Assembly: GCF_021533215.1 (NCBI RefSeq)
Contig: NZ_JAJNKA010000013.1
Coordinates: forward strand, 62,001 to 126,000
Reading direction: 5' to 3'
DNA length: 64,000 bases
From: Portibacter lacus
GTDB taxonomy: Bacteria; Bacteroidota; Bacteroidia; Chitinophagales; Saprospiraceae
Shown: positions 1-64,000 of the stretch, in pieces
Layout of the letters: each line of letters begins with the position of its first letter
How positions within the stretch are numbered: the first letter of the stretch is position 1
Notes under the pieces: generated by a model
Seen by the model: the letters and a program-made list of their open reading frames with translations, nothing else
Told to the model about the DNA's origin: nothing
Database searches by the model: none
Made by a program: the position numbers and the translations under genes

Positions 1-700
1 ACTTGTATTCCTTGGTATTTAGATCTTTCATATCGATCTTCCACCAACCGCTATCTTGTTCTTGAATCTCATTAATGTGATGCCCCATATGGACATTAAC
101 ACCATCTATCTGGTCTAGCCAGCTAATCATCCCTCGTGTTATTTCACCGAAATTGACATCTGTTCCGATTGCCATTCGGGTAGCTGCAATGACCTCATCT
201 TCTGCTCGGCCTTCCATCATCAGAGGAACCCATTTCTTTATTTGATTATAATCCTCCGAATAAAGCATGTCTTCGAAAATGGCGTATTTCGTCATGGAAG
301 CGTATCTTTTCTTCAGAAAATCAACATTTTTCTCGCCCCAGACAAAACTCATGTGATCAATATCATTGATGAATCCTTTTTGCGGATCTAAATGATCGTG
401 TTGTTTCAGATATGCCCAGAACTGCTTGGAAATTTCGAATTGTTCAGCGATCCTAAGTGCTTTAGATATATCAACCTCACCATTTTCATCGATCGGAGTG
501 TAATTAAGTTCGCAGAAAGCAGAGTGTCCGGTGCCGGCATTGTTCCATGCGTCTGATCTTTCCGCACCCACTTGATCAAGTCTTTCGTATATGTCAATTT
601 TAGCATCTGGTATAAGCTTCTTGATTAAGACTCCTAAGGTAGCGCTCATAATTCCAGCTCCTATTAATACAATATTCTTCTTTGACTCTAAAATGTTCAT
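1..700 (-). CDS. mqo: Malate:quinone oxidoreductase, N-terminal part (3' end outside window)
   Basis: The gene reads leftward from an ATG whose complement is at 698-700 and stays open to the window edge, giving 233 codons of a protein normally near 500 residues. The N-terminus MNILESKKNIVLIGAGIMSA carries a Rossmann GxGxxS-type FAD-binding loop. It is followed by family landmarks such as GAERSDAWNNAGTGHSAFCE and FVWGEKNVDFL, typical of Mqo. Members are peripheral membrane FAD enzymes that oxidise malate to oxaloacetate and pass electrons to the quinone pool, bypassing NAD-linked malate dehydrogenase. The gene is preceded by a hairpin and tRNA-Arg on the same strand. The call rests on recognised sequence, and the missing C-terminus lies to the left of the window. 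Confidence 0.9.
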   Translation of the reverse strand, partial: MNILESKKNIVLIGAGIMSATLGVLIKKLIPDAKIDIYERLDQVGAERSDAWNNAGTGHSAFCELNYTPIDENGEVDISKALRIAEQFEISKQFWAYLKQHDHLDPQKGFINDIDHMSFVWGEKNVDFLKKRYASMTKYAIFEDMLYSEDYNQIKKWVPLMMEGRAEDEVIAATRMAIGTDVNFGEITRGMISWLDQIDGVNVHMGHHINEIQEQDSGWWKIDMKDLNTKEYK

Positions 701-773
701 ATGTTCTATTTCTGTTCACATCATATATTAAATGTGAAGTTTTATTCTATTCACAATGAAGTGAAATAAGATC

Positions 774-799
774 ATTAGTTTCATCAGCATGAAACTAAT
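774..799 (-). terminator. Hairpin downstream of tRNA-Arg
   Basis: A perfect 11-bp inverted repeat (774-784 with 789-799, 4-nt loop) lies just after the 3' end of tRNA-Arg and before mqo. No good T-run follows on the minus strand, so it may be a tRNA 3' processing or weak termination structure instead of a full intrinsic terminator. Confidence 0.5.
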
Positions 800-801
800 A
801 G

Positions 802-873
802 TAGCCCCAGCAAGAATCGAACTTGCATCTATGGTTTAGGAAACCACTATTCTATCCGTTGAACTATGGAGCC
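802..873 (-). tRNA. tRNA-Arg, anticodon CCT
   Basis: The minus strand folds into a complete cloverleaf. The acceptor stem is GGCTCCA/TGGGGCT with G-U wobbles at pairs 1 and 4. The D-arm carries AACGGATA, the anticodon stem is GTGGT/ACCAT around the loop TTCCTAA (anticodon CCT, reading AGG), and the T-arm is GCAAG-TTCGATT-CTTGC. The discriminator is A and CCA is not encoded, as is usual in Bacteroidota. The 72-nt length is normal. The wobble at the first acceptor pair is slightly unusual. Confidence 0.92.
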
Positions 874-910
874 ATGCCCCAATATATGAAAAAATGAATA
901 TTTTCATTGC

Positions 911-1402
911 TTAATCCAAGTCTACAAATAATTCATTAAGGTAACTTTCTCTATTTGCGTCTGAGTAGGCATCTATGCATGTGCCAATGCCACTTCTCAT
1001 AATGCTTAAGCATAGTCCATTCGAGTTTTGGCTTTCGTCATGACCTCGAAATAAAACACAGTGTCCCAGTTCATGAAATACGACAAATTCCTTGTTTAAA
1101 TTACTGGAACGATCCCAAAATGTTTTATCTATGGTAATGTGATTGTTTATTGCAGAACCATATTGGCAAGATCCTGCAACTCCTGGTTCTTCGATTTCGC
1201 TTATTTCACCATTTACTTTTAAATTAGAAAGGTCTAGTGTGAGTCCTCGCTTTTCTGCTTGGAATTCAAATTCTTCGTAATATTCCCACAATTCACTTTC
1301 GACGCCAGGGTATTCTTTTTCAAAGAATCCAAGGTCTTTATTACAGGATGCAAAATGGATAAGTACATAAAAAGCGGAGAATGACAATGCAATTGTTTTC
1401 AT
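911..1402 (-). CDS. Putative zinc metallopeptidase lipoprotein
   Basis: A 163-residue protein if translation starts at the internal ATG at 1402. That start is chosen because it puts a lipoprotein signal at the N-terminus (MKTIALSFSAFYVLIHFAS before Cys20). An 18-residue longer frame starting at 1456 would bury this signal. HELGH (His110, Glu111, His114) is a classic HExxH zinc site, followed by a third histidine at 121. The spacing to that third His is one residue longer than the metzincin HExxHxxGxxH consensus. The protein is short, so it is either a minimal peptidase or a substrate-specific family I do not recognise. It probably sits in the outer or periplasmic membrane. It is a single gene with no operon partner. 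Confidence 0.6.
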   Translation of the reverse strand: MKTIALSFSAFYVLIHFASCNKDLGFFEKEYPGVESELWEYYEEFEFQAEKRGLTLDLSNLKVNGEISEIEEPGVAGSCQYGSAINNHITIDKTFWDRSSNLNKEFVVFHELGHCVLFRGHDESQNSNGLCLSIMRSGIGTCIDAYSDANRESYLNELFVDLD

Positions 1403-1679
1403 TTGAATAGGATTAGTGCTCCGAAAAACTGAGGAAATTATTGAATGGAAAATCAATTATGAATTTCAAAAGCAGCATTCGGGTAGCGTGAAATAATTGT
1501 ATTGCTTGATCTTATGTGATGATTGAATTATGAGGTCGAGTAAAAAATATCAAATTCTCTTTTATAACTTTTGCTGATCACTAAATATTATTGTTGTGGT
1601 TTTTTTAAGATTTTTTTAAGGATGTAATCTTTATTAGATGAACAGAGGACATGATATAAATAATACGATAAGAATAGAA

Positions 1680-2084
1680 TTATTTAATCCGAGCATAATA
1701 TACATCCTGATTATTTCGCTCTATGTTTTTGAAAATAAAGGCACCTTGTTCAGAATTGGTCTGCTCGACGAAATCAAATAGAGTACAAGATTTAGGAAGG
1801 CCAGAAAAGATCAATGTAAAATGAGAACTACTCATAGGAGGTACCATCTGCCATTCTGGAGCGTATACAATTTTTTCTGCATGAACTAACTCACTTTTGT
1901 GATCAGAGTGGTGGTCGTAGAGATATGTCGAAGACCAGATTCGGATCGCTGTTTCGAAGAAAAATCTGTTATTATATAAACAATGAAAAATGACCTGACC
2001 TTGCTCATGGATCTGAGTTTTTAGATCATTTAGAAGCGAAGGATCTATTTCAACTTTAGGTTTTGTAATAATTTCAATAGCCAT
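1680..2084 (-). CDS. Hypothetical protein, 134 aa
   Basis: I do not recognise the family. The protein starts MAIEIITKPKVEIDPSLLND, has no signal peptide or membrane segment and is rich in aromatic and histidine residues. The stretch RIWSSTYLYDHHSDHKSEL and a proline-rich VPPMSSSHF segment suggest a small globular cytoplasmic domain. The ATG lies about 440 bp from the divergent desaturase gene with a very AT-rich spacer. Length and codon use look coding, but function is unknown. Confidence 0.55.
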   Translation of the reverse strand: MAIEIITKPKVEIDPSLLNDLKTQIHEQGQVIFHCLYNNRFFFETAIRIWSSTYLYDHHSDHKSELVHAEKIVYAPEWQMVPPMSSSHFTLIFSGLPKSCTLFDFVEQTNSEQGAFIFKNIERNNQDVYYARIK

Positions 2085-2522
2085 GATGTAAAGATAGAAT
2101 TTCTGAGTTTTATTTTTTCTGGTGGAATTAAAAGTATTAATTTCATGTTAAGAAATATAGGTAAAGATGATTCCTGTCATTTCAAAGAAAGAAATTAATA
2201 AAAAATTGATCGATTTTTAATTTGTCAATTATAAGATTCTGTTGTACTTTTCCCCAAACATTAATAAGTAAAATTTGAATCATACTTTTAGAATTCGTCA
2301 TATTTTAATGACAATTTTTATGAAATATTTTTAAATTTTAAGAGTTAGAATCATCATATACTGAAACAAAAATGATACTTTCACCAAAAAAGTCAGATAA
2401 TTTTAAGTATATATTATTTGTGAATGCAATATATAATTTTAAATAAATTAGAAATTTAAATTTTATTATTGTTTTTACTTTATGTCATCTAAAAAGAGTT
2501 TTTCTACAATTTATAAAATCTA
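2085..2522. other. AT-rich divergent intergenic region
   Basis: This 438-bp, very AT-rich spacer separates the divergently transcribed hypothetical (ends facing left) and the desaturase. It must hold both promoters. I found no clear TAnnTTTG box at good spacing, no ORF and no RNA gene. Confidence 0.5.
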
Positions 2523-3641
2523 ATGAATAATACAGCAACCGTTAAAGCCCCTGAAACTGTAAAGTTTAGTAAAAAGGATCCTGCCATGTTTTTTAAAACA
2601 CTACACAGCAGAGTTAATTCTTATTTCAAAGACCAGAATATAACAAAGACTGGTAATATTAACATGTATATTAAGACAATAGCAATGCTATCTTTTTATA
2701 TTATTCCATTTGTTCTGGTACTTACTGGAGTTGTAACAGGAGTTGCTACTTTAGCAATGTATGCCATTATCGGTATCGGAGTTGCAGGGATAGGATTAAG
2801 TGTTATGCACGATGCTAACCATGGTTCCTATTCTAAAAACAAATTTGTTAATACACTTTTAAGCTTGTCCATGAATATGGTTGGCGGAAGTTCTTTTACA
2901 TGGAAGATGCAACACAATTTAATGCATCACACTTATACTAATATCTATCATTTAGATGAGGATATTGATGACAAGCCATTCTTGAGATTGTCTCCACATG
3001 GAAAAATGAAGTCATACCATAAATTTCAGCATATTTATGCACCTATATTGTATTCTTTAGCAACGATTAGTTGGATTTCTTTTAAAGATTTTAAACAACT
3101 AAGAGCTTATAATCGATCTGGGTTAACCGTTAAAACAGGACATAATCCAGTTTTAATTACCTTGAAAATGGTTTTTTCTAAGTTATGCTATTTCTTTATT
3201 TTCCTTGGATTACCGCTTATACTAGGAGTACAATGGTACTACGCAATTCCAGGATTTATCTTAGCACATCTTATCGCTGGTTTTATTATTACGGTAATTT
3301 TCCAACTAGCACACGTGGTTGAAGGACCAGAGCATCATGATGCGATGGAGACACCAGAAATGGAAAATACTTGGGCGATTCACCAGTTAAGAACAACAGC
3401 AAACTTTTCACCTAAGAGTAAACTAATTACTTGGTTTGTTGGTGGATTAAATTTCCAAATAGAGCACCATTTGTTCCCTAATATTTGCCATATCCACTAT
3501 CCAAAGGTAGCGGAAATAGTAAGAAATACGGTAGCAGAATTTGACTTGCCTTACCATGAGTATAGAAAGTTAAATGAAGCTTTCCAATCACACTTGAGAG
3601 TGTTAAAGAGCTTCGGGAATCCAAATTTAGCTGTAGGCTAG
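2523..3641 (+). CDS. Membrane fatty acid (acyl-CoA/acyl-lipid) desaturase
   Basis: A 372-residue integral membrane di-iron desaturase. It has the three histidine boxes of the family: HDANH at 96-100, HNLMHH at 131-136, and QIEHH at 312-316, the last followed by LFPNICHIHYP. The Gln in the third box and the overall length match the front-end/linoleoyl-CoA-like desaturase group common in Bacteroidota. Hydrophobic blocks flank the boxes at about 53-95 and 225-265. The enzyme would insert a double bond into fatty acyl chains using O2 and reduced ferredoxin or cytochrome b5, adjusting membrane fluidity. It is monocistronic, with its own terminator directly downstream. Position of desaturation cannot be read from sequence. 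Confidence 0.88.
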   Translation: MNNTATVKAPETVKFSKKDPAMFFKTLHSRVNSYFKDQNITKTGNINMYIKTIAMLSFYIIPFVLVLTGVVTGVATLAMYAIIGIGVAGIGLSVMHDANHGSYSKNKFVNTLLSLSMNMVGGSSFTWKMQHNLMHHTYTNIYHLDEDIDDKPFLRLSPHGKMKSYHKFQHIYAPILYSLATISWISFKDFKQLRAYNRSGLTVKTGHNPVLITLKMVFSKLCYFFIFLGLPLILGVQWYYAIPGFILAHLIAGFIITVIFQLAHVVEGPEHHDAMETPEMENTWAIHQLRTTANFSPKSKLITWFVGGLNFQIEHHLFPNICHIHYPKVAEIVRNTVAEFDLPYHEYRKLNEAFQSHLRVLKSFGNPNLAVG

Positions 3642-3691
3642 TTTTAGCTTTGTCTAAAAAAAAATAATCTCGATTAATTAACGAGAGAAGA

Positions 3692-3730
3692 ATAGTTATC
3701 ATCTTAAGTGAATGATAACTATTTTTTTTG
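3692..3730 (+). terminator. Intrinsic terminator of the desaturase gene
   Basis: A perfect 11-bp stem (3692-3702 with 3712-3722) and 9-nt loop are followed by a T-run, about 50 bp after the desaturase stop. Confidence 0.85.
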
Positions 3731-3893
3731 TTCTCTATTGAGCAATCATTGCTTTCTATGCATGTAGATTGACTAGTTTAGTCGCTATTTTTGCTTATCT
3801 ATATTTATATTTAAATCGCAATTTAATTACGGAATACAAATGGTTTCAGAAACCTTCATTAATAAATTTTGAAATATTTGTAATAAAAATTAG

Positions 3894-3907
3894 TGTGTAC
3901 GTACACA
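3894..3907. promoter_or_regulatory. Predicted LacI-family operator
   Basis: TGTGTACGTACACA is a perfect 14-bp palindrome with a central CG step, the usual architecture of LacI-family operators. Closely matching sites occur at 7161-7174 (before susC) and 22945-22958 (before lacI). It lies about 770 bp before the CBM9-like gene and about 285 bp before an orphan terminator. The regulator is inferred to be the LacI protein at 21781-22872. Confidence 0.6.
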
Positions 3908-4191
3908 ATTCTAAAGTTATTTACTATATTTATTGAACGAAATACAGTATTTTGATCTTAATTATTTGTATTTCAGTTGATTATGTATAATTATGAAGTT
4001 ATTTTACTTTTACTAATCAATGTAGACTAAATCTTGTGTTTTCAAGATTATTAAATGCATGAAGAAGTAATATTCACATAACAATACATAACATTAATAC
4101 AAGAAAAATATAGTGCTACTAGGATTACTTAAGTAGCCATTGAAGATAAAAATTAAGTAGAGTTGATTTTTTTTCATGACAACAACATGAT

Positions 4192-4222
4192 CAGGTGAGT
4201 TTCCAAACTCACCTGTTTTTTT
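4192..4222 (+). terminator. Orphan intrinsic terminator in gene-free region
   Basis: The 11-bp perfect stem CAGGTGAGTTT/AAACTCACCTG is followed by seven T. No ORF ends upstream within 500 bp apart from the desaturase, which already has its own terminator at 3692. It therefore implies either a small RNA ending here or an attenuator in a long leader of the 4677 operon. Confidence 0.75.
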
Positions 4223-4676
4223 ATGCCTAATTTTTCTTTGGTTCTTATGGCTTATAATCTTAGTGACAATATTACCAATAGATACAGGTTTGGATGAAGA
4301 AGTTTGACCTGAGCGGAGATATTTTCAACAAGAAGTGTTAAGTAAAAAGGTAATAATAGAAGGTAAGATGACTCCGTAATTGCATTTTTATTTAAATTTA
4401 CGAATCAAGGTAAGTCTGTGAAGTTTAAATTATTGAACTTATAAGTCTGATTCGATCAGAAATAAAGCTCGATACATTTAGATATTCATCTCTTCTTATT
4501 TCTAGAATTTAGAAGGTTCCGGGGACCAAACCTAGAAATATTGGATGTCCCTTCAGATGAAAAAGACGGACGGCCAGAAATTTAACATTAGATTTATAGG
4601 TAATTGTGAAGTTACCATTGAATGAATAGTAACTAACAGAAAATAGCTAAAATTGATAAGTTTATATATTAAAAAC

Positions 4677-5705
4677 ATGGGTAGTCGCGTTAACGTCCAC
4701 GCTTTTTGTTTCTTTTTATTATTGATCTGCGTAACCGTGAAAGCGCAAGACTGCGATGACTTAAAAGCCTATAAGCATCCGATAGCATTTAATCCTGCAC
4801 TCTATCATGCTAGCAAAATCAATGCAGAATTAGTAATCGATGGGAAGTTAGATGAGCAAGAATGGTTAGATGCTGAATCATCGGAGGATTTTGTGGACAT
4901 TGAAGGTGAACTAAGGGAAATGCCAGAGAGGAGGACCATGGTGAAAATGCTTTATGATGATGAGTATTTATACATAGGAGCCCATATGATAGAAGATCAC
5001 ATCTGGTATTCATTGACTGAGAAAGATGCTATTATATATAGAGATGATGATTTTGAAATTTTTATTGATGCAGATGGAAACGGACATAATTACCATGAAT
5101 TTGAATTTAATGCGAACAACACCATGCTTGATTTATGGATGTTGGTTCCTTATAGTATTAGTCAAAGACCACATTATATCATTGAATGGGACGCGAAAGG
5201 TGTCAAGTCTGCTACTTATTTATCAGGAACTGTGAATGACCCTAGTGATATAGATAGTTTTTGGTCTATTGAAATTGCAATTCCGTTAAGAACTGTCGGA
5301 GGAAAACGAGATTTTTGGCGAATTGATTTTTCCAGAGTAGACTGGCTAATGGATGTGATCGATGGAAAGTATGTAAAGCAGAAAAAGCAACCAGAAAGAA
5401 ATTGGGTATGGTCACCTACGGGTTATATTGACATGCATAAACCAGAAACTTGGGGATATGTGGCTTTTGATCCTGAATTTGAAATTGGTGAAGAGGAGTT
5501 ATTCAAGTGGGAGATGTGGAAGATTTATTACAGTGTTAGAGCTTTCAAGCGAAAAAAAGGATACTATCCTGAAGATATAGTATGTTTAACTTCAGACAGC
5601 AGAATTAGAATAAGTGTCTCAGAATACGGATTTGATCTTATTGGTCAATTTGGAGAGCACACATGGACGATTGATAAATATGCTTTAATTAGACGTAATA
5701 AATAA
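4677..5705 (+). CDS. Secreted CBM9-like (carbohydrate-binding) protein
   Basis: The ATG at 4677 is preferred over an upstream in-frame TTG at 4653. It gives a clean signal peptide (MGSRVNVHAFCFFLLLICVT, cleavage near VKA-QD) and a 342-residue protein. The mature part opens with a typical CBM9-like signature: INAELVIDGKLDEQEWLDAE, then a strand pattern with DDEYLYIGAHM, DDDFEIFIDADG and YHEFEFNANNT. These features match the DOMON/CBM9-like family that binds glycan ends, often seen as a stand-alone protein in Bacteroidota glycan loci. The C-terminal 70 residues are not recognised. The GHL10-like gene follows by 15 bp, so the two form an operon. The predicted LacI operator lies far upstream. Confidence 0.8.
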   Translation: MGSRVNVHAFCFFLLLICVTVKAQDCDDLKAYKHPIAFNPALYHASKINAELVIDGKLDEQEWLDAESSEDFVDIEGELREMPERRTMVKMLYDDEYLYIGAHMIEDHIWYSLTEKDAIIYRDDDFEIFIDADGNGHNYHEFEFNANNTMLDLWMLVPYSISQRPHYIIEWDAKGVKSATYLSGTVNDPSDIDSFWSIEIAIPLRTVGGKRDFWRIDFSRVDWLMDVIDGKYVKQKKQPERNWVWSPTGYIDMHKPETWGYVAFDPEFEIGEEELFKWEMWKIYYSVRAFKRKKGYYPEDIVCLTSDSRIRISVSEYGFDLIGQFGEHTWTIDKYALIRRNK

Positions 5706-5720
5706 GAATAATAAACTGAC

Positions 5721-6827
5721 ATGAAGAAAAGAACATTTTTAAAGACGACTGGTATTGTAATAGGAGGGATGCCATTTTTACTTAACTCATTCACCAACAA
5801 GAAAGGATTACCTAAATATTGGGTATGGTTACGACCAAGTCTAAAAACGACAGATTCAGAATGGGTAGATATTTTTAAAAAATTAAAAGAATCAGGTGTT
5901 CAAGCAGTCTTGCCTCAAATTTATTCTAGCAGTTCCGCGCTCTTCGAAATAGAAGGCTATACGGTTCAAGATAGGTGGCTAGAAAGAATCATTCCAATAG
6001 CGCAGAAAGAAGGTATAGAAATTCATGCATGGATGTGGACAATGATCTGCAATGATTCGAAAATGCTAGAGGAACACCCGGATTACTATGTCGTTAATAG
6101 AAAGGGAGAGTCAGCAGCTACATCACCAGCTTATGTCGGTTATTACAAGTTCCTTTGTCCAAGAAGACCAGAAGTGAGAGCATATGTTCAGCATCGTGTG
6201 AAAACGCTAGCATCTATTCCAGGTTTAAGTGGTGTGCATCTCGATTATGTAAGAATGCCTGATGTGATTCTAGCAGAAGGCCTTCAACCAAAATATAACA
6301 TTGTCCAAGATAAAGAATATCCAGAATATGATTACTGCTACTGTGATTATTGCAGGTCTGAATACAAGAAAAAGTCAGGAATTGATCCGATGGAAATAGA
6401 AGATCCTGAAAACGATGCAGATTGGTATCAATTTCGTTATGATGCAGTGAATGATATGGTGAATAATTTTCTGGTTCCAGAGGCTAGAAGTCGAGGTAAA
6501 AAAATTACTGCTGCAGTTTTTCCTAATTGGGAAAGTGTTCGCCAGCAGTGGCATAAGTGGGATCTGGACGGCTTTTTGCCAATGTTATACCATAAGTTCT
6601 ATAATGCAGAATATCAATGGATAGGGGAGGAAGTAGTGAAAGCTAAAGATCGTCTACAAAATGATAAGCCAGTTTATGCAGGAATGTTTATACCGCATTT
6701 AAAAGGTAATGAATTAGTCTTAGCTTATGAAGATGCTAAGTCTAAAGGTGCTGACGGATTTGCATTGTTCGCACATGGAAATCTGAAAGATGAGGATTAC
6801 GTCATGCTGAAAAAAATGACGAAATAA
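5721..6827 (+). CDS. Family 10-like glycosyl hydrolase (GHL10/DUF187 type)
   Basis: A 368-residue protein with a Tat-like or Sec N-terminus (MKKRTFLKTTGIVIGGMPFL). It has a TIM-barrel pattern typical of the GHL10 putative glycosidase group: YWVWLRPSL, WVDIFKKLKESGVQAVLPQI, EIHAWMWTM, GLSGVHLDYVRMP (about residues 169-181), AAVFPNWESV and DGFLPMLYHKFY. The acidic residue in the LDYVR strand is the likely catalytic or substrate-contact position. A CYCDYC motif at about 208-213 could bind a metal. It is co-transcribed with the CBM9-like gene and probably acts on glycans in the periplasm. Substrate is unknown. Confidence 0.78.
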   Translation: MKKRTFLKTTGIVIGGMPFLLNSFTNKKGLPKYWVWLRPSLKTTDSEWVDIFKKLKESGVQAVLPQIYSSSSALFEIEGYTVQDRWLERIIPIAQKEGIEIHAWMWTMICNDSKMLEEHPDYYVVNRKGESAATSPAYVGYYKFLCPRRPEVRAYVQHRVKTLASIPGLSGVHLDYVRMPDVILAEGLQPKYNIVQDKEYPEYDYCYCDYCRSEYKKKSGIDPMEIEDPENDADWYQFRYDAVNDMVNNFLVPEARSRGKKITAAVFPNWESVRQQWHKWDLDGFLPMLYHKFYNAEYQWIGEEVVKAKDRLQNDKPVYAGMFIPHLKGNELVLAYEDAKSKGADGFALFAHGNLKDEDYVMLKKMTK

Positions 6828-7367
6828 TACTCGATTAGCCAAAAATATAATCACTTCATTCTAAAGACTTTTTTTGTGAAAATGGCAGAATCCTTACTAC
6901 CATAAATTCACAATAATGAGTCGATAACTGCTAACGCCTTAGATCTACTTTTGATCTAGGGCTTTCATGCTTTGTTCTGTAGTTTTTTTTGTCATTCATA
7001 AGTAAGAAATGCATTTTTAGCATATTCTTGTTGCTAGTTATCTTGACGTTGTTTTTAAATGATTGATTGTGGCTTTCTGCATTATATAATAAGGTGGTTC
7101 ATATGATTCGCTTTCATTCATTTCCATAATGGTATTTATTAAATTATTAAATATGGAATTGTTGTACGCACACAGAATTAATGTTTATTTATTATATTTA
7201 ACTAACTTTTACTTGGGTTTAATTGCAAGTGCTTGATATATAGTAGTTTAAATTTTAAGTCTGCAATTGAAGTTGATCAGTAAAAAAAATATGATAGATT
7301 GTTTTAAAGAAAGAAATCTTTTATTGTATTAAAATTTATTGGCTTATAACTTTCACTATAAAATTTA
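6828..7367. other. Intergenic region upstream of susC
   Basis: A 540-bp spacer without ORF. An imperfect hairpin at about 6935-6957 (CTTAGATC/GATCTAGG) with a T-rich stretch further on may terminate the GHL10 operon. The predicted LacI-type operator at 7161-7174 is the main recognisable element. The rest is AT-rich leader to susC. Confidence 0.5.
7161..7174. promoter_or_regulatory. Predicted LacI-family operator upstream of susC
   Basis: GTTGTACGCACACA matches the perfect palindrome at 3894-3907 at 11 of 14 positions, including the central CG. It is centred about 207 bp before the susC ATG. The right half-site (ACACA) is fully conserved in all three sites of the window. Confidence 0.55.
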
Positions 7368-7373
7368 TTGAAT

Positions 7374-10355
7374 ATGAACAAAATTTGTTTTACACTCTGC
7401 TTGTGCATCGTTAGTCTATTTGGACTACAAGCGCAGAAGACAGTGACAGGGACCATAATAGGTTCGGATGGCATAGCACTAATAGGTGTGAATGTATCTG
7501 AACAAGGGTCTTCCAATGGGACAGTTACTGACTTAGATGGCAAGTACTCCCTTGAAGTTTCAGACAACGCCACATTGGTGTTTTCCTACACTGGTTTTAC
7601 TACAATGGAAATTGTAGTAGGTGACGAAAGTCAAATTGATGTAACTTTGTCTCAAGGACTTCAGCTTAATGAAGTAGTGGTCACAGCCTTGGGAATTAAA
7701 CGGGAGTCTAGTACGCTCACGTATGCTCAACAAACTGTAGATGGCGATGAATTAACACTCGCTCGTGATGTTAACTTTCTTAATAGTCTTTCAGGTAAAG
7801 CTGCCGGAGTAGAAATTCAGAAGAGTTCTGGAGGTGCTGGTGGGTCTACTAAAATAGTATTACGGGGAGATAAATCATTAGGAGGAAGTAGTAGTCCTCT
7901 ATTTGTAATAGATGGTATTCCTATGGCCAACAATAAAGGCTCTCAAGCTGGAATGTGGGGTGGTGTTGATGGAGGAGACGGAATGTCTCAATTGAATCCA
8001 GAAGATATCGAAAGTATTTCTATTCTTAAAGGTTCTAATGCTGCGGCGCTTTATGGAAGCCAAGGGGCAAATGGTGTAGTGCTTATCACTACCAAACAAG
8101 GAAAAAATGGAAAAGCGGTCGTAAGTGTTAGCTCTGGTGTTACTTTCGAAAATAGACTATTGAAGCCAGATCTTCAGTATAAGTATGGAAGTGAAAACGG
8201 TACTAAGGAAAGCTGGTCTACCACTCCAGGTGACTATGATGATAACTTTGTTGAGGACTTTTTCCAGACTGGTTCGAACTTGATTAATTCAATTTCTGTT
8301 AGTGGCGGAACAGACAGAACTAAAGCGTACTTCTCTTTTGGGAATGTTACAGCTAATGGTATTCTTGAAAATCATAAATATGATAGGAACAACTTAACTT
8401 TTAAGCAATCTACAAAGTTGCTTAATGATAAATTGACCATCGGATCAAGTGTGATATTGTCTATTGAGGAAACATTGAATCGTCCACGTGCTGGTTATTA
8501 CGATAATCCATTAACTGGTCTATATCGATTTCCTAGAGATAGAAATTTTGATGATTTTAAAAATAATTATTCTATCGTAGATCCGAATACTAATCTTGCA
8601 GGGCAGAATTGGTTTGTAATTGATCATCATCAGTCTAATCCTTATTGGCTTCGAAATAAAGAAACGCAAGAGCATGAGAATAAGCGAATGATAGGAAGTC
8701 TAACGCTTGATTATCAGTTTAATGATAAATTGAGTATATCAGCTAGAGGTAATTACGATTATGCTGACAAGAGAGCTGAACAGAGACAATCTGCAGGAGG
8801 GAATACGACAACAGTGCATCCTAATGGTAGCTGGAATTATTCGAAATGGAATGATGAACTTATCTATACGGATGCCATCTTGAATTACAATGATAATTTT
8901 GGCGACTTTAGTCTTGGTGTTATAGGAGGTACAAGTTATCAAAAAACTGTTTTTGGAAAAGGTGTAGAGGTTCCAGGAAGCGCGCAGTTCGGGCTCCAAT
9001 ATGCTAATGAATTCTTCTTTCAAAATATTGGAACAAATGTACCTGTCAGATCTATATTGAATAGTAGATTGGTTAAGCAAGCAGTATTTACTAATGCTAC
9101 TATCGGTTACAAGGAAATGTTTTACGTGGATGTATCCGGTCGTAATGATTGGGCTTCTTCATTAGCTGGAACAGGAAATGAATCTTATTTCTATCCATCA
9201 TTTGGAGCAACAGCCATCCTAAGTAAAATCATTACAATGCCTGATTTCATAACCTTTGCTAAAGTTAGATTTTCTAATTCTAGAGTTGGTAATGAGGTGC
9301 CGTTTAATGTAGTAGATCCAGAAAATACAATTGCTGCTTCTGGTGGTGTGAATAGAAACCTCCAGCAACCATTTGATAACTTAAGTCCAGAAATCATTAC
9401 CAGTAATGAAATAGGCACTAATTGGAGATTTTTTGATGATAAATTTGGCGTAGATCTTACTTTGTATAGTACAGTAAGCACAGACCAATTTATCTCTTTA
9501 CCTGCGCCTTCGGGATCAGGATTCTCCACGTATTTTGTGAACGCTGGAAAGATTGTGAATGAGGGAATAGAAGTGGTCGTAGATATCACTCCGATTTATA
9601 CTCCTAAATTTTTATGGAAAACATCCTTTAACTTTTGGGCGAATAGAAACGAAGTAGTAGAAACGCATCCAGACCTAGGTCCACTTAGTACCGGTGCTTC
9701 AGAAGGCTATACTGCGAGATTCGAAGAAGGAGGTTCAGTTGGTGATATTTATGCTTTCATGTTCCAAAGAGATGATCAAGGAAGAATTATGCTTGATGAA
9801 GCGACTGCTAGACCTTTGAAAACAGCAGAAGTTGAATTTGCAGGTAATCTTAATTCTGATTGGAGTCTTGGATGGAACAATAGTTTCAAGATGGGTAAGT
9901 TCGGGTTAAATTTTATCGTAAATGGAAAATTTGGTGGACTTGCATTCAGTCAGACAGAATCTTTATTGGATGAAGCTGGTGTATCTCAGAGAACAGCTGA
10001 CGCTAGAGATGCGGGAGGTGTTGCAGTTAACGCAGTACAAGGCGATACTCCAGTTAGCATGGTAGATACTGAAACTTGGTACAGACAAGTGGGAGGAAGA
10101 AATGGAATTGGAGAGGTTTATCTTTATGACAGAACGAATGTAAGGTTGACTCAGGCTAACTTATCCTATAATGCAACATTTGGTAATGTCCCTGTGACAT
10201 TTTCATTAGTAGGACAAAATTTATTCTTTCTCTATATAAAAGCTCCATTTGATCCTGAATTAGCAATGAATACAACGCGAAACTCAGCATCCTTGGATAA
10301 TTTTAACTTACCGACTACTAGAACATTCGGGTTTAATGTAAATGTTAAATTTTAA
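7374..10355 (+). CDS. SusC/RagA-type TonB-dependent outer membrane transporter
   Basis: The ATG at 7374 is preferred over an in-frame TTG six bases upstream and gives 993 residues. A signal peptide (to about residue 20, LQA-QK) is followed by a CarboxypepD_reg-like domain (about 22-100: VTGTIIGSDGIALIGVNVSE, GTVTDLDGKYSL). Next come the TonB-dependent plug (GLQLNEVVVTALGIKRESST, then SSPLFVIDGIPMAN and NPEDIESISILKGSNAAALY) and a 22-strand barrel ending FGFNVNVKF. It would import oligomers across the outer membrane with the SusD-like lipoprotein encoded 11 bp downstream. Length and motifs are full and normal. The predicted operator upstream suggests LacI control. The substrate cannot be named. 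Confidence 0.95.
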   Translation: MNKICFTLCLCIVSLFGLQAQKTVTGTIIGSDGIALIGVNVSEQGSSNGTVTDLDGKYSLEVSDNATLVFSYTGFTTMEIVVGDESQIDVTLSQGLQLNEVVVTALGIKRESSTLTYAQQTVDGDELTLARDVNFLNSLSGKAAGVEIQKSSGGAGGSTKIVLRGDKSLGGSSSPLFVIDGIPMANNKGSQAGMWGGVDGGDGMSQLNPEDIESISILKGSNAAALYGSQGANGVVLITTKQGKNGKAVVSVSSGVTFENRLLKPDLQYKYGSENGTKESWSTTPGDYDDNFVEDFFQTGSNLINSISVSGGTDRTKAYFSFGNVTANGILENHKYDRNNLTFKQSTKLLNDKLTIGSSVILSIEETLNRPRAGYYDNPLTGLYRFPRDRNFDDFKNNYSIVDPNTNLAGQNWFVIDHHQSNPYWLRNKETQEHENKRMIGSLTLDYQFNDKLSISARGNYDYADKRAEQRQSAGGNTTTVHPNGSWNYSKWNDELIYTDAILNYNDNFGDFSLGVIGGTSYQKTVFGKGVEVPGSAQFGLQYANEFFFQNIGTNVPVRSILNSRLVKQAVFTNATIGYKEMFYVDVSGRNDWASSLAGTGNESYFYPSFGATAILSKIITMPDFITFAKVRFSNSRVGNEVPFNVVDPENTIAASGGVNRNLQQPFDNLSPEIITSNEIGTNWRFFDDKFGVDLTLYSTVSTDQFISLPAPSGSGFSTYFVNAGKIVNEGIEVVVDITPIYTPKFLWKTSFNFWANRNEVVETHPDLGPLSTGASEGYTARFEEGGSVGDIYAFMFQRDDQGRIMLDEATARPLKTAEVEFAGNLNSDWSLGWNNSFKMGKFGLNFIVNGKFGGLAFSQTESLLDEAGVSQRTADARDAGGVAVNAVQGDTPVSMVDTETWYRQVGGRNGIGEVYLYDRTNVRLTQANLSYNATFGNVPVTFSLVGQNLFFLYIKAPFDPELAMNTTRNSASLDNFNLPTTRTFGFNVNVKF

Positions 10356-10366
10356 GAAATAAAAAC

Positions 10367-11950
10367 ATGAGAAAAATAACAATATTAAAATATCTATGTG
10401 TTTTAGCGCTGTTTGTTGGGTGTACCAGCAATTTTGAAGAGTTAAATACACATCCATATCAGATTTCTGGTGAATCGTTACGACAGAATAACCAACATGT
10501 TGGAGCTTTCTTCCCTCAGATTCTGAACAATATTTTTGGAGATCAAATAGATCACAATCTTGCGAACGAAGCATTTGTTCGTCACCTAGCAACGCCTACT
10601 CCTTTTACATCGAATATTAATAATACAACTTATTTTATTAGATGGAATGGGAACTGGGGGCGAGTTTATAATAGTGTATTTGGACCTGCGCGATCAGTTA
10701 TTGAAGTCGCTGAAGCTGAAGGAAGTGTAGAATTCGCTTCATGGGCGAAGCTACTTCGAGTTTTGGCTGCATCTAGATTGTCTGCACGTCACGGTCCTAT
10801 CATCTACAGTGAATATGGTTCGACGAATAAGACGATCAACTACGATAGTGAAGCTGCTCTTTACAACCAATGGTTTTCAGAATTAGATGAAATCATTGCA
10901 GGTTTAAGTGCTAATCAAGATTTTACGGGTTTAGCGCCATTTGATGCAAGTTATGGTGGAGACATTAGTGCTTGGATAAAATTTGCAAATAGTCTTCGTC
11001 TTAGATTGGCGATGAGAATTTCTAAAGTAGATCCAGCGCTTGCAAAAGCTCAAGGTGAGAAAGCGATAGCTGATCCGGGAGGACTTATAATGTCAAATGC
11101 GGACAACTTCATGATTTTGAATTACGATGGTTTCTTTAAGCCTGCAAGAATATGCTTCGGATGGGGTGATACTCGGATGAGTGCAACGATGGAATCTGTA
11201 CTAGGAGGATATGCTGATCCAAGAGTGGAGAAGTATTTTGATCCTGCTACTGATCCTGCAGTATATGCTGAACATCCAGAATTCCCATATAAAGGAATCC
11301 ATGCGGCGTCTGTTTTAAATGCAAAAGATGATCGACTGAGCTTTTCAACAATTAACTCTCAGTTTAATAACAATGGGTATCCGAAAAGAAGATGTTTTAC
11401 TTCTAGTGAAACTCATTTCCTTTTAGCTGAAGCTGCACTTCGTGATTGGGCTGGAGCAGGATCTGCTCAGGAGAATTATGAAAACGGAGTTAGAGAAGGT
11501 TTCGCTGAATGGGGAGCTGGTGGTGTTGATGACTACTTACTGGACGATACTAAAGTGCCATGGGATTATACAGATCCAAAGGCTGAAAACAACGATAATG
11601 CTTTTACAAGTAGAATTAAAGTCACTGTGAAATGGGATGAAGCTGCCGATAAGGAAGTGAAATTAGAGAAAATTATGACACAAAAGTGGATTGCTGCTGT
11701 GCATAATACCGTAGAAATATGGGTTGACCATCGTAGAACAGGCTATCCTAAATTGCCTTACAATTTCAAAAATGATAGTGATGCAACTTGGGGTATTATT
11801 GCTAAGGACGACTTCCTGAGAAGAATGCCTTTTGTAAATGGTGAGCGAAATAATAATCCAGACGGTGTTGCCGATGCAACATCTAAGCTTGGAGGACCAG
11901 ATGAAATTGGGACTAGACTTTGGTGGGATACCGGAGGGTCTAATTTCTAA
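10367..11950 (+). CDS. SusD/RagB-family outer membrane lipoprotein
   Basis: The 527-residue protein starts with a lipoprotein signal (MRKITILKYLCVLALFVG, lipidated Cys19) and an FEELNTHP segment typical of the SusD-like_2 group. Internal landmarks include RLSARHGPIIYSEYG, WIKFANSLRLRLAMRIS, ETHFLLAEAALRDW and QKWIAAVHNTVEIWVDHRRT. These are the TPR-like helices and the pyramidal ligand-binding scaffold of the family. It would cap the SusC channel and hand over ligand on the cell surface. Gene order susC-susD with 11 bp spacing and a strong terminator after the stop define a two-gene transcript. Confidence 0.95.
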   Translation: MRKITILKYLCVLALFVGCTSNFEELNTHPYQISGESLRQNNQHVGAFFPQILNNIFGDQIDHNLANEAFVRHLATPTPFTSNINNTTYFIRWNGNWGRVYNSVFGPARSVIEVAEAEGSVEFASWAKLLRVLAASRLSARHGPIIYSEYGSTNKTINYDSEAALYNQWFSELDEIIAGLSANQDFTGLAPFDASYGGDISAWIKFANSLRLRLAMRISKVDPALAKAQGEKAIADPGGLIMSNADNFMILNYDGFFKPARICFGWGDTRMSATMESVLGGYADPRVEKYFDPATDPAVYAEHPEFPYKGIHAASVLNAKDDRLSFSTINSQFNNNGYPKRRCFTSSETHFLLAEAALRDWAGAGSAQENYENGVREGFAEWGAGGVDDYLLDDTKVPWDYTDPKAENNDNAFTSRIKVTVKWDEAADKEVKLEKIMTQKWIAAVHNTVEIWVDHRRTGYPKLPYNFKNDSDATWGIIAKDDFLRRMPFVNGERNNNPDGVADATSKLGGPDEIGTRLWWDTGGSNF

Positions 11951-11977
11951 ACTTTTAAGTCTGGAAAAATAAAAAAG

Positions 11978-12012
11978 GAGTTGTTTTAGATTGATCTAAA
12001 GCAACTCTTTTT
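11978..12012 (+). terminator. Intrinsic terminator after susD
   Basis: A 13-bp stem (GAGTTGTTTTAGA with TCTAAAGCAACTC, one T-G wobble) with a TTGA loop is followed by a T-run. It separates the susCD transcript from the FG-GAP gene pair. Confidence 0.88.
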
Positions 12013-12103
12013 AATTCCAAAAAAATCAATAGATAATTTCTAGTAAATTTGAAGAAGTAATATGTTATTACTCGCTTCGCCAATGTTGAATATAATTGAT
12101 GTT

Positions 12104-15100
12104 ATGACTCGTTTATTATTAAGTATGATTTTGTGTGCCTTATCCTTTGGACTGTATACGAGTTGTTCAAAGGAAAAAGTAAGTTTTGACTCAAATGATG
12201 AAAAGCTCTTTACCTCCATTCCATCCAGTCATTCGGGGATTACTTTCTCGAATCCAGTGATTCAGACAAGAGAGAATAATCATATGATCAATGTTGAATT
12301 TATCTCTGGTGCTGGAGTTGCCATAGGTGATATCAACGGTGATGGTTTGCCAGATATATTTTTAACTGGAAACCAAGTGAGAGATCGCTTATACTTGAAT
12401 CAAGGAGATCTGAAATTTAAAGATATATCTGATAAGGCGGGTATCGTGAATAATAAAATATGGTCTTCAGGAGCGACACTTGTTGATATAGACCGTGATG
12501 GAGATTTAGATATTTATGTCTGTAGAAATGTATATCTCGAGGATGAAAAGAGTGCGAATCAGCTGTATATAAATAACGGAGATCTTACGTTCACGGATCA
12601 GGCCAGTGAGTTTGGATTGGCGGACCGAGGATTCTCGATGCAAGCAATTTTCTTTGATTACAATAAAGATAAACTACTAGATATGTACTTGGTAAATCAA
12701 CCTCCAAGTATTCCTGGTCAAGGTGGTGAACTAAATAAATCAATGGGTGCGAATCCATTGTTTAGTGATAAACTATATAAGAATACAGGCAATAATAAAT
12801 TTGTTGATGTTTCAGACGAAGCCGGTGTGAGGAATTTCGCATTTGGATTGTCTGTTTCTGTAGGCGATCTAAATCAAGATTCGTGGCCGGATCTTTATGT
12901 TGCCAACGATTTCGACGTACCTGATCATCTCTATATCAATCAGAAAGACGGAACATTTAAGGATGAAGTTTGGAATGGGACCAAGCATATTTCAAATTTT
13001 AGCATGGGTAGTGATATCGCTGATTATGACAATGATGGATTACTCGATATCATGGTTTTAGATATGATGCCAGAGAATCACAAGAGAATTAAAACCCATA
13101 TGGGTGCTATGCAGCCTGAAACATTTTGGTCCTTGGTTGAATCTGGTGGTCATTATCAGTACATGTTTAACACACTCCAAAGAAACAATGGAAATTCTAC
13201 CTTTAGTGATCTCGCACAGTTAGCTGGAGTAAGTAATACAGACTGGAGTTGGGCGCCACTATTCGCCGATTTCGATCAAGACGGCAATAAAGATATTTTT
13301 ATAACCAATGGTGTCATGAGTAATAATAGGCTGAGTGATCTGACTTCAGTGTATGATCGAAAATTAGATAGTTTAAATCAAATAGCTGAAAAAACAGGAA
13401 GAGATCCGCAGTCTATGATCGACGTGATGGAATTTGTCAATTTAGCACCAAAAGATAAGATGGCCAATTATATCTATAAGAACAACGGTGATCTGACTTT
13501 TACGAATAAAATCAAGGAGTGGGGGATGGAAGAACCTACACTTTCTAATGGTGCTGCATATGCAGATTTAGATTTAGACGGAGACCTTGACTTAGTAATT
13601 AATAACATAGATGATGAAGTTTCACTTTATAGAAATAATGCGAGTGAAAAAGAGCTTGGAAACTTTATTGCATTCAACATTGATCCTGGAGTAAAGGATC
13701 ATCCCTATGGAACTAGGGTGAGTCTATATCGGAATGATTCGTTGTGGCAAATGGTCGAACTTGCTAATGGGCGAGGATATCTGTCAAAGAGTGATGATAA
13801 AATCCACTTCGGTGTAGGAGATAAAAATTTAATAGAAAAAGTAGTTGTAGATTGGTTAGATGGACGGCAATCTATTTTAACCAACTTAGAGACGAATAGG
13901 ACTCATGCGATAAATATTAATAGTGGAAAAGTAGCAAGTAATCCAAATGTAAAAAAGTGGAATCCTATTTTTCGTGATGTTTCTAAAGACTTGCAGTTGA
14001 ATGCGGTGATGCACAAAGAAAATGAATATGATGACTATGTAAAAGAAATATTACTTCCACATAAAATGTCGCAATTTGGGCCATTTGTGGCTGTAGGTGA
14101 CATCAATGGCGATCAAAGAGAAGATTTTTTCTTAGGTGGAGCTGCTGGAAGTGCTGGTAAATTATTCCTGCAAAATACTTCTGGAACATTTGATGAAGTA
14201 GCGTCTGGTCCATGGATAGCTGATGCAAATTCTGAAGATATGGGTGTTGCCTTTGTGGATTTTGATGGTGATGGCGATCTGGATATTTTTGTAGCTAGTG
14301 GTGGGAATGAATTTGACGTAGATGATCCGTTACTCCAAGACAGATTGTATGAGAATCAAGGAAGTCTGCGTTTTACTCGAACCAAAGGGATTCTTCCTAA
14401 TTATCGGGTCAGTAGTTCATGCGTAGAAGTATCAGATTTTGATAAGGATGGTGACCTTGATTTATTTGTTGGAGGGCGTCTAGTTCCTGGAAAATATCCA
14501 CATCCTGCGAATAGTATATTGCTTGAAAATAAAAAAGGAAAGTATGTTGATGCTACAAATACTTTAGCCCCAGATTTTGAAAATCTAGGGATGGTGACGT
14601 CGGCGAAATGGGCGGATATCAACAACGATGGACTAGATGATTTATTAGTGGTCGGTGAATGGATGCCTGTAACAATGTTTATCCAAACGAAGGAAAATGG
14701 CTTTCAAAAGGAAATTGCTCAAGGACTTGAAGAAAGTGTAGGCTGGTTCTATTCTGTGGATGCAGAAGATATGGATGGTGATGGAGATCTCGACATCGTA
14801 GCTGGTAACCTAGGACTTAATTATAAATATAAAGCTACGGTAGATGAGCCATTCGAAGTTCATAGTATGGATTTTGATGGAAATGGAAGTTTGGACATCG
14901 TGCTTAGTTATTATGAACATGGTGAATTATATCCAGTGCGGGGACGATCATGTTCATCCCAGCAAATCCCAGAGCTTTCTGAAAAATTCCCTACCTATGA
15001 AGATTTTGGGGTGTCGAATTTGAGAGACGTGTATGGTGAAAATTTAGATAAGGCTCTTAATTTAAAAGCCCAAACATTTGCTTCTTTGTATATAGAGAAT

Positions 15101-15454
15101 CTAGGCGATCTAACATTTAACGCAAAGCCTTTGCCGAATCAAGTTCAAATATCGTCCATAAATGATATTTTAATTAAAGATTTTGACAATGACGGTCATA
15201 ATGACTTGTTACTTGCAGGTAATTTATTTACCTCAGAAATTGAAACGACACGAAACGATGCTGGGATCGGCATGTTTCTTCTGGGCGATGGTCGAGGAAA
15301 TTTCATTCCGCAATCAGTAAATCAAAGTGGTTTCTTTGCACCATTGGACGTGAAAAATATGCAGTTTTTAAAAGGTGTAAATCAAGAGCTTATTCTCATT
15401 GCTAATAATGATGAAAGATTGCAAGTGATAGAATATGATACACCAAATAATTAA
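12104..15454 (+). CDS. FG-GAP/VCBS-repeat lipoprotein with ASPIC/UnbV domain
   Basis: The ATG at 12104 is chosen over one at 12062 because it yields a lipoprotein signal ending LYTSC (Cys22 of 1116 residues). The protein is a chain of FG-GAP/VCBS beta-propeller repeats, each with a calcium-binding-type loop such as GDINGDGLPDIFL, DIDRDGDLDIYV, DYDNDGLLDIMV and DLDLDGDLDLVI. An ASPIC/UnbV-like segment around residues 500-600 (YGTRVSLYRNDSL, YLSKSDDKIHFGVG, VVVDWLDGR) is followed by a second set of repeats. Such large secreted proteins accompany SusCD systems in marine Bacteroidota. Ligand binding at the cell surface is inferred, not shown. The next gene, 26 bp on, is a shorter relative. Confidence 0.88.
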   Translation: MTRLLLSMILCALSFGLYTSCSKEKVSFDSNDEKLFTSIPSSHSGITFSNPVIQTRENNHMINVEFISGAGVAIGDINGDGLPDIFLTGNQVRDRLYLNQGDLKFKDISDKAGIVNNKIWSSGATLVDIDRDGDLDIYVCRNVYLEDEKSANQLYINNGDLTFTDQASEFGLADRGFSMQAIFFDYNKDKLLDMYLVNQPPSIPGQGGELNKSMGANPLFSDKLYKNTGNNKFVDVSDEAGVRNFAFGLSVSVGDLNQDSWPDLYVANDFDVPDHLYINQKDGTFKDEVWNGTKHISNFSMGSDIADYDNDGLLDIMVLDMMPENHKRIKTHMGAMQPETFWSLVESGGHYQYMFNTLQRNNGNSTFSDLAQLAGVSNTDWSWAPLFADFDQDGNKDIFITNGVMSNNRLSDLTSVYDRKLDSLNQIAEKTGRDPQSMIDVMEFVNLAPKDKMANYIYKNNGDLTFTNKIKEWGMEEPTLSNGAAYADLDLDGDLDLVINNIDDEVSLYRNNASEKELGNFIAFNIDPGVKDHPYGTRVSLYRNDSLWQMVELANGRGYLSKSDDKIHFGVGDKNLIEKVVVDWLDGRQSILTNLETNRTHAININSGKVASNPNVKKWNPIFRDVSKDLQLNAVMHKENEYDDYVKEILLPHKMSQFGPFVAVGDINGDQREDFFLGGAAGSAGKLFLQNTSGTFDEVASGPWIADANSEDMGVAFVDFDGDGDLDIFVASGGNEFDVDDPLLQDRLYENQGSLRFTRTKGILPNYRVSSSCVEVSDFDKDGDLDLFVGGRLVPGKYPHPANSILLENKKGKYVDATNTLAPDFENLGMVTSAKWADINNDGLDDLLVVGEWMPVTMFIQTKENGFQKEIAQGLEESVGWFYSVDAEDMDGDGDLDIVAGNLGLNYKYKATVDEPFEVHSMDFDGNGSLDIVLSYYEHGELYPVRGRSCSSQQIPELSEKFPTYEDFGVSNLRDVYGENLDKALNLKAQTFASLYIENLGDLTFNAKPLPNQVQISSINDILIKDFDNDGHNDLLLAGNLFTSEIETTRNDAGIGMFLLGDGRGNFIPQSVNQSGFFAPLDVKNMQFLKGVNQELILIANNDERLQVIEYDTPNN

Positions 15455-15480
15455 AATTAAAGATAGAAGTTGAAGAGAAA

Positions 15481-17733
15481 ATGAAAAGTGGTAATTATTT
15501 CTGGCTGGTCGGATTATGTCTTCTTTTACAGATTGGATGTATTAGCGATAGCACTGTTAGCACTGATGAGGTGTACGAATCTAAAGTGGAGATGGCAGAA
15601 TCCACGAAATCGATGATGAAGAAAGTCAGTGATGCCTATGAAACAATCGATGTTGAAAATGTCGGATATGTTCTCAATCAACAAAGGGCAAATATGTATA
15701 AGAAAAAATTGGATGCTCTCAAGCCTGGAAAGGAAATGGACGTCTTACTTTATGATTATGCCGACGAATTGCTGCGAGCGGGAAACATCGATTTGTCTAT
15801 CAATATTTTCGAAGACTTTCTGGCCTATTTTACGGCAAATGAAATTTTAGGGAAGGTAGAAGCGGTTGCTGAAGTTAAGCGAAAATTGGCGATAGCTTAT
15901 ATGAGGAAGGCGGAGTTAGAGAATTGTGTTAGTAATCATAACAATGAATCATGTATCATACCGATTAGCCCAAAGGCTCAGTATGTGATTACAGAGAATG
16001 TTGAGAAGGCGGTGAAATACATGGAGGATTTTCTCGACATCTATCCAAGGGATTATGAAATTCACTACCTCTTGAATATTGCATATATGACCCTAGGACA
16101 GTATCCTGATAGTGTTCCTGAAATTTATAGAATACCAGAAAGTTATTTTGATAATGTCGACTTCCCTAAGTTTACAGATGTTGCCATGGATCTAGGATTA
16201 GATATTAATGCATTATCTGGTGGAGTGTGTATCGATGATTTTAATAATGACGGTTACCTTGATCTGATCATTTCTTCTTGGGGACACAAGGATCAAATTC
16301 GATATTTTGAAAATGATAAAAATGGTGGCTTTGAAGATAGAACCTCTTATTCTGGGTTAGTTGGGGTGACAGGTGGATTAAACTTGAAACATGCTGATTA
16401 TGATAATGATGGAAATTTAGATTTTATCATTCTTAGAGGTGCTTGGCTGGAAAACTATGGAGGAATCCCGAACTCGCTGATCAGGAATAATGGCGACGGT
16501 ACTTTTACGGATGTAACGGAGAAAGCTGGAGTGCTTTCTTATCATCCTACTCAGACTGCCGTTTGGCGGGACTTTAATTTAGACGGGTGGATAGATTTAT
16601 TCATTGGCAACGAAAGTTCACCTAAAGGAAAATACAGATCCGAACTGTATCTTAATAATGCTGATGGCACCTTCTCGAATGTATCAGAGCAGTCTGGAAT
16701 TGATTCGCTTGGCTTTTACAAAGGAGTCGCTGCTGGAGATATCAATAATGACGGATATCCAGATCTTTATATATCTAATTTTAATGGGAATAATCTATTA
16801 TTTCAGAATGTAAGCTATGATGGTGATCTTCAATTTAATTTACTAGACAGCAGTGGAGTTTCGGAACCAATAGAAAGTTTTTCTACCTGGATGTTCGATT
16901 ATAATAATGATGGATGGGAAGATATTTTCGTGAGCGCATATTCATCAGGACAGATCACTCCAGTTAATATGATGATGGCCAATGCGAGAAAGGTTTTTAA
17001 CAAACGCCGACCAAAACTCTATAGAAATAATGGTGATAATACATTTACGGATGTTTCAGAAATAGTTGGATTAGATGAACCCGTAACAACCATGGGTTGT
17101 AATTTTGGAGACTTGGATAATGATGGTTTTCTGGATTTCTACTTGGCAACAGGAGACCCAAGTTTTGTATCGTTGGTACCTAATAAGATGTATCTAAATA
17201 AGGGAGGTGAATCCTTTCAAGACATAACCTATAGTGGCGGGTTTGGTCATATACAAAAGGGTCATGCCATCGGATTTGGCGATCTAGACCAAGATGGTGA
17301 TCAAGATGTCTATGCGGTTATGGGAGGAGCATACGAAGGAGACAATTTCCAAAATGTTTTATTTGAAAATCCGATTGGAAATGAGAATAACTGGATTAAT
17401 ATTAAATTAGAAGGAAGTGAAAGTAATCGTTCGGCGATAGGTGCAAGGATAATTCTGACTTTGGACATTGATGGAAAAGAAAGAAAGGTTTTCCATACCG
17501 TTGGAACAGGTGCCAGCTTTGGCGGAAACAGCATCCTTGCAGAAATCGGAATCGGTCAGGCAACGGAGATTAAAGAAATCATTGTCAAATGGCCCATTAA
17601 ATCAGCCACTGTTTCAAAGTTCAATAAGGTTCAAGCAAAGCAACATATTTTGATAAAAGAGGGTGCCGATGATATAGAGGTTTTAACATTGAACGCCATG
17701 CCTTTTAAAAAGAAAGCACATCATCATCATTAA
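15481..17733 (+). CDS. CRTAC1-type FG-GAP/ASPIC-UnbV lipoprotein
   Basis: A 750-residue lipoprotein (signal MKSGNYFWLVGLCLLLQIG, Cys20). Residues about 25-220 are helical with TPR-like character. The remainder is FG-GAP repeats with loops such as DFNNDGYLDLII, DYDNDGNLDFII, DINNDGYPDLYI and DLDQDGDQDVYA. A C-terminal ASPIC/UnbV domain (NWINIKLEGSESNRSAIGAR and VGTGASFGGNSILAEIGIG) follows. The chain ends with four consecutive histidines (KKKAHHHH), which could bind metal. It shares an operon with the upstream 1116-residue relative and converges on the PhyH gene. Location on the cell surface or periplasm is inferred. Confidence 0.87.
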   Translation: MKSGNYFWLVGLCLLLQIGCISDSTVSTDEVYESKVEMAESTKSMMKKVSDAYETIDVENVGYVLNQQRANMYKKKLDALKPGKEMDVLLYDYADELLRAGNIDLSINIFEDFLAYFTANEILGKVEAVAEVKRKLAIAYMRKAELENCVSNHNNESCIIPISPKAQYVITENVEKAVKYMEDFLDIYPRDYEIHYLLNIAYMTLGQYPDSVPEIYRIPESYFDNVDFPKFTDVAMDLGLDINALSGGVCIDDFNNDGYLDLIISSWGHKDQIRYFENDKNGGFEDRTSYSGLVGVTGGLNLKHADYDNDGNLDFIILRGAWLENYGGIPNSLIRNNGDGTFTDVTEKAGVLSYHPTQTAVWRDFNLDGWIDLFIGNESSPKGKYRSELYLNNADGTFSNVSEQSGIDSLGFYKGVAAGDINNDGYPDLYISNFNGNNLLFQNVSYDGDLQFNLLDSSGVSEPIESFSTWMFDYNNDGWEDIFVSAYSSGQITPVNMMMANARKVFNKRRPKLYRNNGDNTFTDVSEIVGLDEPVTTMGCNFGDLDNDGFLDFYLATGDPSFVSLVPNKMYLNKGGESFQDITYSGGFGHIQKGHAIGFGDLDQDGDQDVYAVMGGAYEGDNFQNVLFENPIGNENNWINIKLEGSESNRSAIGARIILTLDIDGKERKVFHTVGTGASFGGNSILAEIGIGQATEIKEIIVKWPIKSATVSKFNKVQAKQHILIKEGADDIEVLTLNAMPFKKKAHHHH

Positions 17734-17816
17734 ATATAGAAACAGTCAATACCTCTGCTTTTAAATATCCATGCATCAAATAATAGCTAACTTCTATTTG
17801 AATAATTCAAGTCCGT

Positions 17817-18539
17817 CTACTTTTGTTTTTCTTTTCGGTCGCCTAGATGATTGAAACCTTGAGATCGTTCATATTCGATCATCTCCTTCGAGCGGAAATT
17901 TAAAATAAATGCCCTCCTTCTGTTTCCAGTGCTATTTCCTCTTGCATAATGAATGGTCCTTCCATGGTGAAAAGTACATGAACCTGCCTTTAATTCTACA
18001 GCTTTCGCTTCGTCTTCTCTTGCTTCGCATTTCATAGCTCCGCCATTTCCCGTTAGGATGTGAGCTCTGAGTTCTTCCTTATGAGATTTTGGAACATACC
18101 ACATACATCCATTTTCTTTTGTAACATCATCTAAAGCTACCCAACAAGAAACAGCGCGCTTATCTTCCATATCTATCCAGTAAGCCTCGTCTTGGTGAAA
18201 TGGGGTTTCCTTGTTAGTGAATGGAGGTTTGTCAATTAACATGTCAAAGTCCAATTCCATATCTGGACCAAGCAATTCCTTTGCTAACTTATTGATTTTC
18301 TGGTGGAGAATAGAATGCAGTAAGGGAGGATGTAGCATAGAAGGCCGCATGATCTGGACGATCAACTCCTTTTTGCCTTCACTTCCACTGAGGTCGGACC
18401 TATGTCCCACGGTGGAAATCGTACCACTTAAGAAATCTTCATAAATATTTCTAAAGTACTCTATCTCAGTCGGATTAAGGATATCATGGTAAGTAGCAAA
18501 TCCTTCTCTTTCAAATTCTTCAATAATTGAATTACTCAT
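17817..18539 (-). CDS. Phytanoyl-CoA dioxygenase (PhyH) family protein
   Basis: A 240-residue Fe(II)/2-oxoglutarate dioxygenase. The facial triad is visible as H115-x-D117 in TPFHQDEAYW and the distal His197 in FHHGRTIHYARGNS. RRRAF at about 207-211 supplies the Arg expected to bind 2-oxoglutarate. There is no signal peptide, so it is cytoplasmic. PhyH-family enzymes hydroxylate many substrates, and in marine Bacteroidota they often lie in carbohydrate or osmolyte loci. The substrate here is unknown. It converges with the FG-GAP gene and diverges from the DUF5107-TPR gene, sharing a roughly 150-bp promoter region. Confidence 0.85.
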   Translation of the reverse strand: MSNSIIEEFEREGFATYHDILNPTEIEYFRNIYEDFLSGTISTVGHRSDLSGSEGKKELIVQIMRPSMLHPPLLHSILHQKINKLAKELLGPDMELDFDMLIDKPPFTNKETPFHQDEAYWIDMEDKRAVSCWVALDDVTKENGCMWYVPKSHKEELRAHILTGNGGAMKCEAREDEAKAVELKAGSCTFHHGRTIHYARGNSTGNRRRAFILNFRSKEMIEYERSQGFNHLGDRKEKQK

Positions 18540-18692
18540 GCGCTCGGTGTTTGTGTAATAAATATATAATTTATCTGAAACATTAAGGGAAATCAGTATT
18601 GGCGAAAAAATAATGCATGTATTTTAAAAGCTAAATAAACGTGGGGTTTAATGAAAAATAGTATCTTAATTGTATCTAATAATCGACCTAAA

Positions 18693-21600
18693 ATGAAGAT
18701 GAATCTTTCTACTTATACTAGTTTTTTAACGCTCATTTTGTTGCATATTCCTTTAGCTTCGATCGCACAGAATGCATCCATTTCTATTGAGAATCGTAGC
18801 ATTGAAACTTATGCTTTTGATGAGCCTAATCCACTTCCTATTTTAGCCGAAAATCCTAAAATTTATCCCTACTTCAAATTTGAGGGATATAGCCAGGAAA
18901 AAACTGATCGTGAGTGGGATGTTGTGAAAATGGAGAACGACTTCATTACAGTGTATATCTTGCCGGAAATAGGTGGTAAGATCTGGGGAGCAATAGAAAA
19001 GAAAACAGGCGAGGAATTCTTATATCGAAATGAAGTCATCAAATTTCGGAATATAGCAATGAGAGGACCTTGGACTTCAGGTGGTGTGGAATTTAATTTT
19101 GGAATCATAGGTCATACGCCTGCGACGGCGACACCTGTGGATTATGAAATTATGGAGAACGAGGATGGAAGTGTGAGTTGTGTCGTAGGTGCGATGGATC
19201 TTCCATCTAGAACTCAATGGAGGGTTGAAATTAGGCTTGATAAGGATAAGGCATTTTATGAGACAAATGCTTCGTGGTATAATCCGACTTCTTTGAATCA
19301 ATCCTACTACAATTGGATGACAGGCGCTGCAGCGGCAAGTGAAGACTTGGAATTCTTCATCCCAGGAAACCAATCAATAGAGCATGGTGGGGACCCGAAT
19401 CCTTGGCCGATTGATAAAGATGGGCGGAAATTATTCAATTACAAAGACAACAACTTTGGTTCACATAAATCATATCATATAGTTGGAGAATACAAAGATT
19501 ACTTTGGAGGTTATTATCATGATAAGGAATTCGGTTTTGGACACTGGTCACCATATGAAGAGATGCCTGGGCAGAAATTATGGTTGTGGGCGTTGTCCAG
19601 ATCTGGAGGAATCTGGGAAGATTTGTTGACAGATACAGATGGGCAATACATCGAATTTCAAGCAGGTCGTTTATTTAACCAATATTTTCCTGAAGGTGGA
19701 AATAATCCCATCACCCAAGCAAGTTTTGATCCTTATGTTATGGATCGGTGGAGAGAAATTTGGTTTCCATTTGTAGAAATAGGAGGCATGGAAGCGGCTT
19801 CTGAATGGGGCGTTATGAACGTTGAGTATGAAGATGGAATGGCCATTATTGGTTTAAATGCATTGCAAACATTGCACGAAGACTTTATGGTGTCCATTAA
19901 CGATCAGGAAGTGGTAAGCGAAAGTTTATCAATGAAACCAATGGATGTCTTTTATAAGAAGGTGAAACTTAGCCCCACAGACAAGCTCGAAGTGAAAGTA
20001 GGTGACCATAAAATTTACTATACCAATGATACAGATCGAATGAAATTAAAGCGGCCTTTTTATTCAGAATCTCGAAATTCATTGACAGCAGATCAAAAAC
20101 TATATTTTGAAGGTTGGGAAGCTATGAAATATAGGGAGTACGGTAAGGCGAGACAAGATTTCGCGACACTATTAAAGACTATACCTTACCATCAAGATGC
20201 CTTGGTGAAGATGGCAGAACTGGAATTTAAGAGGGCGAACTATGATGAAGCCCTAGCATTCGCAAATCGTGTACTAGAATTGGATACTTATCATCCGGAA
20301 GCTAATTACAAAGCAGGAATCATTTATCGCGCGAAGAAAGATTACATCAATGCGCTGGAAACTTTTGGCTGGGCGGCCAGGAGCATGGGTTTTAGGTCTG
20401 TTTCATTTGCTCAAATGGCCGAAATATATGTCGCTCTTGAAGAATTTGATAAAGCAACTGACTATGCCCGAAAGGCATTAGATTTTAATAAATATAATAT
20501 CAATGCGAGAAATGTACTGATTGTCTGTGCTCGAAAATTTAAGGATGAAAAGACACATCAAGCCCAGATTAAGAAGGTGCTAGAATATGATCCATTGAAT
20601 CATTTCGCCCAGTTTGAAAGTCATGAAAATTTAAAAGTCAGCAATGAGTTTCCAGCTGAAAGTTCGTTGGAATTAGCTCTGCAGTATTTTCATTTAGGTC
20701 TTATGTCAGATGCTATTCATGTCCTTAGTCTCCAACATCAAAATACGAAGAATTCACTTTGGTTAGCTTATCTGTTAGGAGATGTTGATCCTGAGAAGAG
20801 TGCTGAAAAATTAATTCAAGCTTTGGAAGGAAAGATTGATTTTACATTTCCTTATCGAAGAGAAAGTATAGAAGTGTTCGAATGGGTTAAAGATCAGTCT
20901 GAGAACTGGAAGTCAGATTATTACTTAGCGCTTAATTACTATGCAGTAGGGAAAAATGAATTAGGAGATCAATTGATGCAAGCTTGCGAAAATATTCCAG
21001 ACTCTCCTGTTTTCTATCGTTTTAGAGGGCAAATGCTTAAGAATGGATCGATAGATGCTAGGATAGGGGACTATGATTCTGCATTGGCGCTAGAAGGTAA
21101 TGATTGGAAACAAAGGGAAGAGCATATTCAACTTTTATTAGAAGCTGGTGAATTAGAAAAGGCAAAATTAATGTCTGAAAAAACGTACCAAATGTTTCCG
21201 AAGAATTATAATACAGGATTGATTTATGCAAAGAGTCTTTTATCATCGAAGGAATATGAGAGGAGTATAGAGGTATTGCAAAATATCGTTGTCTTACCTT
21301 CAGAATTAGCTAGGTCAAGTCGACACACTTATTATAGGGCTCATGTTTTTTTAGCGGAAGAGCTTATCGGAAATGAAAAATATGACAAAGCGATTCAGAT
21401 TCTTGAAAGGTCTAAATTATGGCCGGAAAATCTGGGAGTTGGGAAGCCCTACATAGTTGATGAACGATTACAAGATTACCTAATAGGGTTGAGTTATGAA
21501 AAGCTGGGCAAAAAGGATAAAGCTGATAGTTCTTACAAGCGTATTGTTTCACTTTCGGAGAAAGAAGCAACCACTAAAATTTATCAAGTGTTGAAACTGC

Positions 21601-21767
21601 TTGCGCTTCAAAAATTGGCAAATAAAGAAGTCCTACAAAGTACACTTGCTAAATTGGAGATGTCGGAATCGAAAGATGATCAGTTAACCTTAGCCATATT
21701 TAATTCTTCTGTTACGAATAATGAGGAGGATATGGTCGCTCTTCTGGAAAGAATAGTAGGGTATTGA
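18693..21767 (+). CDS. Secreted DUF5107 protein with C-terminal TPR repeats
   Basis: Starting at the ATG at 18693 gives a signal peptide (MKMNLSTYTSFLTLILLHIP, cleavage near IAQ-NA) and 1024 residues. An in-frame ATG at 18651 would add 14 residues before it. The N-terminal 400 residues match DUF5107, a galactose-mutarotase-like beta-sandwich, with VYILPEIGGKIWGAIEKKTG, MRGPWTSGGVEFNFG and GHWSPYEEMPGQKLWLWA. Residues from about 450 are tandem TPR units, for example YREYGKARQDFATLLKTIP and YDEALAFANRVLELDTYHPE. DUF5107-TPR proteins are thought to bind or process sugars, and this one sits beside the LacI gene in the middle of the locus. It is convergent with lacI with a 13-bp gap. Confidence 0.83.
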   Translation: MKMNLSTYTSFLTLILLHIPLASIAQNASISIENRSIETYAFDEPNPLPILAENPKIYPYFKFEGYSQEKTDREWDVVKMENDFITVYILPEIGGKIWGAIEKKTGEEFLYRNEVIKFRNIAMRGPWTSGGVEFNFGIIGHTPATATPVDYEIMENEDGSVSCVVGAMDLPSRTQWRVEIRLDKDKAFYETNASWYNPTSLNQSYYNWMTGAAAASEDLEFFIPGNQSIEHGGDPNPWPIDKDGRKLFNYKDNNFGSHKSYHIVGEYKDYFGGYYHDKEFGFGHWSPYEEMPGQKLWLWALSRSGGIWEDLLTDTDGQYIEFQAGRLFNQYFPEGGNNPITQASFDPYVMDRWREIWFPFVEIGGMEAASEWGVMNVEYEDGMAIIGLNALQTLHEDFMVSINDQEVVSESLSMKPMDVFYKKVKLSPTDKLEVKVGDHKIYYTNDTDRMKLKRPFYSESRNSLTADQKLYFEGWEAMKYREYGKARQDFATLLKTIPYHQDALVKMAELEFKRANYDEALAFANRVLELDTYHPEANYKAGIIYRAKKDYINALETFGWAARSMGFRSVSFAQMAEIYVALEEFDKATDYARKALDFNKYNINARNVLIVCARKFKDEKTHQAQIKKVLEYDPLNHFAQFESHENLKVSNEFPAESSLELALQYFHLGLMSDAIHVLSLQHQNTKNSLWLAYLLGDVDPEKSAEKLIQALEGKIDFTFPYRRESIEVFEWVKDQSENWKSDYYLALNYYAVGKNELGDQLMQACENIPDSPVFYRFRGQMLKNGSIDARIGDYDSALALEGNDWKQREEHIQLLLEAGELEKAKLMSEKTYQMFPKNYNTGLIYAKSLLSSKEYERSIEVLQNIVVLPSELARSSRHTYYRAHVFLAEELIGNEKYDKAIQILERSKLWPENLGVGKPYIVDERLQDYLIGLSYEKLGKKDKADSSYKRIVSLSEKEATTKIYQVLKLLALQKLANKEVLQSTLAKLEMSESKDDQLTLAIFNSSVTNNEEDMVALLERIVGY

Positions 21768-21780
21768 GGCTATTTCTAGA

Positions 21781-22872
21781 CTACATTACAATGGGCATTT
21801 CTTCGAACTGTCGATCGGTATAATAATTGGCGTTTTCTTTCATGACTACATCAAGTGGTAAGTGTTGCAACTTGTTAGGTTCGATTTTTCTAATTAGAAA
21901 ATTGAAAATATTGATAACTGCTAAGTAGCCTTGCTTGAATGGATTCTGATTGATTAGAAAGTCAATTTCTTCAGATTCTAGATAAGTTAAGTTTTCGTCA
22001 ATTAAATCATATCCGACCAACTTAAGATCTGAAATTCCAAGTTTTTTTAATGCATTGACCACATGAAAAGCTCTAGAAGTAGAAATGAAGATACCTTTTA
22101 TATTAGGACATTTCGTTAAGTGCTTTTTGAAGAAATTATACATTCCTACTGTGTCGTAAGGATTTTCAAAGTGACCCGTGATAACATTTATTCCGAGATC
22201 ATGATGCTCTTTAAAGTAATCTTTGAAACCGCGTTCTTTGTCAATTAAGTGTTGTGAATTGTATACTAATTCCTCCACATGGCAGATCATTGCACTTTCG
22301 CCAGCAGAAAGACCGAAAGCAAGCAACTTTGCACCTAAGGTTCCACTGTGATAGGAATCTTGCCCGATATAGCAAATCAGATTCGAATCTTCTAAGTCGA
22401 GATATGTATTAATTAATACATAGTGAATATCTTTCTGATCACACTTTTTTAAGAATGAAATGCTTTGCTCGGTGAAGATGGGAGATACAATTACACAATT
22501 ATAAGTTTTTTCTAGAATAGCTTCTGATTGTCTAACAAATTCCTCTTCGTTGTTTTCCATGAAATGGAAGAAATCGACAGTGACGCCATAATCTTTCACA
22601 ACCTGTAATGCTTTTAAAATGCCATCTTTAGGTTGATTCCAAAAGGAGTCTTTGTACTCATTCGGAATCAGTGCAGCAATTTTCCATTCTTTATTATAGG
22701 CTAATACACTTGCTAATACATTAGGACTGTAATCTAATGACTCTAGGGCTTTTAGTACTTTTTCCTCTGATTTTTTAGAGACGTTGCCTCTTTTATGGAG
22801 TACTCGATCTACCGTTCCAGGAGAAACACCTGCAACAATAGCAATATCTTTTATCCGTATTCTATCTTTCAT
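21781..22872 (-). CDS. LacI-family transcriptional regulator
   Basis: 363 residues. The N-terminal helix-turn-helix and hinge are clear: IKDIAIVAGVSPGTVDRVLH at about 7-26, then KRGNVSKKSEEKVLKALESL and YSPNVLASVLA. The periplasmic-binding-protein-like effector domain follows, with GQDSYHSGTLGAKLLAFGL, DKERGFKDYF, GIFISTSRAFHVVNALKKLG and INQNPFKQGYLAVINI. The SPGTVDRVLHKRGNVS form is the Bacteroidota sugar-regulator subtype. The nearest predicted operator is centred about 80 bp before its ATG, suggesting autoregulation, and similar sites precede susC and the CBM9 operon. It sits divergently from the cytochrome operon. The effector is unknown; an amino sugar phosphate or oligosaccharide is a guess from the neighbours. 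Confidence 0.94.
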   Translation of the reverse strand: MKDRIRIKDIAIVAGVSPGTVDRVLHKRGNVSKKSEEKVLKALESLDYSPNVLASVLAYNKEWKIAALIPNEYKDSFWNQPKDGILKALQVVKDYGVTVDFFHFMENNEEEFVRQSEAILEKTYNCVIVSPIFTEQSISFLKKCDQKDIHYVLINTYLDLEDSNLICYIGQDSYHSGTLGAKLLAFGLSAGESAMICHVEELVYNSQHLIDKERGFKDYFKEHHDLGINVITGHFENPYDTVGMYNFFKKHLTKCPNIKGIFISTSRAFHVVNALKKLGISDLKLVGYDLIDENLTYLESEEIDFLINQNPFKQGYLAVINIFNFLIRKIEPNKLQHLPLDVVMKENANYYTDRQFEEMPIVM

Positions 22873-23267
22873 GAATCAATTGCAATTTAGAGGAATAAAT
22901 ATGTAAAGCCAAGTGATCATTTCAATTTAAAGTTAATAAATAAATGTGTTCGCACACAGTTTTTTGTAAAATTATCATTATTTTCGTTACAGGGTAGGGT
23001 TGGGCATTTGACTTTCCCTATGAATAGGGAAGTTTAGGCCAATTGCAGAAATTTTAGTTCCATCAACTAAAATTTTTTACAAGCAGTTTAAATGATAGTT
23101 AGGTGGAAAATGATTGCAAGATATGGTGGTAGTCATTTTATTTGAGAGAGATTTTGCAAAATATTTATATTTCAAATTATTGTTCTTCTTTTTATAAGTT
23201 AGAGCAATTTTTTAATAATTTGAACCGAAATCATCATACAATAACTGAATAGAAACATGAAAACATT
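22873..23267. other. Divergent regulatory region between lacI and the cytochrome operon
   Basis: This 395-bp region has no ORF. It contains the predicted operator at 22945-22958 and a short hairpin at about 23014-23031 (TTCCCTA/TAGGGAA). The rest is AT-rich and must include the promoter of the six-gene plus-strand operon. Confidence 0.55.
22945..22958. promoter_or_regulatory. Predicted LacI-family operator between lacI and the cytochrome operon
   Basis: TGTGTTCGCACACA is a near-perfect 14-bp palindrome with a central CG. It matches the site at 3894-3907 at 12 of 14 positions. It lies 73 bp before the lacI start and 310 bp before the divergent PSCyt1 gene, so it could control both. Confidence 0.65.
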
Positions 23268-25568
23268 ATGAAATTCTCTTGTCTTATTTTACTTTTATTA
23301 ATTCTTGTAGGAACATCCTGTAAAAGTGATGTTGTCTCAGAAGGTAAAACATATGCCCACAAGCAAGAAATTCCAAAACTCATCGATTTTAATTTTCATG
23401 TAAAACCCATTCTGAGTGACCGTTGCTATACATGCCATGGACCTGATGAAAGTAAGATGGAAGGTGGCTTGAGACTAGATACGGAAGAAGGCGCTTTTGT
23501 GGCTTTAGGAAAGGAGAAGGATCGATTTGCCATCGTTGCTGGGAAGCCAGATAGTAGTGAACTGGTTCATAGAATTTATACGACAGATCCAGACGATATA
23601 ATGCCACCGCCAGAATCTAATCTTACCTTATCAGACTACGAGAAAGCCATCTTGAAAAGATGGATAGAGCAAGGAGCTCAATGGAAGAAGCACTGGGCAT
23701 TTTTGCCACCAGTTAATAATATACCTGAAGTATCAGATGAGCTTAATTTTATTGTCAATGATATCGACAAGTTTATTCTCAGTAAATTAAAAGAAAACAA
23801 TATCGCGCCAAGTGCTCAAGCAGAACCTGATTATTTAATTCGAAGATTATCTTTCGATTTGACAGGACTTCCACCTACGATAGAAGATTTAGATACCTAC
23901 AGTGATGACCTAGATAGTTACATCGATAAATTGTTAGCTTCGGATGCCTATGCAGAAAGAATGACAGCAGAATGGTTAGATTTGGCAAGATATTCAGATA
24001 CGCATGGTTATCAAGATGACTTAGAGAGAGTAATGTGGCCATGGAGAGATTGGGTGATACATTCTTATAAAAATAACTTGCCGTATGATAAGTTTGTTCG
24101 TTGGCAATTAGCGGGAGATCTGCTTCCAGAGCCGACGAAAGAAATGATCGTAGCAACTGCTTTTAACAGAAATCACAAAATAACACAAGAGGGTGGAGTA
24201 GTACCGGAAGAATATAGAGTGGAGTATGTTTCGGATAGAACGCAGACATTTGGAACGGCATTTTTAGGCTTGTCAGTAGAATGTGCTAAGTGTCATGATC
24301 ATAAATATGATCCGATTTCCCAAAAAGATTATTTCTCCTTATATGCATTTTTTAACTCAGTTCCTGAAAAGGGATTGATACAACCATATGGTGCGATTCC
24401 CGAACCTTATCTGGAAATTAAACCTGAAGATATTAAGGAACAATTAGCATTTATCAATAACGTGGATACCATGGAATCTATACCTCTTATGATAATGGAG
24501 GATATGGAAGAGCCGAGAGAAACCTTTGTGCTCGGAAGGGGCGCTTATGATAATCCAACGGTGAAAGTATTTCCAAACACACCGAAGTCTGTATTGGCGT
24601 TTGGTGATGATCTTCCTCCGAATCGCTTAGGACTATCTGAATGGTTGTTTGATGATCAAAATCCGATTACAGCCAGAGTTGCTGTAAATAGAATATGGCA
24701 GATTATTTTTGGTGAAGGCATTGTTTCCACATCTTATGATTTTGGAAATCAAGGTGCGCTTCCTTCTCATCCTGAATTGCTAGATCATCTTGCGATTAAA
24801 TTCAAGGCGATGAACTGGGACCAGAAAGCATTGATTAAATATATCGTATCTTCTGCGACTTATCAGCAGAGCTCAAAAATTAAAGCTGATATTGCTGAAA
24901 TAGACCCAGAAAATAAATTATTATCCCGTTCTCCTAGAAAGCGTCTGACTGCCGAAATGATTCGAGATCAAGCACTCGCAAGCAGTGGATTGTTGAATAG
25001 AATAGTCGGTGGTCCAAGTGTGAAGCCTTACCAGCCTGCAGGTATATGGGCAGAGAAAACGGGAGGCGGAGGTCGATCAACCGCAAAATATGTGGAAGAT
25101 TCTGGAGATAAACTATACAGACGAAGTATCTATACTTTCTGGAAAAGGACGGTTCCGCCACCAAGTATGATGACTTTCGATGCCGCATCTAGAGATTTTT
25201 GCATTGTAAAACGACAATCGACAAGTACACCATTGCAAGCACTTGTGCTATTAAATGATCCGCAAATTACGGAGGCTGCAAGAGTGATTTCTTATAAGGC
25301 ATTATCTGCAAATGACAACATCGAATCCTCAGTGAAATATATTTTCAGGTCGATTACGAGCAGACTTCCATCAGAAGAAGAGTTACTTACACTGCTCAAT
25401 TTTTATAAGGAGAGTGAGCAAGATTTTGAATCAGATAAGGAACGGATGATGGAGTTCTTAGCTGTAGGAGAATATGAAATTGAATATGAAAATAAGTCGG
25501 AATTGGCTGCATTAAGCACCGTTGCACTTGCTATTTTTAACTTAGATGAATCAATCAGCTTATCATGA
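23268..25568 (+). CDS. PSCyt1-DUF1549-DUF1553 lipoprotein cytochrome
   Basis: A 766-residue lipoprotein (signal MKFSCLILLLLILVGTS, Cys18). A planctomycete-type cytochrome domain comes first: heme motif CYTCH at 53-57 (HVKPILSDRCYTCHGPDESK), then IMPPPES with a probable distal Met. A DUF1549 region follows (about 150-360: YLIRRLSFDLTGLPPT, ERMTAEWLDLARYSDTHGYQ), containing a second CxxCH, ECAKCHDHKYDPI (Cys339, Cys342, His343). DUF1553 spans about 450-720 (NPITARVAVNRIWQIIFGEG, PRKRLTAEMIRDQALASSGL, STSTPLQALVLLNDPQ). The family is abundant in Planctomycetes, nearly always next to DUF1501 as here, but has no proven reaction. It is first in the operon and overlaps the DUF1501 gene by 4 bp. It is shorter than the roughly 900-1000 residues of many planctomycete members. 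Confidence 0.9.
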   Translation: MKFSCLILLLLILVGTSCKSDVVSEGKTYAHKQEIPKLIDFNFHVKPILSDRCYTCHGPDESKMEGGLRLDTEEGAFVALGKEKDRFAIVAGKPDSSELVHRIYTTDPDDIMPPPESNLTLSDYEKAILKRWIEQGAQWKKHWAFLPPVNNIPEVSDELNFIVNDIDKFILSKLKENNIAPSAQAEPDYLIRRLSFDLTGLPPTIEDLDTYSDDLDSYIDKLLASDAYAERMTAEWLDLARYSDTHGYQDDLERVMWPWRDWVIHSYKNNLPYDKFVRWQLAGDLLPEPTKEMIVATAFNRNHKITQEGGVVPEEYRVEYVSDRTQTFGTAFLGLSVECAKCHDHKYDPISQKDYFSLYAFFNSVPEKGLIQPYGAIPEPYLEIKPEDIKEQLAFINNVDTMESIPLMIMEDMEEPRETFVLGRGAYDNPTVKVFPNTPKSVLAFGDDLPPNRLGLSEWLFDDQNPITARVAVNRIWQIIFGEGIVSTSYDFGNQGALPSHPELLDHLAIKFKAMNWDQKALIKYIVSSATYQQSSKIKADIAEIDPENKLLSRSPRKRLTAEMIRDQALASSGLLNRIVGGPSVKPYQPAGIWAEKTGGGGRSTAKYVEDSGDKLYRRSIYTFWKRTVPPPSMMTFDAASRDFCIVKRQSTSTPLQALVLLNDPQITEAARVISYKALSANDNIESSVKYIFRSITSRLPSEEELLTLLNFYKESEQDFESDKERMMEFLAVGEYEIEYENKSELAALSTVALAIFNLDESISLS

Positions 25569-27034
25569 GTGAAAAAAAGATATTAGACGAAAGGTCCTAT
25601 TCGATGAATCGAAGAGCATTTCTATCTAAGGCAAGTATAGGTCTTGGGACTGCTTCACTAGCTTCGTTGCTAGGGACCAGTTTTTTCAAACCAGCAGATG
25701 CTCAAAATGCTATTGTCAATTCTCTTAATCTCCCACACTTCGCACCTAAGGCTAAGCAAGTTATTTACTTGTTTCAAAGTGGAGGACCGTCTCAATTTGA
25801 ATTATTCGATAATAAGCCGCTCTTAAGAACAATGCAAGGCCAGGATTTACCGGAGTCGATCCGTAATGGGCAGCGATTAACTGGTATGACTGCTAATCAA
25901 AGCGAGTTTCCGCTTGTTGGATCTAAGTTTGATTTTAAGAGATATGGAAACAGTGGTGCTGAGATAAGTAGTATTTTGCCATATACATCTAAAATTGCTG
26001 ATGAAATATGCATCGTGAAATCTATGCATACAGAAGCCATTAATCATGATCCTGCTATTACTTTTTTCCAGACAGGATCACAGCAGCCGGGAAGACCAGC
26101 TATGGGCTCTTGGTTGAGTTACGGACTCGGAAGTGAAAATGAAAACTTGCCTAATTTTGTAGTTTTATTATCTAGAGGAACAGGAAGACCAGCTGGCCAA
26201 CCCCTTTATTCTAGATTATGGGGGAATGGATTTCTCCATTCTTTGCACCAAGGTGTTCAATTTCGGTCAGGAAAAGATCCCGTGTTATATCTGAATGATC
26301 CAGATGGAATGAGCAGAGCATCGAAAAGGAATCTACTAGATAAAGTTGCAGAGCTTAATCACAAACAATACGAGAGTTTCGGTGATCCAGAAATAACAAG
26401 TCGGATTGCACAATACGAAATGGCTTATAAAATGCAAACGTCCGTTCCAGAAGTAATGGATGTCAAGGGCGAATCTGATCAGACTTATAAGATGTATGGT
26501 CCGAATTCAACGGTTCCTGGAACCTTTGCGGCCAATGCACTTCTTGCTAGAAGATTAATAGAAAAAGATGTTCGTTTTGTGCAATTATATCATATGGGTT
26601 GGGATCAGCACGGAGATTTGCCTAATGCCATAAAGAAACAAGCAGAGGATGTAGACCAAGCTTCAGCGGCATTAATATTAGATTTAAAACAGCGTGGACT
26701 GCTAGATGAAACTTTAGTGGTTTGGGGAGGAGAATTTGGAAGAACGAATTATTCTCAAGGAGCAATTACAAGTAATAGTTATGGTCGAGATCACCACCCT
26801 CGATGCTTTTCCATTTGGATGGCAGGAGGTGGAATCAAGCCGGGAATGGTGTATGGTGAAACGGATGATTTCGGATACAATATTGTAAAAGACCCAGTTC
26901 ATGTGCATGATTTTCAAGCAACGATGCTACATCAGCTAGGAATCGACCATGAGAGATTAACCTATAAATATCAAGGAAGAAGATTCAGATTGACAGATGT
27001 TTCTGGTCATGTAATTAAAGACTTATTAGCCTAA
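25565..27034 (+). CDS. DUF1501 (alkaline-phosphatase-fold) Tat-exported protein
   Basis: 489 residues starting in an ATGA overlap with the upstream stop. A Tat signal is seen as MNRRAFLSKASIGLGTASLA (from residue 14). Core landmarks match DUF1501: VIYLFQSGGPSQFELFDNKP, MHTEAINHDPAITFFQTGS, RPAMGSWLSYGLGSENENLP, DVRFVQLYHMGWDQHGDLP, ETLVVWGGEFGRTNYSQGA and GRDHHPRCFSIWMAGGGIKP. His and Asp residues in WDQHGD, and GGEFGR, GRDHHP, correspond to metal-binding positions of the sulfatase/alkaline-phosphatase fold. The partner of DUF1549/DUF1553 proteins, it is exported to the periplasm, possibly as a hydrolase or oxidative-complex subunit. The exact reaction is not established. Confidence 0.9.
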   Translation: MSEKKILDERSYSMNRRAFLSKASIGLGTASLASLLGTSFFKPADAQNAIVNSLNLPHFAPKAKQVIYLFQSGGPSQFELFDNKPLLRTMQGQDLPESIRNGQRLTGMTANQSEFPLVGSKFDFKRYGNSGAEISSILPYTSKIADEICIVKSMHTEAINHDPAITFFQTGSQQPGRPAMGSWLSYGLGSENENLPNFVVLLSRGTGRPAGQPLYSRLWGNGFLHSLHQGVQFRSGKDPVLYLNDPDGMSRASKRNLLDKVAELNHKQYESFGDPEITSRIAQYEMAYKMQTSVPEVMDVKGESDQTYKMYGPNSTVPGTFAANALLARRLIEKDVRFVQLYHMGWDQHGDLPNAIKKQAEDVDQASAALILDLKQRGLLDETLVVWGGEFGRTNYSQGAITSNSYGRDHHPRCFSIWMAGGGIKPGMVYGETDDFGYNIVKDPVHVHDFQATMLHQLGIDHERLTYKYQGRRFRLTDVSGHVIKDLLA

Positions 27035-27043
27035 AAATTAAAA

Positions 27044-28084
27044 ATGGAAAGAAGAAATTTTATCAAAAATACAATGGCTTTCTCAGTAGGAGCTAGCACA
27101 CTTTATTCTGCTGCTGGTCAGTTTTTAGGCAAGCAAAATATGAGCGACGTAATCGTTGGTCATGGAGATTACAAGTACAAAATTGATATGCACTGGGGTT
27201 CATTGAATTCTCAACAAGTGCCTGTAAAGAACTGTCATGAAATGGTTCAGGATAGTATGGGACGAATTATACTATTGACGGATCACACGAAGAATAATGT
27301 CATCATTTACGATAAATCAGGTAAGCTTATCGAAACTTGGGGAACCGATTATCCGGGTGCGCATGGTTTAACCATTAATAATGAAGGTGGAGAAGACTTC
27401 CTTTACATCTGTGATAATAGTCTTCACTGTTTGATTAAAACGGACTTGAAAGGAAATGAGATTTTCAGACTTCCTTATCCTAAAGAAACAGGACTTTATG
27501 CTAGTGAAGGAAAATATGTTCCTACAGAATCGGCCATCGCTGCTAATGGAGATATCTACATTAGCGATGGATATGGATCACAATACATCATTCAGTATAA
27601 TCATAAAGGGGAATTGATCAGAACATTCGGAGGTCGAGGTGATGGTCCAGAACATTTTGATAATGCGCATGGTATTGCTATCGATACAAGAAATGGAAAG
27701 GAGGAGTTAATGATTACGGCAAGGAAGCAGAATAAGTTTAAGAAATTTACAATGGACGGGAAGTTAATCGAGGTGATAGATCTTCCAGGAGCTTGGGTTT
27801 GTCGACCAGTAATTCACGGTGATGACTTATATGTAGCGACCATCTGGTCAGGAGAAAAAGTACCTAATTCAGGATTTGTTTCAATTCTTAATAAAGAGAA
27901 TAAATTGGTTTCTGCACCTTGTGGAAGCATACCTACTTATGAAAATGGAAAGTTGAATCCTGTTTACCAAACACTGAATATATTTCAGCATCCACATGAT
28001 GTATGCATAGATGAAGACGATAGTATTTATGTTGCGCAGTGGAATTCTGGCAATGTGTATCCGATCAAATTAACGAGGGTTTAA
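27044..28084 (+). CDS. NHL-repeat/six-bladed beta-propeller protein, exported
   Basis: 346 residues beginning MERRNFIKNTMAFSVGASTL, a Tat-like twin-arginine signal. The mature protein is built of propeller repeats with the NHL pattern: DSMGRIILLTDHTKNNVIIY, GKLIETWGTDYPGAHGLTIN, NGDIYISDGYGSQYIIQYNH, GELIRTFGGRGDGPEHFDNAHGIAID and HPHDVCIDEDDSIYVAQWNSG. Relatives include peptidylamidoglycolate-lyase-like and scaffold propellers, but catalytic residues are not obvious. It is third in the cytochrome operon, 9 bp after DUF1501, and its TAA overlaps the next ATG by one base (TAATG). A role as binding scaffold for the cytochrome/DUF1501 complex is inference. Confidence 0.82.
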   Translation: MERRNFIKNTMAFSVGASTLYSAAGQFLGKQNMSDVIVGHGDYKYKIDMHWGSLNSQQVPVKNCHEMVQDSMGRIILLTDHTKNNVIIYDKSGKLIETWGTDYPGAHGLTINNEGGEDFLYICDNSLHCLIKTDLKGNEIFRLPYPKETGLYASEGKYVPTESAIAANGDIYISDGYGSQYIIQYNHKGELIRTFGGRGDGPEHFDNAHGIAIDTRNGKEELMITARKQNKFKKFTMDGKLIEVIDLPGAWVCRPVIHGDDLYVATIWSGEKVPNSGFVSILNKENKLVSAPCGSIPTYENGKLNPVYQTLNIFQHPHDVCIDEDDSIYVAQWNSGNVYPIKLTRV

Positions 28085-28878
28085 TGCAGGTGATTTTTAC
28101 GATTTTATTTTGTGGCTTTACGATCTTCCAAGCATTTGGACAACCATTCCATTTGTCTAGCCCGAAGGTGACTACTGGTGAGATCATCTTTTCTTCTGAG
28201 AGTTTTCTGAAAGCAGAGTTTGCTTTTGAAGGTGCTGCGTTAAAGTACACGGTAGATGGTTCTAAGCCCAATATGAATAGTAAGAATTACAGCGGAAAAA
28301 TAAAGGTCAATAAAGATCAAACGATTAAGATAGCTGCTTTCCATAAGGACTTCTTGCCTAGCACACCTATCGAAGTAAGATTTATTAAAATTGACAATGA
28401 AAAAAAGATTAAGTCCTTAAGTATAGCTGGTGAAATTAGTGAACAATACAAAGGGGACTCTGAAAAGACATTATACGATTTACAAAAAGGGAGTGCCAAT
28501 TTTAGTGATGGGAAATGGCTCGGATTTAAAGGTCAAGATGTAGGTGTTGCGGTAGAACTGGTGAAGCCAACTTCTAAATTGTCCGTGATGGTTAGTACGA
28601 TGACGAATACTGGATCATGGATCATGGGACCTGGAAAAGTAGAATTACAGATCTGGGATGCTCATACTGAGAAATATTCAATAGTAGATGAAGTGACCCT
28701 CCCAAATCTCACGGAAGATGTTACTATAAATACACAGTTTATAAGTCTGCAGGCTAAATCAAAAAGACCGATTAGCAAATTTAAAATAGTCGTTAGCCAA
28801 CTAGCGGAAATCCCAAAATGGCATCCAGGAAACCATGATAGTACATGGATATTTTTAGACGAAATTGTTGTGAAATAA
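28084..28878 (+). CDS. Secreted protein with chitobiase-type and FLDE-type C-terminal domains
   Basis: The start at 28084 (TAATG coupling) gives 264 residues with a signal peptide (MQVIFTILFCGFTIFQAFGQ). Residues about 35-105 resemble the Fn3-like chitobiase/hexosaminidase C-terminal domain (ALKYTVDGSKPNMNSKNYSG, DQTIKIAAFHKDFLPS). The rest resembles a discoidin-like beta-sandwich (SANFSDGKWLGFKGQDVGV) ending PKWHPGNHDSTWIFLDEIVV. The same two-domain arrangement and WHxxxxxxxWIFLDE ending recur at the C-terminus of the next gene, so these are paralogous modules. It is probably carbohydrate-binding and exported. It has no catalytic motif. Confidence 0.75.
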   Translation: MQVIFTILFCGFTIFQAFGQPFHLSSPKVTTGEIIFSSESFLKAEFAFEGAALKYTVDGSKPNMNSKNYSGKIKVNKDQTIKIAAFHKDFLPSTPIEVRFIKIDNEKKIKSLSIAGEISEQYKGDSEKTLYDLQKGSANFSDGKWLGFKGQDVGVAVELVKPTSKLSVMVSTMTNTGSWIMGPGKVELQIWDAHTEKYSIVDEVTLPNLTEDVTINTQFISLQAKSKRPISKFKIVVSQLAEIPKWHPGNHDSTWIFLDEIVVK

Positions 28879-28879
28879 T

Positions 28880-30925
28880 ATGCTAGAATTACTGGGCAGA
28901 TTGCATCCGTTAGTATTACACTTACCCATAGGTATTTTAGCTTTCGCTTACGCGCTAGAGGTTTATGGGATATTCAAGAAAGAGGAAAATCTATCAAGCG
29001 CCCAATCCTTCACCTTACTGTTAGCTGCATGTTCAGCAACAATTTCTGTTGCAACGGGACTACTACTGACGAGAGGAGGAGACTACGCGGGTGAATTGGT
29101 TTCGAATCATAAATGGTTAGCAATCGGGCTGACGGTTATATGCTGGACACTATTCGTTATTCATAAAGCTTATGGAAAGAATGCAAAATTGAAAGGCCCG
29201 TATTATACATTGATGATCTCTTCAGCCGTGATGCTAGGAATAACTGGGCATCTGGGAGGATCTATCACGCATGGTGAAAATTTCTTGTTTGAGTCGAATG
29301 AATTAGCAGTGATACCAGATATCGAAAATGCGGTATTATATGCAGATGTCATTCATCCGATTATAGAGAAAAAGTGTATCTCCTGTCATAATCCCACTAA
29401 GTTAAAAGGAGAATATAATATGACTACTCCAGAGCTTTTAATTGCGGGGGGAGAAAACGGGGAAGCTATCCTTGTGGATGCTCCATCTGAAAGTCCATTT
29501 TTAAGGCGCTTGCATTTACCGATGAATGATGATGAGCATATGCCACCAGATGCTAAGCCTCAGCTTACCGATGATGAATTAAAATTGGTAGAATGGTGGA
29601 TCAGCACTGGCGCTAGTTTCGATCAATATGTGGTAGAAACAGAGAATTACGATGAATATAAACCCATCGCAGAAAAGTTTCTTGCACCTCCGGATGTGGA
29701 TATCTTCTCTAAAATAGAAAAGCCAGACTCTTCTACGATTGTACGTTTAGTGAGTAATGGATATAAATTATATCCTGTCAGCTCAGGGAATTCTTCGGTT
29801 TATGTCAATTTTTCTAATCGCTCCGATCTCAAAAAGAGAGACTTCGATCAGCTAAGAAAGATTCGAGACAATGTGTCACAACTGAACCTGGATAGTTCTT
29901 CACTCACGGATCAATTGATGTCGCAGGTGAATCGGTTCAAGCATTTGGAAAAGCTAGAATTACAAAATACAACTATAACTTCAGAGGGTATTAATTCCCT
30001 GAAAGAACTTAAGTTTCTGAAATCGTTGAATCTATTTAATACAAAAGTAGATGTGACTTCCATGGAGAAATTGCTAAGCTTTCCACAGCTGAGAAGCTTG
30101 TATCTATGGCGGACGGGATATACACCAGCGCAGATAGATTCGTTGAGAAAAAAGAAACCGAGATTAGATGTTATCTATGAGATCAATCAAGATATATTTT
30201 CTGATGTTTCACTGAAAGCTCCGATCATTAATTCAAAGTCCGAGATATTCAATGATTCCATGAAAGTTTCATTAGCGTTAAGTTTTCAAGGTGTTTCTAT
30301 TTATTATACGACGGACGGCTCTGATCCGGATAGTAATTCCACAGTTTACGAAAAACCTTTCTACATTAAAGAAACGACTACTGTTAAGGCATTTGTCCAG
30401 AAGAAGGGTTGGGATTCTAGTCCGATTAACAGCAAGACCTTTGTGAAAAGTGGAAACAAGGTGAAGGATGTGAAGATGCATAATCAGCCACATCCTGGTT
30501 ACAAGCAACTAGCACCGAAGAATCTAGTCAATAATAAAACGGGGAGCCTTGTTTTCAGTGATGGAGAATGGGTAGGATATGAAGGAGCACATGCGAGGAA
30601 TACCTTCATGTTAGAAAAAGAAAATGAAATAAGTACAGTATCTGTAGGTGCATTAGAATCTACGTCAAGTTATATATTTTTTCCGGCTAGCATAGAAGTA
30701 AGCACTTCTGAAGACGGAAAGAAATTTACAAAGGTGGCAGAAGAAAGTTATGCCATTGCTGAAGGCGCGAATGGAGCAGAGCGTAAGATGTATACGCTGA
30801 AGTTTGAACCAGTAAAAGCTAAATGGGTAAAAGTAGATGTATTATCACATCTGAAAAACCCAGAATGGCATGAAGCTCCGGGCGCAAAATGTTGGATATT
30901 TTTAGATGAATTTATAATAAACTAA
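28880..30925 (+). CDS. DUF2231 membrane protein with PSCyt1 cytochrome, LRR-like, chitobiase and discoidin-like domains
   Basis: 681 residues. The N-terminus is a four-helix DUF2231-type membrane domain (RLHPLVLHLPIGILAFAYAL at 7-26, further helices near 43-63, 78-98 and 105-130, then GHLGGSITHG). A planctomycete-type cytochrome domain follows with CISCH at 166-170 and HMPPDAKP as probable distal ligand, then leucine-rich-repeat-like strands (about 320-420: LEKLELQNTTITSEGINSLK). A chitobiase-type Fn3 segment (IYYTTDGSDPDSNSTVYEKP) and a discoidin-like segment ending EWHEAPGAKCWIFLDEFIIN close the chain. The membrane and heme domains suggest an electron outlet for the DUF1549/1553 protein encoded earlier in the operon. 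The start is 1 bp after the preceding stop. Confidence 0.85.
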   Translation: MLELLGRLHPLVLHLPIGILAFAYALEVYGIFKKEENLSSAQSFTLLLAACSATISVATGLLLTRGGDYAGELVSNHKWLAIGLTVICWTLFVIHKAYGKNAKLKGPYYTLMISSAVMLGITGHLGGSITHGENFLFESNELAVIPDIENAVLYADVIHPIIEKKCISCHNPTKLKGEYNMTTPELLIAGGENGEAILVDAPSESPFLRRLHLPMNDDEHMPPDAKPQLTDDELKLVEWWISTGASFDQYVVETENYDEYKPIAEKFLAPPDVDIFSKIEKPDSSTIVRLVSNGYKLYPVSSGNSSVYVNFSNRSDLKKRDFDQLRKIRDNVSQLNLDSSSLTDQLMSQVNRFKHLEKLELQNTTITSEGINSLKELKFLKSLNLFNTKVDVTSMEKLLSFPQLRSLYLWRTGYTPAQIDSLRKKKPRLDVIYEINQDIFSDVSLKAPIINSKSEIFNDSMKVSLALSFQGVSIYYTTDGSDPDSNSTVYEKPFYIKETTTVKAFVQKKGWDSSPINSKTFVKSGNKVKDVKMHNQPHPGYKQLAPKNLVNNKTGSLVFSDGEWVGYEGAHARNTFMLEKENEISTVSVGALESTSSYIFFPASIEVSTSEDGKKFTKVAEESYAIAEGANGAERKMYTLKFEPVKAKWVKVDVLSHLKNPEWHEAPGAKCWIFLDEFIIN

Positions 30926-30934
30926 TAAGACAGA

Positions 30935-32851
30935 ATGAAAGTAAATGAACGAATGATGAAGCGTAATGAGAATATCCCCACCAGGATATTTGATAATGCA
31001 GATAAAGCATCGTGTCAGGTTGCTTTGGAAATTGCAGAACTAATTCGCGAAAAGCAATCGAAAGGAGAAAATTGCGTACTTGGATTAGCAACAGGTTCCA
31101 CACCAGTGAATGTTTACAAAGAACTAGTAAGACTTCATAAAGAAGATGGACTAAGCTTTAAAAATGTAATCACGTTTAACCTGGATGAGTATTTTCCAAT
31201 TGAACCAAAAGAATTACAGAGTTATGTAAGGTTCATGCATGAATATTTATTTGACCATATCGATATTCCTTCAGATCAGATCAATATTCCAGATGGAACA
31301 TTGGCTAAAGAAGAGGTCTATGATTTTTGCCAAGCTTACGAAGAAAAAATCGAGACTTCTGGTGGACTAGATCTTCAGATTCTAGGAATAGGGCGAACTG
31401 GACACATTGGGTTTAATGAACCAGGTTCTGGAGAGGTTTCTGAAACTAGGTTGATTACACTAGATCACATGACTGTGATGGATGCTGCAAGTGATTTCTT
31501 CGGCGAAGAGAATGTTCCTACGAAAGCCATTACTATGGGAGTAGGAACCATAATGAAAGCGGATAGAATTATCTTAATGGCATGGGGTGAAGGAAAAGCT
31601 GGTATCATTAAGAAAGCTTTAGAAGGTCCAGTTAGCGATCAGATTCCTGCAACTTATTTGCAGAAGCACCCGAATGCAGAATTCATCTTAGATGAAGGTT
31701 CTAGTGCTGAGTTAACAAGAATCAAGACACCTTGGTTAGTGAGTTTCAGAGACTGGAACGATGAAGTTGAAATTAAGAGAGCGGTTTGCTGGTTAGGTCA
31801 GAAATTGAAAAAGCCAATTTTAAAATTGACCAATAGAGATTATGCTGATAATGGAATGGCTGATTTAATTACAACCTACGATACAGCATATAATATCAAT
31901 ATTAAGATTTTTAACGCACTTCAGAATACGATCACAGGATGGCCAGGTGGAAAACCGGATGCTGATGATACCAGAAGACCTGAAAGAAGAGAACCTGCTC
32001 GTAAAAGAGTAATTTTATTCAGTCCGCATCCAGATGATGATGTGATTTCTATGGGTGGTACTTTTTCAAGATTGGCCGAGCAAGGACATGATGTTCATGT
32101 AGCTTACCAAACTTCAGGAAACATTGCTGTTTTTGATGATGACGTGGTAAGGTTTGCAGATTTCGTGAATGACTTTCATACTTTCTTTGATATGCCGCAA
32201 CAAGATGTTCAGCAGTTATTTGACGGCGTAAGAGAAGACATTGAAAATAAAAAGCCAGGAATTCCGGATTCAGATAGAGTTAAGAAGATTAAGGGGTTGA
32301 TTAGAAGAGGGGAAGCGAAAGCAGGTGCTCGTTATGTAGGCATTCCAGATGAAAAAATGCACTTCTTAGATATGCCTTTTTATGAAACAGGGACTGTTAA
32401 AAAGAAAGACTTATCGCAAGAAGATATTGATATCATTAAAAAACTGTTCAGAGAAATAGAGCCGCATCAAGTATTTGCTGCAGGTGACCTTTCTGATCCA
32501 CATGGAACGCATAGAACTTGTCTGAATGCGATACTAGGCGCAGTGGAGCAATGCAAAGAAGAGCCTTGCTTAAGTGATATGTATCTTTGGTTGTATAGAG
32601 GCGCGTGGCAAGAATGGGATGTGCAGGACATCGACATGGCTGTACCATTGAGTCCAGATGAATTGCTTAAGAAAAGACGAGCGATTTTCAAGCACCAGTC
32701 TCAGAAAGATAGAGCGATGTTCCCAGGAAATGATGCTAGAGAATTTTGGCAACGTTCTGAAGATCGTAATAAAAATACAGCAAGAGTCTATGATGAATTA
32801 GGACTGCCTGAATACGAAGCAATAGAAGCTTTTAAAAGGTATTACTACTAA
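30935..32851 (+). CDS. Fusion of NagB (glucosamine-6-phosphate deaminase-like) and PIG-L/LmbE deacetylase
   Basis: 638 residues in two parts. The first 290 are NagB-like: LATGSTPVNVY (phosphate loop, 51-61), FNLDEYFP (Asp84 as general base), GIGRTGHIGFNEPGS (151-165; His157 and Glu162). The third member of the E. coli Asp-His-Glu set (Asp141) is replaced by Thr155. The second part is PIG-L/LmbE: FSPHPDDDVISMGGT (HPDD Zn motif at 365-368) and DPHGTHRTCL. It has no signal peptide, so it is cytoplasmic. Bacteroidota carry such fusions of about 640-660 residues. Expected activity is deacetylation and/or deamination of an amino sugar or its derivative, but the missing Asp makes deamination uncertain. 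It is last in the six-gene operon, 9 bp after the membrane cytochrome. Confidence 0.88.
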   Translation: MKVNERMMKRNENIPTRIFDNADKASCQVALEIAELIREKQSKGENCVLGLATGSTPVNVYKELVRLHKEDGLSFKNVITFNLDEYFPIEPKELQSYVRFMHEYLFDHIDIPSDQINIPDGTLAKEEVYDFCQAYEEKIETSGGLDLQILGIGRTGHIGFNEPGSGEVSETRLITLDHMTVMDAASDFFGEENVPTKAITMGVGTIMKADRIILMAWGEGKAGIIKKALEGPVSDQIPATYLQKHPNAEFILDEGSSAELTRIKTPWLVSFRDWNDEVEIKRAVCWLGQKLKKPILKLTNRDYADNGMADLITTYDTAYNINIKIFNALQNTITGWPGGKPDADDTRRPERREPARKRVILFSPHPDDDVISMGGTFSRLAEQGHDVHVAYQTSGNIAVFDDDVVRFADFVNDFHTFFDMPQQDVQQLFDGVREDIENKKPGIPDSDRVKKIKGLIRRGEAKAGARYVGIPDEKMHFLDMPFYETGTVKKKDLSQEDIDIIKKLFREIEPHQVFAAGDLSDPHGTHRTCLNAILGAVEQCKEEPCLSDMYLWLYRGAWQEWDVQDIDMAVPLSPDELLKKRRAIFKHQSQKDRAMFPGNDAREFWQRSEDRNKNTARVYDELGLPEYEAIEAFKRYYY

Positions 32852-33558
32852 CGATCTTGATGGGTAAAATAATAGCCTACTCCGAAAGATACGTTCGGAC
32901 GAAGTAAAAATAGATCTATAATATCGCGGGAAATCATTTGATTTTCCGCGTTTTTATTTGGGTCATACGCCGCACCATCTATATAGACATAGTTAGCTAA
33001 TTCTAGTGGCATTTTTAACGTAACGATGATCTTATCGTTGATGTTAATTTCGATCTGTGGATTTACATTTAACGCTGCACCGTATGTTTGTAATTTCATT
33101 TCAAACATGGAAGTTCTAGTAGGCTCGTAATTTCTTACGGTTATCCTTGGGTCTATAGATCCTGAAAAGCCATAAGAGAATCGAGGCAATGATTCATGGG
33201 TAAACATTTTACCGATTTCCACTCTCAGGTGGAGATCTGATTTTAGCTGCTGATAGGCCTTGAAATTACTGTCATCTGGGGAAATGGGCCCGTTGATATG
33301 ATAGCTAGAACCTTTAGCGCCAGCCACTAATATTTCCCAGAAAAAATTATTTTGATTTTGAACGCGGGTGGAAAGCCCTATCTGTTCCGAAGTTGCAAAA
33401 TTAATTCTAGGTGAAAATGGATACGCTTGTCCTGTGATATCCTCGAAGTCAAAGTGATTATTGGTTTGAACAACATTAAATAGCGCAGAAATATTTTTTT
33501 GACCTGAAGTAATTGTTGCAATAAACAGAAATGAAAGAAGAAATGTCAGTTTATTCAT
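32848..33558 (-). CDS. Hypothetical exported beta-rich (barrel-like) protein
   Basis: 236 residues with a signal peptide (MNKLTFLLSFLFIATITSGQ). The chain alternates polar and hydrophobic residues with Gly/Asn turns and ends in a long strand RPNVSFGVGYYFTHQDR. This resembles small outer-membrane beta-barrel proteins, but I recognise no family. Its TAG stop overlaps the stop of the convergent nagB-fusion gene by 4 bp, so the two genes share the 3' end. Confidence 0.55.
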   Translation of the reverse strand: MNKLTFLLSFLFIATITSGQKNISALFNVVQTNNHFDFEDITGQAYPFSPRINFATSEQIGLSTRVQNQNNFFWEILVAGAKGSSYHINGPISPDDSNFKAYQQLKSDLHLRVEIGKMFTHESLPRFSYGFSGSIDPRITVRNYEPTRTSMFEMKLQTYGAALNVNPQIEININDKIIVTLKMPLELANYVYIDGAAYDPNKNAENQMISRDIIDLFLLRPNVSFGVGYYFTHQDR

Positions 33559-33774
33559 CAGAGGGTTTTTGCGTTCCTATGGTAAAAACGATTTTTAACG
33601 CACAATAGTATTGAAGTTTTAGGGTTGTTTTTTGTAAAATTTCAATTTGATCGAGATTAGTTCTCGAGTTTTTGACTTAGCGATTAATCTGAAACATGGA
33701 ATAATCAGTAATCGATGAGTGAATTTAAGGTGAGATTTGTGTAATCTGGTTCAATTATTGAACTTGTATTTTAC

Positions 33775-34830
33775 ATGAAAGGTAACAAGCCCTCTAAGAA
33801 GAAAATCTCTTTTCCTATATCTGAGGATTTTGATTTTTATTTAAAGAATTATAATCGGTATCTCGAATTGCCATTGCAATATCTAGATATGGAAAGATCT
33901 ATCGGTGGATTTCCGCTAATGGATCGAAATGGGAATGAAACTTTTTGGAAGACCTTGATCTATGATGAGGCAGAACGAATGGAGTTGCATAATCATCTAT
34001 GCGAAATTTATGCCTTATTGAAGACGGATGGAGATATGAAGGTCATTGAACACCTGAAGGTAGATCGAATCGATTTTTGCACCTTTGGAAATACGAATCC
34101 TTATAGAGTTCGTATCATTAATAGGCTGAATGATAATTACGATCACTTTTATATAAAGCGAATAGACGCTTCTAGAATTTATGGACTTGAATTAGAGGAT
34201 TTGCTTTCCCCGAATCGAATTAGTTTTTTATACGATAGGCATACATTAATAGAAGAACATATCGCGGGAATCCCAGGAGATGATTTTGTCAAAAGGAATA
34301 TTGATGTTTCTGCTTTCGACCAAATCAGGATTGCAAAGGAGTTTATTAAGTTTAATGAGCGATGTTTCGTGCGCTTGCTCGGTGACATGCGCTCGTATAA
34401 CTACATCGTAGACATCACACCAGACATTGACGGAAATCAATATAGGATTAGAGCAATTGACTTTGATCAGCAATCTTATGAAGGCCGGAAGAACTTTTAT
34501 CTACCTCAATTTTTTAAAGAAAATAACGAGATCATTAAACTTGGATTAGATCACTTGAGTAATGAAACGGTAACGCAATACCAATTCGAAGAACGGTCAT
34601 TAATTACTAGAAGAGCAAAGACTTCAAGTATCCGGCTGAATAAATTATTGAAATGTATGATAGCAGATAAGCTATCATTTGATCCAAAAATAGACCAACT
34701 CAAATCAGAGCTGGCCTATCATCATAAGTCTCATATATTCGATACTTGTAACTCTATGGGAGAGTTGGTGTTAGCCAATCTGAAATTGGTCCTCCTCAAA
34801 GAATTCAAGCAAAGTATAATTAAGTTTTGA
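33775..34830 (+). CDS. Unrecognised cytoplasmic protein with kinase-like motif order
   Basis: 351 residues, no signal or membrane segment; family not recognised. The order of motifs resembles a protein-kinase or aminoglycoside-phosphotransferase fold. HFYIKRI (Lys128) could be the VAIK lysine and TLIEEHIAG (Glu160/161) a helix-C-like acidic position. RLLGDMRSYNYIVD has Asp204 and Asn209 five residues apart, as in the HGDxxxxN catalytic loop, and AIDFDQ (Asp229) resembles DFG. The identification is inference and depends on structure. It is downstream of an AT-rich spacer and converges on the DUF937 gene. Confidence 0.5.
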   Translation: MKGNKPSKKKISFPISEDFDFYLKNYNRYLELPLQYLDMERSIGGFPLMDRNGNETFWKTLIYDEAERMELHNHLCEIYALLKTDGDMKVIEHLKVDRIDFCTFGNTNPYRVRIINRLNDNYDHFYIKRIDASRIYGLELEDLLSPNRISFLYDRHTLIEEHIAGIPGDDFVKRNIDVSAFDQIRIAKEFIKFNERCFVRLLGDMRSYNYIVDITPDIDGNQYRIRAIDFDQQSYEGRKNFYLPQFFKENNEIIKLGLDHLSNETVTQYQFEERSLITRRAKTSSIRLNKLLKCMIADKLSFDPKIDQLKSELAYHHKSHIFDTCNSMGELVLANLKLVLLKEFKQSIIKF

Positions 34831-34833
34831 GGT

Positions 34834-35445
34834 TTATCTTCTAAGAAGTCCACCTAAAAATTTCATTCCCATTCCCGCTACATCATCCATTACACTACCG
34901 TCACCATCTGAATCAAGAATTTTTTCAATCATACTTAATTCTTTTCTTTCTCCTGCAGCTTGTTTCACAGATCCACTTAAGAAGTCAAATACATTGTTTT
35001 GATTCACAACGTTTTGAGTTTTAGCTTTTCCTAAGCTACCCATTACGATAGGTGCTAATAACTGAAGAAGTTTTCCTGATTTCAAGAAATCTAAACCAGT
35101 TCCTTGACTTAGCATTGCTACGATGTTATTCGTGTTTCCTCCTAAAAGGTGTTCAAGAATTCCTAAACCATTATTTGATCTTGAATTAGCCGCACTAGAG
35201 CTTCCTGATAGAAGACCTACTACATCATTAAGAATGCTTCCATCATGATCTCTATCAAGCGCACCTAATAGTGAAGATGCTTTAGCTGGATTAGCTGATT
35301 CTTTAGAAAGTGCACCTACTATAGCTGAAATTGCTCCTTGTGCTGCAGTAGCAGTAGTCGCTTCATCAGATCTAATCTGCTTACTAAGTGTTGCAATTAC
35401 GTCAGGTGTTAATTGTTGTTGAATGAGGTTAAAAATATTATCCAT
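34834..35445 (-). CDS. DUF937 family protein
   Basis: 203 residues starting MDNIFNLIQQQLTPDVIATL. This is typical DUF937 pattern with repeated GALDRDHDGSILNDVVGLLS and MIEKILDSDGDGSVMDDVAG (the DxDxDGxxxDD loops) and alanine/glycine-rich low-complexity stretches. DUF937 proteins are cytoplasmic and of unknown function. The family call is based on the repeated loops and the C-terminal FLGGLLRR motif. It converges with the kinase-like gene with a 3-bp gap and diverges from the DUF4412 gene. Confidence 0.82.
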   Translation of the reverse strand: MDNIFNLIQQQLTPDVIATLSKQIRSDEATTATAAQGAISAIVGALSKESANPAKASSLLGALDRDHDGSILNDVVGLLSGSSSAANSRSNNGLGILEHLLGGNTNNIVAMLSQGTGLDFLKSGKLLQLLAPIVMGSLGKAKTQNVVNQNNVFDFLSGSVKQAAGERKELSMIEKILDSDGDGSVMDDVAGMGMKFLGGLLRR

Positions 35446-35697
35446 TTTTTTTTGTTTTTTGTAAAGTACACATGCTTTACCAATTATAAAAAAGTAATTA
35501 ATATATAATTTATATATATTTTTTACACATATTTAAAAAGAGCCAATTTCTACTTAATTTACATTCTAATTCAAATCGTTGAGGAACTATTGCAATCTCT
35601 AACTGTGTTTGCAATTTGAAGATATAAAATAATTTTCTAATTGTACTGTTTACCTATTTAGACGCCGTACGACTAAAAAGTAACATAAAAAATCAAA

Positions 35698-36552
35698 ATG
35701 AAATCAATAATTTTCTGCTGTATTCTCGCTACATTCTCTTTTTCAAGTATTTATGGTCAAGTAAGTTCTGCTGAACAAGCCGTTAAAAAAGCTGAAAAGA
35801 AGGTAGCTGACAAAATGATTGAGAAAACTTTCAATGGATTAGTAAACAAGCTTTTCGGATCCGATTCTACCAAAACAACTGAAAACACATCTGTGAGAAC
35901 AGATTCTACGGTGACTTCGAATAGTAGTCCATTCGGAGGTTTGTTTTCTTCTAAGACTGTGGACAAGGAATTTAAGTTTGACATGACCTTGGATATGGAA
36001 ATGGTCACTAAAGACAAAAAAGGTAAAGGAGATGTTATCTATGTCAAAGCGCATTATTCTCAGGACAGTGCATATATAGGTACAGAAATGGAGAATATCT
36101 TTAATATTATGGATTTTGGAGATAAAAAGAACTATGCCTTAATGGGAGGTAAAGTGACGATTATGAATTTAGAATCATTTATTGACAAGGCGAATAAAAA
36201 GGCTAAAAAGAAAGAAGAAAACGAGGAAATACCGGAATTTACAAAAACTGGCAAAACCGAAATGGTAGCAGGCTACAAGTGTGATGAATACTTGGTCGAA
36301 GATGAAGATTTTACTGGCCATTATTATATTGCCAATGGAATAGGATTGAATCCTGAAGTATATGCGAAGACTTTCGATGCTAATCCAGCAATTAATTATC
36401 CTAAGGATCAAAGAGGAGTCATTCTCAAAATGGTCATTGAAAATACTAAGGACAAAACGACCACGACTATGATTACGAAGGAAGTCATCAAGCAAGAGTT
36501 AAATTACGACCTGAGCAAATACAAGGCAACAGACCTTTCTAAGCTCTTTTAA
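35698..36552 (+). CDS. DUF4412 family exported protein
   Basis: 284 residues with signal peptide (MKSIIFCCILATFSFSSIYG). The mature N-terminus is Lys/Glu-rich (AVKKAEKKVADKMIEKTF). It then has a DUF4412-type beta-sandwich with FDMTLDMEMVTKDKKGKGDV, YSQDSAYIGTEM and the conserved GYKCDEYLVEDEDFTGHYYI. The domain occurs in many Bacteroidota periplasmic proteins of unknown role. It is monocistronic by spacing, with a 132-bp gap to the DUF2911 gene. Confidence 0.78.
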   Translation: MKSIIFCCILATFSFSSIYGQVSSAEQAVKKAEKKVADKMIEKTFNGLVNKLFGSDSTKTTENTSVRTDSTVTSNSSPFGGLFSSKTVDKEFKFDMTLDMEMVTKDKKGKGDVIYVKAHYSQDSAYIGTEMENIFNIMDFGDKKNYALMGGKVTIMNLESFIDKANKKAKKKEENEEIPEFTKTGKTEMVAGYKCDEYLVEDEDFTGHYYIANGIGLNPEVYAKTFDANPAINYPKDQRGVILKMVIENTKDKTTTTMITKEVIKQELNYDLSKYKATDLSKLF

Positions 36553-36684
36553 TCTTGTTTTGTTAAATTAGAAAAGTGGAGTTGTTTCGGTAGATGTCCT
36601 GTTAATTACCTTTTAACGGTCTCAGTTTTTAGTATTTTAGCGGGTGATAAAAAAATCTGCTTAAAAAATTAAACCCTATACTAA

Positions 36685-37773
36685 ATGAAGTATCTATTTT
36701 CATTGGCTTTTGTAGCCATTTTCATAACATTTGCTCAGAGCCAAGAAAGAGAATGGCCAAAATTAGATGCAAGTGTATTAGATGTGGAGTATTTCCCCGA
36801 AGAAGTTGCATGGAGAAATTACCTTCCTAAGGAAGCACAGAACATCAAACCAAAAGTAAAGGTGGTTTATTCAAGACCACTTAGGAAAGAAAGAAAAATA
36901 TTTGGAGAATTATTGAAATTCGGAGAAGAATGGAGATTAGGAGCCAATGAGGCAACAATGATTACATTCTACCAAGCGGTAACTTTCGGTGAAACGACAG
37001 TTATGCAGGGAACATATTCCATGTCTGCGATCCCAAATAAAGATTCTTGGACGTTACTATTATCCACGGAATCTGGAATCTGGGGAAATGCGAATAGAGA
37101 TCAATCGTTGACAATTGCCACTGCCGTTGCACCAGTGAAAACGATCGATAAAACAAGAGAAGCCTTATCCATGACTTTCCAAGAAATAGATGATAAGACT
37201 GCTAATCTTGTTATCGAATGGGAAAACACAAGAGCTACTTTACCAATTGGATTTAATCCAGTCATTTTTGGTGCCGTGGATCCAAGTCCAATGGATATGG
37301 CACATTATCCTTCGAATAGTGCATTTAATAATTATGCAGAATCAGTGGATAAGAAAGCTGATCCGATTATTCAAGTTTACTACAGCAGACCTCAGAAGAA
37401 AGGAAGAAACATTTTCGGAGAATTGCTTAAAGACGGTGAAATGTGGAGAATCGGTGCTAATGAGGCGACTGAAATTGTATTCTACAAGGATGTTCAAGTG
37501 GGAGATAAGAAATTAGAGAAAGGTAGATACGCGATGTTTGCAAAATTGAATGGAGCAACCTGGGATATTATCTTCAGTAAGGATTATCCGATATGGGGAG
37601 AAGCAAATCGTGATGAAACGAAAGATGTTGCCTCAGTGAGTGTTTCTGTTTCTAAGGAGAAGGAGGTGATAGAAGCGCTATCTATCATATTCGAAGAGAA
37701 ATCTGAAAATTCTGCTGATATGATTATTGGCTGGGATATGACGAGTGCGGCGATTCCTATTTCCTGGAAATAA
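36685..37773 (+). CDS. Exported protein with two DUF2911 domains
   Basis: 362 residues with signal peptide (MKYLFSLAFVAIFITFAQSQ). Two DUF2911 repeats are visible by internal similarity. The first is VKVVYSRPLRKERKIFGELL (about residues 52-71) with EEWRLGANEATMITF. The second is IQVYYSRPQKKGRNIFGELL (about 228-247) with EMWRIGANEATEIVF. Each is followed by a WGNANRD or WGEANRD element. DUF2911 proteins are usually single-domain, so this is an internal duplication. Function is unknown. A terminator follows at 37793. Confidence 0.85.
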   Translation: MKYLFSLAFVAIFITFAQSQEREWPKLDASVLDVEYFPEEVAWRNYLPKEAQNIKPKVKVVYSRPLRKERKIFGELLKFGEEWRLGANEATMITFYQAVTFGETTVMQGTYSMSAIPNKDSWTLLLSTESGIWGNANRDQSLTIATAVAPVKTIDKTREALSMTFQEIDDKTANLVIEWENTRATLPIGFNPVIFGAVDPSPMDMAHYPSNSAFNNYAESVDKKADPIIQVYYSRPQKKGRNIFGELLKDGEMWRIGANEATEIVFYKDVQVGDKKLEKGRYAMFAKLNGATWDIIFSKDYPIWGEANRDETKDVASVSVSVSKEKEVIEALSIIFEEKSENSADMIIGWDMTSAAIPISWK

Positions 37774-37792
37774 AATTTAAAATAAAAAATGT

Positions 37793-37826
37793 AATGCTCC
37801 GGTTTTAATTAATCGGGGCATTTTTT
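37793..37826 (+). terminator. Intrinsic terminator after the DUF2911 gene
   Basis: Stem AATGCTCCG/CGGGGCATT (one T-G wobble) around a 12-nt loop, followed by T-rich sequence. Confidence 0.8.
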
Positions 37827-37926
37827 AGTGGTATTATTTAGTGATTGAAAATAAAGCTTTTTTTATTGAAAAATTAATATTTTTTATCTACTATTGTTAC
37901 AAATTTCATAAGCCTAACACCAAAAC

Positions 37927-38808
37927 ATGTATAAATATTCAACTTTCCTTGTTTTTCTTATTTTTTCATTCAGTCTTTCTGGACAAGAATCTTCCTCCCA
38001 AGATTTGCATAACGAATTAATTTCGAACTACAATATGTACGCACCAAGTACACTTGCTGCTCAAGCTCCTGGTGATGTGGGCTATTATAACATGTCGGCA
38101 GGACAAGGAGTGTCAGATCAGGCTGCGGCAATTAATAATGCTGGCTTTTCGCCAGTTCAGATCTTTGATCTTTCTGAAGTTGAATTAGCGAACATTGATG
38201 TTTTGATAGTAGATAACCCTGACAATTATAGTTATGGTGCGGAGTATTTAGCTCAGTTGAATGTTATTGAAAATGCGGTTAATAATGGTTTAGTTCTAGT
38301 GATGCACGACTTTTATGTTACGGAAGCAGCGACTGTTTTACCCGGAGGAGAAAATATCTCAATTTTAAGGGAATTAAGTAATGATGCGGTCGTTGATATC
38401 CAAGACAACAGCACTGTGATAACCAATGGTCTTGACAACGCAAGTCTAGATGGAGGAGACTCTTCAAGTCATGGGTATGCTGAAGCAAATACTTTGCCAG
38501 CTAACAGTCTCAATATATTGTCTAGAACTGATGCTAACGAGTCGGTCACTTTTGTTTACCCGTTTGGCGCAGGTTCCGTGATTTACTCAACAATTCCTGT
38601 ATCCCATTACTATACTAGAGAGTCCCCATTTGCTCTCAATACACATATTTACATGCAAAACGTTGTGGAGTATGCAGCGAATCTTGAAGATAATGCGGCA
38701 GCAGTTCCAACTTTAAGTCAGTGGGCAATGATTGTTCTTTCCTTACTTTTATTCATATTCGGAATTTCAAGTTTCAAAAGTAAGCAAACAAATCTTGCAG
38801 CTTGCTAA
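37927..38808 (+). CDS. Exported protein with IPTL-CTERM sorting tail
   Basis: 293 residues with a signal peptide (about MYKYSTFLVFLIFSFSLSGQ). The body has class-I-glutamine-amidotransferase-like features (VLIVDNPDNYSYGAEYLAQL, ENAVNNGLVLVMHDFYV). The C-terminus is VPTLSQWAMIVLSLLLFIFG plus a short tail (from residue 260). This is the IPTL-CTERM pattern: PTLSQW, a hydrophobic helix and a basic end, here SSFKSKQTNLAAC. Such tails are thought to be processed by exosortase-like transpeptidases. The domain is common in Proteobacteria and planctomycetes and scattered in Bacteroidota. Function of the body is not known. Confidence 0.75.
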   Translation: MYKYSTFLVFLIFSFSLSGQESSSQDLHNELISNYNMYAPSTLAAQAPGDVGYYNMSAGQGVSDQAAAINNAGFSPVQIFDLSEVELANIDVLIVDNPDNYSYGAEYLAQLNVIENAVNNGLVLVMHDFYVTEAATVLPGGENISILRELSNDAVVDIQDNSTVITNGLDNASLDGGDSSSHGYAEANTLPANSLNILSRTDANESVTFVYPFGAGSVIYSTIPVSHYYTRESPFALNTHIYMQNVVEYAANLEDNAAAVPTLSQWAMIVLSLLLFIFGISSFKSKQTNLAAC

Positions 38809-39098
38809 GTTTGAGTTAGGAAATACGACTATTTTAGGGGAATGAAGTAAGACATCGTCTAGTATATCAAGATCATCATGTGGGTTCAATATGAACTAGA
38901 TGGGTATACACTCAATTGTGCAACCTATAAAAAGCAATTCTTGACATTAGGAGGTCTAATAATTTTTACTAGTGTAATGGATAAATAGCGCTTTAGAAAT
39001 CGAGTACTTTTTTAAAGGTGTCACTATGTAAAATGCAGAAAGATCTATAAAAAGTAGTTGTTAAGCCTATACTTTTTATTTTTGCATAAAAAAGAAAT
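38809..39098. other. Intergenic region with one short ORF
   Basis: No clear gene. A 36-codon ORF (38878-38988, MWVQYELDGYTLNCATYKKQ at the start) lacks further support and is probably not expressed. A Bacteroidota-type promoter for transketolase is present near 39058-39084. Confidence 0.35.
39058..39084 (+). promoter_or_regulatory. Candidate transketolase promoter (TTG / TATTTTTG)
   Basis: A TTG at 39058-39060 and TATTTTTG at 39077-39084 match the Bacteroidota -33 and -7 (TAnnTTTG) boxes, separated by 16 bp. The ATG lies 15 bp after the -7 box. Spacing is shorter than the usual 19-21 bp, so this is tentative. Confidence 0.45.
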
Positions 39099-41132
39099 AT
39101 GATTGATAAGTCTATCTCGTTAAGAGCAGCAGATAATATAAGAATACTTTCTGCCGCAATGGTTGAAAAAGCTAAGTCAGGTCACCCTGGTGGTCCTATG
39201 GGAGGTGCAGACTTTATGCACGTTTTATTTAGCGAGTTTTTAAATTTTGATCCTTCTGACACGAGCTGGTTCGCAAGAGACCGTTTTTACTTAGATGCTG
39301 GTCATATGTCTGCTATGCTATACTCGACATTGGCATTGTTTGGTAAATATTCTATGGAAGACCTAGCTGATTTCCGCCAATGGCAAAGTGTGACGCCAGG
39401 TCACCCAGAAAAAGATTTCGAGAGAGGAATAGAAAACACATCAGGTCCACTAGGACTAGGACATGCATTTGGAATTGGTTCTGCCATTGCGGAGCGATTT
39501 CTAGCACAACGTTTTGGTAAAGTAGTGGAACACAACACATTTATCTACATTTCTGATGGAGGAGTTCAAGAAGAGATTTCTCAAGGTGGTGGAAGAATAG
39601 CAGGTTACTTAGGACTTGGAAATATTACCATGTTTTATGATGCGAATGATATTCAGTTATCCACAGAAGTAGATGCAGTAACTAAAGAGGATACTTCAGC
39701 AAAATATAAAGCTTGGGGATGGCATGTAGTTACCATCGATGGTAATGACCATGACGAGATCAGAAAAGCGCTAAAAGAATGTATCGCTGAAACAGACAGA
39801 CCAAGCTTAATCATCGGAAAGACGATTATGGGTAAAGGGGTGAGAAGTGAATCTAATGATTTATACGAAGGTGAAGTGGAATTACACGGAAAACCTTTAG
39901 GTGCTTCTAACGCTTCTTATGAAAAAACAATAGAAGGCCTTGGTGGATCTCCAGATAATCCATTTCAGATATTCGAAGATGTTCAAGCACACTATGCTAA
40001 CGTCATTTCTGAAAAGCAAAGTGCAGCAGCAGCTCAGAAAAAAGAGTTTAAAGAATGGGTTTCTAACAATAAAGGCTTAGCTGGGAAACTGGAGAAGTTT
40101 ATGAATAGAGAGCTGCCAAATATCGATTGGGAATCTATCGAGCAAAAACCAAATAATGCAACCAGAAATGCATCTTCTACCGTTCTTGCACATTTTGCAG
40201 ACAACATAGAAAACATGATCGTTGCTTCTGCTGATTTATCCAATAGTGATAAGACAGATGGTTTCTTGAAAAAAACAACTGCTTTCACGAAAGGTGACTT
40301 CAGCGGTGCGTTCTTACAAGCAGGAGTTGCAGAGTTAACGATGGCAGCCTTGGCAACTGGGATGGCATTACACGGTGGAGTGATCCCAGTTTGTGCAACA
40401 TTTTTCGCATTTTCTGATTATATGAAACCAGCTATAAGAGTAGCTGCATTAATGGAACAACCAGTAATCTTTATCTGGACGCACGATGCATTCAGAGTAG
40501 GGGAGGATGGACCTACACATCAGCCGATCGAACAAGAAGCACAAATCAGACTTCTAGAAAAACTAAAGAATCACTCAGGAAATAATTCATTCTTAGCGCT
40601 AAGACCTGCAGACGTAAATGAAACAACGGTTTGTTGGAAATTGGCACTGGAAAATTCGAATTCGCCTTCTGGACTGATTTTGTCAAGACAGAACATAGAG
40701 AATATTCCAAGTGATAATGGGTACGAGGACGCTCTAGGCGCAGCAAAAGGTGCGTATATCGTGAAAGATTGTAATGGAACTCCTGATGTTATTCTTTTAG
40801 CGAATGGTTCAGAAGTAGCGACATTATTTGACGGAGCGAAATTACTAGAAGAAAGAAAAGATATTGCTATCAAAATTGTAAGCGTTCCTAGTGAAGGATT
40901 ATTCAGATCTCAATCTAAGACTTATCAAAGATCGGTATTAGATGCAGATGTTCCTAAATTCGGAATGACAGCAGGATTACCAGTAAACCTAGAAGGACTT
41001 ACCGGTGATACTGGAAAGGTTTGGGGATTAGATCATTTCGGATATTCAGCACCTTACACGGTATTAGATGAAAAATTCGGATTTACAGGAGAAAATGTAT
41101 ACAAGTGTGTTAGTGAATTACTTGATTTGTAG
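39099..41132 (+). CDS. tkt: Transketolase
   Basis: Full-length (677 residues) single-polypeptide transketolase. The N-terminus has VEKAKSGHPGGPMGGADFMH, including the SGHPGGP thiamin-diphosphate loop. IYISDGGVQEEISQGGGRIA and MFYDANDIQL form the TPP/Mg site, in the ISDGGVQEE form I associate with this group. The middle domain carries LATGMALHGGVIPVC and IFIWTHDAFRVGEDGPTHQP, the loop that contacts the cofactor pyrimidine. The enzyme interconverts sugar phosphates in the non-oxidative pentose phosphate pathway with TPP. It is monocistronic with its own terminator. Confidence 0.95.
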   Translation: MIDKSISLRAADNIRILSAAMVEKAKSGHPGGPMGGADFMHVLFSEFLNFDPSDTSWFARDRFYLDAGHMSAMLYSTLALFGKYSMEDLADFRQWQSVTPGHPEKDFERGIENTSGPLGLGHAFGIGSAIAERFLAQRFGKVVEHNTFIYISDGGVQEEISQGGGRIAGYLGLGNITMFYDANDIQLSTEVDAVTKEDTSAKYKAWGWHVVTIDGNDHDEIRKALKECIAETDRPSLIIGKTIMGKGVRSESNDLYEGEVELHGKPLGASNASYEKTIEGLGGSPDNPFQIFEDVQAHYANVISEKQSAAAAQKKEFKEWVSNNKGLAGKLEKFMNRELPNIDWESIEQKPNNATRNASSTVLAHFADNIENMIVASADLSNSDKTDGFLKKTTAFTKGDFSGAFLQAGVAELTMAALATGMALHGGVIPVCATFFAFSDYMKPAIRVAALMEQPVIFIWTHDAFRVGEDGPTHQPIEQEAQIRLLEKLKNHSGNNSFLALRPADVNETTVCWKLALENSNSPSGLILSRQNIENIPSDNGYEDALGAAKGAYIVKDCNGTPDVILLANGSEVATLFDGAKLLEERKDIAIKIVSVPSEGLFRSQSKTYQRSVLDADVPKFGMTAGLPVNLEGLTGDTGKVWGLDHFGYSAPYTVLDEKFGFTGENVYKCVSELLDL

Positions 41133-41156
41133 GATCTAACATTGACCTAAAAAAAT

Positions 41157-41197
41157 AAAGCCCAGATTTTCTGAAATAATGAATTTCTGGGCTTTTT
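41157..41197 (+). terminator. Intrinsic terminator after transketolase
   Basis: The 10-bp stem AAAGCCCAGA/TCTGGGCTTT with a T-run lies 25 bp after the tkt stop. Confidence 0.85.
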
Positions 41198-41411
41198 AAT
41201 ATGAAGACATATATGAATATTTAATATATGATATTTGGTTCTCTATAAGTGGTTGATTGTTAAGTTAAATGTCCTAAAGAAAACAATTTGTCCTAAAAAA
41301 CACTCAAGTTCAGAAATTCCATTAACGAAATAGTTTTTAATCAGTTCTTATAATATATGATGCTTATTTTCATATTATCAACCCTATTTATTAGACAATA
41401 AACTACTTGAA

Positions 41412-44400
41412 ATGACAAAACAATTACTCCTTACTTTATTTTCAACTCTATTTTTATTCACAACACAAGTCTTAGCTTCAGAAAATTACGTTGGCGGTAT
41501 TATATCCTTAATGGATGGAAGTACTGCAACCAGGACTTGTGTAGGTGATGGAATTGCTGACCCTATTATGGTTATGCTGATGGACGCGGAAGGTCCGAAA
41601 AGTACCTTTGTAGTGACTGATACAGCAGGCATAATATTAGCGATTCAGACGAGCAATACCTTTGATTTCGAAGGGGCAGGCGCTGGAACATGTCTTATCT
41701 GGCACATGGGATATAAAGATATCGTTGGAGCTTTTAAAGTCGGCATGAATAAAGATGATGTGCAAGGATGGTTAGACTTTTCTAATGCGATAACCATTAC
41801 GAGAGAACCTATTGCAGCATCTAGTATTTCCTCAGATGATAGGACAACCATCGAAATATGCATCGACGGTATTCCCGATCCATTTACGGTTCAATATACC
41901 CAAGGCATCGGAAAATATCATAAATGGATTATTACAGATGAAGATCTGAATATTCTTGCCCTAACGAATAGCAATACTTTTGATCTAGAAGGAGCTGGGG
42001 TAGGAACTTGCTTGATATGGAGATTGAATTACAATCAGATATTTGGAAATATCGTCGGACTGAATGCAGCGGATCTTGGTGGATGTTTTATGCTTTCGAA
42101 TCCCATTACAGTGGTTAGACAGAAAGCTGAAAGTTCAGAGATTGCTCTTGCAGATGGAAGTACAGAAATGTCTATCTGTGCGGGAGATGGTGTGTCTGAT
42201 GAATTTACACCTGTTCTTACTGGAGGAGAAGGTGAATTCAATCAATGGGTGATTACAGATTCAGATAAGAATATACTTGGGCTACCGGATGGTCCGACGT
42301 TTGATTTAGAGGGAGCTGGCCCTGGTGTTTGTTTATTGTGGAATCTTAACTATAATGGCCAATTGCCCTCACTAACTGCGGGAAGTAACTTAGAAGATGT
42401 TATTGGTTGTGCCGCCTTATCTAACGCGATAACAATTAATCGGAATGGTGTTTCAGGAGGTGTAGTTTCTCTAGAATCAGGAGGAACGGAGCTTTCTATT
42501 TGTGCTGGAGATGGAATACCGGATCCGTTCACTGTTTTAGTGGAAGGAGTAGAAGGGAGCCAGAAAAAATGGGTAATAACGGATACGGACTTGAATATTT
42601 TAGGTCTTCCGGAAGGACCGACATTCGATCTAGAAGGTGCAGGTGCAGGAACATGTTTGGTATGGTGTCTATCCTATAATGGAACAATAACGGGTGCTGA
42701 AGTTGGAATGAATGTAGGTGATATAGAAGGATGTTATGGTGTATCTAATGCAATCACTGTAACGAGAAGTGGCGTCCAAGCATCGACCATTGAATTAGTA
42801 AGTGGAGGCGTAGAATTGTCTATTTGCGCTGGCGATGGTAATCTTGATTTATTTACTGTAAACTCTGAAAATGGTGAAGGAGAAAATAGGGATTGGGTAA
42901 TTACAGACACAGACCAAAATATTTTAGCACTTCCTAATGGCCCTACATTTAACCTTGAAGAGGCGGGTAGCGGCGTATGTTTGCTTTGGGAAGTTAATTA
43001 CAACGGGGTATTATCGGGTTTGACAGTAGGTGAAAATGTTGGCAACTTCGAAGGGTGTTTTGTCCTTTCTAACCCGATTACGGTGACTAGAAATGGCGTT
43101 TCGGCGTCTGCAATTGCGATACAAGGTGGTGCAACTGAAATCGATATATGTGCAGGAGATGGAATCTCGGATGCTTTTAACACCACACTTGAAAAAGGAG
43201 AAGGCGAGAACGGAATCTGGGTGATTACGGACTCTGACTTAAATATTTTAGCATTTCCGGAATCTTCGACTTTTGATTTAGAAGGAGCAGGAGGAGGAAC
43301 TTGCTTGATATGGTATGTATCCTATAATGGTGACCTTGAAGGAGCAGAAGTTGGTGGATCAGCGAATGATATCACTGGATGTTTTGCACTTTCTAATGCA
43401 ATCACGGTAAACAGAAGTGGTGTGGAAGCATCGGCAATTGCACTAGAAGACGGAGAGATAGAATTCTCTATTTGTGCTGGTGATGGTGTAGCAGATCCTT
43501 TCACCGTTACGTCTTCTGAAGGAATAGGAGAGAGTAGTGCTTGGGTGATTACGGACTCAGACTTGAATATACTAGGACTACCTGAAGGTCCTACATTCGA
43601 TTTAGAAGGAGCTGGAAGCGGAGTGTGCTTGCTATGGCAGGTAAATTATAATGGTACATTGACGGGAGCTGTAGTGGGTGAAAACGCTGGCGATTTATCA
43701 GGATGCTTTGTATTGTCTAACCCGATTACGGTGACTAGAAATGGCGTTTCGGCGTCTGCAATTGCGATAGAAGGTGGTGCAACGGAAATCGATATATGTG
43801 CAGGAGATGGAATCTCGGATGCCTTTAACACAACTCTTGAAAAAGGAGAAGGCGAGAACGGAATCTGGGTTATCACGGATGATGCATTGAATATTTTAGC
43901 ATTTCCGGAATCTTCGACTTTTGATTTAGAAGGAGCAGGAGGAGGAACTTGCTTGATATGGTATGTATCTTATAATGGTGACCTCGAAGGAGCAGAAGTT
44001 GGTGGATCAGCGAATGATATCACTGGATGTTTTGCACTTTCTAATGCAATTACGGTAAACAGAAGCGGTGTGGAAGCATCGGCAATTGCTATCGAAGGTG
44101 GAGGAACAGAAATTGCAATCTGCGCAGGTGATGGAATTTCAGATTTGTTTACAGCAGAAGTCAGTGGGGGCGTCGGTGAATTTAGCGCCTGGGTTATTAC
44201 GGATGCAGATCTTAATATATTGGCACTACCAGAAGGTCCAGGTTTTGATCTGGATGGTGCTGGAGAAGGAACGTGTCTGCTTTGGAATGTGAATTACAAC
44301 GGAACAATTCGTGGTCTAGAAGTCGGAGCAAATGCTGCTGATTTATCTGGATGTTTTGTTTTGTCTAATCAGATTACTGTAGAAAGAAGTGGAGTAGAAG

Positions 44401-45965
44401 GTGTGGAAATAGCAATAGAGGGTGGAGGAACAGTGATGGATATTTGTGCTGGCGATGGGATATCTGATGAGTTTGCAGTGAATGTGGTCGGAACACCTGG
44501 CATGGATTTTCAATGGATTATTACCGATTCTGAATTAAATATTCTTGGACTTCCAGATGGACCTACTTTTGATCTTGAAGGTGCGGGTGAAGGTCAATGT
44601 TTACTTTGGTATTTATCATACAATGGTACTATAGAAGGACTAGAAGTAGGAATGAATGCAGCGGATTTAATAGGTTGCTCTGCACTTTCCAATTCAATAA
44701 CCATCAATAGAAGTGGGATAGAAGCATCAACAATTGCTACTGTTGCGGGATCGACTGCTTTTACCATTTGCGCTGGAGATGGCATTTCAGATCTTATTAC
44801 TGCAGTTGTCAATGGCGGATTGGGTGATTCCAGTGGCTGGGTAATAACAGATACATCAGGATTGATATTAGGATTGCCAGAGGGACCAAGTTTTGACTTA
44901 GAAGATGCAGGAGCAGGTATATGTCAAATTTGGAATTATCACTACAACGATGAATTAGATGGATTAGTGATGGGCGGAAATGTAAAGGATTTAATAGGAT
45001 GTGTTGCTTTTTCTAATCCAATAACGATTACTAGAGACGGAGTCGAAGGAGCAAGTATTTCATTGGATGGAAATATTACGGAAATGGATATTTGCGTAGG
45101 TGATGGAAACGCTGATATGATTATGCCTCTTGTTTCAGGTGGTATAGGCAGTAAAACAGCGTGGATAATTACAGATGCAGATACAAATATTATAGCACTA
45201 CCTTTTGCGCCACCATTTGACCTAGAAGGTGCAGGAGAAGGCACTTGTTTGATCTGGCAATTATCTTATAATGGAAGCATATTTGGAATTGACCTAGATG
45301 AAAAAGCTTACAACATCGATGGTTGTACTGCATTATCTAATCCAATTATCATCAATAGAAAAGCAGTAGATGGTGGAATATTAACTTTAGAAAATGGAGA
45401 AAATGAAATTACAATTTGTGCTGGTGACGGTCAGTCAGATGCATTTAATGTGAGTATCGATAGCATTGCTGGCGATAGCAGTGGATGGATTATCACGGAT
45501 CAAGACTTGAATATTCTTGGTTTGCCAGCAGCTCCACCTTTCGATTTAGAAGGCGCAGGAGTCGGAGTTTGTTTAATATGGCATGTTTCTTACAACGGTG
45601 AAATATCTGGTGCAGTTGTCGATTCGAATGCGATGAATATTGCAGGATGTTATTCCCTTTCAAACCCAATCACCGTTACAAGAGTGGATAACGGAGATTT
45701 GTGTACTTCTGGTTTATTGACAGAAAATGATGTTGATATTTTTCCTAATCCATCTAGATCTATCATTAATGTAACATTGAAAAAGCATCTTTCAGATGAT
45801 CTTCAAGCAGATATTTTCGATGCTTACGGAAGAAAAGTGGTTGCGAATCGAAATATGACTGATGATGGTATGGAGGTCAATATTGAGTCATTAGATGTTG
45901 GTGTGTACTACCTTAAAATAATAGCTAATAAAGAATCGGTAATCAAGGAATTTATAAAAATATAA
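41412..45965 (+). CDS. Large secreted repeat protein with T9SS type A sorting domain
   Basis: 1517 residues. Signal peptide (MTKQLLLTLFSTLFLFTTQV, cleavage near LAS-EN), then about 13 tandem repeats of about 108 residues, then a T9SS C-terminal domain (DVDIFPNPSRSIINVTLKKH, ending SVIKEFIKI). Each repeat carries ICAGDGxxDxF, WVITDxDLNILxLPxxPTFDLEGAG, CLxWxxxYNG and CxxLSNxITVxRxG. Two paired cysteines per unit probably form a disulfide. The repeat family is not one I can name; a secreted adhesin or surface-layer role is inference. Two units at 43071-43440 and 43719-44088 are nearly identical in DNA, 648 bp (two units) apart. It is monocistronic and ends with a terminator. Confidence 0.9.
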   Translation: MTKQLLLTLFSTLFLFTTQVLASENYVGGIISLMDGSTATRTCVGDGIADPIMVMLMDAEGPKSTFVVTDTAGIILAIQTSNTFDFEGAGAGTCLIWHMGYKDIVGAFKVGMNKDDVQGWLDFSNAITITREPIAASSISSDDRTTIEICIDGIPDPFTVQYTQGIGKYHKWIITDEDLNILALTNSNTFDLEGAGVGTCLIWRLNYNQIFGNIVGLNAADLGGCFMLSNPITVVRQKAESSEIALADGSTEMSICAGDGVSDEFTPVLTGGEGEFNQWVITDSDKNILGLPDGPTFDLEGAGPGVCLLWNLNYNGQLPSLTAGSNLEDVIGCAALSNAITINRNGVSGGVVSLESGGTELSICAGDGIPDPFTVLVEGVEGSQKKWVITDTDLNILGLPEGPTFDLEGAGAGTCLVWCLSYNGTITGAEVGMNVGDIEGCYGVSNAITVTRSGVQASTIELVSGGVELSICAGDGNLDLFTVNSENGEGENRDWVITDTDQNILALPNGPTFNLEEAGSGVCLLWEVNYNGVLSGLTVGENVGNFEGCFVLSNPITVTRNGVSASAIAIQGGATEIDICAGDGISDAFNTTLEKGEGENGIWVITDSDLNILAFPESSTFDLEGAGGGTCLIWYVSYNGDLEGAEVGGSANDITGCFALSNAITVNRSGVEASAIALEDGEIEFSICAGDGVADPFTVTSSEGIGESSAWVITDSDLNILGLPEGPTFDLEGAGSGVCLLWQVNYNGTLTGAVVGENAGDLSGCFVLSNPITVTRNGVSASAIAIEGGATEIDICAGDGISDAFNTTLEKGEGENGIWVITDDALNILAFPESSTFDLEGAGGGTCLIWYVSYNGDLEGAEVGGSANDITGCFALSNAITVNRSGVEASAIAIEGGGTEIAICAGDGISDLFTAEVSGGVGEFSAWVITDADLNILALPEGPGFDLDGAGEGTCLLWNVNYNGTIRGLEVGANAADLSGCFVLSNQITVERSGVEGVEIAIEGGGTVMDICAGDGISDEFAVNVVGTPGMDFQWIITDSELNILGLPDGPTFDLEGAGEGQCLLWYLSYNGTIEGLEVGMNAADLIGCSALSNSITINRSGIEASTIATVAGSTAFTICAGDGISDLITAVVNGGLGDSSGWVITDTSGLILGLPEGPSFDLEDAGAGICQIWNYHYNDELDGLVMGGNVKDLIGCVAFSNPITITRDGVEGASISLDGNITEMDICVGDGNADMIMPLVSGGIGSKTAWIITDADTNIIALPFAPPFDLEGAGEGTCLIWQLSYNGSIFGIDLDEKAYNIDGCTALSNPIIINRKAVDGGILTLENGENEITICAGDGQSDAFNVSIDSIAGDSSGWIITDQDLNILGLPAAPPFDLEGAGVGVCLIWHVSYNGEISGAVVDSNAMNIAGCYSLSNPITVTRVDNGDLCTSGLLTENDVDIFPNPSRSIINVTLKKHLSDDLQADIFDAYGRKVVANRNMTDDGMEVNIESLDVGVYYLKIIANKESVIKEFIKI
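43071..43440 (+). repeat. Near-identical repeat block 1 in the T9SS repeat gene
   Basis: These 370 bp match 43719-44088 almost base for base and differ at only scattered positions. The offset is exactly 648 bp, i.e. two repeat units of 108 codons, in frame. The other units are much more diverged. Confidence 0.9.
43719..44088 (+). repeat. Near-identical repeat block 2 in the T9SS repeat gene
   Basis: Partner of 43071-43440. Visible differences include a codon change in the ITD-SDLNI/DALNI segment and Q-to-E in the IAIQGG/IAIEGG segment. The pattern points to recent duplication or gene conversion inside the ORF. Confidence 0.9.
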
Positions 45966-45989
45966 AAAACATAAAACACGAAGTATTAG

Positions 45990-46023
45990 AAAGCATTGAT
46001 CACTTATCCGGTCAATGCTTTTT
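45990..46023 (+). terminator. Intrinsic terminator after the T9SS repeat gene
   Basis: Stem AAAGCATTGA/TCAATGCTTT with a 12-nt loop and a T-run, 25 bp after the stop. Confidence 0.82.
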
Positions 46024-46107
46024 AATTTTAACGTGATTCATAGGCAGAATCTAAGTCAGGTTTCTATAATCTTTCTTATTTTGTCAATTCTATAAACCAA
46101 TCTAGAT

Positions 46108-48549
46108 ATGAAAAACAGACTACTTAACGTATTGCTCATTACTTTTCTATTAGGCGGAATCTTTACTCCAGCATCCGCTCAATTCTTCAAAAAGAAGAAG
46201 AAGGAAGAGCCCAAAGAGCAGAAGAAAGAGAAAGAAAAATCAAAATTTAAGAAGTACAAAGACATTATCACAGAGAAAGCTATTTCAAGTGACGGTCTTT
46301 TCAGTGTGCACCAAGTGGAAGACAAATATTACTACGAAATTCCATTTGACAAGCTAGAAAAGGATATGCTTTGGGTAAGTCGAATTTCTAAAATTCCGAA
46401 TGGAGTAGGAGGTGGATATGTCAATGCTGGTTCTAAGACCAATGAACAATTAGTCAGATGGACGAGGGTAAATGACGCGATTCACTTGAAGTCGATTTCT
46501 TATAATAGTGTGGCGAATGATACCTTGCCTATTTATATTTCTGTAAAAGCTAATAACTACGAACCAGTAATTGCTGCATTTAAGATAGAAGGATTTAATG
46601 AAGACAGCACGAAAGCACTGATAGAAGTCAATAATTTATTCCTAAGCGATGTGAGGGCGATTACAGGACTTTCAGAACGAATTAGAAAACAGTATAAAGT
46701 AAAAAGCTTAGACAGCAAGAGGAGTTTTATCAGCAGAATGTCGGCTTATCCAGAAAATGTAGAAGTGAGACATGATATGACTTTTTCTGCATCAGAACCT
46801 CCATCGAATGCACGAACAGGAACCATCTCATTGCAAATGAGCCAGTCGATGTACCTCCTTCCGGAAGAGCCTATGATTCCTAGATTGTATGACCGAAGAG
46901 TGGGATGGTTTACGATAAGTCAAGTGGACTATGGTTCAGAAGCATTGAAAGCGGATGAAAAAACCTATATCAGAAAGTGGAAGTTGATACCGAAGGACAT
47001 TGAAGCATATAAGCGTGGGGAATTAGTAGAACCAGTGAAGCCGATCGTTTATTATTTAGATCCAGCAACACCGAAGAAGTGGCGTCCATACTTTAAACAA
47101 GGAATCGAAGACTGGCAAGTGGCTTTCGAGGCAGCTGGTTTTAAAAATGCCATCATTGCTAAAGACGCTCCTACGCCAGAAGAAGATCCAGATTGGAGTC
47201 CTGAGGATGCTCGTTATTCAACAGTAAGATACGTTGCGACGACTACCAGAAATGCGATGGGACCTAGTGTTTCAGATCCGCGATCTGGAGAAATAATAGA
47301 AAGTGATATTGTATGGTACCATAACCACTTAAGATCATATAGAAATAGATATTTAATAGAAACAGGAGCTGCTAATCCACTAGCAAGAACGCTGAATACG
47401 CCAGAAGCTGAAATAGGAGAAATGATGCGGATGGTGATTTCGCATGAGATCGGTCATGCTTTAGGTTTGCCACATAATATGAAAGCATCCTATGCTTATC
47501 CGACAGATTCGTTAAGATCGGCAAGTTTTACCCAGAAATGGGGGCTTGCTTCCACATTGATGGATTATACGAGATATAACTATGTAGCACAACCTGGAGA
47601 TGAGGGTGTGCGATGGGTAAGAATGCTTGGGCCTTATGATTCTTATGCTATCAACTGGGGATATCGATATATTCCGGATGTGAAGATTCCTGAGGATGAG
47701 AAAGCGACATTGACAAAGTGGATAGTTGAGAAAGAAGGAGATCCGATGTATTTATTCGGTGGTTCTAATTCCTTCGATCCGAGTTCACAAACAGAAAGTG
47801 TCGGTGATGATCCGATTAAGGCAAGTACCTATGGACTTTCCAATTTGAAAATTGTAGCTGAAAATTTATTAGAATGGACTTCACCGGAAGATAAAGATTA
47901 TGCTGACTTGGAGGAATTGTACGGAGAATTAATAGGTGTTTGGTCGAGGTATTGTGGGCATGTCATTACCAATGTTGGAGGAGTCTATGAGTTGAGAAAA
48001 ACAACCAAGCAGGAAGGGATTTCATATGAGCATACTGCAGCCTTAGAGCAGAAGAAATCTATTGCTTTTCTGAACGAGCATGTATTCTCAACACCTACTT
48101 GGTTATTACAAGATGAAATATTAAGAAACATAGAACCATCTGGATCTACGGATAGAATTAAATCATTGCAATCCCGATTGCTCGGACGATTGCTGACGAC
48201 TAGTAGACTGGAAAGAATGATCGATAATGAAGCATTGAATGGTGAGGACGCATATGAGTTAGTTGAAATGATGGCAGAAGTAAGAAATGGGATATGGGCA
48301 GAAGTAAAAGCAGGAGGGAATATAGATCCTTATCGAAGGAATCTTCAGCGGAGTCATGTCATGAGATTAGGATCGCTTTTAGAAGCTGATATGAAGGATA
48401 GGACGGATATTAGTGCGGTGACGCGAGCTGAGCTGGTAGCGATACTAAATCTTGCGCAATCGAATGCAAGTAGATATTCAGCTGGAATCGAGCGTTATCA
48501 TCTAGAGGATATTAGTGCTTTGGTTTCGGAGATATTGGAGAAGGAATAG
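46108..48549 (+). CDS. Secreted zinc metalloprotease, DUF5117/DUF5118/DUF4953 type
   Basis: 813 residues with signal peptide (MKNRLLNVLLITFLLGGIFT, cleavage near ASA-QF), then a very Lys/Glu-rich linker (KKKKKEEPKEQKKEKEKSKF). A DUF5118 segment (YKDIITEKAISSDGLFSVHQ) and DUF5117 (YEPVIAAFKIEGFNEDSTKA and MTFSASEPP) follow. The catalytic region contains HEIGHALGLPH at 446-456, a HExxHxxGxxH zinc site (His446, Glu447, His450, His456), and TLMDYTRYNYVAQPGDEG after it, containing the Met-turn (M). The C-terminal part is helical (LRNIEPSGSTDRIKSLQSRL). These are Bacteroidota periplasmic or cell-surface proteases of unknown substrate. Confidence 0.9.
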   Translation: MKNRLLNVLLITFLLGGIFTPASAQFFKKKKKEEPKEQKKEKEKSKFKKYKDIITEKAISSDGLFSVHQVEDKYYYEIPFDKLEKDMLWVSRISKIPNGVGGGYVNAGSKTNEQLVRWTRVNDAIHLKSISYNSVANDTLPIYISVKANNYEPVIAAFKIEGFNEDSTKALIEVNNLFLSDVRAITGLSERIRKQYKVKSLDSKRSFISRMSAYPENVEVRHDMTFSASEPPSNARTGTISLQMSQSMYLLPEEPMIPRLYDRRVGWFTISQVDYGSEALKADEKTYIRKWKLIPKDIEAYKRGELVEPVKPIVYYLDPATPKKWRPYFKQGIEDWQVAFEAAGFKNAIIAKDAPTPEEDPDWSPEDARYSTVRYVATTTRNAMGPSVSDPRSGEIIESDIVWYHNHLRSYRNRYLIETGAANPLARTLNTPEAEIGEMMRMVISHEIGHALGLPHNMKASYAYPTDSLRSASFTQKWGLASTLMDYTRYNYVAQPGDEGVRWVRMLGPYDSYAINWGYRYIPDVKIPEDEKATLTKWIVEKEGDPMYLFGGSNSFDPSSQTESVGDDPIKASTYGLSNLKIVAENLLEWTSPEDKDYADLEELYGELIGVWSRYCGHVITNVGGVYELRKTTKQEGISYEHTAALEQKKSIAFLNEHVFSTPTWLLQDEILRNIEPSGSTDRIKSLQSRLLGRLLTTSRLERMIDNEALNGEDAYELVEMMAEVRNGIWAEVKAGGNIDPYRRNLQRSHVMRLGSLLEADMKDRTDISAVTRAELVAILNLAQSNASRYSAGIERYHLEDISALVSEILEKE

Positions 48550-48902
48550 AGCTGATGGTATTGATGTGACGCTTATTTGATGAATGTGAAAAAGAGGAAT
48601 TAGATCACCGAGCGGGAGGAACGAGGGATCGTTGAGCTATTGCAGGACTATGATTGTGTATCTGGAGGAGTTAATTAACGCTGATAGGCCTTCGCTATTT
48701 CATAGCCTCACTGAATGTGAGAAAAAGGAATTAGATCACCGAGCTGGAGGAACGAGGGATCGTTGAGCTATTGCAGGACTATGATCGTGTATTGTGAGGA
48801 GGCAATTAACTCTGATACGCCTCTCAATTTCATAGCCTCACTAGATGTGAGACCATGAAGCTCGGCTTTTAATTTCATAAAACAACATATAATTCGGTGA
48901 GG
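48550..48902. other. Gene-free region with tandem 131-bp repeat
   Basis: No ORF is supported. The region between the protease gene and rluF is filled by the direct repeat at 48581-48854 described separately, and then about 45 bp to the rluF stop. Confidence 0.6.
48581..48854. repeat. Intergenic tandem repeat, about 131 bp period, 2+ copies
   Basis: Copies start at 48581 (TGAATGTGAAAAAGAGG), 48712 (TGAATGTGAGAAAAAGG) and a partial third at 48842 (TAGATGTGAGACC). Copies 1 and 2 share, for example, ATTAGATCACCGAGC and GGAACGAGGGATCGTTGAGC. At the junctions CTCACTGAATGTGAG and CTCACTAGATGTGAG form short hairpins. The sequence is unrelated to the RAYT-linked repeats at 60.5-62.6 kb. Nature unknown. 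Confidence 0.75.
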
Positions 48903-49667
48903 TTAAAATCGTTTCTTTTTCTTCCTCCTATCCTTTGATGCCTCCTCCGTTTTTGATGATGAATTACTTAACTCAATTAGCTGACTTAATTCTTTTTCCG
49001 TGAGGTTTCTCCATGCACCTATTTCCATGTTACCCAAACTCACATTCATTATTCTAGTTCGCTTCAGTTTCGAAACTTTGTAATCAAGAAACTCACACAT
49101 CCTTCGAATCTGTCGATTAAGTCCTTGAGTCAACACAATCCGAAAAGTGTTATCATTGATTTGCTCTACTTTACACTTCTTTGTAACAGTCCCTAAAATT
49201 GGAATACCATCACCCATCTTTCTTATGAAAGCCGGAGTAATAGGCTTATTTACAGATACGATATATTCCTTGTCGTGATTGTTCCCAGCCCTTAAGATCT
49301 TATTGACAATATCACCGTCATTCGTTAAGAAAATTAGTCCTTGTGATGGTTTGTCAAGTCTTCCTATCGGAAAGAGTCTTTGCTTGTGCTTAATCTGACT
49401 GATGATATTCTTCTTTTCAGATAAGTCAGTAGTACATACAATTCCTACAGGTTTGTTGTAAGCGATAAATACTTTTTTAGGATTGCTTTTGATATAAGCT
49501 CCATCGACGATTACCTGATCACCCTCCTGAACTCTGTTGCCTTTTTTAGCTGGTTCTCCGTTCAGCAATACTCGGCCTTGTTCTATCAGGCGGTCTGCTT
49601 CTCTTCGAGAACAATACCCAGTAGAACTTATGTATTTATTGATTGAGATAGAAGCGTCATCTGCCAT
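48903..49667 (-). CDS. rluF: 23S rRNA pseudouridine synthase RluF-type
   Basis: 254 residues. An N-terminal S4 RNA-binding domain ([20 protein letters not shown] with [16 protein letters not shown]) is followed by the catalytic pseudouridine synthase domain. In it [20 protein letters not shown] contains the catalytic Asp, and the domain ends [20 protein letters not shown]. Order and the [19 protein letters not shown] start match RluF, which modifies U2604 in 23S rRNA. The C-terminal tail is a basic [10 protein letters not shown]. It lies 2 bp downstream of purC on the same strand, so the two are co-transcribed. Confidence 0.85.
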
Positions 49668-49669
49668 AA

Positions 49670-50602
49670 TTATATTGAGTCTTTGATGGCCTTTTCTATA
49701 TCTGAGAGCAGGTTGTTATTTGATTCTTTAATAAATGTTTTACCAGTAATTTGCTGGTATAAGTCAATGTATCTTTCCGAAACTTCCTGAACAAAATCAT
49801 CAGGCATCACCGGCATTTGTTGGCCTTCAAGACCTTGGAAACCATTTTCCATTAGCCATTCTCTGACAAATTCTTTAGATAATTGTTTTTGCTTTTCTCC
49901 TTTCTTCTGACGTTCGTGATATCCTTCTTTGATATAATATCTCGAACTATCAGGTGTATGGATTTCATCCATTAAAAGGATTTGCCCATTGTATATTCCG
50001 AATTCATATTTAGTATCTACTAGAATGAGTCCTTGTTCATCTGCCATAATTGATCCTAGGGTAAACAAGTCTCTCGTATATTTGCATAGCAATTCCCAAG
50101 TTCCTTCATCTACGATTCCTTTTGCTAGGATCTCATCTGCCGAAATATCCTCATCGTGCCCTTCTTCTGCTTTGGTTGCTGGAGTAATGATTGGTTCTGC
50201 AAATTTATCGCCTTCTCTTAATCCTTCAGGCATAATGACTCCACAGATCATTCTTCGTCCTCCACTGTATATTCTTGCTGCATGACCAGCCATGTAACCG
50301 CGAATAACCATTTCTAGCATAATCGGCTTACATGCTTTCCCGATAGCCACATTAGGGTGGGGTGTAGCTTCTAGCCAATTCGGTACAATATGTTTCGTAG
50401 CTTCTAGAAAATGTGCTGCAATCTGATTAAGCACTTGACCTTTATAAGGAATTGGTTTAGGGAGTATATGGTCAAAGGCAGAAATTCTGTCCGTTACCAC
50501 CATTGCAATTTTATCTGGAAATGTATAAACTTCTCGCACCTTTCCTCGGTAGAAAGATTTTTGATTCTCAAACTTAAAATTAGTATTTCCGACCGTATTC
50601 AT
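49670..50602 (-). CDS. purC: Phosphoribosylaminoimidazolesuccinocarboxamide (SAICAR) synthase
   Basis: The ATG at 50602 is chosen (310 residues) because [20 protein letters not shown] starts the SAICAR synthetase domain. A longer frame to 50659 adds 19 non-conserved residues. Signature stretches: [79 protein letters not shown] and [20 protein letters not shown]. The enzyme joins CAIR and aspartate with ATP in purine synthesis. It forms a two-gene unit with rluF. Confidence 0.93.
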
Positions 50603-51132
50603 ACCCTTGTTTTTAGTCAATGCAAAAGTAAAATTAATATACCAAAGACTTCTTTTCAAATGCCTTTTTATTTCAATATCGTTTTTCAGACAGGCAAATC
50701 CAGAAAATTTTAATCAGATAGGATCAGAAAAATCAAATCGGCTACGTATCCTGCTAAAGTTTTAAGTGCTCCTGATTGGATAAATTATAAAAATCGGCAT
50801 AAGATTGTACTTTGTGAGGAGTGTTCTAAATGAATCCTAAAAGTTATAATCAAATAAATAAAAATTGATAAATGAGTAATATCTCCGAAACCAACCGTCC
50901 TGTGGTTAAGCGATATCAGAATCAATTTATTGAATTGAATTTACACCGAGGAGAATCCTATACTTGGAAACCGTAAGTCAGTAGAAACATTAGAACTACT
51001 TTTTGGTAGATGCTTCCATTGATAATAGTAGAAATTTTAGCGTTGCAATGAGTGATCGAGACCGAGGGGTTTTATTGTTTGTTCTTAACTTGAGGGTGAA
51101 AATGTCCGAAAGTTAGGTCAAGACCATTTGCA
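50603..51132. other. Intergenic region with one short ORF
   Basis: About 530 bp between purC and the FAD oxidoreductase, both on the minus strand. A 34-codon plus-strand ORF (50872-50976, MSNISETNRPVVKRYQNQFI start) has an A-rich start context but no support as a real gene. Elsewhere nothing is recognised. Confidence 0.4.
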
Positions 51133-52806
51133 CTACTTCTCTAACACCTGACCTCTTTCCTCCAGTATAGTTTTTAATTGATCGTATGGAACATCTTGAA
51201 CAGGAACATCTAGATCAATGGCTAACGCTGCCGCCACCGTTGCCGATTGTGCAAGTAGCATAAAGACAGGCTCCATTCTTATTGAACCAAAAGCAATATG
51301 ACTTGCAGAAACACAAACTGGAACAAGTAAATTCCTACATTCTTCCTTTTTAGGTATTAAAGACCCATATGATATCTGGTAAGGTCCCTTTGTATTCACA
51401 CCTATATCTCCTTCGTTTTGTACGAAGCCATCTGCTTTTACATATCGTTGCACATTATGAGAATCCATGGTGTAAGAACCCATGCCGATAGACTTTGTAG
51501 TTGGTCTTTTCTTGAGCAATTCATTTTCAGTCATGACGTAGTCACCGATCATTCTTCGGGCTTCCCTCACGTATATTTGATGCGACCAGTTTCCATTGTC
51601 TATAAATTCATCCTTGGCAAGACCCCAATTGCGCATTTCCGTTTGAATTTCAGCAGGAACTCTTGGGTCATTCGCGACAAACCAATAAAGCCCTTTTTGG
51701 TATTCTTCATGCTCTTTGATAATTTCCCTTCTGCGTTCGTAAGATGCGTCAGGATAGTCGTAATTCATGCCAATGTTATCGCTACTTAAAGGACCATGAT
51801 TATTAGTGTCCGTTTTATGATTAGGCATAACATCGAACTTTTCAAACCAATCATCACGGCCTGTTGCAAAAGATCTAGCTAAAAGTTCGTAATTCATTGG
51901 ATCGTAACTTTCTGGTTTTGGAAAAGGAATTCTATTGGATGGATGATTCGTTAAGCAAGAACGAAAGCAGTAGGCTTGAATTTTATGATCTCCACTTCCT
52001 TTTTCTCCAGGATGTTCTCCAGATACTCTTGGTAGCAGTCCACTGGATGGATCTCCAGGGATGACATAGGGTGAAATATCGGATTTGAACCAATGCTTAT
52101 GATGCAACACGCCTGTCTGCACTCCGTTCCATTCTTCTCCATAGACATCAGAAGCTTCTCTTCCGACATGATAACTCACTCCTGCAGATGCCATGAGGTC
52201 TCCTTCGTATGTTGCGTCAATATATACCTTCCCATGATATTGCTGACCGTCTAATGTTGTGATGGAAATAATTTTACCATTGTCCATAATGACACCCTTT
52301 TCTCGATCTAGCCATTGTTCTTTATCGACTCGAATATCAAATTCATCAAGGAATCCTTCGAAAATATTTTCTGCAACATGCGGTTCAAATATCCACATGG
52401 TTCTGCTCTCACCGTCCATATCGCGGCTTCCTTGCCCCTTGGTTCCATATTCTCCTCTCTTTTGCCAATTCCAAGCCCCATCTGTATTGTAATGGAGATA
52501 TACCCGATGATAAAATTCTCTCGCCAATCCACCAATAACACTTTTGTTTCCAGTATCCGTCCATCCAAGTCCTCCAGAAGTCAACCCTCCGAGGTGCTTA
52601 TCTGGTGAAACGACAATAACAGACTTGCCTGATTTTTTAGCTTCTACAGCTGCGATGATAGCCGCTGAAGTTCCACCATAAATGATGATGTCAGCGGTGT
52701 TTTCTTGTACTGGAACACTCTTATCCAATTGCGCATGAGCTGGGTATAGATATAAAATTGCTAAGACGATTAGCAAGATTGATTTATGGAGCTTTGAAAT
52801 TAACAT
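51133..52806 (-). CDS. Exported FAD-dependent oxidoreductase (family often annotated xanthan lyase-like)
   Basis: 557 residues. A signal peptide (MLISKLHKSILLIVLAILYL, cleavage near AHA-QL) is followed by an FAD-binding Rossmann start: ADIIIYGGTSAAIIAAVEAK, then VIVVSPDKHLGGLTSGGLGW. Further family marks are GLAREFYHRVY, FEPHVAENIFEGFLDEF, YIDATYEGDLMASAGVSYHV, GREASDVYGEEWNGV, IYVREARRMIGDYVMTE and RMEPVFMLLAQSATVAAALA. The product is a periplasmic oxidoreductase of the FAD_oxidored family. In Bacteroidota these occur in glycan loci, but the substrate is not established. It stands alone here. Confidence 0.86.
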   Translation of the reverse strand: MLISKLHKSILLIVLAILYLYPAHAQLDKSVPVQENTADIIIYGGTSAAIIAAVEAKKSGKSVIVVSPDKHLGGLTSGGLGWTDTGNKSVIGGLAREFYHRVYLHYNTDGAWNWQKRGEYGTKGQGSRDMDGESRTMWIFEPHVAENIFEGFLDEFDIRVDKEQWLDREKGVIMDNGKIISITTLDGQQYHGKVYIDATYEGDLMASAGVSYHVGREASDVYGEEWNGVQTGVLHHKHWFKSDISPYVIPGDPSSGLLPRVSGEHPGEKGSGDHKIQAYCFRSCLTNHPSNRIPFPKPESYDPMNYELLARSFATGRDDWFEKFDVMPNHKTDTNNHGPLSSDNIGMNYDYPDASYERRREIIKEHEEYQKGLYWFVANDPRVPAEIQTEMRNWGLAKDEFIDNGNWSHQIYVREARRMIGDYVMTENELLKKRPTTKSIGMGSYTMDSHNVQRYVKADGFVQNEGDIGVNTKGPYQISYGSLIPKKEECRNLLVPVCVSASHIAFGSIRMEPVFMLLAQSATVAAALAIDLDVPVQDVPYDQLKTILEERGQVLEK

Positions 52807-53029
52807 CGTTATTCTATTATAAAATTTACTAGTGGTTAATGTTTCGAATTCAATATAGAAAAAATAGGATTAGATTTGGGTTTTATGAAATGATAAATGC
52901 AAGAAGAGTATAACTATGATTGAGCGATAAAGATATTCTTACAAGTGAAAATGGACTTGCTAGTTCTTGATTTATTTAAATTTAGAAAGTTGGGATTTTA
53001 CAGATGTATTGACTCAAACCTCCTAAAAA

Positions 53030-53061
53030 TAAAAAAGTGATCATCCATCTGAATGATCACT
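53030..53061 (-). terminator. Intrinsic terminator after the 53090-53524 gene
   Basis: A 9-bp perfect stem (AGTGATCAT/ATGATCACT) followed by a T-run on the minus strand, 29 bp beyond the stop. Confidence 0.8.
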
Positions 53062-53089
53062 CTAATTATATATTTTCTTAGAAAATTAA

Positions 53090-53524
53090 CTACAAATTTC
53101 GTAGCATATTTCTATCAACGATTATGTCTTTTAATTCTTTAAGCGCTGCATATTCTACAGGCAACACTTTCTTAAAGGCTTCTTTCATCGCAAAATAAGT
53201 TCCTTTCTCAGAGTCTGGAAGGATTTCTTTTACTTTTGATTTTACCAACTTAATATCATGTTTGATCATTCCTCTGATCGATGGGATATCATGCCAGTCA
53301 CCTTCTATTGCATAGGCTCTAGATACATTTCCGAATTCATCCTCGAAAGGATCTAGCTCGATAATATGTTCTGGGTCAACATTCAACTTTTGGCTGATTA
53401 AATCGCCTTGAGGGATATTCCAAACATCAGGATCGTTTTCTAAATTTGAATTGACTAGAAATATCTCTAATCCTTTCTCATGGCAACGATATATTATAAA
53501 TCTTACTTGATCAAGTGTACTCAT
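53090..53524 (-). CDS. Nudix-like protein lacking a clear Nudix box
   Basis: 144 residues. FIIYRCHEKGLEIFLVNSNL followed by DVWNIPQGDL resembles the beta-strand and WxIPxG start of Nudix hydrolases. However, the GX5EX7REUXEEXGU box is not visible, so either the enzyme is catalytically altered or the resemblance is superficial. No signal peptide. It is on the same strand as the hypothetical and rpoD upstream. Its own terminator follows. Confidence 0.55.
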   Translation of the reverse strand: MSTLDQVRFIIYRCHEKGLEIFLVNSNLENDPDVWNIPQGDLISQKLNVDPEHIIELDPFEDEFGNVSRAYAIEGDWHDIPSIRGMIKHDIKLVKSKVKEILPDSEKGTYFAMKEAFKKVLPVEYAALKELKDIIVDRNMLRNL

Positions 53525-53608
53525 ATTGTTTATATAAACCTCATTCGGCTCGAAATGTTGTAATTTTACTTACACAAGAAAAGGAAATTTATTAAATCCA
53601 CCCAATAA

Positions 53609-54229
53609 TCACTTTAGTTTCTTAATTTCCTTTGTTCTATCGACAATGGTATAAATTGCTAGGGCAGTTGTAATTAGAAAATCAGTATGTGATAATTTAG
53701 ATGAAATATACTCGAATGCCCTTGGGTTAAATTTGTCATTTGTGATGGGATCCAAGATAGCTCCGATTCCCTTGTCTCCAATAATTATAGGTTTCACAGG
53801 TCTATCATAGTCATTGATTCTAGCGATTAATCTTCTATTATTCTTACCATAAATCAAACCTTTATCATTCATATTTCCTAGGAAATGCTCATCTACAAAT
53901 ATCTGTGTATTGTTATCTTTTGTGATATAGAAGAATTCATGCTTGAGTGTCGTCGCATAAATTAAACTCTTCTTCCTGCTCCCTGGAAACTCTCTATACC
54001 CATAAGCGATCATGTGCTCATGATATATAGAATCGATGATGCCTTTTACAGTATTTGCAAAGCGACTAGAGAAACTCCTTTCTACTTGATTCAAAGAAAG
54101 TAATTCTATTTCAGACTCTTCCCAATTGATAATCATTTTCTTGAGATCATCAATTTCAGATCTTAATTCAAGAATTTCTTTTTTAGGATCGAACCCTCCA
54201 TTAAATATAAGATTGATTAATCTTAACAT
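53609..54229 (-). CDS. Hypothetical protein, 206 aa
   Basis: I do not recognise the family. The N-terminus is helical and probably a short coiled coil (KKEILELRSEIDDLKKMIIN). The middle has YGYREFPGSRKKSLIYATTL and EFFYITKDNNTQIFVDEHFL. The last 50 residues contain a hydrophobic stretch DFLITTALAIYTIVDRTKEI. No signal peptide is clear. The gene sits between the Nudix-like gene and rpoD on the same strand. Confidence 0.55.
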   Translation of the reverse strand: MLRLINLIFNGGFDPKKEILELRSEIDDLKKMIINWEESEIELLSLNQVERSFSSRFANTVKGIIDSIYHEHMIAYGYREFPGSRKKSLIYATTLKHEFFYITKDNNTQIFVDEHFLGNMNDKGLIYGKNNRRLIARINDYDRPVKPIIIGDKGIGAILDPITNDKFNPRAFEYISSKLSHTDFLITTALAIYTIVDRTKEIKKLK

Positions 54230-54287
54230 TCAGAATGCATTATAATTTTAGAAAACGATCACAAGGTATAAATATTTGACCAAATGC

Positions 54288-55154
54288 TTATCCTAAGTAG
54301 GACTTCAAGGCATTTTTATTTACGGATTTTCGTAACCTTCTAAGTGCGCGCTCTTTAATTTGTCGAACTCTTTCACGTGTTAAGCCGTACATGTCTCCTA
54401 TTTCCTCTAAAGTTTTACCTTTTTCATCTTTTAAGCCATAATATGCACAAAGCACATCCACTTCTCTAGGGGAAAGACTAGCAAGACCATGGTTCACTTC
54501 ATCTTTTAGAGATTGTTCCATTAACTTAAGATCGGGACTTATGTTTTCGCTGGTTTCGAAAAGATCTAGCATAGTAGATTCTCCTTCTTCACCGCCTAAT
54601 GGTGCATCAAAAGAGATATGCCTGCCTTTCCCATTTAACATGGTTGCGACTTCTTTCGGAGTAATTTCTAAAATTTCAGCTAATTCTTCGTGAGTAGGTT
54701 CTCTCTCAGATTTTTGGACGAAGGATATGAATGCTTCATTAATCTTGTTGTAAGAACCAACTTTGTTAAGCGGTAACCTTACAATTCTAGAATATTCGAC
54801 GATAGCCTGTAGGATAGATTGTCGAATCCACCACACGGCGTAGGAAATAAACTTGAATCCTTTTGTCTCATCAAACCTTTTAGCAGCTTTCATTAAGCCT
54901 ACATTACCCTCATTGATAAGATCAGAAAGGGAAAGACCTTGATTTTGATATTGCTTAGCAACAGAAACGACAAAACGTAAGTTCGCTTTGGTTAATTCTT
55001 CGAGCGCATCTTTATCACCATTCCGAATTAATTTGGCTAAACGTGCTTCATCATCAGCGGTTAAAAGCGAAATCTTCCCAATATCATTTAGATATTTGTC
55101 AAGAGCTAAACTTTCTCGAGCTGTTATTTTATTCGTTATTCTTAATTGTCTCAT
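54288..55154 (-). CDS. rpoD: Primary RNA polymerase sigma factor (RpoD/SigA)
   Basis: 288 residues, the short form of the primary sigma usual in Bacteroidota (no long region 1.1). Region 1.2/2: ESLALDKYLNDIGKISLLTA, NLRFVVSVAKQYQNQGLSLS, LINEGNVGLMKAAKRFDETK and FISYAVWWIRQSILQAI. Region 3: EPTHEELAEILEITPKEVAT. Region 4: LSPREVDVLCAYYGLKDEKG, KTLEEIGDMYGLTRERVRQI and KERALRRLRKS, recognising the promoter -33 element. It directs RNA polymerase to the TTG/TAnnTTTG promoters of the phylum. Confidence 0.96.
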   Translation of the reverse strand: MRQLRITNKITARESLALDKYLNDIGKISLLTADDEARLAKLIRNGDKDALEELTKANLRFVVSVAKQYQNQGLSLSDLINEGNVGLMKAAKRFDETKGFKFISYAVWWIRQSILQAIVEYSRIVRLPLNKVGSYNKINEAFISFVQKSEREPTHEELAEILEITPKEVATMLNGKGRHISFDAPLGGEEGESTMLDLFETSENISPDLKLMEQSLKDEVNHGLASLSPREVDVLCAYYGLKDEKGKTLEEIGDMYGLTRERVRQIKERALRRLRKSVNKNALKSYLG

Positions 55155-55309
55155 TGATTGTTGATGGGTTAAATCTCTAAATCCTGAACACTTAATAGAA
55201 TGACATCTGATCTAGCCACGAAATAAACATGACCAAACGATTACATTGTTTTCAATAGAATTACTACAATAATATTTATGAAAAGGTTTCTTTAATTCAA
55301 TATTTAAAT

Positions 55310-55345
55310 AAAAAAAACCTGATCAAATTACATTTGACCAGGTTT
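55310..55345 (-). terminator. Intrinsic terminator after pnp
   Basis: A long stem (55315-55328 with 55332-55345, one mismatch) with a 3-nt loop and a T-run on the minus strand, about 20 bp beyond the pnp stop at 55366. Confidence 0.88.
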
Positions 55346-55365
55346 ATATTGCTTTTTCGTACTAT

Positions 55366-57516
55366 TTAAGAGTCGCTTTTCTCTTTTCTTTCAGGCTTCG
55401 GCATCAATGCTTTACGTGAAAGTTTGATCTTTCCAGAACGACTATCGATATCAAGAATTTTAACTTTTACTTTGTCTCCTTCCTTGAACACATCTTCTAC
55501 TTTCTCTACTCTAGAGTGAGAAATTTCAGAGATGTGAAGTAGTCCACTTTTTCCTGCAAAGTCAACAAAAACACCATATGGCATTAATGAACGTGCGATA
55601 CCTTCATACTCATTTCCTATTTCAGGAACGTGAGCAATCTTTAAGATAGCATCTTTTGCTGCTTCTAAAGCAACTTTATCATTACTTGAAATATTCACAT
55701 GACCTTTACCATCTTTCTCTTCGATAGTAATGATTGTTCCAGTTTTCGCTTGTAACTCTTGGATGATTTTTCCTCCAGGTCCGATAACTGCACCGATGAA
55801 ATCTTTTTCTATGATAATGCTCTCGATTCTAGGAGCGTGTGGTTTGAAATCTTCGTTTGGAGCTGTGATGGCTTTCTTCATTTCATTTAAGATATGAAGT
55901 CTACCTTCTTTCGCTTGGTTAAGAGCTTTCTCTAAAGTCTCATATGGTAAACCATCTATTTTGATATCCATCTGACAAGCCGTGATACCGTTTTCAGTAC
56001 CCGTTACTTTAAAGTCCATATCTCCTAATGCATCTTCATCTCCTAAGATATCAGAAAGTACTGCGATTCTATCTCCTTCAGCAACCATTCCCATTGCGAT
56101 ACCAGAAACTGCAGACTTAATCGGTACACCCGCGTCCATCAGTGCCATAGAACCTGCACAAACTGTTGCCATTGAAGACGAACCATTTGATTCTAAGATG
56201 TCAGAAACAATTCTGATCGTATAAGCATGATCTTCTGGAAGAACTTGTCTTAGCGATCGTCCAGCTAAATTAGCGTGACCTACTTCTCTTCTTCCAGGTC
56301 CTCTCATCGGCTTGATTTCTCCTACTGAAAGTGCAGGGAAATTGTAATGAAGGATAAATTTATCGTAACCAGAAACTAAAGCAGTATCAACCATTTGCTG
56401 ATCCATTTTACTTCCTAATGTTAGTGAAGTTAAGGCTTGAGTTTCTCCTCTATTGAAAATTGCTGATCCGTGAGCAGAAGGAAGGTAGTCTACCTCAACC
56501 CAAATTGGTCGAACTTCGTCAAATTTTCTTCCATCTAATCTTTTAGACTCATCAAGCATCATTAATCTGATCGTTGCTTTCTTAAGTTTGTCAAAGTATC
56601 CAGATACGAAGTGTCCATTTTCTTCCATGTACTCTTCACCGAATTTCTCAACTAACTTCTCTTCCATTTCAGTCTTTACAGCTTTAAAGCCGTCCTTTCT
56701 CGCTACTTTGTCTAACTCTCCTTGAGCAACTTCTAGAATTCCTGCTTTTGCGATTTCTTCGATTGCTTTCTTTAGTTCTTCATTTTCTTCAGCAGGAACA
56801 AGTTCTCTTTTTACAGTTGCTTTTTCTCCTACTTTCTCAGCTAATGCAATTTGTGCATCACACTGAACGATAATAGCTTCGTGTGCTACTTTGATCGCTT
56901 CGATAACTTCTATTTCAGAACATTCTTTAGCTTCACCTTCTACCATCATCACATTATCTTTAGTTGCAGCAACAATTAGTTCTAATGATGCATTCGCTAA
57001 AGCAGTACGACCTGGATTGATAACATATTCGCCATCTATTTTTGCAACTCTAACTTCTGATAACGGACCGTCGAATACGATGTTAGAAACAGCTAATGCT
57101 GCTGAAGCAGCAAGTGCTGCATATGCATCGGGCATTGTTTCTTCGTCCGCTGAAATCAAGTTGATAATTACTTGTGTTTCGTTCATGTAACCATCTGGAA
57201 ATAATGGTCTGATCGCTCTATCCACTAATCTTGAAGTTAAGATTTCGTAGTCGTTTAATCTTGTTTCTCTTTTAAAGAAGTTTCCCGGAATTCTTCCGAT
57301 TGCTCCGAATTTTTCTTGGTAATCTACAGACAAAGGAAAAAATCCTTGACCTGGCTTAGGTTCAGCAGCCGAAACTACAGAACAGAATAACATTGTTTTT
57401 CCAATTTTTACTACAACTGAACCGTGTGCTTGAGTTGCTAGTTTTCCTGTTTCGATGGTGACTTCCTGACCATCAGGAAGGTTAAATGAGATTGTTGTTG
57501 GAATTTGATTTCCCAT
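55366..57516 (-). CDS. pnp: Polynucleotide phosphorylase
   Basis: 716 residues in the standard PNPase layout. First RNase PH domain: GSVVVKIGKTMLFCSVVSAA and FFPLSVDYQEKFGAIGRIPG with NFFKRETRLNDYEILTSRLV. A linker helix domain is followed by the second, catalytic RNase PH domain (ALTSLTLGSKMDQQMVDTAL, REVGHANLAGRSLRQVLPED, DILGDEDALGDMDFKVTGTE). KH domain: SIIIEKDFIGAVIGPGGKII. S1 domain: LMPYGVFVDFAGKSGLLHIS. The enzyme degrades RNA 3' to 5' phosphorolytically. It lies downstream of rpsO in the classic rpsO-pnp order, with the rpsO terminator between them. Confidence 0.97.
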   Translation of the reverse strand: MGNQIPTTISFNLPDGQEVTIETGKLATQAHGSVVVKIGKTMLFCSVVSAAEPKPGQGFFPLSVDYQEKFGAIGRIPGNFFKRETRLNDYEILTSRLVDRAIRPLFPDGYMNETQVIINLISADEETMPDAYAALAASAALAVSNIVFDGPLSEVRVAKIDGEYVINPGRTALANASLELIVAATKDNVMMVEGEAKECSEIEVIEAIKVAHEAIIVQCDAQIALAEKVGEKATVKRELVPAEENEELKKAIEEIAKAGILEVAQGELDKVARKDGFKAVKTEMEEKLVEKFGEEYMEENGHFVSGYFDKLKKATIRLMMLDESKRLDGRKFDEVRPIWVEVDYLPSAHGSAIFNRGETQALTSLTLGSKMDQQMVDTALVSGYDKFILHYNFPALSVGEIKPMRGPGRREVGHANLAGRSLRQVLPEDHAYTIRIVSDILESNGSSSMATVCAGSMALMDAGVPIKSAVSGIAMGMVAEGDRIAVLSDILGDEDALGDMDFKVTGTENGITACQMDIKIDGLPYETLEKALNQAKEGRLHILNEMKKAITAPNEDFKPHAPRIESIIIEKDFIGAVIGPGGKIIQELQAKTGTIITIEEKDGKGHVNISSNDKVALEAAKDAILKIAHVPEIGNEYEGIARSLMPYGVFVDFAGKSGLLHISEISHSRVEKVEDVFKEGDKVKVKILDIDSRSGKIKLSRKALMPKPERKEKSDS

Positions 57517-57579
57517 AAATTTCTATTCATTATAGAGTTAAAGAAAGGTAGTTTTCAGCTTATTCGAAGAAGTAAGCCA

Positions 57580-57615
57580 AAAAAGCAAAGTACCATCGAG
57601 TTCGATGGTACTTTG
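57580..57615 (-). terminator. Intrinsic terminator between rpsO and pnp
   Basis: A perfect 13-bp stem (AAAGTACCATCGA/TCGATGGTACTTT) with a 2-nt loop and a T-run on the minus strand, just after the rpsO stop. Partial read-through would serve pnp. Confidence 0.9.
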
Positions 57616-57623
57616 TAAATTTT

Positions 57624-57899
57624 TTATTTTCTGATACCTAATTTTTCAATTAGTTCTCTATACTTAACGATATCTTTTTTCGCGATATATTTAAGTAATC
57701 TTCTTCTTTTTCCCACAAGGGTAAGAAGTGCTCTCCTACAAGAATGATCTTTCTTATTCTCCTCTAGGTGTTGAGCTAACATTTTAATTCTGTACGTAAA
57801 AAGAGCCACTTGCCCTTCTGCGGAACCTGTATTGTTCTCGTCTCCACCGTACTCAGCGAAAAGTTCTTTTTTCTTTTCTTCAGTTAAGTATACTGCCAT
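57624..57899 (-). CDS. rpsO: 30S ribosomal protein S15
   Basis: 91 residues. Conserved S15 features: GSAEGQVALFTYRIKMLAQH, LEENKKDHSCRRALLTLVGK and RRRLLKYIAKKDIVKYRELI. It binds the central domain of 16S rRNA and h22. The length is the expected 88-91. A strong terminator follows at 57580-57615, then pnp. Confidence 0.97.
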   Translation of the reverse strand: MAVYLTEEKKKELFAEYGGDENNTGSAEGQVALFTYRIKMLAQHLEENKKDHSCRRALLTLVGKRRRLLKYIAKKDIVKYRELIEKLGIRK

Positions 57900-57951
57900 T
57901 TTTTTGTTTTATTTATACCATTAGTGATTGCTAAAATCAGTTATAGCGCCG

Positions 57952-57986
57952 CAAAGATAAGCTTTTTGTATGAAAATGAAAGCAAA
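57952..57986 (-). promoter_or_regulatory. Candidate rpsO promoter
   Basis: On the minus strand TTTG (57983-57986) and TATCTTTG (57952-57959) match the Bacteroidota -33 and -7 boxes, 23 bp apart. The -7 box ends 52 bp before the rpsO ATG. Spacing is slightly long. Confidence 0.6.
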
Positions 57987-58132
57987 CTTTGATTTATTGG
58001 AAATAATATGTCATCCTAATATCCTAGCTCTTATATGACATGCTTTATAACCATTGACAAAACGCCACTATAAATCGTTTATTGTTTTAATATGAAGTGT
58101 TTATTTTTCATTCAATCAAACATATCAAACAA

Positions 58133-59059
58133 ATGAATTATCCTTGTCTAATCCTCTTTATCTTCTTAAGCGCTGCCACATTATCTTATGGTCAAGAAAA
58201 AGAGACACAATTGGTAACTACCATTAATACACCCCTGAACGAACGAGACTTCACCGTATCTCCTGATGGTTCAGTTGTGTATTTTACTAGATCACTTTTA
58301 GATAACAAGACGAGAGTAATATTGAAAGCAAAGAAAAATGGAGCAGATTATAGTAACATAGAGCTAGCTTCATTCTCTGGAAAATTTAATGACCTAGAGC
58401 CTTTCTTCTCACCGGATGGAATGCGACTTTATTTCGCTTCTAATAGAAATGCTGAGCAAACTGCAGAAAAAGATGATTATGATATATGGTATATAGAGCG
58501 GCTATCCAATGGTGAATGGAGCAAAGCGCTTCGATTGCCCGATATTATTAATACCGAAAAAGACGAATTCTATCCAGCGGTATCTGCGAATGGTAATCTA
58601 TACTTTACCGGAGTTCGAGAGAATGGAGTGGGAACAGAAGATATTTTTCTTAGCAAATTTGTTAATGGAGAATATCAATTGCCACTGCCACTCAGTGAAA
58701 GCATAAATACTAAGACCTATGAATTTAATGCGTACGTTAATTCGACAGAGGACTTAATTATCTTTTCATCCTATGGGAGGGCGGATGACTTAGGAGGTGG
58801 CGATCTTTATTATAGCGTTAAAGATGAACATGGAAAATGGAAGACAGCAATACATTTCGGATCGGATATTAATACAAAGAGTTTGGATTATTGTCCATAT
58901 TATCATGCGGGAAGTGGTGTACTTTACTTTACAAGTAATATAGGCCGGGAGAAATTAGAAATACATAATGTAGATGAATTGGATATTGAAATTTTAAACG
59001 AACTGAACGGATTTGGGAATATTTATCAGATAGCATTTCGCTTTGAAGCTAAGAATTAG
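58133..59059 (+). CDS. Exported PD40/TolB-type beta-propeller protein
   Basis: The ATG at 58133 is preferred (308 residues) over an upstream GTG because it begins a signal peptide (MNYPCLILFIFLSAATLSYG). The mature part has WD40-like PD40 blades: DFTVSPDGSVVYFTRS, EPFFSPDGMRLYFASNRNAE, YPAVSANGNLYFTGVRENGV and DYCPYYHAGSGVLYFTSNIG. Such blades form a TolB-like propeller. It may bind a partner in the envelope; nothing indicates catalysis. It converges with the small lipoprotein gene. Confidence 0.8.
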   Translation: MNYPCLILFIFLSAATLSYGQEKETQLVTTINTPLNERDFTVSPDGSVVYFTRSLLDNKTRVILKAKKNGADYSNIELASFSGKFNDLEPFFSPDGMRLYFASNRNAEQTAEKDDYDIWYIERLSNGEWSKALRLPDIINTEKDEFYPAVSANGNLYFTGVRENGVGTEDIFLSKFVNGEYQLPLPLSESINTKTYEFNAYVNSTEDLIIFSSYGRADDLGGGDLYYSVKDEHGKWKTAIHFGSDINTKSLDYCPYYHAGSGVLYFTSNIGREKLEIHNVDELDIEILNELNGFGNIYQIAFRFEAKN

Positions 59060-59127
59060 TTGGCTGCATCTTAGTGTATTTTTTTTAGGTCAATGTTTTA
59101 ATGGCGGGAATCAATGAAAGGGCAGGG

Positions 59128-59150
59128 TAGTAGTCATTACTACTATTTTA
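59128..59150. terminator. Hairpin with T-run after the propeller gene
   Basis: A 7-bp stem (TAGTAGT/ACTACTA) and T-run lie between the convergent stops at 59059 and 59148. It is a weak intrinsic-terminator candidate for the plus-strand gene. Confidence 0.45.
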
Positions 59151-59510
59151 ATGCCATATAGAAGTTCCAAAGAGTTTTTTTATTTCTTTTCTGTGAGCAA
59201 GGTAGTCTTTAAATTTAGTTTGGTCCGACTGAAAGTCAATTAAACTACCATCACATTGAAACTGAGAACGATTAGTTGAACTATATAATGAATTTTGTAC
59301 TTCTATAATGGTTTGTCCATCATACTTAAATGCAAATATTCCATTAATCTCAGGATAGTCTTTGATTGCTAAATATTCCTTATTCAACCATTCAAGGTCT
59401 GTAATGGGATCCTCACTGTCACAAATAATGACTATTTGATTACGGTCACATGAAGACATAGCGATTGTCATTAAGAGCAGTAGAACAAAAAGTTTAGATA
59501 CAGGATGCAT
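59148..59510 (-). CDS. Small putative lipoprotein
   Basis: 120 residues. The signal MHPVSKLFVLLLLMTIAMSS ends before Cys21, a lipobox. The mature part CDRNQIVIICDSEDPITDLE and WLNKEYLAIKDYPEINGIFA is of a small unnamed Bacteroidota type with paired aromatic residues. Function unknown; envelope-located. Confidence 0.6.
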   Translation of the reverse strand: MHPVSKLFVLLLLMTIAMSSCDRNQIVIICDSEDPITDLEWLNKEYLAIKDYPEINGIFAFKYDGQTIIEVQNSLYSSTNRSQFQCDGSLIDFQSDQTKFKDYLAHRKEIKKLFGTSIWH

Positions 59511-59725
59511 GGCATTATATATAATAGATATAGTAATATAGCACTTGTATATAAAGTTACACAGTGCTTATGGAAATAACGAAAGATAGCTAGGATTTGC
59601 TAATTAGGTTGGTGTACAATTGGATGATTCTTATTCAAATACTCAACATTCATTCTAATTTACAAGAAAAAGGAATGACGGATTAGCATTATATTACGTT
59701 CTTAGAATGCATAAATGCAGAATCA

Positions 59726-60505
59726 ATGAAAAATATAATTATTCCATCTAGTTTGCTATTTGTTTTTTTGATATTTCTTTCCAGTTGTAAGAAGGAAGAT
59801 CCTTTACCGAAGGTGACAGATGCAACTATAAGAGCGGACTTCCAAGCTATTTCTTTAGATCCAGGTGTTCAGGATATTGAATTAGAAGTTGCAGAAAATG
59901 TGTTTTATAGTTTTAGGGTGATTGTACCAGATGTGGACTTGAGTCAGGATTGGCCATTGATTATGGCATTTCATGGAGCTTCAGGTGGGAGTGCAGATGC
60001 ACATAAGACAACGGATTGTTACATTGAACCTGGATTTCAGGATTTAGATGCATTTATTATCCATCCGAATGCTGGTCAAGATGAATGGTATGAGATTTCG
60101 AATCAAAATAAAGTACAAACATTACTTCGACTTTCCACAGAATATTGGCCGATCGATTTCGATAAAATAGCGGCGACGGGTTATAGTAATGGTGGAAATA
60201 TGAGTTGGTTAATGGCAGAAGTTGCATTCGAAGCTTTCACTGCTAGTATTCCTATTGCAAGTTCATATGATATGTCTGTTACTGATTCTACAAGCCGCAA
60301 GGTTACTATTCCGATGTACGTAATACATGGTGAAAATGATGAATTATTTCCTATTGCAGACACAAAGAAATGGGTGGATGAATCGATTGCTGCAGGGAGT
60401 GACATTACTTTTGTGCAAGCCGATAGTTTAACGCACTTTATGCCATGTGACTATGTCCCATATGTTCAGGATGCAGCGATGTGGCTGAAGGAGTTGTGGC
60501 AGTAA
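59726..60505 (+). CDS. Lipoprotein alpha/beta hydrolase (PHB-depolymerase/feruloyl-esterase-like)
   Basis: 259 residues with a lipoprotein signal ending FLSSC (Cys21). The serine nucleophile sits in GYSNGG (Ser154), and the loop MAFHGASGGSADAHK at 80-94 is the oxyanion region of the LpqC/PHB-depolymerase family. Asp205 in HGENDELFPI and His237 in LTHFMP complete a catalytic triad. It would cleave ester bonds at the cell envelope. The substrate is not known. It stands next to the RAYT/repeat region. Confidence 0.82.
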   Translation: MKNIIIPSSLLFVFLIFLSSCKKEDPLPKVTDATIRADFQAISLDPGVQDIELEVAENVFYSFRVIVPDVDLSQDWPLIMAFHGASGGSADAHKTTDCYIEPGFQDLDAFIIHPNAGQDEWYEISNQNKVQTLLRLSTEYWPIDFDKIAATGYSNGGNMSWLMAEVAFEAFTASIPIASSYDMSVTDSTSRKVTIPMYVIHGENDELFPIADTKKWVDESIAAGSDITFVQADSLTHFMPCDYVPYVQDAAMWLKELWQ

Positions 60506-60545
60506 GTATCTTATCTATTATTAAGCCAACGAATATGAGCCCTGA

Positions 60546-60697
60546 AATATGGCTCAGCAGTGTTTCCGTTGCACTCCAAGCTTACTGGTCCATCCCTACT
60601 AAAAACATTTAGACTCGTAAGCCAGAGCGATGAAATGCAGGGAAAGCAAGGACTGCGACCTGTCTTGCTTTAGCGAGAAGCTAAATGTGGGTATGAT
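60546..60697. repeat. Complex repeat, left copy flanking the RAYT
   Basis: Contains the ATGGCTCAGCAG segment, the CTCCAAGCTTACTGGTCC segment and a long core (60605-60688, ACATTTAG...CTAAATGT). It matches the array at 61415-62585. It stops at GGGTATGAT, exactly where the RAYT segment begins. Confidence 0.88.
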
Positions 60698-60717
60698 TTT
60701 AAAAATAAATTCTCAAA

Positions 60718-61374
60718 TTATTCCATTTCCAATCTTTCCAAAATGCGTTTATTATCTTTAAAATCTGATTGAAAAGAAAGGTGAGCTTCAAGAAACTCCT
60801 TTAATCCACCAAACCACTTCAGAATTAATTCCTTCTCTAATAAAGTTTTTTGATTTGAATTGTAAGCTCTAAAAGATGAATGTTTCCAATCTATCATAGA
60901 CTTAGTTAAACCATGATGGATCGGATTGTGGTGAAGGTAGCATACTAAATAGGATAATTTAGCTTCTTTTGAGACAGTAACTCTCTTAAATCTTTTTGCA
61001 AAAAGGTTTCCCTTTCTGCCATACTTTTTATTATGACTAAGGACAATAGAACTGAAAAATCTCCTAATTTGATTTACTAGAAATTCATCTATACCTATTT
61101 CATTATTTAGAAATTTTGACGATGTTAATGTCTTTTCTTCTTTGATGAAAATAGTGCAGGCGTCTAAAGGTTTGATTTTAACTAGAAAATGAAAATGATT
61201 TGGAATAAGGCAATAAGCATAGGTCGCAAAATAAGGTGAAAGGTATTCTTTATACTTTTTTAAGAAGTAAGTATAATCACTATTATCTTGAAAAAGTAAC
61301 GCTTCTTGAATACTTCTGTTGTAAATGTGATAAACATTGTCGTGATCGAACTTCTGCCAGTAATTGAATGACAT
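60718..61374 (-). CDS. REP-associated tyrosine transposase (RAYT, Y1/HUH family)
   Basis: 218 residues. The HUH motif is HFHFLV with His60 and His62 in NHFHFLV, and a candidate catalytic Tyr118 lies in SHNKKYGRKGNLF. Further RAYT landmarks are VYHIYNRSIQEALLFQD at the start, NQIRRFFSSIVLSHNKKYGR and YLVCYLHHNPIHHGL near 140-155. RAYTs are domesticated IS200/IS605-type single-strand transposases thought to act on REP palindromes. This one is flanked on both sides by copies of a repeat that has palindromic character, and it seems inserted inside one unit. Confidence 0.9.
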   Translation of the reverse strand: MSFNYWQKFDHDNVYHIYNRSIQEALLFQDNSDYTYFLKKYKEYLSPYFATYAYCLIPNHFHFLVKIKPLDACTIFIKEEKTLTSSKFLNNEIGIDEFLVNQIRRFFSSIVLSHNKKYGRKGNLFAKRFKRVTVSKEAKLSYLVCYLHHNPIHHGLTKSMIDWKHSSFRAYNSNQKTLLEKELILKWFGGLKEFLEAHLSFQSDFKDNKRILERLEME

Positions 61375-61414
61375 TTTTTTATTCTAAATTTAATAAATAA
61401 TGTAAAATAAGACA

Positions 61415-62585
61415 AAGTATGATTTGAGATTAAAAATTCAGCTTCAACCTTATGGCTCAGCAGTCTTTCCGTTGCACTCCAAGCTTACTGGTCCATCCCT
61501 ACTGAAAACATTTAGACTGCGACCTGTCCTGCTTTAAGGGGAAGCTAAATGTGGGTATAGAAAAAGGTACAGCATGCTCGATACTTTTTTCGTGGTTAGT
61601 GAACCTAAAAACATTTAGACTCGTAAGCCAGAGTAAGGAGGTGCAGGGAAAGCAAGGACTGCGACCTGTCTTGCTTTAGCGAGAAGCTAAATGTGGGTGT
61701 GGAAAAAGGTACAGCATTCTCGATTCTCTTTTCGTGGTTAGTGAACCTAAAAACATTTAGACTCGTAAGCCAGAGTAAGGAGGTGCAGGGAAAGCAAGGA
61801 CTGCGACCTGTCTTGCTTAAGCGAGAAGCTAAATGTGGGTATGATATAATAAGAAAAGTATCGTTTGGGATTAAAACTTCAGCTTCGACCATATGGCTCA
61901 GCAGTCTTTCCGTTGCACTCCAAGCTTACTGGTCCATCACTACTAAAAACATTTAGACTCTGACCTGTCTTGCTTTAGCGAGAAGCTAAATGTGGGTATG
62001 ATATAATAAGAAAAGTATCGTTTGTAGATTAAAACTTTAGCTTCGACCTTATGGCTCAGCAGTCTTTCCGTTGCACTCCAAGCTTACTGGTCCATCACTA
62101 CTAAAAACATTTAGACTCGGACCTGTCTTGCTTAAGCGAGAAGCTAAATGTGGGTGTGATATAATAAGAAAAGTATCGTTTGGGATTAAAACTTTAGCTT
62201 CGACCTTATGGCTCAGCAGTCTTTTCGTTGCACTCCAAGCTTACTGGTCCATCACTACTGAAAACATTTAGACTGCGACCTGTCCTGCTTTAGCGAGAAG
62301 CTAAATGTGGGTATAGAAAAAGGTCCAGCATTCTCGATACTTTTTTCGTGGTTAGTAAACCTCAAAACATTTAGACTTTGACCTGTCTTGCTTTAGCGAG
62401 AAGCTAAATGTGGGTATGATATAATAAGAAAAGTATTGTTTGTAGATTAAAACTTCAGCTTCGACCATATGGCTCAGCAGTCTTTCCGTTGCACTCCAAG
62501 CTTACTGGTCCATCCCTACTGAAAACATTTAGACTGCGACCTGTCCTGCTTTAGCGAGAAGCTAAATGTGGGTATAGAAAAAGTT
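61415..62585. repeat. RAYT-linked palindromic repeat array, eight copies
   Basis: Cores bounded by ACATTTAG and CTAAATGT lie at 61508-61552, 61611-61694, 61753-61836, 61949-61993, 62107-62151, 62264-62308, 62367-62411 and 62525-62569. With the left copy at 60605-60688 there are nine. Six are 45 bp and three are 84 bp, the longer carrying CGTAAGCCAGAG...GCAGGGAAAGCAAGG. Inside, CTTGC-TTTA-GCGAG or CTTGCT-TA-AGCGAG forms a hairpin. Two spacer types alternate: one with AAAAAGGTACAGCAT and CGTGGTTAGTGAACC, the other with ATAATAAGAAAAGTATCG and ATGGCTCAGCAG. The array ends about 80 bp from tRNA-fMet. It is not a CRISPR. Confidence 0.88.
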
Positions 62586-62631
62586 AGAGTTGTTATTACA
62601 TTTCATGCTTATTTTTACAACATTCTGTAAT

Positions 62632-62664
62632 AAAAAAAGGCTCTCGATTTCTCGAAAGCCTTTT
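62632..62664 (-). terminator. Intrinsic terminator of tRNA-fMet
   Basis: Stem AAAGGCTTTCGA/TCGAGAGCCTTT (minus strand, one mismatch) with a T-run, just after the tRNA 3' end. Confidence 0.82.
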
Positions 62665-62668
62665 GTAG

Positions 62669-62741
<73 letters not shown>

Positions 62742-62971
62742 ATATTTCTTTGTTTTTGGGTTTCCCTTTCTTCTAAGGGATTGCAAATATACATATATTT
62801 AATAAAACATCAAGAAAAAACTCCTTTATTTCTAACATTATACTTGGGCTGCTATGTATCAATTGATTAGCTTCGAACCTTTATCCCAATTGAATAAATG
62901 AATCTTTTAAAAAGTTGACCATTTTTTAATAGAAGTATTAAAATTTTACCTTTTTTAATGTAATTTTCGAA

Positions 62972-64000
62972 ATGGATATTAACACATTAATCAAGAATGG
63001 AGAAATCGAAACCATCATCGTTGGTTTCGTAGATCACTATGGAAGATTGCTTGGGAAAAGATATGATGCTGAATTCTTTCTGGAAACAGTGCCAGATGGT
63101 GGTACACACTTTTGTGACTACCTGCTGACAACAGACATGGAAATGGAGCCCATGAAAGGCTATGAATCGGCCAATTGGGATCTGGGATATGGAGATTTTC
63201 ATTTGCATCCAGATATGAACACATTTCGAATACTTGACTGGCAGTATAAAACAGCATTGGTCTTATGCGATATAGATGAAGACATTGCACCTCGATCTAT
63301 TCTGAAAAATCAGACCAAGAAGCTGATCGATAGCGGTTATCAATGTATGGCTGCTTCAGAGTTAGAACACTACCTCTTTAAAGATGGATATGAAGCCGCA
63401 AATGAAGCTGGATTTCAAGACCTGAAACCTGCAAGCAATTACTTAGAGGACTACCACATTTTTCAAGGCACAAGGACCGAGAATTTTCATGCGAAAATAA
63501 GAAGCCATCTGAAAAAATCTGGTGTTCCCATTGAAAACTCAAAAGGAGAGTGGGGAAAAGGCCAACATGAAATCAATGTCAGGTATGCTGAAGTACTCGA
63601 TATGGCAGATCGACATATTGTGTTCAAACAATGCCTGAAAGAAGTGGCAGATTCTATGGGCGCTTCGGTCACTTTTATGGCGAAATACCACGAAGATCAA
63701 GCAGGCTCTAGTTGTCATATTCACATGAGTATTTGGAAAGAGGATGACAATATCTTTGCCGGAGACCAACAGATCGGACCTGTTTCCGGATCTGATGAAT
63801 TCCGTTGGTTTCTGGGAGGGTGGATAAAACATGTTCCGGATGTGATGCCTTTTTATGCGCCTACCGTAAACTCCTATAAAAGATATGTTGATGGTTCTTG
63901 GGCTCCGACAAGACTTGCATGGAGTTATGATAATCGAACAGCTGGTTTTCGAGTCGTTGGTAAAGGTAAAAGTCTGAGAATAGAATGTAGAATTCCAGGT
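62972..64000 (+). CDS. Glutamine synthetase family protein, N-terminal 343 residues (truncated at window end)
   Basis: 343 codons run to the right edge without stop. N-terminal beta-grasp region: MDINTLIKNGEIETIIVGFV, DHYGRLLGKRYDAEFF. The catalytic domain shows ASELEHYLFKDG (Glu cluster), KGEWGKGQHEINVRYAEVLD, VTFMAKYHEDQAGSSCHIHM, NSYKRYVDGSWAPTRLAWSY and RIECRIPG. These are positions of Mg/ATP, ammonia and glutamate binding in GS. The pattern is of the glutamine-synthetase-like group (GlnT/PuuA-type), not the classical GlnA of nitrogen assimilation. Many members join glutamate to amines. The spacing suggests it is alone. Confidence 0.88.
   Translation, partial: MDINTLIKNGEIETIIVGFVDHYGRLLGKRYDAEFFLETVPDGGTHFCDYLLTTDMEMEPMKGYESANWDLGYGDFHLHPDMNTFRILDWQYKTALVLCDIDEDIAPRSILKNQTKKLIDSGYQCMAASELEHYLFKDGYEAANEAGFQDLKPASNYLEDYHIFQGTRTENFHAKIRSHLKKSGVPIENSKGEWGKGQHEINVRYAEVLDMADRHIVFKQCLKEVADSMGASVTFMAKYHEDQAGSSCHIHMSIWKEDDNIFAGDQQIGPVSGSDEFRWFLGGWIKHVPDVMPFYAPTVNSYKRYVDGSWAPTRLAWSYDNRTAGFRVVGKGKSLRIECRIPG

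Follow-up and report, generated by a model that had tools for sequence, protein, structure and literature searches.

A LacI-type repressor seems to control genes for sugar uptake and breakdown jointly in Portibacter lacus

The window, a stretch of 64,000 nucleotides from Portibacter lacus, contains a polysaccharide utilization locus (PUL), with tandem susC and susD, carbohydrate-active genes and a regulator. The SusC/RagA TonB-dependent transporter (7368–10355, + strand; TIGR04056, 1.1e-177; Plug and CarbopepD_reg_2 domains) is followed by a SusD-like surface lipoprotein (10367–11950, +; Pfam SusD-like, 2.5e-136) and by two FG-GAP/ASPIC-UnbV proteins (12062–17733, +; 12062–15454 and 15481–17733), whose order and strand suggest that they are carried on the susC transcript. 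Ahead of susC lie genes for a CBM9-domain protein (4653–5705, +; Pfam CBM9_1, 2.2e-10) and a GHL10 (glycosyl hydrolase-like 10) protein (5721–6827, +; Pfam GHL10, 2.2e-09). A LacI/GalR-family regulator of 363 amino acids (21781–22872, − strand) combines a LacI-type helix-turn-helix (HTH; Pfam LacI PF00356, 9.6e-15, 54.6 bits against a cut-off of 27), with the recognition helix GVSPGTVDRVLH, and a sugar-binding Peripla_BP_4 domain (PF13407, 1.3e-35, 123.7 bits against a cut-off of 35.1). Divergent from lacI is a row of PSD1/PSCyt cytochrome, DUF1501, beta-propeller, CHB_HEX_C and PSCyt/Fn3_assoc genes (23268–30925, +), which is largely kept in order in both genus mates (G001 and G002) and is probably read as one transcript. 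The last gene of the row encodes a NagB/PIG-L fusion (30935–32851, +; PRK02122, 1060 bits), and its NagB part exceeds the cut-off of the equivalog TIGR00502 (252.5 against 236.9 bits), which predicts glucosamine-6-phosphate deaminase activity. Two tRNAs were the only RNA families found in the window at curated thresholds.

An earlier note had described three matching palindromes in this region. All three were recovered, with two (22945) and three (7161) differences from the copy at 3894; none is assigned a strand. The predicted operator at 3894–3907 (TGTGTACGTACACA) is a perfect palindrome some 745 bp ahead of the CBM9 start as listed, and it aligns with the operator before susC in G002 (85% over 41 bp between the G002 susC upstream region and the 3894 region). 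The predicted operator at 22945–22958 (TGTGTTCGCACACA) lies between lacI and PSD1, 72 bp from the start of the former and 309 bp from that of the latter, and both genus mates carry the exact palindrome before lacI. The predicted operator at 7161–7174 (GTTGTACGCACACA), 193 bp before the listed susC start, is degenerate: one half-site is whole, the other lacks its outer T and G, and this damaged copy has two mismatches to the pattern TGTGTNCGNACACA. No fourth copy with up to two mismatches was found in the window, as the note had also observed.

The placement of the palindrome was compared across relatives. Among 72 related lacI genes, an exact palindrome occurs within 300 bp upstream of 26 (0 in resampled sequences) and one with at most one mismatch upstream of 39 (0.03 in resampled sequences), although these loci include that of the window and its paralogue and, being related, are not independent. 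A further three of 75 lacI places (G008, G072 and G001:C19), seen as short loci only, were left out of the 72, and these short loci contain no site with up to two mismatches; 20 of the 72 loci have no site within one mismatch of the relaxed pattern TGTGNNCGNNCACA in 400 bp. In 119 genomes we detected 23 exact sites and 21 sites of the reversed pattern. For 14 of the exact sites, a homologue of a locus gene begins no more than 600 bp downstream, as against 0/21 reversed sites (Fisher 8e-6), and this count includes one site (G053) that falls inside a reading frame and whose associated homologue is only 25% identical. Fifteen exact sites and one reversed site fall outside frames of at least 100 aa (Fisher 3e-5). 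An exact site is present in 10/13 genomes in which a lacI match reaches E 1e-75 (the reversed pattern in 3/13) and in 6/106 others; at 1e-30 the corresponding fractions are 11/22 and 5/97. A site also precedes susC in all eight orthologues of at least 70% identity (the closest found, window included) if C or T is allowed at NT-3 (positions here are matched to the numbering of Camas et al., 2010), with two mismatches in two of them, while it precedes none of the next ten homologues (39–44% identity) and two of the last twelve (35–37%). The earlier note had looked to the upstream regions of relatives for a decision, and there the placement is kept before relatives of lacI and orthologues of susC.

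This enrichment over resampling and over the reversed control is why placement, unlike counting, carries the proof, and it strongly supports the palindromes as predicted operators of the LacI protein at 21781–22872. Taken as a whole, the locus is very probably governed by this protein as an autoregulated repressor of sugar genes. The sites have the form of LacI-type operators, namely an even palindrome with a central CG upstream of the regulator and its putative targets. In LacI/GalR proteins, a leucine of the hinge helix inserts at the central CG, and in the window LacI the HTH is followed by NVLASVLAYNK, a candidate for this helix.

Promoter geometry is consistent with repression. A −7 box stands 14–19 nt after the operator on 30 of 89 promoter sides, as against a mean of 7.5 and a maximum of 16 in 500 resampling runs; the G338 susC promoter was not counted repeatedly and the site at 7161 was not added by hand. 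Among lacI promoters, the −7 spacing occurs in only 9/52. Putative −7 boxes (TATATTTA) are present in the window at 3925–3932 (+), 17 nt past the operator at 3894, and at 7193–7200 (+), 18 nt past that at 7161. For Flavobacterium psychrophilum, the available part of one report gives TAnnTTTG at −12 to −5 (PMC9723704). As a Bacteroidota −7 box often follows at 14–19 nt, LacI sitting on its operator would be expected to mask the −33 region.

From sequence, rarity, placement and promoter geometry, we infer binding, repression and ligand as follows. In the absence of its sugar ligand, dimeric LacI would bind TGTGTNCGNACACA, overlap the −33 region of such promoters and block RNA polymerase. It would thereby repress its own gene and the divergent cytochrome/DUF1501/NagB-PIG-L operon, and would repress the susCD operon more leakily because one half-site at 7161 is damaged. 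Its release would come from a product of oligosaccharide breakdown, perhaps an amino sugar. On this reading, a LacI/GalR repressor that also controls its own gene would govern a locus for oligosaccharides, perhaps amino-sugar ones, and genes for sugar uptake and sugar breakdown appear to be switched together by it.

The putative targets differ in strength. lacI and susCD are well supported. The cytochrome/DUF1501/NagB-PIG-L operon, as a predicted target through the shared divergent region, is supported at the level of the genus: the row points away from the operator in each of the three genus members, and in all of them −7-box-like letters (TATTTTCG or TATTTTTG) can be seen by eye 19–20 nt past the operator toward it. 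More widely, 29/72 lacI genes have a NagB-PIG-L homologue no further than 6 kb away, and 12/87 sites are within 350 bp upstream of such a homologue. These observations weigh against the most serious alternative, which we consider unlikely, namely that LacI represses only itself and susC, and that the cytochrome/NagB-PIG-L and CBM9/GHL10 operons are mere neighbours. In its favour, among the best 30 PSD1 matches an exact site within 450 bp is found only in the window and G002, with a one-mismatch site in L259; a GH130 gene stands between site and PSD1 in G001; and a terminator-like hairpin parts the operator at 3894 from CBM9.

Control of CBM9/GHL10 by the operator at 3894 is indeed doubtful. 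These genes are the weakest target, since the counterpart of 3894 in the alignment is the promoter of a susC gene that is missing here, and since a decayed MORN gene and the terminator-like hairpin intervene. The hairpin, with its T run, lies at 4192–4222 (+), and hairpins of the same form precede CBM9 in G001 and G002. The MORN-repeat remnant (4391–4633, +) has two short matches to a G002 gene that is intact as an open frame and matches Pfam MORN. The earlier note had placed the palindromes upstream of CBM9/GHL10, susC and lacI, with LacI binding all three and one signal reaching the glycosidase, SusCD, the cytochrome operon and NagB/PIG-L. As a prediction, this stands for the operators as such, for their position before susC and lacI, for SusCD and, within the genus, for the cytochrome genes with NagB/PIG-L; the link from 3894 to CBM9/GHL10 is the part in doubt.

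Nor is the note's span of about 28 kb a firm limit, and the regulon may reach beyond it to sites before a GMC oxidoreductase gene. A one-mismatch site precedes this gene in the window genome (G000:C41:232232) and in G002, at differing distances, while G001 and 19 other orthologues examined have no site with up to one mismatch; one of these orthologues, in G065, a genome without a lacI match, has a site with two mismatches. With sites in so few orthologues, we dropped the gene as a conserved fourth target. As 22 orthologues were covered of the 124 genomes with a match, it is kept as no more than a possible target.

Another regulator could in principle bind the palindromes. The genome encodes three LacI-HTH matches at E ≤ 0.001, the window LacI among them, and the paralogue at G000:C22:217887 has a nearly identical recognition helix that differs by one residue (the stretches VSIGTVDRV and VSPGTVDRV). 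Even so, this paralogue is an improbable binder: its clade carries the palindrome (up to two mismatches, within 300 bp upstream) in 0/5 members, two of which have GTTAACGTTAAC-type palindromes instead, and the sites go with relatives of the window lacI. The third LacI has a distinct helix (ITAATVSRAL).

Motif counting was dropped as proof, and alone it proves little because the reversed pattern is equally common across relatives. A genome-wide scan, as the earlier note had proposed, found the exact pattern twice in 6.31 Mb, both times in this locus (3894 and 22945), and six sites with up to one mismatch; at up to two mismatches, the 67 sites do not rise above the 116 of the reversed pattern. 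The window holds three such sites against 0.99 expected, which is not significant alone, as 8/100 shuffles reach three. Chance would account for this ordinary window count and for the near-equal totals of exact and reversed sites in the 119 genomes, but as an origin of the palindromes it is scarcely credible, given a placement before lacI and susC that is kept in relatives, unlike that of the control.

The regulon is apparently undescribed, yet of an ordinary bacterial kind. We found no described LacI regulon for this group of environmental Bacteroidota in the literature searched, nothing directly on this locus in searches on NagB-PIG-L, Saprospiraceae LacI and DUF1501, and only unrelated papers with the exact operator words. 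The LacI-family regulons of RegPrecise likewise have even palindromes with a central CG and local sugar genes, most sites 30–140 bp upstream, and tandem sites, with a 32-bp peak, of a kind also seen in several of the relatives; the target genes in the part available differ from those here, and the term Bacteroidetes scored 0 in a search of that paper (Ravcheev et al., 2014; PMC4052901). Bacteroides KdgR, UxaR, UxmR and UxuR, too, are LacI proteins of Bacteroidota for which sugar regulons have been predicted, but they serve uronate pathways, unlike this locus (PMC3878776). The predicted operator and regulator offer a testable pair for this group, and place poorly understood genes (PSD1/DUF1501 cytochromes, the NagB/PIG-L fusion and GHL10) in a testable sugar-response context.

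A possible recognition rule was seen among the relatives. With Lys or Arg after GVS (AA-15), half-sites carry 27 C and 11 T at NT-3, and with another residue 62 T, 2 C and 2 G, in a table that leaves out the 20/72 loci with no relaxed site. The raw count is strong, yet only two independent pairs exist on the tree and the association falls short of significance when kinship is taken into account, and we therefore rejected it as proof of binding; in G001 (Thr), one half of the site before susC carries C. Tentatively, a subfamily of LacI proteins with a TVDR helix, spread across the family of Flavilitoribacter and relatives, might follow an undescribed rule linking a basic AA-15 to C at NT-3, apparently arisen twice, act as an amino-sugar switch and, in the window's genus, have captured a Planctomycete-type cytochrome/DUF1501 module. 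If true, this would tie an oxidative system to a sugar signal in that genus. For the LacI recognition code, this covariation makes a concrete prediction that lies outside the TVSR class. Neither NT-3 nor TVDR occurs as a term in the main text of Camas et al. (2010; PMC2978694), who also link AA-15 to operator bases; that study is restricted to the TVSR class, with AA-15/16 linked to NT-5/NT-4, whereas here the helix is TVDR and the varying base is NT-3.

The three palindromes that an earlier note had read as the operators of one LacI regulon spanning about 28 kb are present at 3894–3907, 7161–7174 and 22945–22958, and no further site with two or fewer mismatches to TGTGTNCGNACACA was found in a scan of the whole window. 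In the whole P. lacus assembly (6,312,271 bases, 43 contigs), the exact palindrome occurs twice, both times within the locus, while 6 sites are found at up to one mismatch and 67 at up to two. Site numbers by themselves are weak evidence for an operator, because the operator pattern read backwards, used as a control, gives 116 sites at up to two mismatches in the same genome, the exact and reversed patterns occur 23 and 21 times, respectively, in 119 genomes (the window's included), and three matches were reached in 8 of 100 window shuffles.

Support for the operators comes instead from the positions of the sites. We listed 75 lacI places, including the window gene (21781–22872, minus strand) and its paralogue on contig C22, and took neighbourhoods for 72 of them. 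A site lies within 300 bp upstream of lacI in 26 (exact), 39 (up to one mismatch) and 46 (up to two mismatches) of these 72 rows, which are related by descent and hence not independent; Markov resampling gives 0, 0.03 and 0.56. The remaining three places, each seen as a short locus only, have no site. Across the 119 genomes, a locus-gene homologue starts within 600 bp of 14 of the 23 exact sites (the G053 case being weak), and 15 of the 23 fall outside reading frames of at least 100 aa, compared with 0 and 1 of the 21 reversed-control sites (Fisher 8e-6 and 3e-5). Of 13 genomes whose lacI match reaches E ≤ 1e-75, a threshold picked after the list was inspected, 10 carry the exact site, vs. 6 of 106 others; the reversed pattern is not linked to a match at that threshold (3/13 genomes, p 0.41). 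With the threshold relaxed to 1e-30, the limit of the lacI search, an exact site is present in 11 of 22 genomes with a match and in 5 of 97 others. Several relatives have operators in tandem, 30–32 bp or about three helical turns apart, at L066, L069, L071, L178, L179, L180, L181, L186, L193 and L194. For 13 of the 87 sites of lacI loci, locus genes are absent within 350 bp.

As predicted targets, lacI and susCD (7368–10355 and 10367–11950, plus strand) are well supported by conserved upstream sites. Such a site precedes all eight of the closest susC relatives (≥70% identity, window included, with C or T permitted at half-site position NT-3), two of which, in the window and G057, carry two mismatches. 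It precedes 0 of the next 10 homologues (39–44% identity) and 2 of the 12 last found (35–37%). In the genus mate G001, susC and lacI are on different contigs (C144 and C56), and TGTGCACGTACACA is all the same found 271 bp upstream of susC. Site 7161 retains one whole half-site, while the other lacks its outer T and G; since the closest susC relatives keep the upstream site, it most plausibly represents a conserved operator that has become degraded.

A TAnnTTTG box at −12 to −5 is described for Flavobacterium psychrophilum (PMC9723704). In the window, TATATTTA occurs 17 nt past site 3894 and 18 nt past site 7161. TAnnTTTG-like boxes lie 14–19 nt from the site on 30 of 89 promoter sides (mean of 7.5 and maximum of 16 over 500 resampling runs), a spacing seen for 16 of 24 susC promoters and only 9 of 52 lacI promoters. 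With the box placed as in F. psychrophilum, the operator would lie at about −43 to −30 and cover the −33 promoter element, and LacI on the predicted operator would block RNA polymerase.

The P. lacus genome contains three LacI-type HTH matches. The recognition helix of the C38 protein differs, and that of the C22 paralogue is very similar to that of the window LacI; the palindrome was found upstream of none of the five members of the paralogue clade, paralogue included, at up to two mismatches. In a sister LacI clade, L082 and L205 (G057b and G199b) have GTTAACGTTAAC-type palindromes upstream. A usable site is present at 52 of the 72 loci; among these, NT-3 half-sites carry 27 C and 11 T where Lys or Arg follows GVS in the recognition helix (AA-15), and 62 T, 2 C and 2 G where other residues do (Fisher 5.6e-14, a p value that ignores kinship). 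In three congeneric species with Lys at this position of LacI (G016, G243 and G291), the susC site reads TGTGC...GCACA and resembles the site by their lacI. The fit is imperfect in G001, where LacI has Thr and the susC site has C in one half. Residue class needs three changes on the tree for 72 rows and two for 52, and because only two independent pairs result, the covariation is suggestive. Terms for an AA-15/NT-3 link were not found in the main text of PMC2978694.

The cytochrome–NagB/PIG-L row (23268–32851; PSD1 cytochrome, DUF1501, NagB/PIG-L) is a less certain target. Each of the three genus members has it adjoining lacI and the operator, with a GH130 gene leading the row in G001 (its first ATG is 33 bp away from the operator), but PSD1 genes outside the genus usually lack a site: among 30 examined, genus included, two exact and one one-mismatch site lie within 450 bp. 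For 29 of the 72 lacI genes, a NagB/PIG-L gene occurs no more than 6 kb away, and 12 of the 87 sites are found up to 350 bp upstream of one. The weakest of the proposed targets is CBM9/GHL10: site 3894 is present, but no gene directly follows it and a terminator-like hairpin stands between it and CBM9. As G001 and G002 have the same form of hairpin before CBM9, read-through or attenuation there is possible. Site 3894 aligns with an operator before a different susC in the genus mate G002 (33% identical to that of the window). The 3894–4653 region shows locus turnover, the susCD pair at the equivalent place in G002 being absent there in the window; a MORN-repeat gene is open in G002, interrupted in G001 and decayed in the window.

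Beyond the 28-kb locus, a GMC oxidoreductase on C41 is a possible regulon member. A one-mismatch site precedes it and, at another distance, its G002 orthologue; none was found in G001 and 19 other orthologues. Of the other three off-locus one-mismatch sites in the P. lacus genome, one lies within a reading frame, one lacks the central CG, and one stands 128 bp before a TonB-receptor-like frame. In the related genomes G067, G344, G282 and G146, a second operator-like palindrome lies within a gene beside lacI, 417–439 bp from the first (L076:2370, L199:11607, L204:11607 and L209:11756). Pfam assigns the gene to the ROK family in both loci tested (L076, L204), and it is similar-looking in the other two. 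The intragenic palindrome resembles auxiliary lac operators. However, its sequence codes for a conserved LCAHTV stretch, and codon constraint could explain it as well.

From genes near sites, we infer that the ligand would be an amino sugar, free or as part of a small oligosaccharide. These genes include NagB/PIG-L in relatives (the NagB part in the window is over the nagB cut-off), GH130 in G001, ROK-family genes in G067 and G282, and a G032 transporter over the gluP cut-off and under those of fucP and NagP. The predicted regulon has the form usual for the LacI family (PMC4052901); no description of it was found in the open-access papers searched. Elsewhere in the window, a 1517-aa protein (41412–45965) aligns many times over with its G002 homologue, which suggests internal repeats.
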